A stretch of 64,000 nt of DNA from Candidatus Pantoea bituminis. GTDB lineage: Bacteria; Pseudomonadota; Gammaproteobacteria; Enterobacterales; Enterobacteriaceae. Within the stretch, counting starts at the first letter, position 1; the number at the start of each line of letters is the position of its first letter. Below, one piece after another: positions 1 through 64,000 of this stretch. The DNA lies in contig NZ_JAGTWO010000004.1 of the NCBI RefSeq assembly GCF_018842675.1, positions 3,472,001-3,536,000 of the forward strand. The letters are read 5' to 3'. The notes under the pieces were generated by a model. The model did no database searches and was not told where the DNA came from. It saw only the letters and a list, made by a program, of their open reading frames with translations. Made by a program: the position numbers and the translations under genes.

Positions 1-1
1 G

Positions 2-763
2 CTGTATCACGATTTGCTGGCGGCGCGCGATGACCGTCGATTAGGTGAAATTACCTCCATTGAAGCGACCGAGCATATCAAGCCTTATCACGGTGCGTTC
101 TTCCAGCGCGACTGGCGTCGTCTGGAGAAATACGCCGGCCCGTATATCCTGGAAAAGTGCTGTCACGATATCGATCTCTACCAAGGCCTTATGGGTGAAC
201 GCCCGGTACGCGTAGCCAGCTTTGGTGGACGCAAATCGTTTACGCCGCAACACGCCCCACAAGGTGCGGTGACTGCAGATTCAGAGGTTTATCACGTGAA
301 ACCCAGCGGTTGGTCCAGCACCGATGCCGTGTTTGATAGCGATGCCGATATCGTCGATTACCAAACGGCGATCATTGAGTATGCCAGCGGCGCAACGCTG
401 GCTTTTCACGCCAACCTCAACGTACCGGACGAGTTTCGTCGGTTCTGTGTAATGGGAACGGATGGCATGGCGGAAGGCGACTTTGTACGTAACTATTTCC
501 GCGTGCACAATGCCCGAACCGGCGAAAAGGAAGTGGATACCGCTTACAGCGGCAATGCCTACGACGGACACTACGGTGCCGACGCCTTAATGGCTGAAGA
601 GATTGTGAAACACATTAAACAGGGAACGCCACTGAAAGTTTCGGTGGTGGACGCGCTGGAAGCGGGACTCACCGCCATTAAAATCGATGAGGCCCGCAAA
701 ACCCGCAGCGTAGTGGATATGACAACAAGCTGGAATACTTTTGACGCCAACCTGGGAAAATAG
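2..763 (+). CDS. Gfo/Idh/MocA family oxidoreductase, C-terminal part (5' truncated by window edge)
   Basis: The reading frame is open from the first complete codon, so the start and the NAD(P)-binding Rossmann domain lie before the window. What remains is the C-terminal alpha/beta substrate domain. It carries the stretch EKCCHDIDL, which matches the conserved His/Asp region that these sugar dehydrogenases use in hydride transfer, and a typical tail with DALEAGLTAIKIDEARKT. The family acts on sugars, inositols and related polyols with NAD(P) in the cytoplasm; the substrate cannot be told from this fragment. A hairpin with a T-run about 75 bases after the stop ends the transcript. The family call is firm, the specificity open. 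Confidence 0.85.
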   Translation: MYHDLLAARDDRRLGEITSIEATEHIKPYHGAFFQRDWRRLEKYAGPYILEKCCHDIDLYQGLMGERPVRVASFGGRKSFTPQHAPQGAVTADSEVYHVKPSGWSSTDAVFDSDADIVDYQTAIIEYASGATLAFHANLNVPDEFRRFCVMGTDGMAEGDFVRNYFRVHNARTGEKEVDTAYSGNAYDGHYGADALMAEEIVKHIKQGTPLKVSVVDALEAGLTAIKIDEARKTRSVVDMTTSWNTFDANLGK

Positions 764-836
764 GCGGCATGTTTTGCCTCCCCTGACGCACGCTTTTCTC
801 CGCGCACGTCAGGCTGCAGTTACTGGACTCTCACTC

Positions 837-860
837 AACCGGCCTTAAGGCCGGTTTTTC
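837..860 (+). terminator. Rho-independent terminator of the oxidoreductase
   Basis: A perfect self-complementary stem (AACCGGCCTTAAGGCCGGTT) is followed by TTTT on the + strand. It overlaps the stop codon of the convergent MFS gene. Confidence 0.75.
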
Positions 861-2097
861 ATGGCACCGTTTCATTTTCCAGCTTTTGTCGTTTACGCAA
901 ATGTGGGAATAACTTCATCCACAATGCCACCACAATCAGCGTACCGATGCCGCCAATCGCAGCGGCGGGCGCAGCACCCAACCAGGCGGCCAATAAGCCC
1001 GACTCAAACTCACCCAGCTGGTTAGAGGTGTTAATAAAGATAGCGTTGACGGCGTTGACTCGGCCGCGCATATCGTCTGGTGTATCAAGTTGCACCAGCG
1101 ATCCGCGAATCACCATGCTGACCATATCGAAGCCGCCGAGCGCCGCTAATGCAATCAACGACAACCAGAGCTGGCTCGAGAGCGCAAATACCAACGTCGC
1201 CACGCCGAAACCCGCCACCGATCCAAACATAATCATGCCGACGTTCTTTTCCAGCTTGTTACGGCTCAGCCATAAACCGACTAATAGTGCACCGATGGAA
1301 GGCGCACCGCGCAACATGCCTAATCCCCAAGGTCCGGTATGCAGGATATCTTTGGCAAAAATCGGCAGTAGCGCAGTGGCACCGCCCAACAGCACGGCAA
1401 ACAGATCAAGCGAAATCACACCCAATACATCTTTGCGCTCACGGATAAAGTGAATACCGGCAAACAGGTTTTTCATGTTCATCGGCAGCCGAACTTGCGG
1501 TGGACGCTCGTAGCGCAAACGGCTCACCAGAATCAATGAGATCAGATAAAACAAGCCTGAGACGCCATACACCACATCGGGACCCGCAACGTAAAGCAAG
1601 CCGCCCAAAGTCGGCCCGACGATGACCGCTGCCTGGCCGCCAACCGCATTAGAAGCCATGGCACGCGCTAACATCGACGGTGGCACCAGCGCTGGCAGCA
1701 TGGATGACATAGCCGGCCACTCCAGAGCTTTCGCTACCGAAATCATAAAGACTAATCCCCACAATGCGGTTTTATCCGCCCAGTGGAACAGCGTTAGCAT
1801 CACCAGCGCCGCTAATGCCGCGAACTCAATCAGCTGACCAAAGAGCACAATTCGGCGGCGATCAAACTGATCGGCTAAATGTCCGGCAGGCAAGGCCAAT
1901 AATACCGAGGGCAAAAACTGCATGAGTCCAATCATGCCCAACGCTAACGCGCTGTTGGTGAGCGCGTAAATCTGCCAGCTGATCGCCACCGAAAACATCT
2001 GAAAACCAAACGACGAGCAGGTTCGAGCCAGCCAGAAAGCCACAAACGCGCGATGTCGCAGCAGCGAATCTTCCGCTGCCGATGCCATAAATCCCAT
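859..2097 (-). CDS. MFS transporter, EntS-like (DHA3-type) exporter
   Basis: A 412-residue inner-membrane protein with about 12 hydrophobic segments. The MFS signature between helices 2 and 3 reads GHLADQFDRRRIVLFGQ, and there is a second RGRVNA motif in the C-terminal half. The N-terminal pattern (FWLARTCSSFGFQMFSVAISWQIYALTNSALALG) is that of the EntS/MFS_3 group of proton-driven exporters. No siderophore genes lie nearby, so an EntS function is not implied. The gene is monocistronic, convergent with the oxidoreductase, and its stop codon sits inside that gene's terminator. Substrate unknown. Confidence 0.8.
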   Translation of the reverse strand: MGFMASAAEDSLLRHRAFVAFWLARTCSSFGFQMFSVAISWQIYALTNSALALGMIGLMQFLPSVLLALPAGHLADQFDRRRIVLFGQLIEFAALAALVMLTLFHWADKTALWGLVFMISVAKALEWPAMSSMLPALVPPSMLARAMASNAVGGQAAVIVGPTLGGLLYVAGPDVVYGVSGLFYLISLILVSRLRYERPPQVRLPMNMKNLFAGIHFIRERKDVLGVISLDLFAVLLGGATALLPIFAKDILHTGPWGLGMLRGAPSIGALLVGLWLSRNKLEKNVGMIMFGSVAGFGVATLVFALSSQLWLSLIALAALGGFDMVSMVIRGSLVQLDTPDDMRGRVNAVNAIFINTSNQLGEFESGLLAAWLGAAPAAAIGGIGTLIVVALWMKLFPHLRKRQKLENETVP

Positions 2098-2511
2098 TTT
2101 TCCATCCCATTTTTAAGTGGCCTAAAACGGCCTGTCCCGCGTCGTTGCACGGTGTTCTGTGTGGCGCAGCCGCACCTTGTCCTGCCTTTACTCAGCTTTA
2201 GGGTGCGTGAAAATAGCCTGCCAGGCAACGGCATCCCGTGCGAACGATCGTTGAGGTTCATTCACTTACGCGATGTTATTTTGATAATTCAATTAACGTC
2301 CTACTTGTTCCGCTTGTTGAATATATTTGTCGTAATTATTGGAAGCCAAGCGGTAATTTCCCGGTTTAATACCAGATATAAATTAAATAACACAATAAAA
2401 AGGGTGATTTGACTTACAAAATTGTTTTATATTTAGCCGCGTTTTTAACGTAAAAATGTTTATATCAATAATTAATATCCAATTAATTTTTATAATTTTT
2501 TAATAGAGATA
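2098..2511. other. Intergenic region, AT-rich in its second half; no gene seen
   Basis: About 415 bases between two divergent genes. From about 2280 onward the DNA becomes markedly AT-rich, like the gene that follows, and probably holds the promoters of both neighbours. The open frame 2053-2412 has no family resemblance and overlaps the 5' end of the MFS gene, so I do not call it. Confidence 0.5.
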
Positions 2512-3111
2512 ATGGAAAACAGTTTATACAATCCTTATGTTACTGAACCAATTCATCACGTGAATAGTAATGTCGTTGGCATTTGCTATAGCGTGCCTTA
2601 TCTCCATTCAACCCAGGACAATCCAAACATACTTAATACGCGCAACATAATTTCATTACATAACCAACTCGCTAATGAAGCAACATTAATGATTATCCCG
2701 TTTGAAGAAATTAGATTACAGGGAATGATTAAGGTGCCTCAGGCTTATTCTCATTTGAAAAACAGCCGCGTTAGGCTTGGTATCAATTATTACAGTTTAA
2801 AAGCGCATTACGCGGCACTGCTTGAATTATCAAACGATTTTAGTTTCTGGCTCTATGACTTTGCACCGCCTGGCGCAGACTGGCGCGTGATGGATTCTTT
2901 TCCCCTCTCTGGCATTGTGCTGAATGAAAGTTTCTTTAATGAAAATTATCAAAAATTCACCTTTCCTTTTTTTATGGCGTCATTTCGTGAAAGAGACGCT
3001 GAGGTGATTGTCCGCAGTCATGAACCGCGATTATCGGCTGAACAATTGGCGACGTTGAATATGAGTGGTTGGCAGCAACAGCGCTCTGAAGGTGAACTGC
3101 TGGAGATATAA
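2512..3111 (+). CDS. Degenerate EAL-like domain protein (YdiV-type?), hypothetical
   Basis: A 199-residue soluble protein with no signal peptide. I recognise no exact family, but the second half follows the order of EAL-domain landmarks. FWLYDFAPPGADW sits where DDFGTGYSS would be; FPLSGIVLNESFF matches the FP.D.IKID.SF strand; EVIVRSHEPRLSAEQLATL matches the region around VIAEGVET.EQL. The EAL tripeptide, the second aspartate of DDFG and the EGVE glutamates are missing, so phosphodiesterase activity is unlikely; a protein-binding role such as that of YdiV is possible. The start follows an AGAGAT ribosome site. The gene is much richer in A+T than its neighbours, which suggests transfer. A 9-bp hairpin follows it. 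Confidence 0.45.
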   Translation: MENSLYNPYVTEPIHHVNSNVVGICYSVPYLHSTQDNPNILNTRNIISLHNQLANEATLMIIPFEEIRLQGMIKVPQAYSHLKNSRVRLGINYYSLKAHYAALLELSNDFSFWLYDFAPPGADWRVMDSFPLSGIVLNESFFNENYQKFTFPFFMASFRERDAEVIVRSHEPRLSAEQLATLNMSGWQQQRSEGELLEI

Positions 3112-3134
3112 CGCTAAATATGGCCTCGTTGTCT

Positions 3135-3158
3135 TAAGGGCGCATACTCGCGCCCTTA
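3135..3158 (+). terminator. Hairpin after the EAL-like gene
   Basis: A 9-bp perfect stem (TAAGGGCGC / GCGCCCTTA) with a 6-base loop. There is no U-run after it, so it may be a weak or Rho-assisted terminator or a 3'-end stabiliser. Confidence 0.4.
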
Positions 3159-3382
3159 CCTCGCATATAACCCCATAAAATGTCGCATTATTCATTACGT
3201 TAAGAGCATTAAGCTAAAAAATCAAACCTCTTAACGATTTTGCTATAACATTTACTTCACAGGGATCTAAAGACTTATTGGAAGAGTCAGATAAGAACAC
3301 CTTTTCCATCAGTATCTTATAACTGAAAACAGCTTATACGGTTGTTTTCTCATGTTTATGGCAACGAAACGAGGTCGATATT

Positions 3383-5773
3383 ATGGGGAAAAACTCCTCA
3401 TCTTTTGGCGTAATTCGTCTCCTGACAGTGCTGTTCGCAGTGCTAACAGGTGCGTTTATGTTGATTGGCGGTATTTGGTTAGCCGCCATTGGTGGTTCCT
3501 GGTATTACATCATCGGCGGTGCAGCGATGCTGCTTACCGCTTTCCTGATTTGGCGTCGCAACAGTGCCGCGCTGATCGTTTACGCTTTGCTGCTGCTCGC
3601 CACATTGGTGTGGGGTGTCTGGGAAGTCGGTACTGACTTTTGGGCGCTGGCGCCGCGTACTGACGTACTGGTGATCTTCGGCATCTGGCTGATTCTGCCG
3701 TTTGTTTATCGCGGCTTTAACAGCGTCGGCAAAGGTGCGTTAGGCGCAATGGGCGTGGCGTTGGTTGCCAGCGTTCTGGTTCTCGCCTATGCCGTCTTCA
3801 ACGATCCGCAGGTCATTGAGGGTTCAGTGCCGGCGACTGCCGACAATGCTCCCCAAGCCCAGCCGCTGAGCAACATCGCTGACGCTGACTGGCCGGCTTA
3901 TGCCCGCGACCAGCAGGGTACACGTTTTTCTCCGCTGAAGCAGATCAACAATCAAAACGTTAAAGAGCTGCAGGTTGCCTGGCAGTTCCAGACCGGCGAT
4001 TTGAAAACCGCGAACGATCCGGGTGAAATCACCGATGAAGTCACGCCGATTAAAATCCGCGACACGCTTTATCTCTGTTCCCCGCATCAGATTCTGTTTG
4101 CGCTGGATGCTACAACCGGTAAGCAAAAATGGAAATTTGATCCCGGCTTGAAGCCGAACCCAACATTCCAGCATATTACCTGTCGTGGCGTCTCTTACCA
4201 TGAAGTTCCGGCCGCAGCGGATGCAGCAAACAGCCAGCCTGCGCTGTGCTCGCGTCGTGTCTATCTGCCAGTGAACGATGGTCGTCTGTTTGCGTTGGAC
4301 GCAGAAACCGGTGAGCGTTGCCCAGCATTCGGCAATAACGGCGAGCTGGATCTGCAGCACAAGCAGCCGGTTACTACGCCGGGCCAGTATGAGCCTACTT
4401 CTCCGCCAATCATCACCGATACCACTATCGTGATGGCAGGTGCCGTAACAGATAACTACTCTACCCGTGAACCTTCAGGTGCTATTCGTGGCTTTGATGT
4501 GAACACCGGTAAACTGTTGTGGGTGTTTGATCCAGGCGCGAAAGATCCTAACGCGATTCCGGCTGATGAACACACCTTCACCATGAACTCGCCGAACTCG
4601 TGGGCCCCTGCGGTTTACGATCCAAAACTGGATACCGTTTACCTGCCGATGGGCGTTACCACGCCAGATATCTGGGGCGGTAATCGCACGCCAGAGCAGG
4701 AGCGTTACGCGAGCAGCGTGCTGGCTCTGAACGCCACTACCGGTAAACTGGTATGGTCGTATCAGACTGTTCACCACGATTTGTGGGATATGGACTTGCC
4801 TTCACAGCCAACGCTGGCTGATATCACCGACAAAGATGGCAACACCGTTCCGGTGATTTATGCTCCGGCTAAAACCGGTAACATCTTCGTGTTGGATCGT
4901 CGTACGGGTAAGCCAGTGGTTCCTGCGCCAGAAACGCCGGTTCCACAGGGTGCCGCCAAAGGCGATCATGTTTCTGCCACGCAACCGTACTCTGAACTGA
5001 CCTTCCGTCCTAAACAGAATCTGACAGACAAGGACATGTGGGGCGCGACGATGTATGACCAGCTGGTGTGCCGCGTGATCTTCAAGCGTCTGCGCTATGA
5101 AGGTCCGTTCACGCCGCCGTCAGAGCAAGGTACGTTGGTGTTCCCAGGTAACCTCGGCATGTTCGAATGGGGCGGTATTGCGGTCGATCCACATCGTCAG
5201 ATCGCGATTGCTAACCCAATGGCGCTGCCGTTTGTGTCGAAGCTGATCCCGCGTGGTCCCGGCAACCCAATTGAGCCACCGAAAGGTGCTGAAGGCGGTT
5301 CCGGTACAGAAACCGGTATTCAGCCACAGTACGGCGTGCCTTACGGCGTTGAGCTGAATCCGTTCCTTTCTCCGTTCGGTCTGCCGTGTAAGCAACCAGC
5401 ATGGGGTTACGTTTCTGCTGTTGACCTGAAAACTAACGACGTAGTGTGGAAAAAACGTATCGGTACCGTCCGCGACAGCGCACCGGTTCCAGTACCGTTC
5501 AAAATGGGCATGCCAATGTTGGGCGGCCCAATCACTACCGCCGGTAAAGTCTTCTTCATTGGTGCAACCGCAGATAACTATCTGCGCGCTTTCAGCACCG
5601 ATACCGGTGAAATGTTGTGGCAGGCACGTCTGCCAGCAGGCGGCCAGGCAACGCCGATGACCTATGAAGTAAATGGCAAGCAGTATGTTGTCATTGCTGC
5701 TGGCGGCCACGGTTCGTTTGGTACCAAGCTGGGTGATTATGTGATTGCCTATGCATTGCCAGACAGCAAGTAA
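3383..5773 (+). CDS. gcd: Membrane-bound PQQ-dependent glucose dehydrogenase
   Basis: 796 residues, the usual length for Gcd. It oxidises periplasmic D-glucose to gluconolactone and passes electrons to ubiquinone. Residues 1-150 hold five hydrophobic helices that anchor it in the inner membrane; the rest is an eight-bladed PQQ propeller. Visible landmarks are TRFSPLKQINNQNV at the start of the propeller, the W-motif repeats (ATTGKQKWKFDPG, NTGKLLWVFDPG, ATTGKLVWSYQTVHHDLWDMDLP) and GGHGSFGTKLGDYVIAYALP at the end. The HHDLWDMDLP segment carries the catalytic aspartate region. The ATG follows a GAGG site. No pqq biosynthesis genes are in the window. A strong terminator follows. The gluconate dehydrogenase operon about 18 kb away would take its product. 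Confidence 0.95.
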   Translation: MGKNSSSFGVIRLLTVLFAVLTGAFMLIGGIWLAAIGGSWYYIIGGAAMLLTAFLIWRRNSAALIVYALLLLATLVWGVWEVGTDFWALAPRTDVLVIFGIWLILPFVYRGFNSVGKGALGAMGVALVASVLVLAYAVFNDPQVIEGSVPATADNAPQAQPLSNIADADWPAYARDQQGTRFSPLKQINNQNVKELQVAWQFQTGDLKTANDPGEITDEVTPIKIRDTLYLCSPHQILFALDATTGKQKWKFDPGLKPNPTFQHITCRGVSYHEVPAAADAANSQPALCSRRVYLPVNDGRLFALDAETGERCPAFGNNGELDLQHKQPVTTPGQYEPTSPPIITDTTIVMAGAVTDNYSTREPSGAIRGFDVNTGKLLWVFDPGAKDPNAIPADEHTFTMNSPNSWAPAVYDPKLDTVYLPMGVTTPDIWGGNRTPEQERYASSVLALNATTGKLVWSYQTVHHDLWDMDLPSQPTLADITDKDGNTVPVIYAPAKTGNIFVLDRRTGKPVVPAPETPVPQGAAKGDHVSATQPYSELTFRPKQNLTDKDMWGATMYDQLVCRVIFKRLRYEGPFTPPSEQGTLVFPGNLGMFEWGGIAVDPHRQIAIANPMALPFVSKLIPRGPGNPIEPPKGAEGGSGTETGIQPQYGVPYGVELNPFLSPFGLPCKQPAWGYVSAVDLKTNDVVWKKRIGTVRDSAPVPVPFKMGMPMLGGPITTAGKVFFIGATADNYLRAFSTDTGEMLWQARLPAGGQATPMTYEVNGKQYVVIAAGGHGSFGTKLGDYVIAYALPDSK

Positions 5774-5794
5774 TACGCGTTAAGCGAATGACAC

Positions 5795-5820
5795 AAGGCG
5801 GACTTCGGTCCGCCTTTTTT
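5795..5820 (+). terminator. Rho-independent terminator of gcd
   Basis: The stem AAGGCGGAC/GTCCGCCTT with a TTCG loop is followed by TTTTTT, 22 bases after the gcd stop. Confidence 0.9.
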
Positions 5821-5837
5821 ATGGCTAATGCTTTCCG

Positions 5838-6154
5838 CATGCGGCAGCGTCCCCTTTCCCAAATACGGCAGCGTCTCCTTCCCCGCTTCGCGGGGAAGGC
5901 CGGGATGGGGGACAGCGAGTACCTCACCAAAGCAGCGAATACCTCAGTAAGCTCAGTACGGAGCCGTTTGTCCCCCACCTCGGTCCTCTTGAGTGCGAGG
6001 TCGTTTGGCCCCCACCTCGGTCCTCCCCCATACATGGAGGAGGAAGATGCTGCAATATGCGAGTAGTAAAGCTGCATGTGGCAGCGTCTCCTTACTCAAA
6101 TACGGCAGCGTCTCCTTCCCCGCTTCGCGGGGAAGGCCGGGATGGGGGACAGCG
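5838..6154. repeat. REP/BIME-like repeat cluster 1
   Basis: Several copies of two palindromic modules. One contains CCCCACCTCGGTCCTC and then a CCCCCAT.CATGGGGG-type hairpin. The other, in opposite orientation, contains the hairpin CCTTCCCCGC-TTC-GCGGGGAAGG followed by CCGGGATGGGGGACAGCG. Linkers such as AGCGAATACCTCA recur. The cluster fills the gap between the convergent ends of gcd and the MdtG-like gene. The same modules occur at 20441-20638 and 26064-26550. No transposase is present, and the arrangement resembles the REP pairs (BIMEs) mobilised in trans by RAYT proteins. Confidence 0.8.
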
Positions 6155-6178
6155 AGCTCTGAGCGAACGCCAACCCCA

Positions 6179-7381
6179 TTAACCCCGGCTACGCCGCCAG
6201 TTCAGCCAGCTACACATTGCCATCACTACGCAGGTGGCTAAAAATACCGGCCTCATTCCAAAAGCGCCGCCGACAAATCCACCAAACAGTGGCCCGCTGA
6301 CCTGACCGATATACTGCGCCGAAGTCGAATAGCCCAGCATCCGTCCGACCTGCGTTTCCGGCACGTTGTGGCGGATAATCGCGGTGATGCAGGGCATTAA
6401 TCCGCCCAGCGCCATTCCCATCAGGAATCGCAAAACCACTAATTGCCATGCCGCCGTGATAAATGCCTGCGGGATTAATAACAGCGCACACACCAGCAAG
6501 CCTGCGGTTAATACACGCCAATGGCCAATACGATCTGCCAGCTTACCCAGCCTCGGTGCAGAGAGAATGCTGCCCAACGCGGCGGCAGACATTACCAAGC
6601 CCGCCATGAATGTCACTGCCTGATCACCCTGCACAAACTGACCGATATAAAGAGTAATAATCGGTTCAATCGACATATTGGCGAAAATCAGCAGCATGCC
6701 CGAAAGCCACATTAACCGCACCAGCGAACGATTCACAGGCTGTTCCGCTTCGTGCTCTGTCGTGCTGGTTTTTTCTCTCGTTTTTGGTTTAGGGACTTCT
6801 TTTAATAAAAAGGTCGTCGCCAGGAAAGCGAGGAAAATCACTGCACCGGTCAGCCAGAAAGTTTGTCGAATGCCAATCAACGGCGGCAACGCACCGCCCA
6901 GCAACGGCCCCACGACGTTACCGGCCATAATCCCTGAGGCCAATATTCCCAGTGCCCAGCCGGTCTGCGATTTGGGTGTTTGCGAGGCCACTAAGATGGT
7001 CGAGCCAGAGGCATAACCGCCTAATAATCCCGCCAGTAAACGTAGCGCAACCAGTTGCCACGGCGCGGTTGCCATACCAATCAGCGACATCGCCACCGCC
7101 ATGCCGAGGCTGGCGCGGATCAGCATCAGTTTTCGTCCGTAGCGATCGGCCAGTTTTCCCCAGAGCGGCGCGGTCAGGGCAGCTGTAAAAAACGTGGCGC
7201 CATAAGCGATGCCTGACCAACGAGCAATTGCAGCCGGTTCACTTACGCCTAATTGCTGAACATAAAGCGGCAAGAACGGCAACAGCAGTGTCATCGCTAC
7301 AATGGTGCTGAACGATCCCAATACGCAAACCCATAAGTTGCGCCGCCAGTATTGAAACTCCACAACTGCACTCTGTCCCAT
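6179..7381 (-). CDS. MFS multidrug exporter, MdtG-like
   Basis: 400 residues with 12 predicted membrane helices. Motif A reads GKLADRYGRKLMLIRASLGM, and the C-terminal half has APRLGKLADRIGHWRVL. Overall pattern and length (MdtG is about 408 residues) follow MdtG of the DHA1 family, which exports drugs such as fosfomycin and deoxycholate by proton antiport in E. coli. The start follows a GGGAA site. The LysR gene upstream reads in the same direction with a 110-base gap and may regulate or be co-transcribed with it. MdtG orthology is likely but not certain, so I leave the symbol empty. Confidence 0.8.
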   Translation of the reverse strand: MGQSAVVEFQYWRRNLWVCVLGSFSTIVAMTLLLPFLPLYVQQLGVSEPAAIARWSGIAYGATFFTAALTAPLWGKLADRYGRKLMLIRASLGMAVAMSLIGMATAPWQLVALRLLAGLLGGYASGSTILVASQTPKSQTGWALGILASGIMAGNVVGPLLGGALPPLIGIRQTFWLTGAVIFLAFLATTFLLKEVPKPKTREKTSTTEHEAEQPVNRSLVRLMWLSGMLLIFANMSIEPIITLYIGQFVQGDQAVTFMAGLVMSAAALGSILSAPRLGKLADRIGHWRVLTAGLLVCALLLIPQAFITAAWQLVVLRFLMGMALGGLMPCITAIIRHNVPETQVGRMLGYSTSAQYIGQVSGPLFGGFVGGAFGMRPVFLATCVVMAMCSWLNWRRSRG

Positions 7382-7491
7382 AGCAAATTCCCGATAATGA
7401 TCAGGGAGTCAGGCTACCAATGGTGCATATCAAACAACAGTCGCGGCGTGATATTTACTCTGTAGCCCTTTCTGTTGCTACTGAACAACAA

Positions 7492-8388
7492 TCACGCCGA
7501 TGCTAATGCGTTAATTAACGTGTCGCAGAGTAAGCTGATGGGCGAAGTCGGCTGTTCGGCATCGTGTAATAGCAGATAGCTTTGCAGGCGATCCATTTGC
7601 CATTCCGGCAACAGCTGCTGAATTTCTCCCCGCGCCACTGCTTCCTGCGCCATATAGGAAGGCAGATAAGCAATACCGCTACCGGCGAGTGCGGCGTTTA
7701 ATAGCGCCATGCTGTTGTTAGCACGAAAACGGCTGCGAACTTCCACCACCAGTCGCTGCTTATCTCGGCGAAACGGCAGTGCCGCCGTGTGCGCAGGGCC
7801 ATGAAACATCAGCAAATCATGGCGTGGCAACATATCAGGATGGCTAATAGCAGGATGCTGCATCAGATAACCTGGCGCGGCGTACAATCCCCAATCGATA
7901 TCGCTGAGGACGCGAAAATTGCCCTGCTGAGGTGCACGGGCGCGGATAACAATCGCCACATCAACCTGATCGCTGATTTCATCACTGTTGCGATCGGTTA
8001 AATCAAGATCAATATTGATATGCAGGTGGCGGCGAAGAAAGCGATTAAGCAGCGGCACAATACATTGGCAGCCATACGTTACCGGTGCTTGCAACCGCAC
8101 ATTGCCTGTAAGTTCCTGATGCATCTGCTGCACGAAGGCATCCGCACGATGCATCTCAGCTAGCATCCGCATGCAGAAAGGATAATAGGCCTGACCCAGT
8201 TCAGTGAGCGCCATTTTGCGGGTGGTGCGTTGTAAAAGTTTGATACCAAGCCGCACTTCCAGCCGGGCAATTTCGCGACTGACGTGAGATTTAGATAATC
8301 CCAGTGCGCGTGCCGCCTCGGTGAAACTTTTTAACTCTACGACACGCGCAAACAACAGCATGGCGGTCAGGTTATCACTGTTATCCAT
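7492..8388 (-). CDS. LysR-family transcriptional regulator
   Basis: 298 residues. The N-terminal winged helix-turn-helix (residues about 8-66) has FTEAARALGLSKSHVSREIARLEVRLGIKLLQRTTRKMALTELG split across its usual helices. The C-terminal domain has the LysR substrate-binding fold and ends in a short CrgA-type tail. The start is supported by an AGGGATGAG ribosome site. Its position just upstream of the MdtG-like exporter on the same strand suggests control of that gene; the inducer is unknown. Confidence 0.9.
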   Translation of the reverse strand: MDNSDNLTAMLLFARVVELKSFTEAARALGLSKSHVSREIARLEVRLGIKLLQRTTRKMALTELGQAYYPFCMRMLAEMHRADAFVQQMHQELTGNVRLQAPVTYGCQCIVPLLNRFLRRHLHINIDLDLTDRNSDEISDQVDVAIVIRARAPQQGNFRVLSDIDWGLYAAPGYLMQHPAISHPDMLPRHDLLMFHGPAHTAALPFRRDKQRLVVEVRSRFRANNSMALLNAALAGSGIAYLPSYMAQEAVARGEIQQLLPEWQMDRLQSYLLLHDAEQPTSPISLLCDTLINALASA

Positions 8389-8395
8389 TACTCAT

Positions 8396-9120
8396 CCCTG
8401 GCTGATCTCTTTCGCATCATTTGAAATAAAAATATCATACGTTACGCTCAGGGCGTTAATTCGCGTTTATCGTGAGTTTATATTTAAATCAATGTCGTTT
8501 CACACGCTGAACTAACCAAGAAGGAAAATAAGAGAGTGGAGTCTTAAAGCGGTATTTTTTTGATCTGCTATCGGTAATTATGTCGATAAACCTGCCCAGA
8601 AACTAATAACGGACATTAGCGTATAAGGTTTAATTGAAGGCGATAAAAATGGCATTATCAATGCGGCAACAGGCGACGAAACCAGCAGAACCTCACCCGG
8701 TTAAAAATGCCAAAAAGTAGGCACAGCGGTGCTTAGGATGGTGCTATCTTCAGTGAAGCCTTCAACAGTGACTTCAACAGCAATGCCAATGCAGGAGCTC
8801 ATTCAGAGGGAACCTGCAACCGAGCGAAAATATCCTCATCGCGGAAAAAAACAATAAAACTAACCAATGAGAAACAGCCTTTACTTTATTTTTTCATGCT
8901 CGCCGTTCTGTTATTTTCTCTTGCTCTGTCTAATACAAACGCATTTCATCTTGGCTGATATGTCTTACTCTCGTCAGTATCCCGCCTGTTTATTATTATC
9001 CGGGTACAAGGCAGATGCCGAATGCGTACACCTGCCAATACCATCATTTGGCCAAAGGCGATCATTCCGACGTTCTCGATCAACAGCGTTTGCAACGCAT
9101 GCCATGGCAAGAACGTCGGA
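8396..9120. other. About 725 bases without a convincing gene
   Basis: Divergent gap between the LysR gene and the AraC-type gene, interrupted by many stops in all frames. At about 8638-8700 one frame reads EGDKNGIINAATGDETSR before a stop, which resembles the inter-domain pattern of large repeat adhesins. That is weak evidence for a decayed coding remnant. Near its end lies a 13-bp inverted repeat (separate entry). Confidence 0.35.
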
Positions 9121-9122
9121 AT
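9064..9122. repeat. 13-bp inverted repeat
   Basis: ATTCCGACGTTCT at 9064-9076 is exactly complementary to AGAACGTCGGAAT at 9110-9122, with a 33-base spacer that itself contains GCATGC. It lies just beyond the stop of the AraC-type gene. It could fold into a long hairpin and act as that gene's 3' structure, or be an end of a lost mobile element. Confidence 0.5.
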
Positions 9123-9124
9123 TT

Positions 9125-9493
9125 TCAGCTTGCCATAGCCAGCGGGAATAAAAGACGATCGGGTTCGACGCGTCTTTGACGACGCAGTTGCCCTGGCGTC
9201 ACCATAAAATAGTTTTTAAAGGTACGCGTATACGCCTGCTGTGTATCGAAACCATAACTCATCGCCACCTGTAAAATGGCTTCATTGCTACTGAGCAAGG
9301 TCAACGCAGACTCGGTTAAACGCCGCTGACGAATATATTCAGCCAGTGAGAAACCGGTGTGCTGCCGGAATAATCGTTGCAGGTGCCAACGGGAATAGCC
9401 GGAGCGACGTGCTACCTCGTCCAGATGCAAATCGTGTCCTAAATTGCCTTCAATCCACTCCAGCAAACTACGAATAAACTCGCGCTGATTCAT
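9125..9493 (-). CDS. AraC-family regulator, short MarA/SoxS/RamA type
   Basis: 122 residues from an ATG preceded by AGGAGG; the upstream in-frame ATG has no such site. It consists of little more than the two AraC helix-turn-helix motifs: the first in LDEVARRSGYSRWHLQRLF, the second in ILQVAMSYGFDTQQAYTRTFK. This is the build of the MarA/SoxS/Rob/RamA group, which activates efflux and stress genes as monomers on marboxes. It is a second such protein besides soxS at 55928. The C-terminal tail (RVEPDRLLFPLAMAS) is unusual. No dedicated repressor gene is adjacent, so its signal is unknown. Confidence 0.85.
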   Translation of the reverse strand: MNQREFIRSLLEWIEGNLGHDLHLDEVARRSGYSRWHLQRLFRQHTGFSLAEYIRQRRLTESALTLLSSNEAILQVAMSYGFDTQQAYTRTFKNYFMVTPGQLRRQRRVEPDRLLFPLAMAS

Positions 9494-9557
9494 GGGTTCC
9501 TCCTGATATCGCCTGATGTGCAGTGAACCCACTTTAACGCGTTAAATTTATCCCTTA

Positions 9558-9585
9558 ATTAGCAGAAAATTAGCGCAGAATTAGC
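9558..9585 (+). promoter_or_regulatory. Three ATTAGC direct repeats with 11-base period, probable response-regulator sites
   Basis: ATTAGC begins at 9558, 9569 and 9580, exactly one helical turn apart, as expected for tandem binding by an OmpR-family regulator. A good -10 (TATAAT, 9661-9666) without a good -35 lies between these repeats and the response-regulator gene. Further copies as GCGCTAA-type sites occur at 9670, 9684 and 9701. Confidence 0.55.
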
Positions 9586-9738
9586 ATCTGCGCTTTTCGG
9601 GTCTTAAACCTGACCTAAAACGTGCTGCGGCCACCTGTCTACCGCGTGAAGGTTAACGGATATAATTCTGCGCTAACTATCCAGCGCTAAACTGCTGCCA
9701 GCGCTACACTGCCAGCAACTTTTTAGAGGACATCATCC

Positions 9739-10398
9739 ATGCGTGTGTTGTTAGTCGAAGATGATGAAATGATTGGCGCAAATTTACAGCAGGCGCTGGA
9801 AGCAGCGGGCTGGTCAGTTGACTGGGTTCGTGACGGCGTTTTTGCCCATAATGCCTGGGCTGAGGGCGGCTACAGCTGCGTATTGCTCGATCTCGGTTTA
9901 CCGCGTGATGACGGTTTGCAGGTGTTACGCCGGGCGCGCAGCCGTGGCGATGCGACGCCAGTGCTGATTCTCACCGCACGCGATACCGTGGCACAGCGCG
10001 TACAAGGGCTGGACACCGGCGCAGATGATTACCTGCTTAAACCTTTTGATCTGCAAGAAGTGCTGGCAAGAATGCGTGCCATTACTCGACGTCGTCACGG
10101 CGCGGCAGATTCGGTGTTAGGCAGCGGCGATGTTCAGCTAGACATGTTGACGCGTGAAGTGATGTACAAAGGCCAGCGCGAGCAGCTTACCGCGCGTGAA
10201 TATGCGCTTTTGTATGCCTTGCTGGAGCGTCCGGGCGCCATTTTGTCTCGTGAGCAGTTGGAAAATCGCATTTACGGTTGGGGCGAAGAGGTCACCAGCA
10301 ACGCGGTGGATGTGTTGATTCACGGTATGCGCCGCAAATTAGACAACGATGCAATCCGCAATGTGCGCGGGTTAGGCTGGCGAGTACCGGCAATATGA
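9739..10398 (+). CDS. OmpR-family response regulator, QseB/PmrA-like
   Basis: 219 residues. The receiver domain (1-115) has the acidic pair E7/D8/D9, phospho-acceptor D51, T79 and K101. The winged-helix DNA-binding domain (about 125-219) has LTAREYALLYALLERPGAILSREQLENRIYGW and ends RGLGWRVPAI. Length and pattern place it with QseB/PmrA (BasR). The gene overlaps the start of the sensor kinase gene (ATGA), so the two are translationally coupled. The 11-base-period repeats upstream suggest autoregulation. The orthologue cannot be settled from sequence alone. Confidence 0.92.
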   Translation: MRVLLVEDDEMIGANLQQALEAAGWSVDWVRDGVFAHNAWAEGGYSCVLLDLGLPRDDGLQVLRRARSRGDATPVLILTARDTVAQRVQGLDTGADDYLLKPFDLQEVLARMRAITRRRHGAADSVLGSGDVQLDMLTREVMYKGQREQLTAREYALLYALLERPGAILSREQLENRIYGWGEEVTSNAVDVLIHGMRRKLDNDAIRNVRGLGWRVPAI

Positions 10399-11749
10399 AA
10401 CCTTTCACTTTTATGCGATCCCTGCGTAATAAATTATTGAGCACGCTGCTGATTATCCATTTATTGATGATTGGCGGCGTGAGCTGGTATTTCTTTAGCT
10501 GCTATGGCGACATGATTGGCACTATGAAGGATGATCAGCTCTCTAAAATCGCCGATGCCTGGGCAACCAACAAACAAATTCCTGCGTTAATGCCCCTTAT
10601 GGTGCCAGCCGACAAGCTGAAAAGCGCGTTTGTGGTTCAGCTCTGGGATGCCGATGGTCAACTGCGCGCCAGCTCCTGGCCAGAACTGCACGCCCCGCTG
10701 CAAGCGAAAAAGGCTATCACGATGCCGATGTCGGCGGTTGCCATGATTGCGAATGGCGTATTTATACGCGACCCGGCCAACCCGGCAGTGATATCAAAAC
10801 CATTCAGGTGATGCATAACCTGAGCTATATGAAAGAGTTGATGGTGAAGCGGGCACTCTCAGCGATCGTACCCTTGATCCTAATGATGCCGCTTTCGCTG
10901 CTGGTGATCTGGTTGGTCGTGCGTAAGATCACCCGCGATCTCCGCGTCGCATCGCGCCAGATCGCCGCCCAGGAAACTCATCATCCCCACAATGTTTCGC
11001 CCGATGGCTTACCGGATGAGATCCTGCCGCTGGTTGCGGCTTACAACTCGCTACTCGATAAACTGCGCGCAGCCTGGTCGGCCCAGCGTCAATTTTTGGA
11101 AGATGCTGCTCATGAACTGCGAACGCCTGTCACCGCTGTTACCTTACAGCTAGAAAATTTACGCCAACATATTCAACAGGGTGAAGCCAGCCGCCAGTTT
11201 GATCAGCTTGAAGCGGGCGTGACGCGCACACGTCATTTGGTCACACAGTTACTGAATATTTCACGTCAGGAAGATCAAACCGTGGTCGCCAGCATCGAGA
11301 ATATTGAACTGGACGATCTGCTGAAAGAGAGCATTGAGCAGCTCATGGTTGTGGCAGATAAGCGTGGTATCGACATCGGTTTCAACGGCTCTACCCATTA
11401 TCGTTTGCAGGCGAGCCGCTCCGAACTACGTAGCCTGTTCGATAACCTGATTGGTAACGCCATGTTACATACGCCAGAAGGCAGTTTGGTGGATGTTTTA
11501 CTGCATCGCGTTGCGGGACAAACGGTGGTCGATATTGTTGATAACGGGCCGGGTATACCGGAATCGTTTATTGAGCGTGCTTTTGATCGCTTTGCTCGTT
11601 CGCCAGATGTGAAAGCCCAAGGCAGCGGTCTGGGTTTATCGATTGTGCGTAGCGTGGCGGAGAAGAACAGCATTCATGTCGCACTTTCCAACTGTTTCAA
11701 TCCACAAGGCGCCATTTGCGGCTTGCAGGTTCGCGTTACCCTTCCCTGA
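10395..11749 (+). pseudogene. Sensor histidine kinase, QseC-like, with one frameshift
   Basis: The frame from the ATG at 10395 breaks at about 10737-10745. Adding one base there continues EWRIYTRPGQPGSDIKTIQVMHNL into the downstream frame and gives 451 residues, the length of QseC (449). Landmarks: first membrane helix at about 15-35, periplasmic sensor to about 150, second helix (IVPLILMMPLSLLVIWLVV), a HAMP-like linker, H-box FLEDAAHELRTPVTAV (His about 240), N-box FDNLIGNAMLHTPEG, G1 DNGPGIP, G2 GSGLGLSIV. It would phosphorylate the adjacent regulator. An indel error or a recent mutation would look the same. A 23-base-spaced inverted repeat (11765-11801) follows the gene. Confidence 0.85.
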
Positions 11750-11764
11750 TCTCACCTGTTCGAA

Positions 11765-11801
11765 ACGGAACCTGACAACGTAAACGGTTGCCTGGTTCCG
11801 T
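11765..11801. terminator. Inverted repeat after the sensor kinase
   Basis: ACGGAACC (11765-11772) pairs with GGTTCCGT (11794-11801), with further pairing inside (CAAC/GTTG). There is no U-run, so it is a weak candidate terminator. Confidence 0.35.
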
Positions 11802-11818
11802 TCGCCACCCACTATTAA

Positions 11819-11834
11819 TGTGATCATCATCACA
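11819..11834. promoter_or_regulatory. CRP (cAMP receptor protein) site upstream of tsx
   Basis: TGTGATCATCATCACA matches the CRP consensus TGTGA-N6-TCACA at every defined position. It lies about 195 bases before the tsx start. In E. coli tsx is under CRP/CytR and DeoR control, so the site fits its context. Confidence 0.65.
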
Positions 11835-12027
11835 TTTCAGCTGAATTATCATGCAACACATTTTGACAAACGTGAGCAAAATCTATTTTCTATCCCCTTG
11901 TTGCAGGCACGCTACGCGAGCTTAAAAACGCCTTTGGCTGATTAAAACAATTCACTGCCCATCAAGGGATCGATTTCACTCTGATCGCGCCAGTCGTGCA
12001 GCGGTCAAAAGCATGTGGTTAATGATA

Positions 12028-12892
12028 ATGAAATTTAAAACGTTGGTAGCAGGTGCCTTGCTGGCATGTTCCATGAGCGGCGCTGCGCAAGCGGCTGAAA
12101 GCGATCCGCAGTATGTTTCTGACTGGTGGCACCAAAGCGTCAACGTGGTGGGCAGCTACCACACGCGTTTCGGACCCCAGTTCAACAACGATGTTTATCT
12201 GGAATATGAAGCTTTCGCCAAGAAAGATTGGTTCGATTTTTATGGCTACCTCGACCTGACAAACTTCTTCGGCGTGGGCAACAGCAATGCCAACGGCATT
12301 TTTGACCACGGCTCACCGATGTTCATGGAGATCGAACCGCGCTTCTCTATCGACAAATTGACCGGCACCAGCCTGGCGTTTGGTCCATTCAAAGAGTGGT
12401 ATTTCGCCAATAACTACATCTACGACATGGGCCGTAACAGCGATAATCGCCAAAATACCTGGTACATGGGTTTAGGAACCGACATCGATACGCACAGCGA
12501 TGTTGGCCTTTCATTGAACGTTTATGCGAAATACCAGTGGGAAAACTACGGCGCGGCGAACGAAAATAGCTGGGATGGTTATCGCTTCAAAGTGAAATAC
12601 TTTGTACCGATCACCACGCTGTGGGGGTAATCTGGGTTACGTGGGCTTCACTAACTTCGATTGGGGTTCAGACCTGGCCGAAAAAGGCGGCTCTTCACGT
12701 ACCAGCAACTCTATCGCCTCTAGCCACATCCTCTCTTTGGGTTACGATCACTGGCATTTCTCTGCCGTGGCGCGTTATTTCCACAATGGCGGACAGTGGG
12801 CTGATGGCCGTGAGCTGAACTTTGGTAACGGTGATTTTGAAGTGAAATCTACCGGTTGGGGTTATTACCTGGTTGCAGGTTATAACTTCTAA
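12028..12892 (+). pseudogene. tsx: Nucleoside-specific outer-membrane channel Tsx, with one frameshift
   Basis: A signal peptide ([22 protein letters not shown]) is followed by a 12-strand beta-barrel sequence that tracks E. coli Tsx: [53 protein letters not shown]. The frame breaks in the G-run at 12624-12629, where a stop appears just after ITTLWG. The next frame resumes with [18 protein letters not shown] and ends in [14 protein letters not shown]. Either one extra or two missing G explain it; the total is about 287 residues against 294 in E. coli. Tsx is a passive pore for nucleosides and a phage/colicin receptor, so true loss could be selected, but the G-run makes a sequencing error more likely. 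Confidence 0.88.
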
Positions 12893-12897
12893 TGCCA

Positions 12898-12946
12898 CAG
12901 GCGGCATTCGCCGCCTGCCTCGCTCTTCCCCACTTGGGGAAGAGCG
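12898..12946. terminator. Two hairpins between tsx and the convergent VOC gene
   Basis: CAGGCGG/CCGCCTG at 12898-12917, then an 11-bp stem CGCTCTTCCCC/GGGGAAGAGCG at 12921-12946 followed by CTTT. They probably terminate tsx and perhaps both genes. Confidence 0.6.
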
Positions 12947-12954
12947 CTTTGCCT

Positions 12955-13389
12955 TTATTCATGCGGCTTCAAGACATTGATGCGCCATGGAATTCCGAAC
13001 TTATCGATGAACATACCAAACCCTTTGGCCCAGAATGTTTCCTGCCAAGGCGTTGTGATTTTCCCCCGGCTGATAACTTTTCAAACCAGGCTTCACCTTG
13101 CGCCGTATCGGTTGTCGCCAGGCTGACCGCGTAACCTGCGTGCTCAGAAGCGGGCGGCTGATTAGGGTTGCCGTCACTTAACATCAGCTCCCTTGCCCGA
13201 TACGCAAATGCGCATGCATGATTTTTTCAGGGGTAGCGGCGGCGCTGATTTATCGCCGACCTGCTCGCCCTGCTCCGGCATATCGCCAAAAGTCACCTTA
13301 TAGAGCAGCTCGCCACCCGTCGCATTCAAGTAAAACTCGATCGCCTCTTCACAACGGCCGTAGAGAAACAGGTAAGGACTCACTTGCAT
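12955..13389 (-). pseudogene. PhnB-like VOC (glyoxalase-fold) protein, three single-base frameshifts
   Basis: The start MQVSPYLFLYGRCEEAIEFY follows a GGAGG site. Read through three breaks, the protein runs ...GDKSAP, then PEKIMHAHLRIGQG, then LMLSDGNPNQPPASEHAGYAV, then TPWQETFWAKGFGMFIDKFG and ends in INVLKPHE, 145 residues, as in the PhnB/DUF3335-type VOC family. The breaks are near 13240-13247 (GCC repeats), 13185-13195 (GGGAG) and 13060-13068 (GGGGGAAAA); each needs one added base. The family binds metal or small ligands in a paired beta-alpha fold; no function is assigned. Three defects of the same kind in 435 bases argue for sequence error or an old decayed gene. Confidence 0.75.
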
Positions 13390-13464
13390 CGTAACCTCCA
13401 TTGGTGGGTTGGATGGATTAATTCACCACACTCCAAAGTGTAGACGATGAGAGCTGGTCACTTG

Positions 13465-14363
13465 TCACTGCTGGCAATTTCTACGGAATAACTGCGCCAT
13501 GTAGCTGCTCATCGGCGTTAGCGCAGCGTCTTTTCGTTGAATCAAATAAAAGGTCGCTTTCGGCAGCGGTTCATCCAGCTCTAATGCCACCAACTGTCGG
13601 CCTAAAATAGGATCATCAATCACATCCACCGACAAGATAGAGACGAAATCGCTCTGCGCCACCAGGCTGGTGCAGGCCATAAAGGTTTCGCAGGTAACGA
13701 CAATTTTCGGTGCCATGCCGCGATCGCCAAACAGATCATGCAGCAAGCGATAATAGCTGCCTTTGGGCGTTGGCATGGTCCAGTCACATTGCTGCAACTC
13801 TGCCAGCGAGCGCGCTTTCTCTAGCGGATGCCCTTTCCGCACGACCACTTTGTATTCGCGCTCCATCATGCGCTCGTACATCAACTCCTGATCGAGATGG
13901 CTTTGATCATAGGTATTGATGGTGAAATCCAGCGCGCCCTGGCGCAATTCATGCACCATCGACACCAACTGGCCTTCAACAATGCGTACTTTGACCAGCG
14001 GATATTCACGGTGAAACTGATTGATTACCTGCGGCATGATGGTGCGCGCAACGCTGCCGCCTACACCAATATTCACTTGCCCACCGCCCAACCCCAGACG
14101 CTGCTGAATATCTTCTTGCGCTACCCGCAACTCCTCCAACACCAGACTGGCGTGACGAAAAAGTTATCACCGATGTCGGTCAACACCACACCTTGCTGGC
14201 GGCGAACAAACAGCCGTGCGCCAAGAACCGACTCCAGTTCCTGAATCGCTTTCGTCAACGCCGGCTGTGAAAGGCCCGATAAACGGCTAGCCGCGCGAAT
14301 ACTGCCCTGACGCGCTACGTCAACAAACGCGCGTAATTGATGAAGTTTGAGATTAGCAGGCAT
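13465..14363 (-). pseudogene. abgR: AbgR, LysR-type regulator of abgABT, with one frameshift
   Basis: The N-terminal part (LHQLRAFVDVARQGSIRAASRLSGLSQPALTKAIQELE) and the C-terminal part (LVLEELRVAQEDIQQR, VKVRIVEGQLVSMVHELRQGALDFTINTY) closely follow E. coli AbgR. The frame breaks at a run of five A (14158-14162, + strand). One more base restores GDNFFRHASLVLEEL and gives 299 residues against 302. It is divergent from abgA with a 115-base gap, as in E. coli, which supports the assignment. Confidence 0.88.
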
Positions 14364-14395
14364 GATTTTTGTGATAACCGCTGTTTATCAGACAC

Positions 14396-14411
14396 AAGAT
14401 ATTCGCATCTT
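14396..14411. promoter_or_regulatory. Possible AbgR operator
   Basis: AAGAT-ATTCGC-ATCTT, an interrupted dyad of the LysR T-N11-A kind, in the abgR-abgA divergent promoter region. Confidence 0.3.
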
Positions 14412-14477
14412 ATGTGGGTGTTTACCATTGTGTAGATTCAGAACAATGCATAAAAAACCAACACCAGGAGATTGCCG

Positions 14478-15791
14478 ATGAATACCCTTTCCGACCACGT
14501 CAGCGCATTGATTCCGCAGATGAAAAGCTGGCGGCGCGACTTCCATCAATTTGCTGAGTCAGGCTGGCTAGAGTTTCGCACCGCTACATTGGTCGCCGAA
14601 GCGCTGCACAATCTCGGTTATCAACTGCAACTGGGTCGTGAAGTGATTAATGCGGATGCACGCATGGGCTTGCCCTCTGCCGAAGTGCTACAGCTTCAGG
14701 AAGCCCGTGCGTTGCAACAAGGTGCGCTGCCGCAGTGGTTATCTTACTTCTCGGGCGGATTTTGCGGCATCGTTGCCACGTTGGAGACCGGTCGTCCCGG
14801 CCCGGTAATGGGTTTTCGCGTTGATATGGATGCGCTGGATTTGAATGAAAGTCAGGCCGCGGATCACCTGCCGCAGCGCGAAGGCTTTGCATCCTGCAAT
14901 CCAGGCATGATGCACGCCTGCGGACATGATGGTCACACCACCATCGGCCTTGGCGTTGCCTCACTGTTAATGGCGATGAAAACGCAGTTGAGCGGCACCA
15001 TCAAACTTATCTTTCAGCCTGCTGAAGAAGGCGTGCAGGGTGCCAAAGCGATGGTTGAAGCGGGCGTGGTCGATGATGTTGATCTGTTCACTGCCATTCA
15101 CCTCGGCACTGGCGTACCGGCAGGCGAACTGGTGTGTGGCAGCGACAGTTTCCTCGCCACCACCAAGCTGGACGTGAGCTTTACCGGTGTGGGCGCGCAT
15201 GCAGGTGGCCGCCCCGAGGAAGGCCGCAATGCGCTGTTAGCGGCGGCGCAGGCCACCTTAGCGCTGCACGGTTTAACCCAGCACAGCGGCGGCGTGGCGC
15301 GCGTCAATGTCGGCGTGTTGCAGGCGGGAACGGGGCGTAATGTAGTCGCCGATTGTGCGCTGATGAAGGTGGAAACACGCGGCGTCAGCAATGAAGTTAA
15401 CGACGACATTTATCAGCAGGCGCTGCGCGTCATCGCCGGTGCAGCCGCTATGTATGGCGTTGAATATGAGGTGAAGCTGATGGGCGCTGCACGCAGTTCT
15501 ACGCCAACGCAACCTTGGGTAGATTTCATCCACCAGCAGGCTGAAGCGCTCGGTGTGTTCAACTCGGTTGTCGATCGCAAACAGCAAGCCGCTGGTTCGG
15601 AAGATGCCACCTACATGATGGAGCGCGTTAAGCAGCGCGGTGGACAAGCCTCCTACGCCATTTTTGGCTGCGAACTGGCCGCGGGCCATCACAACGCGAA
15701 ATTCGATTTCGATGAGAAGGTGATGGCAACCGCCGTCACATTGCTCTCTACGCTGGCGCTGAATCAGGCGCAGTTTGGCGGTGCACGATGA
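14478..15791 (+). CDS. abgA: p-Aminobenzoyl-glutamate hydrolase subunit A
   Basis: 437 residues, close to E. coli AbgA (436). M20-family zinc amidohydrolase; with AbgB it cleaves p-aminobenzoyl-glutamate, a folate breakdown product, to p-aminobenzoate and glutamate in the cytoplasm. Metal-site motifs visible are [20 protein letters not shown] and FQPAEEG; the C-terminal [13 protein letters not shown] also matches AbgA. The ATG follows CAGGAG. First gene of abgABT, overlapping abgB by four bases. Confidence 0.94.
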
Positions 15792-17230
15792 TTGAATCGT
15801 TTATTGCGGATTATATCGAGCAGCATCAGGCCCGCTTTAGCGCGCTTAGCGATGCTATATGGGACGTGCCGGAAACCCGCTTCGCCGAAACCCGCTCCTC
15901 CGCGCTGCTGGCTGATGCGCTGGCAGAAGAGGGTTTTGACGTTGAGCGCGGTGTCGGCGGCATGGATACCGCGTTTATCGCCAGTTTTGGCAGTGGCAAA
16001 CCCGTTATCGGCATCCTGGGGGAATTCGATGCGCTGGCGGGCCTGAGCCAGCAGGCTGGCTGTGCACAACCGAAACCGCTGGTGGAAAACGGTAATGGTC
16101 ACGGCTGCGGCCACAACCTGCTGGGTACCGCCGGGCTGGCTGCGGCGTTTGCGGTGAAAGCCTGGATGCAGCAACACAACACCGGCGGCACGCTGCGCTT
16201 TTATGGTTGCCCAGGCGAAGAAGGCGGCTCCGGCAAAACGTTTATGGTGCGTGAAGGTCTCTTCAACGATGTGGATGCCGCAGTGACCTGGCATCCTGAA
16301 GGTTTCAGCGGCATGTTCAACCTCAGCACGTTAGCCAATATTCAGGCGGCGTTTCACTTCAAAGGCGTCGCGGCACATGCCGCTAACTCACCGCATTTGG
16401 GGCGTAGCGCACTGGATGCGGTGACGCTGATGAATACCGGCGCCAATTTCTTGCGTGAACACATTGTGCAGGAAGCGCGTCTGCATTATGCGGTGACCAA
16501 CAGCGGTGGCGTCTCGCCTAATGTCGTGCAGGCCGATGCCGAAGTGCTGTTCCTGATTCGCGCCCCTGAATTGCAACAGGCGCAGGATATCTATCAACGG
16601 GTGATCAATATCGCCAAAGGCGCGGCGCTGATGACAGATACCCAGATGTCAGTGCGTTTTGACAAAGCCTGTTCCAATTATGTGCCAAATCGCGCACTGG
16701 AAGCTGTGATGGAGCGTTATTTGCATCAGTTTGGCTTACCTGATTACAGCGATGAGGAGCGCGCGTTCGCGGCAGAGATCCGCGCCACGTTAACGAAAGA
16801 TGACTTACGCAATGCGCAGCTGAATGCGGCACGTACGGGTGGCGAAGCGGGTCAGGCGTGGGTTGAGACGCTGGGTGACAAGCTTTTCATGGATGAGGTC
16901 GCCCCGTATGCGATCACGCGTGAAATGCTGTATGGCTCAACCGATGTCGGCGATGTGAGCTGGGTTACGCCCACTGCGCAGTGCTTTGCGCCCTGCTTTA
17001 CCTTCGGTACACCGCTGCATACGTGGCAACTGGTGGCGCAAGGCCGCACCAGCATCGCGCATAAAGGCATGTTTTTGGCAGGAAAGGTGATGGCGGCAAC
17101 GGCATTAACCCTGCTCAACGATGACGATGCGCTGGCGCGCTGTCGCGACGAATTCAGCAAGGCACGTCAGGCGCAGCCTTACGCATGCCCAATACCGGAC
17201 GGCATCACGCCGTCAAAATTGGCCGATTGA
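15788..17230 (+). CDS. abgB: p-Aminobenzoyl-glutamate hydrolase subunit B
   Basis: 480 residues (E. coli 481). M20 amidohydrolase partner of AbgA. Motifs: [29 protein letters not shown] (metal His), [14 protein letters not shown] and [19 protein letters not shown] (lid/dimerisation domain). The start codon overlaps the abgA stop as ATGA, so the subunits are translationally coupled, in line with a heteromeric enzyme. abgT follows after about 65 bases. Confidence 0.94.
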
Positions 17231-17297
17231 GCCACCGGCCGCGCCTCATGGCGCGGACCGAGATAAAAACAAGCAAACACAAAACGAGGAAGGACGG

Positions 17298-18818
17298 ATG
17301 GAAGTCGCATCGGAGAACCGCAGCCCGGGTAAGGTATTCAGCTGGATTGAACGCGTTGGCAACAAAGTACCCAATCCCTTTTTACTGTTTGTTTATTTGA
17401 TTGTGGCGTTGATGGTGGCAACCGCCGTGATCAGCGCACTGGATTTAGCCGTTAAAAACCCCAGTAACGGCGAGATGGTACGGGTCAATAATTTGCTTAG
17501 CGTGGCGGGTTTACAGTGGATCCTGCCGAATATCATCAAGAACTTCAGTAGTTTTACGCCGTTGGGATCGATTCTGGCGCTGGTGATTGGCGCTGGTCTG
17601 GCGGAAAAAGTCGGGTTGCTGCAATCCCTGATGGTGAAAATGGCCTCACGCGTTAGCCGCCGTTACGCCAGCTACATGGTGCTGTTCATCGCTTTCTTTA
17701 GCCACATCTCTTCTGATGCAGCTTTAGTGGTGATGCCGCCGCTCGGCGCGCTGATTTTCCTTGCGGTCGGGCGTCATCCGGTTGCCGGGTTATTGGCCGC
17801 GATCGCGGGCGTTGCATCCGGTTTTACCGCCAACTTACTGATTGTGACCACCGACGTGTTGTTGTCGGGCATTAGTACCGAAGCGGCAAAAGCAGTGAGC
17901 GATACCGTGCACGTCAGCGTGATCGATAACTGGTTTTTCATGGCGTCGTCGGTGATTGTGCTGACCATTGCCGGCGCGCTGCTGACCGATAAATTCGTCG
18001 AGCCGCGCTTGCCGCAGTGGAAAGATGGCAGCGGCGAAAAACTTGCTGCATTGACACCGCTGGAGAATCGGGGCCTGCGTACAGCGGGCATTGCCGCGCT
18101 GCTGTTTATTGGCTTAATGGCGCTGCTGGTGGTGCCCGAACATGCGCCGCTGCGCGATCCTAAAACCGGTTCGATCATTCCCTCGCCCTTCATTCAAGGC
18201 ATCGTACCGATCATCATCCTGTTCTTTTTCGTGGTGGCGATAGCTTACGGCGTGGTCACGAAGCAGATCCGTCGCCCGGATGATATTCCGCAGCTGCTGG
18301 TCGATCCGATGAAGAATATGGCGGGCTTTATCGTGATGGTGTTTCCGCTGTCGCAGTTCGTGGCGTTCTTTAACTGGAGCAACATGGGCAAATTCATGGC
18401 ACTCGGTCTGACCGACGTGCTGGAAAGCGCAGGAATCAGCGGTGCACCTGCGTTTCTGGGCCTGATGTTCCTTTCAGCATTTCTTTGTATGTTTATCGCC
18501 AGCGGTTCGGCCATCTGGTCGATTCTCGCGCCGGTTTTTGTGCCGATGTTTATGCTGCTCGGCTTCCATCCCGCGTTTGCCCAGATGATTTTCCGTATTG
18601 CCGATTCCTCCGTGCTACCGCTGGCACCCATGTCGCCGTTCCTGCCGCTGTTTCTGGCCTTTCTACAGCGCTACCAAAAAGATGCACAGCTTGGCACTTA
18701 CTACATGCTGATTTTCCCCTATCCGCTGGTGTTCTTTATCAGCTGGATTGCACTGCTTCTGGTCTGGTACGCGTTAGGTTTACCGATTGGTCCAGGCGTC
18801 TATCCACAACTGCATTAA
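17298..18818 (+). CDS. abgT: p-Aminobenzoyl-glutamate transporter
   Basis: 506 residues with many membrane helices; E. coli AbgT is about 508-510. AbgT-family signatures include VPNPFLLFVYLIVALMV near the N-terminus, FSHISSDAALVVMPPLGALIF and FIASGSAIWSILAPVFVPMF. It imports p-aminobenzoyl-glutamate for AbgAB. The start was set at the ATG after GAGGAAGGACGG; the longer open frame overlaps abgB and has no better site. Third gene of the operon. Confidence 0.93.
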   Translation: MEVASENRSPGKVFSWIERVGNKVPNPFLLFVYLIVALMVATAVISALDLAVKNPSNGEMVRVNNLLSVAGLQWILPNIIKNFSSFTPLGSILALVIGAGLAEKVGLLQSLMVKMASRVSRRYASYMVLFIAFFSHISSDAALVVMPPLGALIFLAVGRHPVAGLLAAIAGVASGFTANLLIVTTDVLLSGISTEAAKAVSDTVHVSVIDNWFFMASSVIVLTIAGALLTDKFVEPRLPQWKDGSGEKLAALTPLENRGLRTAGIAALLFIGLMALLVVPEHAPLRDPKTGSIIPSPFIQGIVPIIILFFFVVAIAYGVVTKQIRRPDDIPQLLVDPMKNMAGFIVMVFPLSQFVAFFNWSNMGKFMALGLTDVLESAGISGAPAFLGLMFLSAFLCMFIASGSAIWSILAPVFVPMFMLLGFHPAFAQMIFRIADSSVLPLAPMSPFLPLFLAFLQRYQKDAQLGTYYMLIFPYPLVFFISWIALLLVWYALGLPIGPGVYPQLH

Positions 18819-19007
18819 TCCCGATTCGCCATGGACGGCGAAAACTGCAACGTACGTTGCTAAATACTCACCAACTTGCCTCTCGGCAACGATCCTCGAA
18901 TTTATTATCCTGCTATCTCTTCGCTTGCTAACGGTTAATTATTTTTAAATCTAATCAAGACCGCTAGCGAGATTTGCAAACACTGCCACACCGAGGTTTA
19001 CGTAAAA

Positions 19008-20419
19008 ATGACAACAGCCTGCCCAACAGGGATGGCGCCGACGCACGCTTCGTCGGCACCCAACAACAGCTTAGCGGGACGCATTGATGCGCTGCCTTCC
19101 TCCGCCGGTTTGTGGCGTTTCATTTCTTTGCTGGCGCTAGGCGGCTTCTTCGAACTCTACGACCTGTTTGAAACCGGCTATATCAGTTCTGGCTTGCTGG
19201 CCACCGGCGTTTTTCATACGGGCAGCGCAGGCGTGTTTGGCTTTTCCGATCAGGCCGCTTTTGCTTCTGCAACGTTTCTGGGTCTGTTTTTTGGCGCAAG
19301 CCTGTTAGCACCCTACGCCGATCGCTTTGGTCGCCGCCTGACGTTTATGTGCGCACTCATGTGGTATGGCCTGTTTTCGCTGCTGATGGCTTTTCAGCAA
19401 AGCGCCGAAATGATCATCCTGTTCCGCTTTCTAGTCGGTATTGGCTTGGGCATTGAGCTTGTCACCATCGATACCTACTTGTCGGAATGGGTACCTACGC
19501 ATCTGCGTAGCCGCGCCTTCGCGTTTTCATTTTTCATTCAGTTTCTCTCAGTGCCTGCGGTGGCTTTGATGTCGTGGTGGCTGGTGCCGCAAACCATCCT
19601 CAGCCTGGAAGGCTGGCGCTGGGTGGTGATTGCAGGCGCGCTCTGTTCACTGGTGATTTGGTTTATTCGCAAAAACCTGCCGGAATCGGCACGCTGGCTG
19701 GCGCAACAAGGCCGTCATCAAGAGGCGCATCAGGTGCTCTCGGCAATGGAAAAGCGTTGTGGCATGACGCCGGGCGCAGATTTTCCACCCGATGATGCCG
19801 CGGCACAACTGCCGAAAAAGGGCGTTTCAGCGAGATTTGGGCACCCGCTTATCGCAAGCGCACCCTGATGCTGGTGGTAATGAATTTCTTCCAGGCAATT
19901 GGTTTCTTCGGCTTCGGTAACTGGCTGCCCGCGCTGCTGTCGGGCAAAGGCACCACGGTCACACACAGTTTGCTTTATGCCTTTTTTATCACGCTGGCCT
20001 ACCCGCTCGGTTCATTGATTTGCAGCCGTTACGCCGATAAGTTTGAAAATAAATGGCAGATTGTGATGTCGTCGCTGATGACGGTGATATTCGGCACGCT
20101 GTTCGCCTTCCAGACCAATCCGGTGCTGCTGATTATTTGCGGCTTTTTGATCACCTATTCCAACGCCTGGCTGACATTTAGCTATCACGCTTATCAAACT
20201 GAGATCTTCCCGACGCATATTCGCGCCCGTGCGGTTGGCTTTTGCTACTCGTTCAGCCGCTTATCGACAGTGTTCAGCAGCATTTTGATTGGCTTGATTT
20301 TGCAATACGCCGGCACGCAAGGCGTGATCGCCTTTATTGTGCTGAGTATGCTGATGGTGATGTTGTCGGTGGGAATTTATGGCCCGAAAACGCGCGGTAT
20401 TGATTTAGAGAATATTTAA
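19008..20419 (+). pseudogene. MFS transporter of the metabolite:H+ symporter type, with one frameshift
   Basis: Motif A (APYADRFGRRLTFMCALMWYG) and VGIGLGIELVTIDTYLSEWVPTHLR-type loops mark the sugar/organic-acid symporter branch of the MFS. The frame breaks at about 19823-19827 (GTTT). One added T continues KKGVFSEIWAPAYRKRTLMLVVMNFFQAIGFFGFGNWLPALL, giving 470 residues and about 12 helices. It sits 190 bases after abgT but has its own gap and may be an independent uptake gene. The substrate is not evident. Confidence 0.8.
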
Positions 20420-20440
20420 CATCTGCGCTTGTTTTTTTAA

Positions 20441-20638
20441 GTGCGAGGTCGTTTGGCCCCACCTCGGTCCTCTTGAGTGCGAGGTCGTTTGTCCCCCACC
20501 TCAGTCCTCCCCCATATATGGGGGAGGAAGATGCTGCAACATGCGAGTATTGAAGCTGCATGTGGCAGCGTCTCCTTACTCAAATACGGCAGCGTCTCCT
20601 TCCCCGCTTCGCGGGGAAGGCCGGGATGGGGGACAGCG
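20441..20638. repeat. REP/BIME-like repeat cluster 2
   Basis: Same modules as at 5838-6154: GTGCGAGGTCGTTTG.CCCC, CTCCCCCATATATGGGGGAG, ATGCTGCAACATGCGAGTAT, then the inverted CCTTCCCCGC-TTC-GCGGGGAAGG module. It lies between convergent genes. Confidence 0.8.
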
Positions 20639-20670
20639 TACGCCGTCTAAAATGCGTACGCCACCAAAAA

Positions 20671-21987
20671 TCACTTGCCTTCCAGCACCTTGATATCTGC
20701 GCTACCAGTGCGATCCTTCACATCTTTACGCTGTTCGGCAACGTCTTTAGCGCTGACCTGTTTGTCGGACTTATTTCCCCAGCTGGTGCGGATAAAGTTC
20801 ACCACATCCGCGACCTGCTGATCATTCATGCGCCAGCCAAATGCAGGCATGGTGATGGTGGATGGCGCACCTTTCACACCCGGCAATTCGCCGCCCACCA
20901 GCACGATATGAATCAGCGAGGTTGGATCGTCAGCTAACACCACCGGATTGCCGCGCAGCGCAGGATAAAAACGTTGATAGCCGCTGCCATCGGTTTTATG
21001 ACACGCTGCACAACTGTCGACATACAGCGAGGCACCCGCCTGATGATCATCCCCTTTCCACAGCGCTTTCGCCGTTGCCTCATCAACGCTGAACACCGTT
21101 TGATGCGGATCTTTCGCACCCAATGATTTCAGATAACGCGCAATCGCCGTGATGTCACTGTCGCTCAAGTGCTGCAAGCTATGCTCAACCACTTCGGTCA
21201 TGCCGCCAAAGGCTGCGGTGTGATCGTTACGACCGTAACGCAGGAACTGGCTCAAATCGTCTTCACTCCAGCGGCCTAAACCATCGCGGTTGTCGCCGCG
21301 CAGGTTGCTGGCGGTCCAGCCGTCAACCGGTGCGCTGCTGCCAGACAGATAATCATTCCCTTCGTTATTGGTCAGGGCTTTCTCTTGCATAGTGATGCTA
21401 CGTGGCGTGTGGCATGCGCCGCAGTGGCCTAAGCCTTCAACCAGATAACGTCCTCGTGCCAGCGTGGGATCTTCCTGCTCAGCCGGCTTGAAAGCCTTCA
21501 CTTCCGGTGCAAACACAGTACGCCAAATCGCCAGCGGCCAACGCATCGAAAGCGGCCAGGGAATATCGCTGTCTTGATTAGCTTGATTAACTGGCGCAAC
21601 GCCATGCATGAAATAGGCATACAACGCCTTCATGTCGTCATCATTGACCACTGCATAAGAGGGAAATGGCATCGCCGGATAGAGCGTATCGCCATTTTTC
21701 GCCACGCCGTGACGCACCGCTTTTTGGAAGTCGTCGTAGCTGTAATCACCGATCCCGGTCGATTTATCCGGCGTGATATTGGTCGAATAAATAGTGCCGA
21801 TCGGAGTGACCATCGGTAAACCACCCGCAAAGGGTTTTCCGTCTTTGCTGGTGTGACACGCCACGCAGTCACCGGCACGCGCCAGATACTCGCCGCGCTT
21901 TACCAAATCGCTGTTGCTGTCGTCCGCCAGTGCAGAGAACGTCAACGTGCCCAGAATCAGGGCCAAAATGCCTTTTTTCATCGCCAT
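20671..21987 (-). CDS. Gluconate 2-dehydrogenase, cytochrome c subunit
   Basis: 438 residues with a Sec signal peptide (to about residue 21) and three haem c sites: CVACH (41-45), CGACH (189-193) and CAACH (326-330). It takes electrons from the FAD subunit in the periplasm and passes them to the quinone pool. The start (MAMKKGIL) follows AAGGAAC, five bases after the FAD subunit stop. Last gene of a small-FAD-cytochrome operon. The same triad serves gluconate, 2-ketogluconate and sorbitol dehydrogenases. I favour gluconate because of the GntR-type operator ahead of the operon and gcd nearby, but 2-ketogluconate cannot be excluded. Confidence 0.88.
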   Translation of the reverse strand: MAMKKGILALILGTLTFSALADDSNSDLVKRGEYLARAGDCVACHTSKDGKPFAGGLPMVTPIGTIYSTNITPDKSTGIGDYSYDDFQKAVRHGVAKNGDTLYPAMPFPSYAVVNDDDMKALYAYFMHGVAPVNQANQDSDIPWPLSMRWPLAIWRTVFAPEVKAFKPAEQEDPTLARGRYLVEGLGHCGACHTPRSITMQEKALTNNEGNDYLSGSSAPVDGWTASNLRGDNRDGLGRWSEDDLSQFLRYGRNDHTAAFGGMTEVVEHSLQHLSDSDITAIARYLKSLGAKDPHQTVFSVDEATAKALWKGDDHQAGASLYVDSCAACHKTDGSGYQRFYPALRGNPVVLADDPTSLIHIVLVGGELPGVKGAPSTITMPAFGWRMNDQQVADVVNFIRTSWGNKSDKQVSAKDVAEQRKDVKDRTGSADIKVLEGK

Positions 21988-21992
21988 GTTCC

Positions 21993-23777
21993 TTATGCCT
22001 GCACCAGTGGACCTGGATTTTTCAGGTACTGCTCGCGGATGGCTTTCGCGGACCAATACGTCAGCGCCGCCACCATGCCTGTTGGGTTGTAACCCAGCCC
22101 TTGCGGGAAGGCTGACGCGCCCGGTACAAACACATTCGGCACATCCCAGCTTTGCAGATAGCGGTTAACCGCGCTGGTGTTGGGATCTTCACCCATGATC
22201 GCCCCGCCATTCATGTGTGTGGTTTGATAAACGGTGGAATCGAAATGGCTGTCAGCGGTTTTCGCGGCGCCCATGATCAATTTAGGGTTCATCGCTTCAG
22301 CAATTTTGTGCATTTTGCTGACCATGAACTGCGCCATCTTGATGTCGTTTTCCTGCCAGTCAAAGGTCATGCGCAGCAGCGGCTGGCCGTGGGCATCTTT
22401 GTAGTTAGGATCGAGATCAAGGTAATTGGCACGATAAGATTGGTGCGCGCCGTGGGCATCCATCGACACGTGATGGGTGTAAGTGTCCGCGACGGCGGCT
22501 TTCCATTTACTGCCCCAGTTTGGCGTGCCGGTCGGCGTCGGCAGACCCGAAATCGGTTTGGTACCCGCTTGGTTAACCCAGAACGGCGAACCACCGACAA
22601 AGCCGTGCGGGCCGTGATCAAAGTTGTCGGCATTAAAGTCATCCACACCTACGCCTGCGCCACCCGCACCAATAAACGGATTGGTGGTGGTGTTTTTGTC
22701 GAACAGCGCTTTAAGCGTGGAGATGTTTTGGTACGCGAAGTTGCGACCAACGGTGCCTTCATTGGTAATCGGGTTATAGGGCTTGCCAATGCCCGACAGC
22801 AGCATCAGATGCACGTTGTGGAACTGGAAAGCAGAAAGAATCACCAAATCCGCCAGCTGCTCAACTTCACGGCCTTGACCATCAACGTACGTCACGCCGG
22901 TGGCGCGCTTTTTGTCATCGGTCAGATTAACGCGCAGCACGTAAGCGTTGTTGCGTAATTCAAACTTCGGCTCCTGACGCAGCGCGGGCAGGATGTTGAC
23001 GTTTGGCGATGCCTTGGAATACATGTAGCACGCATAACCGCTGCAGTAGCCGCAGAAATTACACGGGCCCATTTGCGCGCCGTAGGTGTTGGTATAGGGG
23101 CCAGAAGTGTTCGCTGAAGGCAAGTCATAAGGATGATAGCCAACCGATTCTGCCGCCTGGGAAAAGAGCTGCGCCGAGTAGGTGCGCTTTTGCGCTGGCA
23201 ATGGAAACTTATCTGAGCGATCGGGTGCAAACGGGTTGCCACCGATCTCTTTGCCCACCACTTTACCGTTGATGCTCCACGGCGTACCGGAGGTGCCAAA
23301 CACTTTCTCAGCCTTGTCAAAAAAGGGTTCCAGCTCGTCGTAGTTCACGCCGAAATCTTGAATCGTCATGCCTTCAGGAATGAAGTTTTTGCCGTAACGC
23401 TCTTCGTAATGACTCCGCATACGCAATTCAGTCGGATCAACACGGAAGTGCACGCCAGACCAGTGCAGACCCGCGCCGCCGGTGCCGGTGCCGGGTAAAA
23501 AGGCAGCCAGTTGACGATAAGGCACGGCGGTTTGCGACGCGTTATGGCGAATCGTTACGGTGCTTTTTGACAGATCCTGGAACAGCTTTTTGCGGATGTT
23601 ATAGGTCAGTTCATCAATGGATTGCGGATACGATCCATCAGGATACGTATCGCGATGCGGACCGCGCTCCAGCGCCAGCACGGTTAACCCGGCTTCGGTC
23701 AGCTCTTTCGCCATGATTGCGCCAGCCCAGCCGAACCCAACAATCACCGCGTCTACTTTTTTATTTTCGTTAGCCAT
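21993..23777 (-). CDS. Gluconate 2-dehydrogenase, FAD (GMC) subunit
   Basis: 594 residues. The GMC oxidoreductase fold begins with the ADP-binding motif VIVGFGWAGAIMAKELTEAGLTVLALERG (split by the usual GxGxxG). CNFCGYCSGYACYMYSKASPN is the cysteine-rich segment typical of the membrane-bound gluconate/2-ketogluconate dehydrogenase group, and MGEDPNTSAVNRYLQSWDVPN plus GYNPTGMVAALTYWSA are the C-terminal active-site region. It oxidises the C2 hydroxyl of gluconate in the periplasm after TAT export as a complex with the small subunit. The ATG (MANENKK) is two bases after the small-subunit stop. Confidence 0.9.
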   Translation of the reverse strand: MANENKKVDAVIVGFGWAGAIMAKELTEAGLTVLALERGPHRDTYPDGSYPQSIDELTYNIRKKLFQDLSKSTVTIRHNASQTAVPYRQLAAFLPGTGTGGAGLHWSGVHFRVDPTELRMRSHYEERYGKNFIPEGMTIQDFGVNYDELEPFFDKAEKVFGTSGTPWSINGKVVGKEIGGNPFAPDRSDKFPLPAQKRTYSAQLFSQAAESVGYHPYDLPSANTSGPYTNTYGAQMGPCNFCGYCSGYACYMYSKASPNVNILPALRQEPKFELRNNAYVLRVNLTDDKKRATGVTYVDGQGREVEQLADLVILSAFQFHNVHLMLLSGIGKPYNPITNEGTVGRNFAYQNISTLKALFDKNTTTNPFIGAGGAGVGVDDFNADNFDHGPHGFVGGSPFWVNQAGTKPISGLPTPTGTPNWGSKWKAAVADTYTHHVSMDAHGAHQSYRANYLDLDPNYKDAHGQPLLRMTFDWQENDIKMAQFMVSKMHKIAEAMNPKLIMGAAKTADSHFDSTVYQTTHMNGGAIMGEDPNTSAVNRYLQSWDVPNVFVPGASAFPQGLGYNPTGMVAALTYWSAKAIREQYLKNPGPLVQA

Positions 23778-23779
23778 GC

Positions 23780-24516
23780 TTACGTTCTCTCTCCGCGAAT
23801 CGACACTGACGGGAACGGATATTGTTCGCCGCGCTCTACCCAATCCATAAAGTCGGCGCGGGCGCCTGGGAAGCCAATCAGCTTCCAGCCCACCATGCCT
23901 TGATTGCCGCCGTGGATCGGATCGCTGAAGAAGCCTTCGCGGGTGTTTTGAATCAGGAACGCAAAGAAGGTTTTACTTGGCAGTTGTTTGAACTCGGCTT
24001 TGCCGCTTTCCATTGCCTGTAACAAGGCGTCTTGCTGGTCGCCAGTCAGCTCAGCGAACACTTTTCCATGCTGCTGTTTGCTATAGTCATCCGCATCGGC
24101 GAGGCCCAGCCGATAGATTTGCTGTGGCACCAGCGGCAGCTGATAACCCAGCTCTTTCGGCAAGTCAGGATTGAACGGTCCCTGCATGTACCAGGTTGCA
24201 CCGGTCGCATAAGGGGTGTTCATCTGACGATCGATAAATTCCGGTACGCCCGCTTCCAGTGCGCCGGGACCCCGATCATCTTTGGGGATCAGGCGCGCGA
24301 CCGCCGCCTTAATAAAAGCGAACTCTTCGGCAGTAAACCAGTTGGGTTGATAATCACGCGCCTGTTGCGGGCCGGTTGAATTTACTTCTGCAGCCTGCGC
24401 TGCCATTGGTGTTGTGAATGCACCCATAGTAGCGCCACCCACCGCCATTGCTGGCGCCAGGGTGATGGTCTTCAGCAAAAAATCCCTGCGTGAATGACCC
24501 TTTTTTGTTCTGACAT
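23780..24516 (-). pseudogene. Gluconate 2-dehydrogenase small (gamma) subunit, with one frameshift near the start
   Basis: The body carries a TAT signal (SRRDFLLKT) and the subunit-3 pattern [29 protein letters not shown]...[12 protein letters not shown]. The natural start appears to be the ATG at 24516 with a GAGG site seven bases before it. From there [13 protein letters not shown] is read only if the run of six T (24501-24506, + strand) had seven, giving 245 residues. Without that base the only in-frame starts lack a ribosome site. It is the first gene of the operon and likely carries the TAT signal for the FAD subunit as well. Confidence 0.85.
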
Positions 24517-24608
24517 GACATTGCCTCAGTACCGCATACAATGCGGCATGAAAGAGTAATTGATTGCGTTGTAATGGTTTTTATAAGCGGTTTTAGGGTT
24601 ACAGCTTC

Positions 24609-24626
24609 ATTGTTACCGGTAACAAT
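24609..24626. promoter_or_regulatory. GntR-type operator ahead of the gluconate dehydrogenase operon
   Basis: ATTGTTACCGGTAACAAT is an 18-bp perfect palindrome with the TGTTACCGGTAACA core of the GntR/IdnR gluconate regulators. It lies about 95 bases upstream of the first gene of the operon, in the divergent region shared with sbmA. This suggests induction by gluconate. Confidence 0.65.
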
Positions 24627-24791
24627 TGCCGTTAGTGTAACACCGTTAGCCACAAAGATTGAGGGGATGGAAACAAAATCGCACAAATTCATTAACATCC
24701 ATCGCCACGCATTCATTGTCTGATACATCACATCACTTACAGAGAGCAGCCAAAAACGTTATAACAGTCTGCACACAACAGCGGAGAACCT

Positions 24792-26032
24792 ATGTTTAAG
24801 TCCTTTTTCCCCGGCCAGCGCTGTTTTTTAGCTCAGCAGCGATTTGGAGCTTGCTGGCTATTTTTGCGTGGTTCGGTTTTGCCGATCGTATACCTGCGTT
24901 ATGGCCAGCTTTTGATGCCGCAATGAAACAGCCTTTACCGACCACGGCAGCACGCTTTATCGCTGCCAGTCAGCTATGGTTTTATGCCTATTACTGGATC
25001 ATGGTGACCGTTTTCGCGCTGGCCTGGCGGGTGATTGATAATCATCCTTGGCAGCGTTGGTCAGTGTGGGGTTCAGCCCTGATTATCTTTGTGACCTGGT
25101 TTGGCGTGCAGGTTGGCGTGGCGATTAACGCCTGGTATGGGCCTTTCTATGACCTGATCCAGAAAGCGCTGACGAAAGCCGGTTCGGTACAAATCAGTGA
25201 ATTTTATGGTGAAGTCAGAGCATTTTTAGGCATCGCACTGATTGCCGTAGTGATTGGCGTAATGAACTCATTCTTCATTAGTCATTGGGTGTTCCGCTGG
25301 CGTACCGCGATGAACAATTACTACATGCACAACTGGCAACGCCTGCGTCATGTCGAAGGCGCCGCTCAGCGTGTACAAGAAGACACCATGCGCTTTGCCA
25401 CCACGCTGGAAGATTGGGGCGTGAGCTTTATTCAGGCAATTATGACGCTGGTGGCCTTTTTACCGGTGCTGGTCACGCTGTCACATCACGTTAAAGATGT
25501 GCCGTTTCTGGGTAACATTCCCTATGCGCTGGTGATCGCCGCGGTGCTGTGGTCAGTGTTTGGTACCGGGCTGTTAGCATTGGTGGGAATTAAACTGCCG
25601 GGGCTGGAGTTCCGCAATCAGCGAGTAGAAGCAGCATATCGTAAAGAGCTGGTTTACGGCGAAGATGATGCTTCACGCGCCTCGCCACCCACCGTGCAGG
25701 AGCTGTTCAGCCGGGTACGGACTAACTATTTCCGCCTTTACTTTCACTATCTCTATTTCAATATCACCCGCATTCTTTATTTGCAGGTGGATAACGTCTT
25801 TGGCTTGTTCCTGCTGTTTCCGTCGATTGTGGCAGGCACCATTACGCTGGGATTGTTAAACCAGATTACCAACGTATTTGATCAGGTGCGTAGCTCTTTC
25901 CAGTATCTGATTACGTCGTGGTCAACGCTGGTGGAGTTAATGTCGATCTACAAACGTCTGCGCAGTTTCGAGCAGATTTTGCAGGACATTCCGCATGAAG
26001 AGATGATGCGTGAGGCGTCCGAAGAGGTGTAG
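24792..26032 (+). pseudogene. sbmA: Peptide antibiotic transporter SbmA, with one frameshift near the start
   Basis: The ATG at 24792 begins MFKSFFPG as in E. coli SbmA. The run of six T at 24824-24829 needs one more for the frame to continue FFSSAAIWSLLAIFAWFGF. The rest is uninterrupted and very similar: IIFVTWFGVQVGVAINAWYGPFYDLIQ, FRWRTAMNNYYMHNWQ, EGAAQRVQEDTMRFA, FRNQRVEAAYRKELVYGEDDASRA. The restored length is 413 (E. coli 406). SbmA is an inner-membrane proton-driven importer of microcins, bleomycin and proline-rich peptides. Real loss would give peptide resistance, but the homopolymer suggests error. Confidence 0.88.
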
Positions 26033-26063
26033 TTTGGGCTTGGACTGTGCTGGCTGTCGTTTA

Positions 26064-26550
26064 GTGCGAGGTCGTTTGACCCCACCTCAGTCCTCCCCCA
26101 TACATGGGGAGGAAGATGCTGCAATATGCGAGTATTGAAGCTGCATGTGGCAGCGTCTCCTTCCCCGCTTCGCGGGGAAGGCCGGGATGGGGGACAGCGA
26201 ATACCTCACCAAAGCAGCGAATACCTCAGTACGCTAAGTGCGAGGTCGTTTGGCCCCCACCTCGGTCCTCCCCCACACATGGGGGAGGAAGATGCTGCAA
26301 TATGCGAGTATTGAAGCTGCATGTGGCAGCGTCTCCTTCCCCGCTTCGCGGGGAAGGCCGGGATGGGGGACAGCGAATACCTCACCAAAGCAGCGAATAC
26401 CTCAGTAAGCTAAGTGCAAGGTCGTTTGCCCCCACCTCAGTCCTCCCCCATACATGGGGGAGGAAGATGCTGCAATATGCGAGTAGTAAAGCTGCATGTG
26501 GCAGCGTCTCCTTCCCCGCTTCACGGGGAAGGCCGGGATGGGGGACAGCG
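26064..26550. repeat. REP/BIME-like cluster 3: three tandem units of about 175 bases
   Basis: Three copies of a unit of about 137 bases start at 26064, 26238 and 26414 (periods 174 and 176), separated by about 38-base linkers that contain two AGCGAATACCTCA motifs. Each unit holds the CTCCCCCAT.CATGGGGGAG hairpin, then GATGCTGCAATATGCGAGTA, then the inverted CCTTCCCCGCTTC.CGGGGAAGG hairpin and GGGATGGGGGACAGCG. The cluster lies between the convergent ends of sbmA and yncE. Confidence 0.85.
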
Positions 26551-26584
26551 CGCAGAGGACAGAGGACGCACGCAGAGATCAGAC

Positions 26585-27637
26585 TTAAAGCGCTATACGC
26601 ATCACGCTGTCTGGATTTTTCGGTGGCTCTTTACGCGAACCCGGCTGCTTGACGCTAACAAACAGCGCTTTGCCATCGGCTGACAGCGCCAGGCTGTTCG
26701 GCAGACCCGGCGTTTTCACCGTACGCTTCACCTTGTAGCTGCTGGCATCAATGATGCTCACTTCGCCCGCTTTACGGTGTGTCACATACAGCTCATCGCG
26801 ATCGGCATTGAACAGCACCGCCAGCGATTCCGGCACGTCAATCTTATGAATGACTTTTTGATCGCGTAAATCAACGACCAGCACCTGCGACTGTTTTGAA
26901 TCGCTGAGGAACGCACGCTGACCTTTTGTATCCAGAGCGATATTCAGGAAGAAATGCTCTTTTTCCGCATCAATCTTCTGCTTTTTCTCAATGGCATTGG
27001 TACGCGTATTGATAGTGACCAACTCGCCGTCGCTATTGGTGACATAGATTTTTTGCGCGTCAGAATCGACGGCTAAACCGGTGCCCATTTTGCCGGTGTT
27101 CGTCACGGTGCTGATCAGTTGCAGCGTTTTACCGTCAACGACCCACACCACGCTTTCAGGGCCTAAACCCGTGACGTAGACGCGATCGGTTTTCGCATCA
27201 ACGGCCACCTGACGCGGCTGCAGTGGACGCACGTTTTCACCACGCTTGCGGCTGTCCAGCACCAGCGTGTTCAGCACTTTGCCGCTGCTGGCGTCAACAG
27301 AGGTTAACGAGCCATTCACGGTATTGCCGAAGTAAAGAATATTGGTTTGCGGATTAATCGCAGCGCCAAAGGTTTTCAGCTCAGTGTTGATTGATTGCTT
27401 CACCGCTAAATCCTGCGGATCAAGACGGAAAACGGTGCCGCCTTTGCCGTCAGTGTTTTGCGCAGTCGCCAGGAAAAGTGCGTTATCTTTCTGGCTTACT
27501 GCCAGCTCGTAAGCACCTTTACCAATCGGTTGATTCAGATCTTCAGCTTGTGCAGCCAGTAGACCCGAAACAGAAAACAGTGCTGTTGCCAGCAGCAGAG
27601 GACGCAGCGCCCATTGCTTAGTCGTTAAAGCTTTCAT
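26585..27637 (-). CDS. yncE: YncE, secreted beta-propeller protein
   Basis: 350 residues (E. coli 353). A signal peptide (LLLATALFSVSGLLAAQAE) is followed by a seven-bladed YVTN-type propeller. Matching stretches include IGKGAYELAVSQKDNALFLAT, VRPLQPRQVAVDA, TGKMGTGLAVDSDAQKIYVTN and PNSLALSADGKALFVSVKQPGS. E. coli YncE is periplasmic, binds DNA in vitro and is iron-responsive; its role is not settled. The start was moved to the ATG after TATGGAGAAG; the longer frame has no support. A Fur-like box lies about 230 bases upstream, beyond an ERIC-like element. Confidence 0.92.
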   Translation of the reverse strand: MKALTTKQWALRPLLLATALFSVSGLLAAQAEDLNQPIGKGAYELAVSQKDNALFLATAQNTDGKGGTVFRLDPQDLAVKQSINTELKTFGAAINPQTNILYFGNTVNGSLTSVDASSGKVLNTLVLDSRKRGENVRPLQPRQVAVDAKTDRVYVTGLGPESVVWVVDGKTLQLISTVTNTGKMGTGLAVDSDAQKIYVTNSDGELVTINTRTNAIEKKQKIDAEKEHFFLNIALDTKGQRAFLSDSKQSQVLVVDLRDQKVIHKIDVPESLAVLFNADRDELYVTHRKAGEVSIIDASSYKVKRTVKTPGLPNSLALSADGKALFVSVKQPGSRKEPPKNPDSVMRIAL

Positions 27638-27715
27638 AACTTCTCCATAGTAAATCCACCGCGAAAAGCAGCGGAAAGAAAGCCCATCATTGCAACCTGA
27701 TAAATAAAGCAAAAA

Positions 27716-27840
27716 TTCCCGTCATGCTTCTCATAGCAGGCTCGTTGGCTGCTCTCATTCACGCGAATCACTGACCTCAATATGCTCATCAGGATTTACG
27801 GATTTGCCGCCTTCCTACAACGCGAATTATTTAGGGTATA
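27716..27840. repeat. ERIC-like (IRU) element 1, degenerate
   Basis: About 125 bases with the general IRU layout: CCCGTCATGCTT... at one end, a degenerate ACTGACCTCAATATGCTCATCAGGATTTAC centre split around the usual AGTAAG dyad, and a CTTCCTACAACGCGAATTAT / TTAGGGTA end. It lies between yncE and its Fur-like box. Confidence 0.55.
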
Positions 27841-27863
27841 AAAAATGAGAATGGATATTTTTT

Positions 27864-27882
27864 GAGAATAATAATTATTTCG
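27864..27882. promoter_or_regulatory. Possible Fur box upstream of yncE
   Basis: GAGAATAATAATTATTTCG matches the 19-base Fur consensus at 13 positions by eye. A further GAGAAT lies just upstream. yncE is iron-responsive in E. coli. Confidence 0.4.
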
Positions 27883-27926
27883 GTGGGAAAGTGACAGGAT
27901 TATTATTGCCAGGTACTGGCAGAAAC

Positions 27927-27959
27927 GCCGACAGGACGCCCAAAGGCGTCCTGTCGGCG
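27927..27959 (-). terminator. Terminator of the YhcN/BhsA-family gene
   Basis: A long perfect stem (CGCCGACAGGACGCC / GGCGTCCTGTCGGCG) with a short loop. On the - strand it is followed by TTTCT. Confidence 0.7.
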
Positions 27960-27970
27960 CAAGAGATAAC

Positions 27971-28180
27971 TTATTTAGTCAATTCAGCGGTCATGTGTAC
28001 GCCGTTATTGAAGTAAGCTTCAGTCACTTTATAGGAAGCACCAGTTTCCTGAGCCTGTGCAGCGATTTTCGCTTCTGCACCATCCAGCGTAGTGCCGGTA
28101 GCGGTCACGGTTTGTGCAAAACCAGCAAAAGGCAGGAGTGAAAGAGTCATTACAGCAGCAAAAGTTTTGATGGTATTCAT
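27971..28180 (-). CDS. Small periplasmic protein, YhcN/BhsA/McbA family (DUF1471)
   Basis: 69 residues from the ATG after AAGGAA; the upstream in-frame ATG is less well placed. A signal peptide (MNTIKTFAAVMTLSLLPFAGFA) precedes a mature domain of about 47 residues, with ATGTTLDGAEAKIAAQAQETGASYKVTEAYFNNGVHMTAELTK spread over the family's single alpha/beta fold. Members such as BhsA and McbA affect biofilm formation, stress tolerance and surface properties. Its specific role is unknown. Monocistronic, with a strong terminator. Confidence 0.85.
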   Translation of the reverse strand: MNTIKTFAAVMTLSLLPFAGFAQTVTATGTTLDGAEAKIAAQAQETGASYKVTEAYFNNGVHMTAELTK

Positions 28181-28395
28181 GGTCAATTCCTTGGTCAATT
28201 TTTAAGAAGTTAGGCGCTGTCGCCTTGTTGATAGATATATTAGGTGAGAAGTTGATCAAGAAAAAGCGGAGAGATTTGCTGAACTCATTCAAAATAACTG
28301 ATTATAAAAAGCACAATTAGCGCAGTAAAGACGCAAAAGGTTAATTCACTATGCCAAATAAAAAAGGCAGCATATATCGCTGCCATAGAAGAAAG

Positions 28396-29583
28396 TTATC
28401 CGTGGTGTCTCACGCGAGTAAAGATGGTGATGGCTGCCAGTAACATCAGCGCGCCGCTGGCGAGGAACACACCGCCTGCGCCTTGTAAATCGAACATCCA
28501 GCCGCCAGCCGCAGCACCAAAGGTAATTGCCAGCTGAATGGTTGCCACCAGCAAGCCGCCGCCCGATTCTGCATCATCCGGTACTGCACGAGAAATCCAG
28601 GTTGACCAGCCGGTCGGCATCGATCCAAACGCCATGCCCCACAATGCTACGCCTGCGCCGACCATCCAGCTTACATCGCCAAACGTCACTAACAGAAACG
28701 CCGTTGCGCTCATCAACAACGCCATGCCGCTTAAGGTTAACGACACGCTGCGCGTCACCAGATAACCCGCCAGCGAAGTACCGAAAAAGTTCGCGACGCC
28801 AAAGGCCAACAGCACCAGCGACAGCTGATTCAGATTCAGTAACGCCACACCTTCAAGGAACGGGCGCAGATAGGTAAAGAAGGCAAAGTGACCGGTGAAC
28901 ATCATGATCACTGCCAGCATTCCCCAGCGCATCACTTTGATTCGCAGCAGATCTAACACGCCGCCGTTGCGCGCTTTGTTCTCTGCAGGCATCGCAGGCA
29001 GGGTAAAGAATTGCCACAACAGCGCCACCGCGCCCAACATCGCTGTCAGCAGGAAGATGTTACGCCAGCCGATGAGGCCACCAAGATAGCTGCCTGCCGG
29101 CGTGGCGATAATCGTTGCCAGCGAAATCCCGCTGAACACAATCGACAACGCGCGCGGCACCTGATCGCTGGGCACTAGCCGCATAGTAATGGCGGTCGAA
29201 AGCGTCCAGAATCCCCCGATCGCCATGCCCAGCAGCACGCGGGCCAGCAGGATCACAGTCAGGTTTTCCGCAAACGCCACCAGCAACGCTGAGGCGATCA
29301 TTAACAGTGAAAATGTCAGCATTACGACGCGGCGATCAAGACGGCGCGTAACGCTGGCCGTGATCAAACTGGTAAACAGCGCGACCAGCGCGGTAACCGT
29401 CACCGTTTGCCCCGCCTGTCCTTCTGAGACGTTCAAACTCGCCGCCATCGGGGTCAACAAGCTGACCGGTAAAAATTCGGCGGTAATTAAGCTAAAAACG
29501 CCAAACGCCATAGCAAATACCGCGCCCCACGCGGGACGGGCGGGTGAGGAAACCTCATCAGCCACTTCTGTGCTCAGACTCAT
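28396..29583 (-). CDS. MFS exporter, NepI-like (DHA1 family)
   Basis: 395 residues from MSLSTEV, preceded by GGAG. The sequence follows NepI (purine ribonucleoside efflux) in several places: FLPVSLLTPMAASLNVSEGQAGQTVTVTA, LGMAIGGFWTLSTAITMRLVP, GHFAFFTYLRPF, PTGWSTWISRAVPDDAESGG. It probably exports nucleosides or related compounds by proton antiport. It is divergent from an AraC-type gene about 100 bases away, which is its likely regulator. Exact orthology to nepI is uncertain. Confidence 0.8.
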   Translation of the reverse strand: MSLSTEVADEVSSPARPAWGAVFAMAFGVFSLITAEFLPVSLLTPMAASLNVSEGQAGQTVTVTALVALFTSLITASVTRRLDRRVVMLTFSLLMIASALLVAFAENLTVILLARVLLGMAIGGFWTLSTAITMRLVPSDQVPRALSIVFSGISLATIIATPAGSYLGGLIGWRNIFLLTAMLGAVALLWQFFTLPAMPAENKARNGGVLDLLRIKVMRWGMLAVIMMFTGHFAFFTYLRPFLEGVALLNLNQLSLVLLAFGVANFFGTSLAGYLVTRSVSLTLSGMALLMSATAFLLVTFGDVSWMVGAGVALWGMAFGSMPTGWSTWISRAVPDDAESGGGLLVATIQLAITFGAAAGGWMFDLQGAGGVFLASGALMLLAAITIFTRVRHHG

Positions 29584-29687
29584 GCTGCTTCTCCAGAGGA
29601 TAAAAAAGTAAGTGTGAGCATAGAGGGCAGACAAAAGACGATCTATGATGCGTACACCGTGTTTATTGATAATTCGTCTGGAATCGC

Positions 29688-30653
29688 ATGAGCCACTATG
29701 AAGATCTGACCAGTGAACTGCTGATGGGAATGCGCCTGTATGGCGTGAATTACCAGCGTATCGAAGTCTCTGCGCCGTTTGGACTGCGCTTTGATAACGC
29801 GCCAGGCCGCGCGCAGTTTCACTTTGTCGGGCGCGGTTCGCTGCTGGTGCGCAGCGCTTCCGGCAACATTTTTCAGCTCAACAGCGGCGATGCTCTGCTG
29901 GTGCCGCACGGCAAGCCGCACAGTTTGATCTCCAGCGAAGAAGCGTTATGCGAGTCGATTAACAAGCTGGAAAGCAAGCCGATCTGCGACAGCGTTTGTG
30001 CGATTGCCGCGCCCGCCGATGCGTGTAAAGACGAACACAGCGTGATTCTGTTTAGCGCCTGTATGGCGTTTGAATTGGGTGGCATGCAGCCGCTGATCAA
30101 CACCATGCCAGACGTGATGCTGGTCAGCACCTTATTGTCACAGTACCCTGAAATCAGCCCAATTTTGGCGGCGATGGAGCGAGAATCACGTACTCGACAG
30201 GCGGGTTTCGCCGGTATTTTGTCGCGCCTTGCCGATGTGGTCGCCGCCCTGATTGTGCGTGGCTGGGTAGAGAACGGCTGCGGTCAAAGCAGCGGGTTAG
30301 TGCAGGCGATGCGCGATCCGCGGTTGAGTCAGGCGATTGCCGCGATGCACCGTGAACCCGGCGAAAACTGGACAGTGGAACGTTTAGCCCGCGAAGCGGG
30401 TTGTTCACGTTCGGTGTTTGCGGAGCGCTTTTTGAATGCAACTAACATGACGCCGCTGCGTTATCTGACTGAACTGCGCATGCGGCTGGCGGTACAGCGT
30501 ATCGTGAATAATGGCGAAGCCGTGGAAGCCGTCGCCTATCATCTTGGCTACGGCTCGCTGGCGGCGTTTAGCCGCGCATTTAAACGCATTGTGGGACAAT
30601 CGCCCGGCGCACTGCGTGCGGGTCGAGACAGCACGCAGGCGGTGGCTTCTTAG
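29688..30653 (+). CDS. AraC-family regulator with cupin-type sensor domain
   Basis: 321 residues. The N-terminal cupin_6-like domain shows [17 protein letters not shown] and [17 protein letters not shown]. The C-terminal AraC DNA-binding domain (about 215-310) has [21 protein letters not shown] and [29 protein letters not shown]. Regulators of this build often sit next to and control MFS exporters, as here with the divergent NepI-like gene. The stop codon overlaps the stop of the convergent chemoreceptor gene by four bases. Confidence 0.9.
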
Positions 30654-32194
30654 CGGAACACGCTGATCGCTTCGACCAAACGGTTGGCCTGATGCGTCAT
30701 GCGGCCCGATGCTTCAGCGCTTTCCTGTACGCGAGCAGCGTTCTGATGCGTTATATCATCAAGATCTTCAACCGCCGTGCTGACTTCGCTGAGGGCGATG
30801 GATTGTTCGGCGGTTGCCGCACTGATCTGTGCAATCAGCGACGTCACGTTTTGCACCTGCGAGACGATATCCTGCATGGTTCGACCCGCAGCATCTGCAT
30901 GATCACTCCCCGACTTCACACGGCTGGCGCTGGTTTCCACCAGCGTTTTGATCTCGCTGGCGGCTTTGGCGCTGCGCTGCGCCAGACTGCGGACTTCACC
31001 CGCCACCACAGCAAAACCTTTGCCCTGCTCGCCGGCGCGCGCCGCTTCTACGGCTGCGTTCAGTGCCAGGATATTGGTCTGGAAGGCGATGCCATCGATC
31101 ACGCTGGTAATGTTGGCGATACGCTTAGAACTGTCGGCGATCTCCCCCATCATCCCCATCATCTCTTTCATCACTTCACCGCCTTTGATCGCGGCGCCGC
31201 TGGTGTTAGCGGAGAGCGAATTCACTTCGCTGGCGGTTTCGGTGTTGCTCTTCACCGTGGCGGTCATTTCGTTCATGGTGGCAGCGGTTTGCTGCACATT
31301 GGCCGCAGCCTGTTCAGTACGTCGACTCAGTTCGTTGTTGCTGCGCGCAATCGCATCGCTGGCGCTCAAGACGTTTATCGCCTGGCCGCTAACGTCATCT
31401 ACCAGCCAGCGGAACATGAGGCCGAGCTGCCCAATAGCGCGCAGCGTCATGCCCACTTCATCAACACGATCCATCTGTTCAACTTTATGGCTGGATCCGG
31501 TTGCCACGCTTAACGCTTGTTTGCACATGCGTTCGATTGGGCGCGAAATTTGTTGTTCCAGCCATGCACTGGCCAGCAATAGCAGCATCGCCATGCCGCC
31601 CGCAAAGCAGCTGAGCTGCAGAGATGTCACGCCGAGTAGCCAGACACTGGCGACGGAAAGCGGCAGCAGTGCAAATAAGGTGCTGCGGATGCGCCAGCGC
31701 AGCGGCAGGGTTTTCAGGATGGAGCTAAAACCACGCCAGCCACTCCGCACGATCAATCCCTTATGAAAACGGCGTCCTTTGGCCTGACCTTCACGAAATT
31801 CGCGGTAGAGCTTTTCGGTCTGGCGCACTTCTTCTGTGCTGGGTTTGGTTCGCACAGACATATAGCCTTGCACTTTGCCTTCGCGTACCACAGGAATGGC
31901 GTTGGCGCGCACCCAATAGTGGTCACCGTTTTTACGACGGTTTTTTACCAGCGCGGTCCAGGGTTCCCCCTGTTTCAGCGTTGCCCACATATCAGCAAAC
32001 GCCTCAGACGGCATATCCGGGTGGCGCACCATGTTGTGCGGCTGACCGTCCACTTCTTCTGGCGAGAATCCACTGGCCTCGATAAACGCGTCGTTGGCGT
32101 AGGTGATGTGGCTATTGAGATCGGTGGTCGACATCAATGTCGCATGATCATCAAACACATACTCACGCTGAGATACGGGTTGGTTATTACGCAT
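30650..32194 (-). CDS. Aer-like PAS-containing methyl-accepting chemotaxis protein
   Basis: 514 residues. An N-terminal PAS domain of the Aer type (about 10-115: [32 protein letters not shown]) would bind FAD or haem to sense redox state or oxygen. A hydrophobic region at about 165-210 anchors it to the inner membrane with no periplasmic sensor domain. A HAMP-like segment and the signalling domain follow, with the invariant hairpin [37 protein letters not shown]. It lacks a C-terminal NWETF-type CheR/CheB docking peptide, as Aer does. A possible sigma-28 promoter lies upstream. No other chemotaxis genes are in the window. Confidence 0.92.
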
Positions 32195-32252
32195 GGGAAA
32201 TTCCTTGAGGCAAGCCGGCCAGGTAAAAAGAAAACGATTACGAATTTTTATC

Positions 32253-32280
32253 TTTTCGGCAAGTCGCCGCAGACTCTTTA
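32253..32280 (-). promoter_or_regulatory. Possible sigma-28 (FliA) promoter of the chemoreceptor
   Basis: On the - strand TAAAGAGT (32280-32273) and GCCGAAAA (32260-32253) resemble TAAAGTTT and GCCGATAA. The spacing is one base longer than optimal. It is about 60 bases before the start codon. Confidence 0.35.
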
Positions 32281-32305
32281 GCGTTTCTGATTAATTTTCC
32301 CCATG

Positions 32306-32330
32306 AAAAAAGCCGCTTTGAGGCGGCTTT
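32306..32330 (-). terminator. Terminator of the autotransporter gene
   Basis: On the - strand the stem AAAGCCGC/GCGGCTTT is followed by TTTTTT. It sits beyond the ERIC-like element that follows the autotransporter stop. Confidence 0.75.
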
Positions 32331-32429
32331 CACATTTTTTAGGCGTTTGAATCGATTAGAAGGGTTTGAGAGTAAATGAAATCCTTCTTTAAAACGCAGC
32401 AACCGCGAGAATGACAGAACTGCACGGCT

Positions 32430-32536
32430 CTACCCGAATAATTCGCGTTGCAGGAAGGCTCGCCGGCTTACTGAAGTAAGCGACGGGTGTGAAACTGCGT
32501 AGCCAACGCATCTGCAACGCGAAGAATGAAGGGTAG
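32430..32536. repeat. ERIC-like (IRU) element 2
   Basis: 107 bases with inverted ends (CTACCC / GGGTAG) and an imperfect overall palindrome: AATTCGCGTTGCAGGAAGGC, a CGGCTTACTGAAGTAAGCGACGGG core, then GCATCTGCAACGCGAAG. It abuts the stop codon of the autotransporter gene. Confidence 0.65.
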
Positions 32537-32537
32537 A

Positions 32538-35500
32538 TTAGAATTGCCAGCGCACGCCAACGTTATACCGCCACCCTTTGGCGCCGTTGCTATCAATCTC
32601 TTTGCGGTAATCCGCTTCTGCATACAACGACAGATCTTTTTTCACTGTTGCGGTTCCGCCTGCGCCTAACTCCCACATTTGCCCGACGTGGCCGCTATCG
32701 AAACTCCCGCTGAATGAGGGATTATCGACGGCTGAAACCGTGCTTTTTACCGTGCCGCCCCAGCCTTTGTAGTAGTTCGCGCGCAGATAAGGTGTGTATT
32801 GGCGATGGCTCTCGTCCGTCCAGGTGCGATCCAGGCGTGCACCGAGACGACCCAGAATCTGATTATCATTGTCGTAACGCACCTTGTTGCCATCTGCATC
32901 AACAAAATCACTCATGTTGAGCTTCATGTACATCAGCTGTGCCTGCGGCTCTAACTTGATATCGTGTGCCAGCTCAAAGGGATAACCGCTCTCTAATGAC
33001 GCGGTCCAGCCATTCGCTTTTAACGTCGCCACATCTTTCTTACTTGCGACATCGGTTTCACCGCGATGGCGATCAAACGACAACACGCCATCAAGATAGA
33101 ACCCATTTTGGCGCTGCCAAGTGCCGTAAAAGGCCAGGCTGTCGCTGTCAAAACTGGTGCTGCTGTAACCGTCTGCAGCGTCAGGCCGAATACGCGTGTT
33201 ACCGCGCGTGTAGGCTAAGCCGCCGCGCAGGCTATCTTTTTCACCATCAAGGCGCAGCAGATTACCGCCCACCTGAACCGCGCTGTAGTCGAGGTCAAAA
33301 TCGTAGCCGTAATCGCGGAAACGCTGGTCACTTTTGTATTTCAGGTTAGAACCGATGTAGCGCAAAAACATCTCGCCGCCATCGCCTTCTGAGCGCGTTT
33401 GCTCGTGGCGTAGTTCACCCAAACGCTTATGCAGATCGTCAATAATCGCGGCGGTGTAATAAGCCAATCCAACGGGTGCGGAGATATAGGATGGCACCTG
33501 CGGCACGACCGCTGGGCGTGATTCCGCTCGGCTACTGCTGATATTTTGGTTAGTTGTGGTATCAAACGGCGTGGTCACGAATGTTGAACAGCTGCTTTCT
33601 CCCTCGCAGACGTAGTAATTTGCCAGACGATAATCCCAGTAATTATTGCCCGTTCCATTGACCAGGCGCTGATTCGGATCGCTGCTGCCTGGTGCAAAGC
33701 TGTAGAGACGATATTGCCACGGCCCTGCCGCAATGTACCCGCCCGCCAGCGCCAGGCTGTTGCCGCTGGCATTGCCTGCGACCTGCGCCAATGAAATCCC
33801 TTCACCGGCATCAATGCCGCCATTACGGTTGAGATCGGTCAGCATACCGGTGCTTGCCGCATCGAGCTGTACATTCATTAGCGTGGTGCCGCTGGCGTTC
33901 CCCTCAACATTGAGATGGTCAGTGAACTGATTGCTCAGCGCCCCGCCTTGGTTGAGATGGGTGAGCAGATTGAGCTGTCCGCCGCTGGAGGCCAGAGAAC
34001 CCTCGATATCCAACGTATTTCCCGGTGAACCGCCGCCGTTGGTTAAATCGATAACGCCTGCGTTATTCACCACCAGCGAGTTATCACTGCCGCCCGCCAG
34101 CGTCGGATGCACATTGTTGCCTGCATACAGTATTGAATCGCTACCGATGTTGATGGTGCTGTGCGCCAGTTGCAGGTTATCGGTCAGCGTCCATTGCGAG
34201 CCATAGAAGTTTAGGGTGCTCCAGCCGCTGCCAAGGTTTACCCCTTTGCTGAGATCGTCGGCGCTGAACGAGCCGCCTCGCGCAGCGATATCATTAAAGG
34301 TCAGCGTATTGCCGGTGCCGTTTCCGCTGGTGAGATGGTAAGTCGTGCTGAGATCAACACCGCTGACTTCAGCCAGATTGTTGTTATCGCCGCCCATCGT
34401 CAGGCTGCCGTTGAGCGTGCCGCCGGTCCAGCGGAACGTATCACGGCCGCCGCCAGGATTGATGTCGCCGATTACGCCGCCTTCGGTCAACAGGATCTCA
34501 TCGTTGGCATTGCTGCCCGCCACCGCGACGGTAGAAGGGTTGGCGGTGATGATAGTGCCAAGGTTTTCAAACAGAGTTTGTCCACCGCGCAAATCAACCA
34601 CCGGTGAAGTCAGGCTATTTGATGTAAAAGTGCCGGTGTTCAGGATACTGCCTGCGGTGCTGGAAACCAGAGCTGAGCCGCCGGCGGCATCATTGATATT
34701 AACGTTGGCTGCGGTCATCACTCTGCCCGTGGTATTGGCGCGAATCCCGGTGCCGCCCGCGCCGTTGACGTTAAAGACGTAACCCGAACCCAACGTGAGA
34801 TCGCCCTGCGTGGTTGAGCCGTCGGCATTGACGATATTCAAACCGGTCCCGCTGCCGTTGACGTTGGTGGTCACGGTTGAAGCGGGATCGAACGGCACGG
34901 CGGTTCGTATGCCGTTGCCATCACCCACGTTCACGGTGAGATTACTCAGACTCACGTTACCCAGCTCCGCACGGTTTTCGATGCCGTTGCCGGAGCCGTT
35001 AACATTGATGGTGGCGTCGCTGGCGCTGAGTGAAGACGCGCCGCTGTCCAGCAAAATGCCGTGCGCATTGCCATTCGTGGTAATCGCCGTGTCGCTGCCG
35101 GTTAAAGCCAGCTGTGCGCCATCACTAATGCGTACCCCGCCACACCGTTGGCGACAGTGATCACTCCCCTTTCGCCAGCGTCGATCCCGATCCGCTGACA
35201 TCCAGCCCGGTTCCGTTTGCCACATTGACCACACCGTTATTGCTGATGGTGCTGCCGCTGCGCGAACGAATGCCGATATTGCTGCTGCCGGTAAGATCAA
35301 CGTTGCCGTTGTTAACCAGCTCTGCGCCGTTGGTGACGTCGATACCTACCGCGTTGCTGCCTGCGCCGTTAACTAAACCGTTGGTCGTGATGAGCGTCGG
35401 TGCGGAATCGCCGTTTAACGTGTTGCTGAGATCGGTACGCAGATTGTTAACCAGTACGCCGACGCTGCTGTCGCCGCTTAGCGTGATGGCGCTGCCCGCG

Positions 35501-38500
35501 TCGAGCGTGGCCTGTGCACCGCCTTCCGCGCGTATTGCGGTGCTGCCATTACCGCTGGCGTTGAACTGGCTGCTGCCGCTGTTCAGTGTGCTGTCGCTGC
35601 CAGAAACGATCACGCCGGTGCTGTTGGCGGCGCTGCTGGTTAATGCGCTGCCGTTGCTCAGTGCCAGCGTCGCACCATCATCAATACGATAACCGGTTGA
35701 GCCGCTGCTATTGACGTCAAGCACGGTTGCGGCGCTGTTGATGAGAGAACCTGAGCCGGCTGCGTGATAGGCAATTTGCTCGCTGTTGTTAAACACCGGC
35801 GTGGAGGCTGATGAGACGTTAACCCGCGCACCACTTACTGCTTCTGCGCCTATCGCGCCAACGCCGTTGAGGTTTACCGCGCCGCTATTGAGATTAACCA
35901 CTGCAGCGCTGCCACTGGCACTCACGCCTCGAGTACGGCTGCGGGTGCTGCCACCGTTGACGTTAATCACGCCGCTGTTATTGGCGGTCGTGGTGGTGCC
36001 GCTGCTGTTCACCGCGATGCCCGTGCCGCCATCATTGATAGCGATATTGCCGCTGTTGGTGCCGGTTGCGCCGCTTTCAACGCGAATGCCGGTCGAGTTT
36101 GCCCCGCTGAAGTTGATATCCCCGTGTTGGTTAACTGTGCGCGGTTACGGGCCAGATAGCCAGTTAGGCCATTTTGTGAGGCGTTCAGGGTTGCCGCTGA
36201 ATTCAGGCTGGTGCTGGCGACTGGCGCTCCACTGTTGCTGCCCGCGAGTGTGTGTTTTTGCCCATCAACAATCGCGCCAATCGCATTGCTGCCTGTCAGA
36301 TTCATTCGGGTAGCGGCATCTATTGTGCCCAGTGCACCGCCTTCAATGGTGACGCCGTTCGCGCCGGTGCCGCTGACGTTGATCACCGCATTTTGGGTAT
36401 TCACGCGGGTGCCGCCGGTTCCACTGCCCATCACGGCGGTTGAACCTGCGCCGGATGCGGTAAGCAACAGATTGCTGCCGTCGAAATCGGCGCCCTGCTC
36501 AACGCGGAACAGCGTGGAGTTTTGCGTGGTGACATCAAACGGATTATTGCCCGCCACGTTGATGCGTGCGTTGGGTCCGTAAGCAAAGAAGGCAATTTGA
36601 TTGCTGCCGTTGGAGAAAGTCGGCACCGCTTGCTGCGCAACTTGTATCGTGGCATTGCCGCGGGCATGCACCCCAATTGCGCCAATGCCGCTGAGGTTGA
36701 TCGGGCCATCAACGGTAGACTGCGCCGTGCCAGTGCCTTGCCCTTCTACCCATACGCCGTAATTGCGTGTTCCGCTGGCAGGATCGGCGCCGCCCGCCAC
36801 GTTAATGGTTCCGGTAGAGCTGGCGCTGGCGGTGTTGCCGTTGGTTGCCAACACTTTTAGGCCAGTGCCGTTAACACCATTCAGGTTGATGGTGCCATCG
36901 TTAACAATATTGCCACTGCTGTTGATAGCCGCCATGCCGATGTTTTCACGCGGAACCGTTGCTGCTGCGCCGTTCACGTTAATCGTGCCGGTATTCATCA
37001 AGGTGGCGTTGTTGGCATTGGTTGCAGACATGCCCGCGCCGTTCTGTACCCGTGAACCGAGAGTGATATTGCCTGCGTTAATCGCGGTGCCGTTCGCCAC
37101 CAGCGCGATACCGCTGGTCAGGCCGCTCTGGTTCATTGCGGTGTCGGCCACCGCTTCACCGGTGCTGTTTTGTGGCCCACGACCAATATAGATATTACCG
37201 CTAGCGGTATTGGTAAACGTGGCGCTGGGATCGGTCAGTAACACGCCAGACGTGGTACCGCGCGCGCTGGAACCGTTAACGCCAACATTAATATTGCCGC
37301 TGTTATTGGCCGTGGCGTTATCTGCCAGCGTGATGCCCGCTACGCCATATTGAGAATTGCTGCCGGTGGTCGCCAGATTAAGTATTCCATTGTTATCAAA
37401 AGTGCTGCCGCTCTGCACCGCTACCCCGTTTGCGCCATAACCGGTTGAGCCAATACCGGTGCCATCTTGCCGATTGAGAAAACCGCCGTTAATAACACCA
37501 TTATTGGTGCCTTTGCTGTTATCGGTTAACACCAGCGCCGTACCGTTGTTAGTCACGGCTCCCCGGCTGGCGAGCTTGCCATCGATCACCGCTTCTGCGC
37601 CGTTGGCCGCTCTTATTGCTCCACCTGTTGCGCCCACCACTTCCAGCGTTTTTCCTGCCGCCAGATTCACTCGCGCGTTAGCCCCATCAGCATTGATCAC
37701 AATGCGTTGCCCAATACTCTGCGTAACTTCATCCGGTGGCGTGGCGCTGACGTTGTAAACGATATTGGCGTTAGTGAATGTCACCGCCTTGTTGAATTCA
37801 GCCTGATAGCGTGTTTTATCAAGGTTGCCGGCTTTGAGTTGGTCAATCAGCCAGTTGTTGTAGGCTCGCAATTGGCTGGCATTGGTGACGGTGAAGTTGG
37901 TGCTGCTGCCATTCAGGGTGGTAACACTGAATGCGCCGTTGTAGGAAGCTAAATTCTGTACCTGATAGCTGCTGGTTGCACTCGCGCCATTCGGCGTGGC
38001 GGCGCTACCAAAAAAGCTGATGCGGTTATTACTGTTCCAGTTCACCGTGCTGTTGGCACCCACATCAAACAGTTGCGTCTGTTTAGCTGCCATTGACCAG
38101 CTATTCGTGCCGGCGCTGCTGGCAGCGTTTGCCTGGCCGATATTCACATTTAGCGTACCGCCAGTAACATCCGCGATGCGTGCATTGATATATTGCTCGC
38201 CCAGGACATTTTGTACATCGGGAACAGGGGTGGTGCCAGTAACTGGCGCTAAAGCCGTTAGGCTGGCAGGGTTATAGACCTGAAAAGTCGTATTTGAACC
38301 GGTGGCTGCATCGGGGATCGTAATCGCGAAATTTTGTGGGCCGGGATCAAGACGATCTTGATTGAGATATTGCGATCCCTGCGTGATGACAACCTGCCCT
38401 AGCGCGGTAGTAACAGCACCGTCTGTTCCCGCCGTGAAAGCTTGATTGCCGCTCAACGTTTCTGTGCCGCTGTTCACCACCAGCTTGCCAACCTGATTAT

Positions 38501-38615
38501 CATTTACCTGCGGCGTATAAGTGCCCAGCGTAGCCGCCTGAACAGACATAACTGGCGTAAACAGCAGTTGTGCTGTCATCATCCCTAAAGCAATCGGGTT
38601 TAATTTCAACCTCAT
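32538..38615 (-). pseudogene. Very large autotransporter adhesin (type Va secretion), with three frameshifts
   Basis: The start MRLKLNPIALGMM follows GGAGATAAAA. A signal peptide ends near SVQAATLG. The passenger of about 1,700 residues is full of short repeats built on N, G, S, T and V (NNGVINGG, SGNINVG, TGTINV), as in beta-helical adhesins. The C-terminal beta-barrel domain begins around YISAPVGLAYYTAAIIDDLHKRLGELRH, includes WQRQNGFYLDGVLSFDRHRGE, and ends GWRYNVGVRWQF. Three breaks, each needing one added base, lie at 36120-36123 (CCCC), about 35160-35170 and 35125-35128 (CCCC); restored it is about 2,026 residues. It would present an adhesin on the outer surface. The three breaks with an otherwise clean frame favour sequence error. 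Confidence 0.85.
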
Positions 38616-39030
38616 TTTTATCTCCAAAAAAGGCGTGCAGGAATCACCTTGCCAGGCAAGGTTTAAAAAGGATGGATATGATAAAATTGCAGGAATTAAC
38701 GCTTCCCAGATTGCTGAAAAAAGTCGGGATCAGTGACTGATTATTATTTTATACAGCCGAGCATTACTGAATAAAATTAATCACTCAAGGCTGAAAATAT
38801 TATGAATTGATATATAGACGTAATTGCTACGTATTACAAAAGCGTAGCGGCAGGATATTCAGTAATTAGTTGTGAAGTAACCAGAAAAAAGTGCTGAATC
38901 AAAACAGCCTATAACCCTTCTCTTCATATTGACATGAGACTTTAGTGCTTATAATACCTTAATGTTTTTTTACAGCTTACTTACGATTGGCTCTGATTTA
39001 CCACTGCGCTTCCCGGTAAATTTATTTTAA
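38616..39030. other. Upstream region of the autotransporter; AT-rich, no gene
   Basis: About 415 bases, AT-rich, with several TATAAT-like stretches on the - strand. CCTTGCCAGGCAAGG at about 38649-38663 is a short dyad. Probably promoter and regulatory DNA for the adhesin. Confidence 0.4.
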
Positions 39031-39073
39031 CCAGACGGCGTAAGTGGAACTTAGATCACTTTACGCCGTCTGG
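39031..39073 (-). terminator. Terminator of murP
   Basis: CCAGACGGCGTAA and TTACGCCGTCTGG form a 13-bp perfect stem, extended past a one-base bulge by GTG/CAC. TTAAAATAAA follows on the - strand. It lies 23 bases after the murP stop. Confidence 0.65.
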
Positions 39074-39095
39074 GTTACAGTATGATTTGGCCCGG

Positions 39096-40529
39096 TTAGC
39101 TGAGATCAACATCACGTGTGCCAAACCACCAGGTCAGTAAAAATCCGCCGATCCAGGCCACGATTAAACCCACCAAATACACCGCCATGCCCGCAAAAAT
39201 ACCCTGACTGGAGGTCATTAACGGCAAAGAGACTAAACCTGAAGGCCCAAATACCGTGTTCATCCCCACCGGTAAGCCCAGCCATGCCACCAAACCAATG
39301 AAAAAACCGCCCAATGCTCCACCTCCACATGCGGTGATAAAGGGTTTCAAACGTGGCAGAGTTACCCCATAAATTAGCGGTTCGCCAACACCTAACAGGC
39401 CCGGCACAATTGCCCCTTTGATTTGAGCCCGCAGCAGTGCGCCCTTTTCCGCTTTACACCAAAGTGCCAGCGAAGCGCCAACCTGGCCTGCGCCCGCCAT
39501 CGCTAATATAGGGAACAGCGAATTGAAGCCTTGCGTTTCCATCAGGGCAAAATAGACCGGAATAAAGCCCTGATGAATACCGAACATTACCGCAATTAAA
39601 AACAGCCCAGCAAGCAGCGCACAACCGAACGGATTGTTATTTAAATGGATGAATAACCACGACATGCCTTTAAATAATTCGCCACCGATCGGCATAATTA
39701 ACAGATAGGTGATAGCGCCGGTAATGATCAAGGTGAAAAGTGACGTGAGAATCATATCCAGATTATCGGGAATGATTTTTCGCAACTGTTTTTCGACCCA
39801 CGCACCGAATATTGTCGCCAGTAAAACGCCAATAATATTGCCGCGGGGATCAATGCTCAGCCCATAGAATGTTTCCATTCCACTGAAATAACCCACCTTG
39901 GCGTCAGGGTGATAACCCAGAATAAACAGCGAGGCGATAATCGCACCATTGACGCCCGTGCCGCCGAAAGCCTTCTGCGCGTTGTACCCAATCAGGATGC
40001 TAAGAAAAGTAAACAGCCCTTTGCCGAACACTTTCATGTACGCCACGGTATGCAGCAACCCAGGGGCGTGATCCCCAGGCGCGGTAAGATGAAAGCTTTG
40101 CTCAATCAGCGTGGCGAAACCCAATAATAAGCCTGCACCGATAAACCCTGGAATCAACGGCGTAAAGATAGTGGCGAAACGTGATAAAAACTGGTGCAAC
40201 CCGCTGGTTTGTTTCGTCTTGTATTGCTGTTTATGCTGCGCTGCCACGGCTTTTAGATCGGATCCAGCGTCACTGTTTATCAACAGTGCTTGCATCATTT
40301 CAGCCGCAGTCTGCGCTTTTCCCGGACCCAGGACAATCTGCAACTGCGCATCGCTGTCAATCACACCCAGCACGCCCGGCAACGTTTTTAATTTACCGAT
40401 GTCGGCCAGTTCGGCGTGGTTGAGTGTCAAACGCAGACGCGTCATGCAGTTGCCGCACACCGCGACGTTTTCTGCACCGCCCACGGCCTGCAAGATGTCA
40501 CGTAACAGCGCGTCGGTGATTTTCGCCAT
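39096..40529 (-). CDS. murP: PTS N-acetylmuramic acid transporter, EIIBC component
   Basis: 477 residues. The EIIB domain (1-90) has the phosphorylated cysteine in [10 protein letters not shown] (C28). The EIIC domain (about 115-470) has ten or so membrane helices, with [25 protein letters not shown] and [18 protein letters not shown]. There is no EIIA domain, so EIIA-Glc would supply the phosphate, as known for MurP. It imports N-acetylmuramate as the 6-phosphate. Its start codon overlaps the murQ stop, fixing the pair as an operon and the identity as MurP rather than another glucose-type EII. Confidence 0.92.
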
Positions 40530-41440
40530 CAGCGTGCTCCTGCGTCATACAGCGCCTGGCGAATAAAGCCCTGATGTTTAGCGAGCAAGGACTTTGCCTC
40601 ATCAGCATTTAATCCACCCAACACCATCACAATGGCGGTTTTACAATGGCCCGCACACGCCTTCAGCGCTGCGCTGGCGGTGGCTTCATCGCAATCGGTC
40701 GCCTGCATCACGATATTGACCTGACGCTGTACCAGCTTCTGGTTAGTCGCTTCAACATCGACCATCAAGTTGCCATACACTTTGCCGCTGCGGATCATCG
40801 CGCCCGTGGTGAGCATATTCAGCACTAACTTTTGCGCTGTACCTGCTTTCATTCGTGACGATCCCGTGACCACTTCCGGCCCCACCACCGGCGTTAAGGC
40901 GATGCGGGCAATCTGCGCCATTGCGCTGTTGGGATTACAGGTGAGCGCAGCGGTGGTCGCGCCCAAACCGTTGGCATAGTCAAGCGCCCCGATCACGTAA
41001 GGCGTGCGCCCGCTGGCGGCGATGCCGACTAAGACATCCTCACGGCTAAAGTTGATATCAACCAAATCCTGTGCGCCCTGCTCACGATTATCTTCTGCGT
41101 TTTCGACCGCCTGTAAAATTGCAGTGTGCCCACCCGCAATTAACCCCATAACCTGGCTGCGCGGCGTGCCGAAGGTAGGTGGACATTCGCTGGCATCCAA
41201 TATGCCTAAACGTCCAGAGGTGCCCGCGCCACAATAGATCAAGCGTCCACCCGCCTTAAACGCCGCGCAAATTGCATCAACCACCTCAGCAATTTGCGGC
41301 ACAATCGCTTCAACCGCCAGCGCGACTTTTTTGTCTTCGTCATTAATGACACGCAGCATCGCTTCAGTAGGGAGTTCATCAATATTTTGACTGGCTGGAT
41401 TACGGCCTTCGGTAATCATCTGGCTAAGATCGAGGTTCAT
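40529..41440 (-). CDS. murQ: N-acetylmuramic acid 6-phosphate etherase
   Basis: 303 residues (E. coli 298). A SIS-fold lyase that removes D-lactate from MurNAc-6-P to give GlcNAc-6-P, part of cell-wall recycling. Signatures: [45 protein letters not shown] and [19 protein letters not shown]. The ATG follows CGGAG. First gene of murQP. The regulator normally linked to it (murR) is only present as a possible fragment upstream. Confidence 0.95.
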
Positions 41441-41529
41441 GACAGGCTCCGTTTAGGAATAATTTATTCGCTTAATGTTTTATCATAACGAATGATTAAT
41501 TCATCGAGTGAGATCAATTTTTTATTGAT

Positions 41530-41760
41530 GCTGTGGCAAGGGTAAAAAAATGAGGTGAAGTAAGGGAGCAGCAACCTTTAGACCGGCCGCCGCAACGGCG
41601 AAGGTTTTTACTGTGCAGTTTCGAAGTAAACGTGCGGCGACTTAGCGCTGAAGGCGACACACCTAAATTTCTGGCCAGCGAGCGAAGACTCACCTTAACG
41701 TCTTCGGGGTATTTCGTAATCAGGCTTCCCGGTAAAAAACAGCTTACCCGCGTGCTTCTT
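41530..41760 (-). pseudogene. Remnant of an RpiR/MurR-type helix-turn-helix regulator (tentative)
   Basis: A short frame reads LITKYPEDVKVSLRSLARNLGVSPSALSR. This looks like the N-terminal DNA-binding region of RpiR-family regulators, or another small HTH, and degenerates into stop-containing sequence on both sides. Its place just upstream of murQ is where murR, the MurNAc-6-P-responsive repressor, would be expected. No effector (SIS) domain is present. The open frame that covers it begins inside the gltP terminator, so the annotated start has no meaning. Identity as murR is only an inference. Confidence 0.35.
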
Positions 41761-41778
41761 ACCGGGAAACATCCAAAT

Positions 41779-41811
41779 AAAAAGGGGCTCAATTTCCGTT
41801 GAGCCCCTTTC
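41779..41811 (-). terminator. Rho-independent terminator of gltP
   Basis: A 12-bp stem (AAAGGGGCTCAA / TTGAGCCCCTTT) with a TTTTT run on the - strand, 17 bases after the gltP stop. Confidence 0.9.
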
Positions 41812-41827
41812 ATAGAGAAAGCAGTGA

Positions 41828-43129
41828 TTAGCTTGCGGTCTGTGTCCGCAGCTTTAATTCATATTCTGCTGCCTGTTTCGCATCGAACTGGTCTTCCCAG
41901 CGCGCGATAACCAGCACCGCCAGCGCATTACCGATCACGTTCAAGGCGGTACGTGCCATGTCCATGATGCGGTCAACACCCGCAATAAAGGCCAAACCTT
42001 CCAGCGGGATACCGACACTGCCCAGCGTAGCCAGCAGCACCACAAACGACACGCCCGGTACGCCCGCAATGCCTTTTGAGGTCACCATCAGCGTCAGCAC
42101 CAGGATAATCTCGTCGGTCAGCGACAGGTCGATACCGTAAAGCTGGGCGATAAAGATGGCAGCAATACTCTGATAAAGCGTTGAACCATCCAGGTTAAAT
42201 GAGTAACCGGTAGGCACAACAAAGCTGGTGATAGCTTTCGGCGCGCCGTAGGCTTCCATCTTTTGCATGATACGCGGCAGCACGGTTTCAGAGCTTGACG
42301 TCGAATAAGCAAGAATCAGCTCATCCTTCAGGATGCGCATCAGCGTGGTAATACGCAGCTTGCAGAAACGCGCAACCGACCCCAGCACCACAAAGGCAAA
42401 GAACAGAATTGCGGCGTAAACCAGCAACACCAGTTTTGCCAGCGGCCAGAGTGAAGCAAAGCCGAAGTTAGCAATAGTGACCGCGATCAACGCAAACACG
42501 CCAACCGGCGCATAACGCATGATCATGTGCGTCACTTTGAACATGGTTTCAGAGATACCACGGAACACATTCACCAACGGATCGCGTTGTTCTGACGGCA
42601 GCGCAGATAAGCCCATGCCGAATAACACTGAGAAGAAGATGATAGGCAGCATGTCGCCTTTCACCAACGAGGCAAAAATGTTCTGAGGGATCAGCGACAG
42701 AATAGTGGCAACCAGGCTGTGTGGGCCGTTCTGCACCGCTTCGGTGGTGGCTTCGTATTTGGAAATATCTACTGTGACCAACGTTGACATATCAATGCCG
42801 CTGCCGGGCTGGAATACGTTAGCCAGCGTGATACCGACCACAATCGCAAGGGTGGTGATCACTTCAAAATAGAGGATAGTTTTGACGCCAATGCGTCCCA
42901 ATTTTTTCGCATCACCGACGCCAGCAATGCCGACCACCAGCGATGAAATCACAATGGGCACCACAATCATCTTGATCAGATGAATGAAGATATCGCCCGC
43001 CGGGCTGAGAATATTGGTGATTAACCATTCACGATCTTCTGGCTGATTATGCAACACGGTGCCAACCACGATGCCAAGCACAAGCGCAATCAGAATCTGC
43101 CAGGCAAGGGTGATTTTAAAACCTTTCAT
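41828..43129 (-). CDS. gltP: Glutamate/aspartate:proton symporter GltP
   Basis: 433 residues (E. coli 437). A dicarboxylate/amino acid:cation symporter of the inner membrane. Motifs: SPAGDIFIHLIKMIVVPIVISSLVVGIAG, the serine-rich hairpin AYSTSSSETVLPRIMQKMEAYGAP, the substrate-site GYSFNLDGSTLYQ, and VTSKGIAGVPGVSFVVLLATLG. Its strong match and its neighbourhood with acs, as in E. coli, support the name. The ATG follows GAGGAAATTACGCGTT. Divergent from acs. Confidence 0.95.
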   Translation of the reverse strand: MKGFKITLAWQILIALVLGIVVGTVLHNQPEDREWLITNILSPAGDIFIHLIKMIVVPIVISSLVVGIAGVGDAKKLGRIGVKTILYFEVITTLAIVVGITLANVFQPGSGIDMSTLVTVDISKYEATTEAVQNGPHSLVATILSLIPQNIFASLVKGDMLPIIFFSVLFGMGLSALPSEQRDPLVNVFRGISETMFKVTHMIMRYAPVGVFALIAVTIANFGFASLWPLAKLVLLVYAAILFFAFVVLGSVARFCKLRITTLMRILKDELILAYSTSSSETVLPRIMQKMEAYGAPKAITSFVVPTGYSFNLDGSTLYQSIAAIFIAQLYGIDLSLTDEIILVLTLMVTSKGIAGVPGVSFVVLLATLGSVGIPLEGLAFIAGVDRIMDMARTALNVIGNALAVLVIARWEDQFDAKQAAEYELKLRTQTAS

Positions 43130-43715
43130 AACGCGTAATTTCCTCAGTCAAAACCCGTTTTTCTCTAACTGCGAAGGTGCAGAAGACAATACACACAGGG
43201 AAGTGAGCAAAAAGCCCGGTAAATTAGAGGGTGTTTGTAGACAGCGCCTCGCACAGAAATGCGATGATTCCCATACCCATTTTCAGACGCGGTCTGAGTT
43301 GATACCTGTAGAACAGGGGCGAGATAAGTACCATTTTCACTGAGGTAAATGCAACCCTTGGCGACTTCGTTTAAATCTTCACCACCAAAGCAGCATAATG
43401 TGCTGATTGCACACTAAAACCCTAACCTGCTGTTATGAAAAGTATTAGTTAGATGAATTTACGCATAGCTATGCAGGAATGGCTAAAAAGGCGCCGGGTT
43501 CGTTTGCTGTATTTTTAAACAGAGAAAGACACAAACATTTGCAACTTTATTCCCTATTTTGCGCAAGGACTTAGGCTTAATAGAGAGGGGAAATGCGTTA
43601 GCAGTCGCTTAAAGATTAACGCGTGATCTATGGCGCAAAAAAGAAACAAAGCTTCAGGCTGGGCTTCACTTAACCTTTGATTGACATATCATTAACATCT
43701 TCAAGGAGATCCGCC
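43130..43715. other. Divergent gltP-acs regulatory region
   Basis: About 585 bases with no gene. In E. coli the nrf genes lie between acs and gltP; they are absent here. The region must hold the promoters of both genes. I found no perfect CRP site; TGTGCTGATTGCACA at about 43400 has one base too few between half-sites. Confidence 0.5.
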
Positions 43716-45671
43716 ATGAGCCAAATACATAAACATCCTGTTCCTGAAAATATTGCAGCAAACGCGCTGATCACAGCCGAACAGTATCAAACGATGTATC
43801 AGCAATCTGTTGACGATCCTGACGCTTTTTGGGGCGAGCAAGGCAAAATCCTCGATTGGATCAAGCCCTACAGCCAGGTGAAAAATACCTCCTTTGCGCC
43901 AGGCAATATTTCTATTCGCTGGTACGAAGATGGCACGCTCAATCTGGCGGCAAATTGCCTTGATCGACATTTAGAAACGCGCGGCGATCATCCCGCGATT
44001 ATTTGGGAAGGCGACGACGCCAGCGAGAGTAAAACCATCACCTTTCGTCAGCTTCATGCCGACGTTTGTCGCTTTGCCAATGTACTGGAATTACTTGGCG
44101 TACAAAAAGGCGATGTGGTGGCAATTTACATGCCGATGGTGCCGGAAGCCGCAGTTGCGATGCTCGCCTGCGCGCGTATTGGCGCGGTACATTCGGTTAT
44201 TTTTGGCGGCTTCTCTCCCGAGGCTGTAGCGGGTCGCGTGGTGGATTCAAACGCCAAACTGGTCATCACTGCCGATGAAGGTATTCGTGCCGGACGCAGC
44301 ATTCCACTGAAAAAGAACGTTGATGATGCGCTGAAAAATCCCAATGTGACCAGCATCAACAATGTGGTGGTGTTTCAACGCACCGGTAAAGCGATTGATT
44401 GGCAAGAAGGCCGCGATGTGTGGTGGCACGACCTGATGAAGGATGCCAGTCACAACCATTCCGCCGCCGAGATGCAGGCCGAAGATCCGCTTTTTATCCT
44501 TTATACCTCCGGTTCAACCGGGAAACCCAAAGGCGTGCTGCACACCACCGGCGGTTATCTGGTGTATGCCGCTACCACCTTTAAATTTGTCTTCGATTAC
44601 CATCTGGACGACGTCTACTGGTGTACTGCTGACGTCGGCTGGATCACCGGCCACAGCTATTTGCTCTACGGCCCGCTGGCATGTGGTGCCACCACGCTGA
44701 TGTTTGAAGGCGTACCGAACTGGCCAACGCCAAGCCGTATGGCGGAAGTGGTCGATAAGCACAAAGTCACGCTGCTTTATACCGCGCCGACGGCGATCCG
44801 TGCGCTGATGGCAGAAGGCGATAAAGCCATTGAAGGCACCGATCGCAGCAGCTTGCGTATCATGGGATCGGTCGGCGAACCGATCAATCCCGAAGCCTGG
44901 GAATGGTATTACAAGAAAATTGGCGACAGCCGCTGTCCGATTGTTGATACCTGGTGGCAGACCGAAACCGGCGGATTTATGATTACTCCGCTGCCGGGCG
45001 CCACCGAACTGAAAGCCGGTTCGGCGACCAAGCCGTTTTTCGGCGTTCAGCCTGCGCTGGTCGATAACGAGGGCAATCCACAGCAAGGCGCAAGTGAAGG
45101 CAATTTGGTGATTACGGATTCGTGGCCTGGCCAGGCGCGCACGCTGTTTGGCGATCACGAGCGCTTCGAACAAACTTACTTCTCGACCTTTAAAAACGTC
45201 TATTTCAGCGGTGACGGCGCACGACGTGATGAAGATGGCTATTACTGGATCACTGGCCGCGTGGACGACGTGCTCAACGTTTCGGGCCACCGTTTGGGGA
45301 CAGCGGAGATTGAATCGGCGCTGGTTTCTCATCCTAAAATTGCCGAAGCCGCGGTGGTAGGCATTGCGCACAGCATCAAAGGCCAGGCGATTTATGCCTA
45401 TATCACGCTGAACCACGGCGAAGAGCCCTCGCCAGAACTCTACACTGAAGTACGAAACTGGGTGCGGAAAGAGATTGGCCCTATCGCTACACCAGACGTG
45501 TTGCACTGGACTGACTCTCTACCAAAAACCCGCTCCGGCAAAATCATGCGTCGCATTCTGCGTAAGATCGCGGCGGGCGATACCAGCAATCTTGGGGATA
45601 CCTCAACGCTGGCCGATCCGGGCGTAGTGGAAAAATTACTCGAGGAAAAACAGTCCATAAAAATGCCGTAA
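43716..45671 (+). CDS. acs: Acetyl-CoA synthetase
   Basis: 651 residues (E. coli 652). Converts acetate, ATP and CoA to acetyl-CoA through acetyl-AMP; the high-affinity acetate scavenging route. Motifs: adenylate-forming signature [12 protein letters not shown], the acetate pocket region WWQTETGG, and the C-terminal TRSGKIMRR with the lysine that is acetylated and deacetylated (Pat/CobB) in this family. The start was set at the ATG after AAGGAGAT; the longer frame has no site. First gene of acs-yjcH-actP. Confidence 0.97.
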
Positions 45672-45804
45672 GTTATCCGGCGGGAAGCCTCATGCTTCCT
45701 GCCCTTCCATCCCTACGTAGTGTGTTTCTGTAGTCACATAACAATATGCCCTATTAGCACGATTGTGTGAGGTTCACGCCTGCAAATCCTCTGGAGAAAC
45801 TGTG

Positions 45805-46134
45805 ATGAATGACGCCCTTTCAAGTCAGGATGCAATCTATCAACAGATCGAACGTAATCCTCGCTTTCATGAGCTGGTTCGCAAGCGCCAGGCTTTCGCT
45901 ACGCTGCTTTCGCTGATCATGCTGGTGCTTTACGTCGGCTTTATCTTGCTGATCGCTTTCGCCCCCGCCTGGCTCGGTACACCGCTTCATGAAGGCACTA
46001 ATGTGACACGCGGTATTCCGATTGGCGTGGGTTTGATTGTGGTGTCGTTCGTGCTGACCGGCATTTATGTCTGGCGCGCCAATGGCGAATTTGATCGTCT
46101 AACTAAGCAGATCCTCAGTGAGGTAAAATCATGA
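45805..46134 (+). CDS. yjcH: YjcH, small membrane protein (DUF485)
   Basis: 109 residues with two membrane helices: [25 protein letters not shown] and [21 protein letters not shown]485 proteins are regularly encoded between acs and actP and are thought to aid the permease. The start follows GGAGA. It overlaps actP by four bases (ATGA), so the two are translationally coupled. Confidence 0.93.
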
Positions 46135-47786
46135 CGCGTTTCTCTCTGTGGATAGTGGCGCTGCTGTTGCCCTTCTCTGCGCTGGCTGCTGACGCGATTA
46201 CCGGCGCGGTACAAAAGCAGTCGACGAATTATCAGGCGATTATCATGTTTGTGGTGTTCGTCGCCTTTACGCTCGGTATCACGTATTGGGCGTCGAAACG
46301 TACCCGCTCTCGCAGCGATTATTACACGGCGGGCGGTAATATTACCGGCTTCCAAAACGGCCTGGCGATGGCGGGTGACTTTATGTCTGCAGCCTCGTTT
46401 TTGGGCATTTCCGCACTGGTTTATACCTCTGGTTATGACGGGTTGATTTATTCACTCGGTTTCCTGGTGGGATGGCCGATGATCCTGTTCCTGATTGCGG
46501 AGCGCTTGCGTAATTTAGGCCGCTATACCTTCGCGGATGTCGCCTCGTATCGCTTGAAGCAGAAACCCATTCGTACCCTATCAGCCTGCGGATCGCTGGT
46601 GGTGGTCGCGCTCTATTTGATTGCGCAGATGGTGGGTGCAGGCAAACTGATTCAGCTGTTGTTTGGGTTGGATTACCACGTTGCCGTGGTGCTGGTAGGT
46701 ATTTTGATGGTGATGTATGTGCTGTTTGGCGGCATGCTCGCCACCACGTGGGTACAGATTATCAAAGCGGTGCTGCTGCTGTTTGGCGCCTCGTTCATGG
46801 CCATCATGGTGATGAAAACGGTGGGTTTCAGCTTCAATGCGCTGTTTACCGAAGCGATGGCGGTGCACCCGAAAGGCATTGCGATCATGCAGCCTGGCGG
46901 GTTGGTCAAAGATCCTATTTCTGCGCTGTCGCTGGGGCTTGGGCTGATGTTTGGTACGGCTGGATTACCGCATATCCTGATGCGTTTCTTCACCGTGGCA
47001 GACGCCAAAGAGGCGCGTAAAAGCGTGTTTTGGGCCACCGGTTTCATGGGCTATTTCTACTTCCTGACCTTTATTATCGGCTTCGGTGCCATTTTACTGG
47101 TCGGCGCAAACCCTGCCTTCAAAGATGCCAGCGGCGCGCTGATTGGCGGTACCAATATGGCGGCGGTTCATCTTGCCAATGCCGTTGGCGGCAGCACTTT
47201 CCTTGGTTTTATCTCTGCCGTGGCTTTCGCGACCATCTTAGCGGTGGTGGCGGGCCTGACACTGGCGGGCGCTTCTGCGGTATCGCACGATCTTTACGCC
47301 AGCGTGTACCGTAAAGGCCAGGCGAGCGAGCGGGATGAACTGCGGGTGTCAAAAATTACCGTGCTGGTGCTTGGCGTCGTGGCGATTGGGTTAGGGATTC
47401 TGTTTGAGAATCAGAACATCGCGTTCATGGTTGGCCTGGCATTCTCGATTGCCGCCAGCTGTAATTTCCCGATTATTTTGCTTTCAATGTACTGGTCTAA
47501 GCTAACCACACGTGGTGCGATGGTCGGTGGCTGGCTGGGTTTGATTACTGCTGTGGTGCTGATGATCCTTGGGCCAACAGTTTGGGTCACCGTTTTGGGC
47601 CACGCGAAACCGATTTATCCGTATGAATATCCGGCGCTGTTTTCGATGCTGATCGCCTTTGTCGGGACATGGTTGTTCTCAATTACCGATCACTCCGCAC
47701 AGGGTGCAGAAGAACGCAGCCGCTTCCGGGCGCAGTTCATTCGTTCGCAAACAGGCGCAGGGATTGAGCAAGGTAAAGCGCACTAA
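46131..47786 (+). CDS. actP: Acetate/glycolate:cation symporter ActP
   Basis: 551 residues (E. coli 549). A sodium:solute symporter-family permease with an N-terminal signal-like helix and about 13 further membrane segments. Family stretches: [48 protein letters not shown] and [18 protein letters not shown]. It supplies acetate to Acs. Last gene of the operon, followed by a hairpin shared with the convergent gene. Confidence 0.96.
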
Positions 47787-47787
47787 A

Positions 47788-47816
47788 AAAAGCGGCTACC
47801 CAAGGTAGCCGCTTTC
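47788..47816. terminator. Bidirectional terminator between actP and yfaZ
   Basis: The stem AAAGCGGCTACC/GGTAGCCGCTTT has a long A-run on one side, giving TTTTTTT for the - strand gene, and TTTCTCATTT for actP. Confidence 0.85.
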
Positions 47817-47830
47817 TCATTTCAGCAGGA

Positions 47831-48376
47831 TCAGAAACGCAGTGATGCGCCCACATAGGGGCCGTCGACCAGCACGTTATCTTTACGTCCGCCTTTGTTG
47901 TTCAGCTCAATGTACTGATAGCCGACACGCAGATTCAACAGTGAAATTGGCGTGAAGCTTAGGCCGCCCCCGGCTTCCTGATAGCTGTCGAGGTGATCGG
48001 TGAAGCCTTCTGGCGCGTAATAATATTCGCCATATAAGCCCCACATGGTGTTGAAGTTGTAAGCTGCACCCGCACCCAGCGCCAGCGCAAAACCGTCTTT
48101 TCCATCTTCAGGATGGGTGAAGATCGCCTTTGCGGTCGGCGCTAAACGCAGCGGGCCCACATCTACGTTGTAACCCAAGCCTGCACCGTAAGTGCTGCCA
48201 TCGTGATCGCTACGCAGCCAGTTACCTTTTAAAAACAGGCCTGGTGACGTTGTGCCCAGACCTACGTTCAGGTTGGTGTTGTGTTCGCCGACATCAACGC
48301 TGCCTTCGATTGCCTGTGCCGCACCGCTCAATAAAACGAGACCCAATGCGCTCCCAGTAACAAGTTGCTTAAACAT
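47831..48376 (-). CDS. YfaZ-family outer-membrane protein
   Basis: 181 residues. A signal peptide (MFKQLVTGSALGLVLLSGAAQA) precedes a small beta-barrel with alternating hydrophobic strands and a C-terminal aromatic (GASLRF) as used for BamA-dependent insertion. Pattern and length match the YfaZ family, whose function is not settled. The start follows GGAGTGGAATC. The next gene upstream on the same strand is a shorter, similar secreted protein. Confidence 0.85.
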   Translation of the reverse strand: MFKQLVTGSALGLVLLSGAAQAIEGSVDVGEHNTNLNVGLGTTSPGLFLKGNWLRSDHDGSTYGAGLGYNVDVGPLRLAPTAKAIFTHPEDGKDGFALALGAGAAYNFNTMWGLYGEYYYAPEGFTDHLDSYQEAGGGLSFTPISLLNLRVGYQYIELNNKGGRKDNVLVDGPYVGASLRF

Positions 48377-48517
48377 GATTCCACTCCATGAAAGGACAAT
48401 TAATTCGGCGCAAAGGTTAACAGCCTGAAATGTGGAGACAACTAAATTTGGAAAGCTTTACGTAAACAGACATGTCGTTAGGTTGGCGGCAGCGGATTGC
48501 TCGCTGCCGCCCTTTGC

Positions 48518-48790
48518 TCAGAAACGCCACGCGGTGCCGATGAACGCGCCACCAATGAAGCGACGATCTTGCTGCCCAACATTGGCGTCGGTCGAAAGAG
48601 CGCGATAACCCGCAGAGTGGCTTAATGAGGGTAGCGCATAATAATGGATACCGGCTTCAAACGGGTACGCAGTGTGATCGCTTTCAAGATTCACACCTAT
48701 CCAGCTATTGCTACCGCTCACACTGAGTTCGGCTGCATCCACATCGCATGCTGCCAAAAGCAGGCCGGCGACGACTATAAATTTCATCAT
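48518..48790 (-). CDS. Small secreted protein with outer-membrane-like C-terminus, hypothetical
   Basis: 90 residues from an ATG preceded by AAGGAAG. Residues 1-20 look like a signal peptide; LLLAAC could also be read as a lipobox, which would make it a lipoprotein with Asp at +2. The mature part (SNSWIGVNLESDHTAYPFEAGIHYYALPSLSHSAGYRAL) has a beta-rich pattern and ends in GTAWRF, like a porin-type last strand. I recognise no family. It could be a shortened relative of the adjacent YfaZ-type protein: about four strands, too few for a barrel by itself. Confidence 0.55.
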   Translation of the reverse strand: MMKFIVVAGLLLAACDVDAAELSVSGSNSWIGVNLESDHTAYPFEAGIHYYALPSLSHSAGYRALSTDANVGQQDRRFIGGAFIGTAWRF

Positions 48791-48880
48791 TGTGTTCTTC
48801 CTTGTGTGTTTAAAAACAGCACGCACTTTAAGGAAAGAACAAGAGGTGGAATATAAGCACCGGCTTGAAAAAGTCTTAAC

Positions 48881-49576
48881 TCAGATCGCCCACATTACAT
48901 GGCCAATCAACGGCGCGGCTATCACGGTTAGCACACCTGAAAGCATCATCACCAGGCTGGAAACCACGCCTTCTTGCTGGCCTAACTGATAGGCGCGAGC
49001 CGTGCCAGCACCATGTGAAGCCGCACCGAAACCGGCCCCTTTTGCCACGCCCTGTTTGATGGCAATTCGCAAGAATAAAACGTCGCCTACCGCCATGCCA
49101 AAAACGCCGGTGATCACCACAAACAGCGCCACTAAATCGGGTTGACCCCCAATGGGCCCAGCAGCGGCTAAAGCAAATGGCGTGGTGATAGAACGCACCG
49201 CCAGGCTGCGCTGAATAGATTCCGGCAGCGTCAACAGACGCGCCAGCCAGACTGAGCTGCACACCGCGACCAGGGTTGCGGTGAAGACGCCAGCACTTAA
49301 TGACATCCAATGCCGTTTGATGATCGCCATGTTTTCATATACCGGCACGGCAAACGCCAGCGTGGCGGGCCCCAGCAACCACAGCAACCAGTGACTTTCG
49401 GCAATGTAATCTTGCCAGCTAATGTGCGTCACCATCAGCAAGGCCACCAGCACCAGCGGTGTCATCACCAGCGGCATTAACAACAAGGTGCGCCAGCGGC
49501 GGTAGAGATGTTTATTGAGGTAATAGATCAACAAGGTAATGACCACACACAGCAGGCTGAGCAATAAATCACGCAT
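48881..49576 (-). CDS. CidB/LrgB-family membrane protein
   Basis: 231 residues from MRDLLLSLL, with about seven membrane helices. Family pattern: GPATLAFAVPVYENMAIIKRHW, RSITTPFALAAAGPIGG, GVAKGAGFGAASHGAGTARA. CidB/LrgB proteins pair with the holin-like CidA/LrgA; they were linked to cell lysis control and, in other bacteria, to export of pyruvate or glycolate-like acids. The start overlaps the end of the upstream partner gene. Second gene of the pair. Confidence 0.9.
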   Translation of the reverse strand: MRDLLLSLLCVVITLLIYYLNKHLYRRWRTLLLMPLVMTPLVLVALLMVTHISWQDYIAESHWLLWLLGPATLAFAVPVYENMAIIKRHWMSLSAGVFTATLVAVCSSVWLARLLTLPESIQRSLAVRSITTPFALAAAGPIGGQPDLVALFVVITGVFGMAVGDVLFLRIAIKQGVAKGAGFGAASHGAGTARAYQLGQQEGVVSSLVMMLSGVLTVIAAPLIGHVMWAI

Positions 49577-49994
49577 TATTGCCCTGCTTACGCGCTGCGC
49601 GCGCCACTTCATAGCGATAAACGCGATCCACCACTAAGGCTGTCGAGGCCAGGACCAACAGTGTACTGATAGCAATTACCAGAAAAATGCGCCAGCCTTC
49701 AATACGTAGCAAATCGCCGTAGTTCACCACCGCGACCACCGCAGGAATAAAGAACAACAGCATTTCCGCCAACAGCCAGTTTGAACCCGCCTTTACCCAA
49801 CCCAGCGGCACGATGCGTGTCACGATTAAAACCAACATCAGCAGCATGCCGACGATATTGGCAGGCAACGGCAAATGCAGCCAATTGACCAGACGATCGC
49901 AGCCTACAAACACGCTGATATAGAGTACCAGCTGCAGTGGCAATCCAAGTCGTTGCAGCATGCCCATTCTTCGCGGACTGATTGCTAACGCCAT
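49569..49994 (-). CDS. CidA/LrgA-family holin-like protein
   Basis: 141 residues with four membrane helices and a positively charged tail, holin-like in build. Family pattern: LPLPANIVGMLLMLVLI and NWLLAEMLLFFIPAVVAVVNYGDLL. The start follows GGGGAGAAG. It overlaps the CidB/LrgB gene by eight bases. A LysR gene is divergent on the other side, the arrangement of cidR-cidAB, so CidA is the closer model than LrgA. Confidence 0.9.
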   Translation of the reverse strand: MALAISPRRMGMLQRLGLPLQLVLYISVFVGCDRLVNWLHLPLPANIVGMLLMLVLIVTRIVPLGWVKAGSNWLLAEMLLFFIPAVVAVVNYGDLLRIEGWRIFLVIAISTLLVLASTALVVDRVYRYEVARAARKQGNNA

Positions 49995-50097
49995 TTTTTC
50001 TTCTCCCCGTCAATTCAAGGTGCTCAGTATAAATCCCAGACAGAAGGTGAAAAAAATGAATTAATATTATTAAAATCATGCCAAAAAGGAATAGCTC

Positions 50098-51000
50098 ATG
50101 GATGTCCGCGCGTTGCGTTACTTTACCGAAGTGGTTCGCCAGCAAAGTTTTACGCGCGCCGCGCAGAAACTGTATGTGACGCAGCCAACTATCAGCAAAA
50201 TGTTGCGTCAACTTGAGGAAGAACTGGGCTGTACGTTGATATTACGCGATGGTCGACGCTTGCATCTCACCGACAGTGGGCAGGCGGTTTATCAGCGTGG
50301 CCTGGCGATTTTGCAAGAGTTTCATCAGCTAGAGGCGGAAATCGGCGACATTAATCAGTTGAAAACCGGCGAGCTACGATTGGGCATTCCTCCCATGGTG
50401 GGTATGCAGATAGCCGGTTCAATTTCCGCTTTTCGCCGTCGTTATCCTGGCGTAGCACTAAAAATTTCTGAGTTCGGTGGCTTAACCGTTCAGCAGGCCG
50501 TGCTGGCGGGCAGTTTAGATATCGCGCTTACCGCGCTACCCGTGGAGGCAGATTTACCTCTTAATACGCTGCCGCTGATGCATCATCCCCTTTGCGTGCT
50601 CCTGCCGCGCCGCGCCGAGTGGCTCAATCGCAGCCATATTGGTTTGTCCGAATTGGCAGAACATCCTTTACTGATTTTTAATGAAGAGTTTTCGCTTAAT
50701 CGCCAGTTAATGCAGGCGTTTCAACGTCTCGGCATTACGCCAACGATCGCAGTGAGAAGCGGGCAATGGGATTTTCTGGCTGCAATGGTACAGGCCGAAA
50801 TGGGAGTAGCAATATTGCCGGAGCCGATCTGCCAAAGGCTGGATAAACAGTCGCTGCTGTGGCTGCCACTGGAATCAGAACTGAAGTGGAGTTTAGGCCT
50901 GATTTGGCGTGAGGGCAGCTATTTGTCTCGCAGTGCGCAAGCATGGATTGATTGCTGTCATGAACATTGGCCCGATGACGCCCCACGTCTTTCAGTGTGA
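50098..51000 (+). CDS. LysR-family regulator, CidR-like
   Basis: 300 residues. HTH at about 18-37 (FTRAAQKLYVTQPTISKMLRQLEEELG, split over the usual helices) and a LysR effector domain with LGIPPMVGMQIAG and AEMGVAILPEPICQRL. The start follows AAAGGAATAGCTC. It is divergent from the holin-like pair, which it most likely activates; CidR of other bacteria responds to acetate or pyruvate-type acids, which would suit the nearby acetate genes. That link is an inference. Confidence 0.9.
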   Translation: MDVRALRYFTEVVRQQSFTRAAQKLYVTQPTISKMLRQLEEELGCTLILRDGRRLHLTDSGQAVYQRGLAILQEFHQLEAEIGDINQLKTGELRLGIPPMVGMQIAGSISAFRRRYPGVALKISEFGGLTVQQAVLAGSLDIALTALPVEADLPLNTLPLMHHPLCVLLPRRAEWLNRSHIGLSELAEHPLLIFNEEFSLNRQLMQAFQRLGITPTIAVRSGQWDFLAAMVQAEMGVAILPEPICQRLDKQSLLWLPLESELKWSLGLIWREGSYLSRSAQAWIDCCHEHWPDDAPRLSV

Positions 51001-51119
51001 CCCGTCATCATTCACGCTACTGTTGCGTTGGCTTCACTTTTTCCCCGATCACTTACCTGAGTAAGCTTCCGAGGATAAACACGCTTGCCACCTTCCTGCA
51101 GCATGGATGATGCGGGTTA
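51001..51119. repeat. ERIC-like (IRU) element 3
   Basis: 119 bases, starting CCCGTCATCATTCACGC and ending GGATGATGCGGGTTA. The centre (CCCCGATCACTTACCTGAGT, then AAGCTTCCGAGGATAAAC) corresponds to the ERIC core dyad. It lies between the convergent LysR and yjcE genes. Confidence 0.7.
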
Positions 51120-51138
51120 TTTCATTCTCGTAAAAAAC

Positions 51139-52787
51139 TTATTCTTCTTTCTCAATCAGTAACGCTTCCAGCAAATCGAGATCGTGCAGCAGTTTCTGCA
51201 TGGTTTCGTTGGAAATCTGTTGAGTAGCACGCAAATGATAGACCTCGGCGCGTTCAGCACGCAGCGCTGTCAGACGGAATCGACGCTCCAGATTCTCGGC
51301 GAACAGCGCGTGATCGATATCATTTTTACCTTCTGCACGACGACGCAAGTTGCCAATCACGCGCAAGCTGACCTCTTTCAGCAGTTCAGGATCGATGTTC
51401 TCGGTGGTCTCATTTTCCAAACGAGACTCCATCTTCTGTAGGCTCTCAATGGCCACGCTGGCCATGACCGCGCGGGCATTTTGCAACTCACGGCGATGAC
51501 TGGATTTATCGATACCATCATAGCCACGCAGCAGAATAGGCAGAATGACCACGCCAATCAGCAGCGAGAACAGAATCACACCGGTGGCGATAAACACCAG
51601 TTCATAACGGGCTGGGAACGGGTCGCCATTGCTGAGAAACAGCGGAATAGATAACACACCCGCCAGCGTAATGGCACCACGTACACCTGCGAATGAAGCA
51701 ATCAGCAGCTCTTTAAACGAGTAGTTGGAGAACTCCAGCGGCTTTTTCTTCAACAGGCGCTTACTGAAGCGCTGCATGATCCATAACCAGCCGAAGCGCA
51801 CCACCATCAACGAGACATAGACCAACCCGATATCTGCAAACAGCATCCACAGCTCGACATTAGGATCGGCGTTAGCCTGGTCGATGGAGGTTTGCAGAAT
51901 GTCGGGCAACTGCAGGCCAAGCATCAGGAACACCATGCCGTTAAAGACGAATTCCAGCATCTGCCAGACGCTGTTAGCACGTAAGCGCATCGCCAAAGGA
52001 GCCTGACGGATGATGCCAGAGCGCGTAATGGTCATACCCGCAGCAACCGCAGCCAGGATGCCAGACACACCCAAATGTTCAGCAATCAGGTAAGAGGCGA
52101 ACGGCAGCAGCAGCAGCAGAACCGTCTGTGTAGCCGGATCATCACCACTCCAGCGGCTCAGCAGGCGCAGCGATTTTCCGTAAAGCCAGCAGATTGCAAC
52201 ACCGGCAACCAAACCGCCTACCGCAACCTTGAGGAACTCAACGCTGGCGCCGCCCCAGGTAAAGACCATTGTGCCCATGGCGACGGCAACAGCAAACTTG
52301 AGCGACACCAGGCCGGATGCGTCGTTCATCAACGCTTCGCCCTGCACAATCGACATGATTTTTTCGGGATACGCCCTTCACCGACAATGCCTGAAAGTGC
52401 GACGGCATCGGTTGGTGACAGCACCGCTGCCAACGCGAAGGCGGGAATCAGTGGAATGCCGGGCACCAGCCAATAAATCAGGTAGCCAATTCCCACCACG
52501 GTAATCAGAACCAGCACCAACGCTAATCCAATAATTTCTCGACCGTGATGCAGGAACTCGCTAATCGGTGTTTTCCATCCATCAGCAAACAGCAGCGGCG
52601 GAATGAACAGCACTAAAAACAGTTCTGGATCGAAGTCAACATGCAGGCCAAACGTTGGCCAGGCGAGCAGCGCACCGGCCGCGATCTGCACTAATGGCAG
52701 CGGTATTTGAAAAGGGAGAATGCGAGCAGCAACGCCAGAAAGCGAGACCACCAGCGTCATAATGAGAATAGTAAAAAAGATTTCCAT
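51139..52787 (-). pseudogene. yjcE: YjcE, Na+/H+ antiporter (CPA1), with one frameshift
   Basis: The start MEIFFTILIMTLVVSLSG follows AAGGAAAGC, and the protein follows E. coli YjcE throughout (FDPELFLVLFIPPLLFADGWKTP; SFAGVRGAITLAGVLSIPLFL; HLRATQQISNETMQKLLHDLDLLEALLIE). The frame breaks at a run of six T (52359-52364, + strand). One added base restores GRIPKKIMSIVQGEALMNDASGL and gives 549 residues, equal to E. coli. It is an inner-membrane exchanger with a C-terminal cytoplasmic tail. The yjcF gene found next to it in E. coli is absent. Confidence 0.9.
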
Positions 52788-52936
52788 GCTTTCCTTAAGC
52801 GCCTTAAAGTCTCTCAAGCAATGTCGTAAGCGCTAAAGTGTAAAACAAACCCAAGGTTGCTGGGATTACTACACGTGCGACAAGGGGTAAAAAAGAGAAT
52901 AATCCTGGACGCGCCTCTGCGCGCCCACTTCTACAG

Positions 52937-54286
52937 TCAGATCGCCCAGCCACCAGCGTAAAAAGCCACCAAGGCTACCGCAATCACCACGGTTCCTGTA
53001 TTCAATTTACGCCATTCGCCAGCAAAAATGCGTCCAACCACCAGCGCAGCAAAACCGAGCATGATGCCGGTGACGATGTTGCAGGTCAGCACAATAATGA
53101 CCGCCGTCAGCAGGCCAGACATCGCATCGACAAAGTCAGTAAAGTCGATTTTGGCGACGTTACTCAGCATCAGCAGGCCAACGTACATCAGCGCAGGCGC
53201 TGTGGCATACGCCGGGACTAAGTATGCCAGCGGCGACATAAACAGAATCACCATGAACAGCAAACCTACCACAATTGCCGTCAGACCGGTTTTACCGCCT
53301 GCAGCCGTGCCCGCCGCAGACTCGATATAAACCGCCGCTGGCGATGCGCCGACTAAGCCAGCAAACAGACTGCTGACCGAGTCGGTGGTTAAAGCGCGAC
53401 CGCCGTTGATGATCTGCCCGTCTTTATCGAGCAGATTCGCCTGGCCAGCCACTGCGCGGATGGTGCCGGTGGCATCAAATACCGCTGTCATCACCAACGC
53501 TAACACGCTAGGTAACACGACTGGCTGCAAGGCGCCCATGATATCGAGGCTAAACACCAGCGATTGACCGTTGGCATCAGCCAGGCTCGGCAGCGCAAAC
53601 AAACCTTGATAACTTACCGCGGGATCGAAAATGAGCCCTAATACCGAAATGGCAATAATGGTCAGCAAAATGCCGCCCGGCACCTTACGCTTTTCAAGAC
53701 CAATAATCGCACCCAATCCCAACAGTGACATCATGACCGGGAAAGAGTTGAAATGACCCAGCGCTACCGGCAAACCCGGAGCCGGGTTTTTTACCACTAA
53801 ACCTACGCCATCCGCCGCGATCAGCAGCAAAAACAGCCCGATGCCGACGCCTGTACCGTGCGCAACGCCCATCGGGAGATTGCGCAAAATCCATGAACGG
53901 ATACCGGTCACGGAAATCAGCGTAAACAATACGCCCATCAGGAATACCGCACCGAGCGCGACCGGCACGCTGATCTGCTGCCCCAGCACCAGACTAAAGG
54001 CGGTAAAGGCGGTTAACGAAATGGCGCAGCCAATCGCCATCGGCAGGTTAGCCCACAAGCCCATAATGATGGAGCCAAAGCTGGCAACCAGACAGGTCGC
54101 GACGAACACAGCGGTTGGCGAGAAGCCCGCTTTGCCCAGCATACCTGGCACGACAATCACCGAATAAACCATGGCTAAAAACGTGGTTAGCCCCGCCAGA
54201 ATTTCCTGGCGAACGCTGCTGCCACGAGCAGAAATTGAGAACCAGGCGTCCAGTTTTCCACTGGCCGATCGTGATTCGTTTGACAT
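52937..54286 (-). CDS. ghxP: Guanine/hypoxanthine permease GhxP (NCS2)
   Basis: 449 residues, identical in length to E. coli GhxP (YjcD) and very similar: [83 protein letters not shown] and [21 protein letters not shown] are recognisable pieces. A proton-coupled purine-base importer of the AzgA-like branch. The start follows GAGG. Two PurR-like sites lie 100-170 bases upstream. Position between yjcE and soxR matches E. coli. Confidence 0.95.
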
Positions 54287-54383
54287 AATTGAGCCTCAAA
54301 GAGTTTTTGTTGTGTAGATCGCTCTGCGACCGCCGCCCTGAAATCCCTGGGTAAGTTGTTTGCGCCAAACAGCGTCAAACAGA

Positions 54384-54399
54384 AGGCAAACGTTTACCT
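54384..54399. promoter_or_regulatory. PurR operator upstream of ghxP
   Basis: AGGCAAACGTTTACCT closely matches the PurR consensus ACGCAAACGTTTGCGT, about 100 bases before the ghxP start. Confidence 0.65.
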
Positions 54400-54439
54400 T
54401 GCCGCAGATAAGTGACCCTTCAAAGATGGGCAAATAAAA

Positions 54440-54455
54440 AGGCAAACGATTATCC
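54440..54455. promoter_or_regulatory. Second, weaker PurR-like site
   Basis: AGGCAAACGATTATCC keeps the GCAAACG half of the PurR consensus; an inverted CGTTTGC lies at 54458-54464. Confidence 0.4.
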
Positions 54456-54636
54456 GGCGTTTGCTGGCACATTTTCAACTGCTTGATGGTCATTAATCAG
54501 GATAAAGATTTCACTGGATCGCGTATGACGTAGACTTGCTCTGTTGCGTAACACGCGTTTCGCTTTGAAGTTGCAGGATTTTATGAAAAGGAGAAGAGGT
54601 TGCGCAACGGCAAGCATTACGCAACAAAAAAGGGAT

Positions 54637-55301
54637 TCAGCCTTGCAGGTTAATGTCGCCGCCCTGCTGAATGGCGCGTTGCCAGGCGGCGCGCTGTTTC
54701 ACCGTTTCCAGCCACTTTTGCGTCGCGGGCATCTGCTGCAAACCGGCACGCTGATTCAGTGCCAAAAGCGGGAAACTCATTTGAATATCCGCGATGCTGA
54801 AACGCTTGCCCGCAAACCACGGATGCGCGACGAGATGGTTTTCAATCATTTGCATGTGCGGCTTCAGCTGTTTATCAAGAAAGGCTTTTTGTACGCCTTT
54901 ACCAAACATGCCGCCAATCGGCCGCAATAGCCAAGGCACCGGCGCTTGCCCGAGTCGAGCAAAAATCAATTTCATTACCAGCAATGGCATCAATGAGCCT
55001 TCGGCATAATGCAGCCAGTAACGGGATTGCAGCGCCTCTTCCTCATCAGTGAGTTTCAGTCGATATTCGGCATCATATTTATTTTCGAGATATTCGAGGA
55101 TGGCACCCGATTCGGCAACCACGCGGTTTTCGTCAGTAATGATTGGCGATTTACCCAAAGGGTGAATTTTTTCAGCGCCTCAGGCGCCAGCATGGTGGAT
55201 TCGCGCTGATAGCGTTTGATCTGATAAGGCACTTCCAGCTCTTCGAGCAGCCATAACACGCGATGCGAGCGCGAATGCTCAAGATGGTGAACGGTGATCA
55301 T
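54637..55301 (-). pseudogene. Glutathione S-transferase, with one frameshift
   Basis: The N-terminal thioredoxin-like domain starts MITVHHLEHSRSHRVLWLLEELEVPYQ; the helical C-terminal domain has WLHYAEGSLMPLLVMKLIF and HPWFAGKRFSIADIQMSFPL. The frame breaks at a run of six T (55167-55172, + strand). One added base restores LKKIHPLGKSPIITDENRVVAESGAILEYLE, so the glutathione-binding ESGAI motif follows correctly; about 221 residues. It conjugates or reduces electrophiles with glutathione. It lies next to soxR, a plausible oxidative-stress context, but there is no proof of co-regulation. Confidence 0.88.
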
Positions 55302-55341
55302 CGTGATTCCCTGTTAGGTGATTATCAGCCAAGTATAGACA

Positions 55342-55827
55342 TCACTCCCGCCCTGACAGTTTGTCATCCTGCTCGGGATCAAGCAGTACCGCACCCGAAC
55401 CTTGCTCTCCCAACCGATCGCCTGGATTGCGTAGTGGGCAGTCACGCATCGAAAGACAACCGCAGCCGATGCAACCATCCAGATCGTTGCGTAAGCGGGT
55501 CAATGTTTCGATACGTTTATCCAGTTCCTCACGCCAGTGTTGCGTCAGTGCATCCCATTCGTGGGTCGACATACGTTTATTAGCAGGGATATGTTCGAGA
55601 CTGTCGCTCACCGTCGCCAAGGGAATACCAATGCGCTGGGCAATCTTGATTATCGCCACACGTCGCAGCACGTCTCGGCTATAACGGCGCTGGTTGCCGC
55701 CGTTGCGTGTGCTGAAGATAAGCCCTTTGTTTTCATAAAAATGCAGCGCAGAAACAGCAACGCCGCTGCGTCGTGCGACTTCGCCCGGCGTCAAAACGGG
55801 TTTTGGGTAGTTGCGATCTTTTTTCAT
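55342..55827 (-). CDS. soxR: Redox-sensitive transcriptional activator SoxR
   Basis: 161 residues (E. coli 154). A MerR-type HTH ([26 protein letters not shown]), a dimerisation helix, and the [2Fe-2S] cysteines C119, C122, C124 and C130 in [12 protein letters not shown], spaced as in E. coli. Oxidation of the cluster by redox-cycling compounds switches on soxS. The start is preceded by AAAGG. Divergent from soxS, with the SoxR operator between them. Confidence 0.97.
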
Positions 55828-55834
55828 TTGGACC

Positions 55835-55865
55835 TTTACCTCAAGTTAACTTGAGGAATTATACT
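55835..55865 (+). promoter_or_regulatory. soxS promoter with SoxR operator
   Basis: CCTCAAGTTAACTTGAGG (55839-55856) is a perfect 18-bp dyad, the classical SoxR box. It sits between TTTACC (-35) and TATACT (-10), which are 19 bases apart, the over-long spacer that MerR-type activators correct. Confidence 0.92.
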
Positions 55866-55927
55866 CGCTTCCCATCAGAACAACGAATTCCTATACCGCA
55901 TTGAATTATCACCAGAAGGATGAGGCT

Positions 55928-56353
55928 ATGATGCAAGAAGAGATCATTCACTCCCTGACACACTGGATTGACCAAAATCTGGACAAGAGTTTGTCTATTG
56001 ATGAAGTCGCAGCAAAATCAGGTTATTCGAAATGGCATCTGCAGCGTATGTTCCGTACCGTGACGAAACAAACGCTGGGTGGATATATTCGTGAACGCCG
56101 CCTGACCTTAGCGGCTGAAGCGTTGAGCCTGACGCAACGTCCCGTATTTGATATCGCGATGCAATATGGCTACGACTCGCAGCAAACTTTTTCACGCGTA
56201 TTCCGTCGCCAATTTTCACAAACGCCAACCGCTTATCGCCACACCATGCGTCGTCAGGCCATTCAGCGCCCTCGCCTGCTGAGCTTTGATTGCAGCGAAA
56301 GCATGGCCAGCTTTACCCAACGAACCACGGGCGAATGCTGTCCCGTTAGCTAA
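55928..56353 (+). CDS. soxS: Superoxide response regulator SoxS
   Basis: 141 residues from the ATG after AGGATGAGG. Residues 5-105 are the two-HTH AraC core and follow E. coli SoxS closely: SIDEVAAKSGYSKWHLQRMFRTVTKQTLGGYIRERR and VFDIAMQYGYDSQQTFSRVFRRQF. The tail beyond YRHTM, about 35 residues including CSESMASFTQRTTGECC, is absent from E. coli SoxS (107 residues). It is transcribed divergently from soxR and activates oxidative-stress and efflux genes. The name is secure from context; the tail is odd. Confidence 0.93.
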   Translation: MMQEEIIHSLTHWIDQNLDKSLSIDEVAAKSGYSKWHLQRMFRTVTKQTLGGYIRERRLTLAAEALSLTQRPVFDIAMQYGYDSQQTFSRVFRRQFSQTPTAYRHTMRRQAIQRPRLLSFDCSESMASFTQRTTGECCPVS

Positions 56354-56634
56354 ATTTGATTTCGCCTTCAGTGCGCCCCAAGCGGGCGCGCCTTCTTAAT
56401 TGTTTTTCCTCACCTTTTCTTCCTCGCCACTTTCTGCTCAAACTTCAATCAAATTTTTTGTACCATACCAGTTGCAAATTTTGTTCAAAATATAAAATCG
56501 AGTGATATAATGTGAGCCAAGTCACATTATGACCTTGGGTTGACGACGGAAAAGCACGACCTGACACGCTTTTTCGCCGCCGGTGATGTCCGCAGATTGT
56601 CAGGAATAATCACTGATCTATTGAGGTTGAGCCG

Positions 56635-56916
56635 ATGGCTACGTTAACCACCAGTCTTATCGTTATGCGTTGGGAATTACTTAGCGCCGTTATGATGTTT
56701 TTTGCCAGCACCTTGAAAACCAAACTTCGTCAGGATAGCCATCACGTTATGGCATTCATGTGTGGTGGCATCGGTTTGGGCATGACCTGCTGGTTTGTCA
56801 CCGGTTTAATGGGCATTACACTCACTATGGAGAGTGTGCACAATTTCATGTCCATCTCTAAGGATGTGTTTATCCAGGTGATGAGCCAAGCGCCTGCTGA
56901 ATGGCCAATGCCTTAA
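56635..56916 (+). CDS. yjcB: YjcB, small membrane protein
   Basis: 93 residues, the same length as E. coli YjcB and clearly similar (MATLTTSLIVMRWELLSAVMMFFASTLKTK; CWFVTGLMGIT; WPMP at the end). Two membrane helices. Function unknown. In E. coli it lies between ssb and pdeC near soxS, so its position here marks the conserved backbone before the inserted segment that follows. Confidence 0.92.
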   Translation: MATLTTSLIVMRWELLSAVMMFFASTLKTKLRQDSHHVMAFMCGGIGLGMTCWFVTGLMGITLTMESVHNFMSISKDVFIQVMSQAPAEWPMP

Positions 56917-56927
56917 AATTTTCCAAT

Positions 56928-56957
56928 AAAAAACCCCGCTAAGCGGGGTTTTTTATA
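56928..56957. terminator. Bidirectional terminator after yjcB
   Basis: AACCCCGC-TAA-GCGGGGTT flanked by an A-run on one side and TTTTTT on the other. It serves yjcB and the convergent ATP-grasp gene. Confidence 0.9.
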
Positions 56958-56970
56958 TTGCTGTGTATTC

Positions 56971-57921
56971 TTAAATTTTCTTCAACATGGCAGGGATATT
57001 AACATCCTGCACTGTGACGCCCGGTCTCTGCGTTCCGCGACGATCTTGAATCCACATGTCTCCCATCATTTGATTGAGTCCACGATCTAACCCTGTCACC
57101 AAACCTGCGCCTGGTGTAAACGTCAATTCACCAAAATAAATACGCTCTTCATGGATATACCAGTCAACACGCACATAGTCGAAATCACTGGCCAGCTTTT
57201 TGCTCATATCGAGCGCATGTTGCAGTGACGGCATGATGTTAGTGACATCCAGCCCGGTATCACGGATCTTGTGAAACGCCTCATTAAGGTTATTCACATA
57301 GAAATTCATGGATAACAGCGGCTGACATCGGTTGTAGATGACTTGCAGCACATATTCAAACTTGCCATCACGCTTGTTGAACATATGAAACTTGTAATCA
57401 ATCGGCGCACTTTTTCCATCACCGATGTATTGCTCCACCAAAATACGGGGCTTGATGTAGCGATAATGGATTTCACGCGCTTCATTAGCAAAATCCGTTT
57501 TCAGCCAGCGATAGCAATCATGGATGATTTGCTGCTTACGCAACGCGTCCGGTTCTTCCAGCAGAATTTCTACCATGTTAGACGCGTGGTTCGGTTTAAT
57601 CACCGTTCCTTTCCAACAAGGCAAACTATTCAGCGTGGTCGGATCGGTGGTTTCGTGTACCAACGGAATCAGGTATTCGTTGCCAATCTTCTCGGCAATG
57701 AATTCGCGCACGCTAAACTTATCTGACAAGCGACCATAATTTTGGTAATCGCCGTAGATAAATTTGCGGTACAGCACCTTTTCGTTAAACACTTTAGGCT
57801 GACGAAGATTGGGCAGTTTTCTGAACTTATGGAAGTAGTAGATGCGATCCTGATAGGACCAAGGCATCTTCTTGATGAAATACTGCACACTTCTTCTGAG
57901 TTCTTCTTTCAACTTGAGCAT
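56971..57921 (-). CDS. ATP-grasp amidoligase-like protein (TupA-like, PF14305 type)
   Basis: 316 residues from MLKLKEEL, which has GAGG six bases before it; an earlier ATG at 57933 overlaps the flippase stop (ATGA) and would add four residues. ATP-grasp landmarks: KGTVIKPNHASNMVEI, ILVEQYIGDGKSAPIDYKFHMFNKRDG, and VRVDWYIHEERIYFGELTFTPGAG with the metal-binding Asp/Glu. The family occurs in polysaccharide and teichuronopeptide loci and is thought to attach amino acids or similar groups to sugar polymers. It forms a two-gene operon with the flippase. Soluble, no signal peptide. The substrate is unknown. Confidence 0.85.
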   Translation of the reverse strand: MLKLKEELRRSVQYFIKKMPWSYQDRIYYFHKFRKLPNLRQPKVFNEKVLYRKFIYGDYQNYGRLSDKFSVREFIAEKIGNEYLIPLVHETTDPTTLNSLPCWKGTVIKPNHASNMVEILLEEPDALRKQQIIHDCYRWLKTDFANEAREIHYRYIKPRILVEQYIGDGKSAPIDYKFHMFNKRDGKFEYVLQVIYNRCQPLLSMNFYVNNLNEAFHKIRDTGLDVTNIMPSLQHALDMSKKLASDFDYVRVDWYIHEERIYFGELTFTPGAGLVTGLDRGLNQMMGDMWIQDRRGTQRPGVTVQDVNIPAMLKKI

Positions 57922-57929
57922 ATCGGACC

Positions 57930-59186
57930 TCATTTGTAGGTTTTGTAGTTGAGTGAGGAAACTTGAATCTTTTGAATGACGCCGTTTTTGAAGAAGTAAT
58001 TCATTACGGTAAGGGACAACAGTTCTGAAAGGAAAACGCTCCACGCGGCCCCCATGACGCCGTAGTCCTGGATTAGCCACCAGGAAAGCGGCACACTGAT
58101 GACCATCAAACAAATGATTTTCCTCAGCAAATAGTTAAACCCACCTTCTTTTACCATGTAGCGATACGCTACAGTCCCCATTGCCGAAAAGCTGGTTGCA
58201 ATCGACAGCAACGTAATGAGGCTTCCTGATTGTGTGTATTCTTTACCGTATAAAGCGATGATGATCTGCTCACCGAACAACGCAATGATCAGCAACATCA
58301 ACAATGAAACACCCACGACATACCCGTGTAGCCGTGCAGCTAATTTTATCGCTGCATCGCCGCGCTCCCTGAAGATCTCGCTAAAGCAGGAAGTAATCAG
58401 CGCGACGGGGATAAAAATCCACGAAGCGGCAATTGTGTTGGCGGCAGCAAACAAGCCAAGATCACGTGCTGAAACAATCCCTGCCAGAAACATCTGCGCC
58501 GTTCTAACCTGCACAGAAATAAAGATGCTGGAGATGGCTAACGGCAAGCCGGCGTACATTAAGTAACGCAAATAAGCAGCGCGCTTTTCACGCGGCGGCA
58601 TGAGATCTTGGTGTTCGCGATAAAAGTTGTAGCGTTTGATGAAATACGGCACCAACGTCACCGCCACAATAGAAAGCGTGAGCCACAGTGGATTCAGACG
58701 CTGCCAGGCAATGATGAAACTGATAGTAAAACTCAGCACCATGCCAATGGCGTTAGCGATGGTATTTAACCGTGAGGCAAGCCGCGCATTGTTATAAACG
58801 CTGAACGTGTCTTGAGTGACAAAAACCGATGCCACGAATGAGGCCAGTGCAAATGCCAGGAAATTTTCCTGCATGTTGTACCAGACCCAAATCAGCACAG
58901 GTATTGAGGTGAGCAACAATAAAACCATTCGCATAGTGCGCGCGATCGTCATCAGGCGTAAGCCTTTTGACGCATTTTTACTCACACGTTTAAAAAGAAT
59001 GGTTTCGGTGCCAAATATTGCAATGGTTTGCACCATGGCAAATAAAGAGGTTGAGAAGGCCATTTGACCAAACACCGTTGGGCCAAACGATTTAGCCACG
59101 TAAGAAGTCACAAATATGACGCCAAACACAGAGATGAGCTTCTCAGACATCATCCAGGCGGCATTAGACATTACGCTCAATTTCAT
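57930..59186 (-). CDS. Oligosaccharide flippase family protein (Wzx-like)
   Basis: 418 residues with about 12 membrane helices; N-terminal pattern SNAAWMMSEKLISVFGVIFVTSYVAKSFGPTVFGQMAFSTSLF typical of the polysaccharide synthesis/MOP exporter group. It would flip lipid-linked oligosaccharides across the inner membrane. It is directly followed by the ATP-grasp gene in the same operon; no glycosyltransferases or polymerase are nearby. That makes it an orphan flippase whose substrate must be made elsewhere. Confidence 0.88.
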   Translation of the reverse strand: MKLSVMSNAAWMMSEKLISVFGVIFVTSYVAKSFGPTVFGQMAFSTSLFAMVQTIAIFGTETILFKRVSKNASKGLRLMTIARTMRMVLLLLTSIPVLIWVWYNMQENFLAFALASFVASVFVTQDTFSVYNNARLASRLNTIANAIGMVLSFTISFIIAWQRLNPLWLTLSIVAVTLVPYFIKRYNFYREHQDLMPPREKRAAYLRYLMYAGLPLAISSIFISVQVRTAQMFLAGIVSARDLGLFAAANTIAASWIFIPVALITSCFSEIFRERGDAAIKLAARLHGYVVGVSLLMLLIIALFGEQIIIALYGKEYTQSGSLITLLSIATSFSAMGTVAYRYMVKEGGFNYLLRKIICLMVISVPLSWWLIQDYGVMGAAWSVFLSELLSLTVMNYFFKNGVIQKIQVSSLNYKTYK

Positions 59187-59713
59187 CGACTCTTCCTTAA
59201 TATTACTGACCTACAACCTCTTCGGTACAACATCCCTGTAACGAATTAATAAGCGCTCAGTGGGCCTGGCGAAAATTAAAGGCTTCAAACCAAACTGGTC
59301 CGAAAAAATGAGAATCAAAGCACGATTCAGAGAATGAATTCAGGATTATTCTTATTATATTTGGCGCGAATAACTTGAGATGGAAACGATTTCAAGCTGA
59401 AATGAGCGCAGTTTTGTAGAGTCATAACCTGCGTATTAATCAAGGCGGTTATGCTAAATATCCAATGTACGTAGAATTTTTTCGTATTTAGGATGTGAAG
59501 AATCTATATCAAAAACCCTTCTCCAGGAAGGCGTCCTAACCCGATCAGAATAAAATAAGATTTATCCCATGATGATATTTATTCTAAATATCTTAATTTA
59601 ACCTTCGCAATTCAATTCGAGCACTTTAATACTGCATTAATAGAAAACTTACAGTGCCAGGATTTATTAAAGTCATTCTCATCCATTAATCGATAAGAAA
59701 GGTAAGCGCATTT
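59187..59713. other. AT-rich region, no gene seen
   Basis: About 530 bases, markedly AT-rich, no open frame of note. CATAACC at 59423-59429 and GGTTATG at 59447-59453 form a small dyad. It probably holds the promoter of the flippase operon on one side and of the IS3-derived ORF on the other. Confidence 0.45.
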
Positions 59714-60109
59714 ATGAGAAAGTCACGATATAGCGAAGATCAAATCACAAATGCCATTAAAGCTTCTGAATCAGGTGTAAAAGTCAGGGAGATTTGTGAG
59801 GAGCTTGGCATCTCCGAAGCAACCTTTTATAGCTGGAAGAAGAAGTTTTCTGGGCTATCTTCGGAAGAAGGTAGAAAAATCAAAGAGCTGGAAGAGAAAT
59901 TGCAAAATCTTTCCCGCGAACTGCAAACGCTGAATTCAGATAAGGAGATGCTCCAGAGCGTATTGAAGAACTTCTTTACGACCAATGAAAAACGTCAAGC
60001 AGTCAACTTCTTACAAGATACCTTTGACATCGGGACGCGCCGTAGCTGCCGCTTACTGGATATTAGCCGCAGTGTTTATCATTACCCGTCAGGGACTGAA
60101 AACCGTTAA
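59714..60109 (+). CDS. IS3-family transposase-derived protein (OrfA fused to the start of OrfB, truncated)
   Basis: 131 residues. Residues 1-55 are the IS407-group OrfA helix-turn-helix (YSEDQITNAIKASESGVKVREICEELGISEATFYSWKKKF). Residues 60-95 form a leucine-zipper coiled coil (IKELEEKLQNLSRELQTLNSDKEML). Then, in the same frame, comes the N-terminal OrfB HTH (QAVNFLQDTFDIGTRRSCRLLDISRSVYHY). The DDE catalytic domain is missing, so it cannot transpose. OrfA and OrfB are normally in different frames; here they are fused cleanly. It may be a remnant or a domesticated DNA-binding protein. I saw no IS terminal repeats. Confidence 0.65.
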   Translation: MRKSRYSEDQITNAIKASESGVKVREICEELGISEATFYSWKKKFSGLSSEEGRKIKELEEKLQNLSRELQTLNSDKEMLQSVLKNFFTTNEKRQAVNFLQDTFDIGTRRSCRLLDISRSVYHYPSGTENR

Positions 60110-61040
60110 TTCCAATGCTACCGCTTTTCCTGGACTTAAAGCTGAGATTTGTTCTTACCAGAAGAGATGAAGATCATTTAACAGGACATTTGTAGCTACT
60201 CTTTCCGCACCATTGATTCCTAATGAATGGATTTGCGGCTAAGCTTCTTTTTTGCGGTAAAATTGATTCGCAACAGCAAAAAGTCTCGCTTTCTACGCTA
60301 CTTCCCCTAGCCCAGTCTCATTTCGGTGAGATTGGTGCTTCTTAATTATTAGGTTAATCCTGCTAACCAACGGAACTGAATACAGACAATTCTGTTAAGC
60401 CAGTTTAAACAAGTTTAATAAAATCGATTCTTTCCTCTCAGTTTAGAGTGGATCTAAGCCTTTTTCTATTGAATGAATTTCAACCATCACTAGTGGATAA
60501 ACCAAAAACTTTCTCCAGGAATAATCCAGGATAAATAGTTTATAGATACTTACCACTTTAATGATCAGCATAGGGTTTATCTGTTTAAAATAGTGTTCAA
60601 AGGTACTAAATATTAATCTTTTAAAATAAGCGAAACGGTAACTGAACCCGACGTTTTTCCAATTCACTGAAGTAAAAACTGGTTTATCTCGCTGTTTTAT
60701 CAGGGCCAATAGCCAATAAAAACGCAGAGGCTGGCCATAAATATGCACAAACAGGGCTAATTCACTGACTTAAATGGCTAGTTTTTCCACAACCAATGAT
60801 TTAAAGAATAGCCGGAATGGACTTTAAAAGTCTGAAACCGGTTAACAGAGCGTTTTTCTTCCCTCTCAAACAGGCTTATTTTGGCTATTGAAGGTTGAAC
60901 GGAGACGATAGAAACAGAGAAAGAAACGGTAATTAAGGAAGAAAGCGGATAATAGGGGCTAAAAAGCAGTACGGCAAATTCTTAAAATGCTTCAAAATCA
61001 GTGAGTCGCGCTGACCCTCAACACTGTCAGCGCGAGTACG
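60110..61040. other. AT-rich region with decayed sequence, no sure gene
   Basis: About 930 bases. The only notable frame is 60443-60748 (-, 101 codons). It ends LFILDYSWRKFLVY...EIHSIEKGLDPL, where HSIEKGL resembles the first motif of the nitroreductase-like proteins found in polysaccharide loci; it stops right there, with no downstream continuation in other frames. I treat it as a possible remnant of such a gene (confidence about 0.25). Nothing else was recognised. Confidence 0.4.
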
Positions 61041-62000
61041 TTAGACATCGACTTTAGACACCTGCGATTCAGGCTTAATTCGCATTGCCCAAATTACACC
61101 GGCAATCAAACAAGCAATACCGACTGTGGTTAAGAGTGGCGGCCAGCTTTGATGCCAAAGAAATGTCCACAACAAGCCAAACAGGATTTCGAAAACGATC
61201 AAGGGGCCCATGAGCACGGTTGGAAGGCGCTGGCTTGCAGCGTTCCAGCATAAGGTGCCCAACCAAGAGCACAACAGGCCAATCGTCAGCATTAATGGAA
61301 CGAAAACCTCAGGGTGCGGGCCCAATGGCAGTTCAAACTCTGGGCGTTGCCAGGCAAGCTGAACACTCACTAATGCATACATGATCAACGCCAACGGCAA
61401 GGTGACTAAGCCTTGCGCGGTTGCCCAAGTCGACGGTCTCAGCTGGGGATGCGTACGCATCCAACGGGCATTGCGCAGCGGATACCATGTCCAGCATCCC
61501 ACCGCCATTATTGCCAAGGCGATGCCAGTCAGATAGCGGCTTAATTCAAAATCTACGCTCTTTGTCCGCAGTTCCGCCACGTTCACACAGAGCAATCCCA
61601 CTGCCATGATAATGAGTGCGGGGATCAGTCGACGCCAGGAGAGCCGTCCTTCAAGGTGCCCGTAACGCCAGTTTGCTGTCACCGCGATGACGACCGGCAA
61701 CGTGCCGATAATCATGGTTGAAACGGGCGCGCCGGTGCGTTGGATCGCATTGGCGAGAAACGCATAATAAAGAAGGTTTCCTATCAGCGAGAGTTTCAGC
61801 GCTTCTCGCCAGTCGGCAGGTAGCAGTTTGCGCAGGCGCTGACGATCGTGCCATGCCAACGGAAGCGCAATCAGGCCAAAGGCGACATAGCGCCCGGCTG
61901 ACTGAAGCGTGCCAGGATAATCGGGCACCAGCAGCGGACCAACAAAGATTAACCCCCACATCAACCCTGCCGCGAGGGCAAACAATACGCCAGCAAACAT
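61041..62000 (-). CDS. EamA/DMT-family transporter
   Basis: 319 residues with ten membrane helices in two EamA repeats: LAAGLMWGLIFVGPLLVPDYP and SLIGNLLYYAFLANAIQRTGAPVSTMIIGTLPVVIAV in the first, MGPLIVFEILFGLLWTFLWHQSWP in the second. Members export amino acids or other metabolites. The ATG follows GGAAG. The AraC-type gene upstream on the same strand is about 80 bases away and may control it. Substrate not evident. Confidence 0.88.
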   Translation of the reverse strand: MFAGVLFALAAGLMWGLIFVGPLLVPDYPGTLQSAGRYVAFGLIALPLAWHDRQRLRKLLPADWREALKLSLIGNLLYYAFLANAIQRTGAPVSTMIIGTLPVVIAVTANWRYGHLEGRLSWRRLIPALIIMAVGLLCVNVAELRTKSVDFELSRYLTGIALAIMAVGCWTWYPLRNARWMRTHPQLRPSTWATAQGLVTLPLALIMYALVSVQLAWQRPEFELPLGPHPEVFVPLMLTIGLLCSWLGTLCWNAASQRLPTVLMGPLIVFEILFGLLWTFLWHQSWPPLLTTVGIACLIAGVIWAMRIKPESQVSKVDV

Positions 62001-62078
62001 CTTTTTCTTCCTTTATAGAGAAACCGGCGCAGTGTGGCGAAATGGCGGAAAGATTGCTTGTAGCAGATTGCGGTGATG

Positions 62079-62906
62079 CTAGCGACGCATCACCTGTTTT
62101 TGATAACGACCTGGCGTAATGCCATAACGTTGAGCAAAAGCACGCGTCAGATGTGCCTGATCGGTAAGTCCCACCGTTGCCGCCACGCTGGCCGCTGATT
62201 CACCGCGCGCAAGCAATTGCTTGGCCTCATATAAACGATACGCCATCAACATTTGCTGTGGCGTGACATGAAAGTGCTCACGAAAAGCACGCAAAAAATG
62301 CCACGGCGACAGTGATGCCAGCGCGGCTAACGATTCAAGCCGTACCGGCTCTGCAAGATTTGCGCGTAAATAGTCACGAACATGATCAAAGCGGTGCTGC
62401 GCCTCTGGTTTTTGCTGAGCAGACATGCGGGCCAGCGGCCGCATCAGGCGAAATAATTCCGACAACAAGCTTTGCCGCGCCAATGCTGAATCCGCTTGCC
62501 ATAGCGCAGTCAGGATTTGCGACAGCGGCTGCGCCAGGCGCAGGTCTGTAAGCATGGCCTCATTAAACCACCAGCCGCGATCGCCGGTTAATTCATCCAT
62601 CAGTTGCGGCTGAATGTAGATCATCTGATAGCGCCAGCCTTCATCACAAGCTGATTCGCCAGTATGAAGTTCGTCAGGGTTCATCATCACCAACGAGTTT
62701 TCCGGCGCCGTGTATTGTGTTCCGCGATAGCGAAAGCGCTGTGCACCCGACTCAATAGTGCCGATACCGAAGGCTTCATGGGTATGCGGTTCAAATGCAT
62801 AGCGAGAGATGTGTGCCTGATAAAGTTCTACGCCCGGCAGCTCAGACAACTGCTGAAACTGCGCGCAATCTTTTTCACAGGGAAAAACGGCTGGAACGCC
62901 TTCCAC
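62079..62906 (-). CDS. AraC-family regulator (cupin sensor domain)
   Basis: 275 residues from a GTG with AGAGG upstream. The N-terminal AraC_binding cupin has ISRYAFEPHTHEAFGIGTIESGAQRFRYRG and NSLVMMNPDELHTG. The C-terminal DNA-binding domain has ESLAALASLSPWHFLRAFREHFHVTPQQ and ASVAATVGLTDQAHLTRAFAQRYGITPG. Encoded upstream of the DMT transporter and divergent from the isochorismatase-family gene, so either could be its target. Confidence 0.9.
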   Translation of the reverse strand: MEGVPAVFPCEKDCAQFQQLSELPGVELYQAHISRYAFEPHTHEAFGIGTIESGAQRFRYRGTQYTAPENSLVMMNPDELHTGESACDEGWRYQMIYIQPQLMDELTGDRGWWFNEAMLTDLRLAQPLSQILTALWQADSALARQSLLSELFRLMRPLARMSAQQKPEAQHRFDHVRDYLRANLAEPVRLESLAALASLSPWHFLRAFREHFHVTPQQMLMAYRLYEAKQLLARGESAASVAATVGLTDQAHLTRAFAQRYGITPGRYQKQVMRR

Positions 62907-63034
62907 GACACACCTCTTGGTTACATTGAGTTTGTTTTACTAGCATGCATGTGAACGATGCTGAAATGCAAAAGTTTGCCAATGTCATCTCGCCAGGTAA
63001 CACTGCTTCGCTGATGCGTAAACGGAGTTTTAAC

Positions 63035-63556
63035 ATGGCACAGCGTGTTGTAATGGTAGTCGATATGCAAAACGGCGTTTTTGAAACGCCCCGCTTTGAT
63101 CAGGACGGTCGCGTCGCACGCATTAACCGCCTTATTCAACAATCCGACCTAACAATTTTTATCCAACACCGCGAAGGCAGCATGAAAGAAGGCGCGACTT
63201 CTTTTGATTTGCTGCCAGTACTGCATCAGCCTGCTCACGCACATTTCGTGACCAAAACGGCCTGCGACAGCTTTTGGCAAACGTCTCTAACCCAACGGTT
63301 AAATGAACTTTCTGTGAAAGCGTTCGTTATTTGTGGTTGCGCGACCGATTACTGCGTCGATACCACGATTAAAGTCGGTGCCAGCCTTGGCTATCGCATT
63401 ACCGTGGCGGCAGATGCGCATACCACGGCCGATCGTACTTTTGTCAGCGCAGAACAACTGATTAATCAACACAACGAGGTGTGGGCAGCGCTTTCACTGC
63501 CTGGCAATGTGCCACGTGTGCTGAGCTGTGATGCCATTTTGACAGAATGGTCATAA
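63035..63556 (+). CDS. Isochorismatase-family cysteine hydrolase
   Basis: 173 residues from the ATG after GGAG; the longer frame has no site. The catalytic triad of the family is visible: D10 in VVDMQNGVF, the lysine in FVTKTACDSF, and the nucleophilic cysteine in VICGCATDYCVDTT. Such enzymes hydrolyse amides or related bonds (nicotinamide, N-carbamoyl compounds, isochorismate). No siderophore or NAD genes are near, so the substrate is open. A strong bidirectional terminator follows. Confidence 0.9.
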   Translation: MAQRVVMVVDMQNGVFETPRFDQDGRVARINRLIQQSDLTIFIQHREGSMKEGATSFDLLPVLHQPAHAHFVTKTACDSFWQTSLTQRLNELSVKAFVICGCATDYCVDTTIKVGASLGYRITVAADAHTTADRTFVSAEQLINQHNEVWAALSLPGNVPRVLSCDAILTEWS

Positions 63557-63571
63557 TTGAAAAAGTTTATA

Positions 63572-63607
63572 AAAGAAAAGGCCCAGCGAGCTGGGCCTTT
63601 TCTTTTG
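63572..63607. terminator. Bidirectional terminator between the isochorismatase gene and ssb
   Basis: AAAGAAAAGGCCCAG / CTGGGCCTTTTCTTT, a long stem with A/T-rich arms that provide a U-run in both directions. Confidence 0.9.
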
Positions 63608-63629
63608 GTTTAACGCGAGTCCACAAAAA

Positions 63630-64000
63630 TCAGAACGGGATGTCGTCGTCAAAATCCATTGGAGGTTCATTATTGTTGCTTGCAGGTGCGCTCTGCTGCT
63701 GCGGACGAGATTGCGCGCCGCCGCTGAACTGATTACCGCCGCCCTGTGGCTGCTGCGGTTGGCCCCAACCGTTGTTGTTGTTGTTGCTTTGTCCGCCGCC
63801 AGCAGGTGCTGCTCCGCCAGCGCTGCCGCCTTGACGTCCACCCAACATTTGCATGGTGCCGCCTACGTTAACCACAACTTCAGTGGTGTAACGTTCCTGG
63901 CCGCCCTGATCCTGCCATTTACGCGTACGCAGTTGGCCTTCGATATAGACCTGGGAACCCTTACGCAGGTATTCACCGGCTACTTCGGCCAACTTGCCAA
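63630..64000 (-). CDS. ssb: Single-stranded DNA-binding protein, C-terminal part (5' end beyond window)
   Basis: The window holds the last 122 codons; the N-terminal half of the OB fold lies beyond the edge. Visible are [43 protein letters not shown] of the OB fold, the flexible Gly/Gln/Asn-rich linker, and the acidic tip MDFDDDIPF that binds partner proteins. Nearly identical to E. coli SSB. It binds ssDNA as a tetramer in replication and repair. Confidence 0.97.

Follow-up and report, generated by a model that had tools for sequence, protein, structure and literature searches.

Ten genes in a 64,000-nucleotide stretch of the Candidatus Pantoea bituminis genome (the window) have interrupted reading frames, and this raises the question of whether the organism has lost them or whether the deposited sequence misrepresents them. 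The window (bases 3,472,001-3,536,000) belongs to a 4,008,183-base contig, one of 5 that make up a genome of 5,222,323 bases. An earlier note, made from the letters of the window, had regarded the breaks as probable assembly indels. The published project on isolate EnvD (Pantoea sp., "Candidatus Pantoea bituminis"), which came from asphalt in Jerusalem and grew on plates, gives an assembly of 5 contigs with a largest contig of 4,008,183 bases (PMC9022320). According to that report, the EnvD reads came from an Oxford Nanopore R9 flow cell, with Guppy 4.4.2 as basecaller and Flye as assembler, and were deposited as SRP316834; its main text contains none of the terms polish, medaka, Illumina, homopolymer and indel (PMC9022320). 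Through its match to this project, the assembly is identified as an R9 nanopore assembly without short-read polishing. EnvD is also the nomenclatural type of Pantoea bituminis (PMC10665919). The same project and pipeline yielded the sister isolate Candidatus Pantoea haifensis EnvH (our genome G004 and locus L041; 10 contigs, the largest of 3,740,753 bases). The listed completeness of 95.96% for the present genome is an unspecific figure, two other relatives being lower still. Megablast searches against plasmids returned 10 records for a 20-kb query (nine at 60-80% identity, the tenth a match of 41 bases) and none for an 11-kb query.

Each of the fourteen claimed sites was aligned at the DNA level with relatives, namely five genomes and, for sites below 20.5 kb, the nearest 34 (L041-L074) of 80 fetched loci, the other 46 being left out. 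The resulting counts per site, of up to 39, are of records and not of species, because G004 = L041, G008 = L049 and G010 = L048 each appear twice. At the same columns the frames of the relatives differ from that of the window, which bears out the claim that the ten genes are frame-broken. The sensor histidine kinase gene (10395..11749, forward strand) has one frame change, with a different frame in 38 of 39 records; the site lies near 10705-10712, roughly 30 bases away from the position of about 10740 at which it had been placed. A 452-aa kinase of a relative matches several histidine kinase families, each under its curated cut-off. The gene for the nucleoside channel tsx (12013..12892, forward) has one frame change, a two-base difference (38 of 38 records), and its relative scores above the cut-off for NF011686. 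On the reverse strand follows the gene that the earlier note named a VOC protein (12955..13389, the far end approximate), with three frame changes in less than 200 bases; in all 32 records spanning the stretch, out of 38 matched, the net difference is divisible by three, and among the eight records listed it consists of exactly three separate one-base shortfalls in five and is noisier in three. The LysR-family regulator that the note called abgR (13465..14363, reverse) has one frame change in 29 of 29 records, and its relative is above the cut-off for the LysR family NF007307. In the MFS transporter gene (19008..20419, forward), whose relative has family matches under the cut-off only, 24 of 27 records differ at the one frame change, and EnvH has the state of the window.

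The five remaining genes lie in the more distal part of the window, and three of them are frame-shifted once relative to all five genomes: the putative gluconate dehydrogenase small subunit (23780..24731, approximate, reverse); sbmA (24740..26032, start approximate, forward), where the change is close to the start; and the Na+/H+ antiporter family gene yjcE (51139..52817, reverse), whose relative is above the cut-off for TIGR00831. The GST gene (54637..55301, reverse) has one frame change in four of five comparisons, EnvH again having the window's state; a search with its relative gave no NCBIfam match at E 1e-30. The gluconate dehydrogenase, sbmA and GST names are those of the earlier note, as is that of the autotransporter (32538..38627, reverse), which has three frame changes, each relative to one comparator of one; the first two are about 30 bases apart and are accompanied by a neighbouring pair of gaps that cancel. 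Thus, for nine of the ten genes the frame disagrees with several relatives, and for the autotransporter with its one comparator. Among the records listed (at most eight per site), the window is one base short at 13 of the 14 sites and two at tsx, in line with the proposed count. Five of the sites consist of an A or T run five or six bases long. The four six-base runs that had been singled out, in the gluconate dehydrogenase, sbmA, yjcE and GST genes, were confirmed and are all of T; the intervals given for tsx (12624-12629) and MFS (19823-19827) were less apt, neither spanning one single run. The restored lengths put forward as equal to those of the families (kinase 451 aa, abgR 299, yjcE 549) agree roughly with the ORF lengths of the relatives listed for the kinase (451-455 aa) and abgR (300-311 aa); the yjcE ORFs in relatives are 573 and 583 aa, counted from the first start codon.

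A second scan, which compared frame offsets between the window and the five relatives over the 48,679 of 64,000 positions that were comparable, returned 30 places. Eight are backed by more than one relative, and all of these fall within the listed genes. The other 22 were seen against a single relative, nine of them against EnvH, itself error-bearing, and nine of the 22 had just one comparable relative. The scan picked up sbmA against a single relative and did not recover the gluconate dehydrogenase or the autotransporter, such that the frameshifts in the latter two rest on the DNA-level alignment of the sites.

The earlier note had further contended that random decay would add stops to these genes, which is not the case in eight of the ten: the codon-by-codon comparison with every relative compared gave no in-frame stop in the kinase, tsx, VOC, abgR, MFS, gluconate dehydrogenase, sbmA and yjcE genes. 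GST and the autotransporter do show aligned stops. Those in GST, which has none relative to four relatives, are two in the comparison with G008, where the ORF picked is on the opposite strand from those of the other relatives; the same wrong choice yields 13 stops in a control gene that is intact. Relative to its single comparator, the autotransporter has one aligned stop, likely a matter of gap placement, since the window's own frame is open at that place. Apart from this one stop and the two from the wrong GST ORF, further stops beyond the first lesion, as in true pseudogenes, were not found in the ten genes. Ten in-window stops listed with at least two relatives in a looser scan include six in the VOC and MFS genes beside the frameshifts, which disappear in the codon-by-codon comparison; the other four, near 9724, 45753, 45822 and 49635, are outside the ten genes. 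In-frame stops with the backing of two genomes number 17 here versus 4 in G003, 10 in G005 and 11 in G004; with that of three they number 1 versus 0, 1 and 3, respectively. Change in the window's broken genes is mainly at third codon positions, with more second-position change in GST and the autotransporter than in five control genes; a wrong-frame ORF gave a permuted codon pattern in 3 of the 31 rows of one table and in two rows, one of them a control gene, of another.

The scale of the phenomenon was gauged from samples of 464 kb (of 5,222 kb) in this genome and of 470-471 kb in each of three relatives. ORFs of less than 100 aa, matches below 50% identity and chains covering less than 75% of the query were left out, and a site was counted if at least two other genomes supported the frameshift; a first frameshift scan, cluttered by antisense ORFs, had been dropped in favor of this one. 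Over 308,571 comparable coding bases of this genome we found 61 frameshift sites, and over 291,881 of EnvH 88, versus 0 in 300,732 (G003) and 2 in 312,318 (G005) in two relatives taken as controls irrespective of sequencing method (Fisher p = 9e-27 for the 61 sites versus both controls). With three supporting genomes required, the figures are 34, 54, 0 and 1. The broken share of comparable ORFs is about 19% in EnvD and about 25% in EnvH, and the median ORF is 271 and 249 aa in the two nanopore assemblies versus 305 and 313 aa. EnvH (G004; L021-L024 and L161-L180) displays errors of the same kind at a higher rate than the present genome.

These sites carry a distinctive signature. Fifty of the 61 are single one-base shortfalls, and only one is a single one-base excess, the rest being single differences of other length (6) or several indels (4); the single one-base shortfall likewise accounts for 72 of the 88 sites in EnvH. 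For the association with homopolymers we used 51 single one-base-short sites, obtained under a slightly different selection rule, each scored by the longest run lying no more than 3 bases away. This run is of at least five bases at 32 of the 51 (background 3.6%; p = 2e-33) and of at least four at 39, versus 10.7% of random positions. G/C runs are hit in 9 of the 51. The share of runs that are one base short relative to G003 climbs with run length, from 0.3% through 0.6, 4.1 and 15.9 to 33.3% for lengths 3-7; the corresponding values are 0.3, 0.5, 1.6, 3.2 and 0% for the control G005 versus G003, and 0.3, 0.7, 1.0, 1.7 and 9.1% for the reverse control G003 versus G005, the numbers at length seven being small (4 of 12 here, 0 of 19 in G005 and 2 of 22 in G003). 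One-base excesses do not climb along with run length. A/T runs of at least eight occur at 0.2 per 100 kb here and at 3.8 per 100 kb in either control. A count by run length at the gap position itself, in which 37 of 50 shortfalls did not fall in a same-base run, seemed to speak against the homopolymer connection; it was set aside because the sequence contexts showed runs beside most of them, with the gaps displaced by substitutions. In 12 of the 51 sites (L121-L140 and the window) there is no run of at least four nearby. Methylation-linked errors were considered and rejected, since Dam and Dcm motifs are not enriched around these 12 (GATC near 1, CCWGG near 1). Finally, 12 of 57 aligned sites fall within 15 bases of an EnvH frameshift, versus 1.4% of random positions, an overlap that suggests error determined by the sequence itself.

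The broken genes are under undiminished purifying selection. G003 ORFs with counterparts both in this genome and in G005 comprise 51 that are broken in the former and 222 that are intact there; the ratio of change at codon positions 1 and 2 to that at position 3 is 0.208 for the broken ORFs versus 0.216 for the intact ones (p = 0.56). In EnvH the same ratio is 0.196 versus 0.204 (p = 0.995). Amino-acid identity is also comparable, at 0.882 versus 0.872 (p = 0.32). Aligned stops total 15 for the 51 broken ORFs and 47 for the 222 intact ones. With a median of 427 aa versus 311.5 aa, the broken set is the longer of the two, which is the expectation if hits are random. Accordingly, there is no sign in this set of the relaxed selection that follows inactivation in true pseudogenes.

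A further constraint comes from the identity of some of the genes affected. An NCBIfam run on the intact relatives of 30 of the 51 broken ORFs matched 28 at the thresholds used, some under the curated cut-offs; the names include ileS, ftsI, dnaK, groEL, nusA and glmM, each over its curated cut-off. In a search of the whole genome at the thresholds used, ileS, groEL and glmM are found only as two adjoining pieces each, whereas they are whole in G003, G005, G008 and G010. EnvH has a whole groEL and a glmM in three pieces, and the matches to ileS begin only from residue 44 in both nanopore genomes. The breakage is therefore genome-wide and includes indispensable genes, as judged from the 464-kb sample and, for these three genes, from the whole genome. 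In Escherichia coli, ileS, groEL and glmM are essential. Since growth of the isolate on plates would be impossible without them, the deposited frames at these genes must be wrong; as the window bears the same signature, its frames are very probably wrong too.

We hence propose that the interruptions almost certainly stem from systematic errors of basecalling and consensus in an assembly built from nanopore reads alone, with the genes intact in the organism. R9-type pores read homopolymers poorly, the consensus would then call many of the longer runs one base short, and a shortfall inside a gene would shift its frame. The earlier reading as probable assembly indels is thus supported by the methods text, the controls, the response to run length, selection and the split indispensable genes found beyond the window within the region sampled. 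Many broken genes, most of them at runs, might also be produced by mass pseudogene formation through homopolymer slippage, as in host-restricted bacteria. However, slippage would not account for purifying selection being equal in broken and intact ORFs, nor for length changes that are nearly one-way (50 versus 1), and it would cost an organism with a 5.2 Mb genome and growth on plates its sole copies of ileS, groEL and glmM; we consider it most improbable. Still closer to nil is the chance that the deposited sequence is right, with the proteins recovered through programmed frameshifting or transcriptional slippage at runs. The short A/T runs at five of the window's sites would suit such a process, but the relatives hold the same genes in one frame, G/C runs and non-run sites are also hit, and about 19% of comparable ORFs would have to depend on it in a genome whose controls have 0 and 2 such sites.

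At the level of the individual site, each is inferred from sequence comparison to be probably an error. A mixed situation, in which errors predominate but the fourteen sites include one or a few genuine frameshifts, is unlikely without being negligible, the candidates being MFS, GST, the kinase, tsx and the autotransporter. The state common to the window and EnvH in MFS and GST could have come by common descent; the kinase site is away from a long run, tsx differs by two bases, the autotransporter has one comparator and somewhat raised second-position change, and one control genome does have 2 such sites. Nevertheless, the rate of sites is far above that of the controls, third-position change prevails in each of those genes, and sharing with EnvH is expected in any case because EnvH went through the same error process. 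It is quite doubtful that one or two of the fourteen, most plausibly the EnvH-shared MFS or GST sites, would be true inherited frameshifts among hundreds of errors.

Systematic errors of this type have precedents. In the work on Kastor, as far as consulted here, most indels are false deletions, commonest after four or five of one base, A/T runs are hit about twice as often as G/C runs, the pseudogene rate is 23.3% before correction, and just 28% of indel candidates are supported at its threshold once raw reads are consulted (PMC12007338). The present genomes resemble this in their shortfall-led, run-linked profile and in the share of broken ORFs; the organism and the manner of counting are different, as is the recourse to raw reads in that work (PMC12007338). 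Similarly, the errors remaining in R9.4 data are described in the Homopolish study, in the portion drawn on, as mainly systematic homopolymer indels that shift frames and generate excess pseudogenes (PMC8011154). Frame-shifting homopolymer indels are common to both cases, but the Flye drafts of that study are dominated by insertions and the sequence studied here by shortfalls (PMC8011154).

The broken genes are thus very probably an artefact and biologically ordinary. The consequences fall on users of the record of this nomenclatural type, in which close to a fifth of the comparable EnvD ORFs are broken as deposited; about 900 sites would be expected genome-wide, taking 85% of the genome as coding and the 464-kb sample as representative. 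Studies of gene loss, pseudogenes or biosynthetic clusters that draw on EnvD or EnvH would be misled. As a separate observation, the large autotransporter gene at 32538-38627 has a DNA match in G003 and none in the other four relatives compared, and looks to be patchily distributed.
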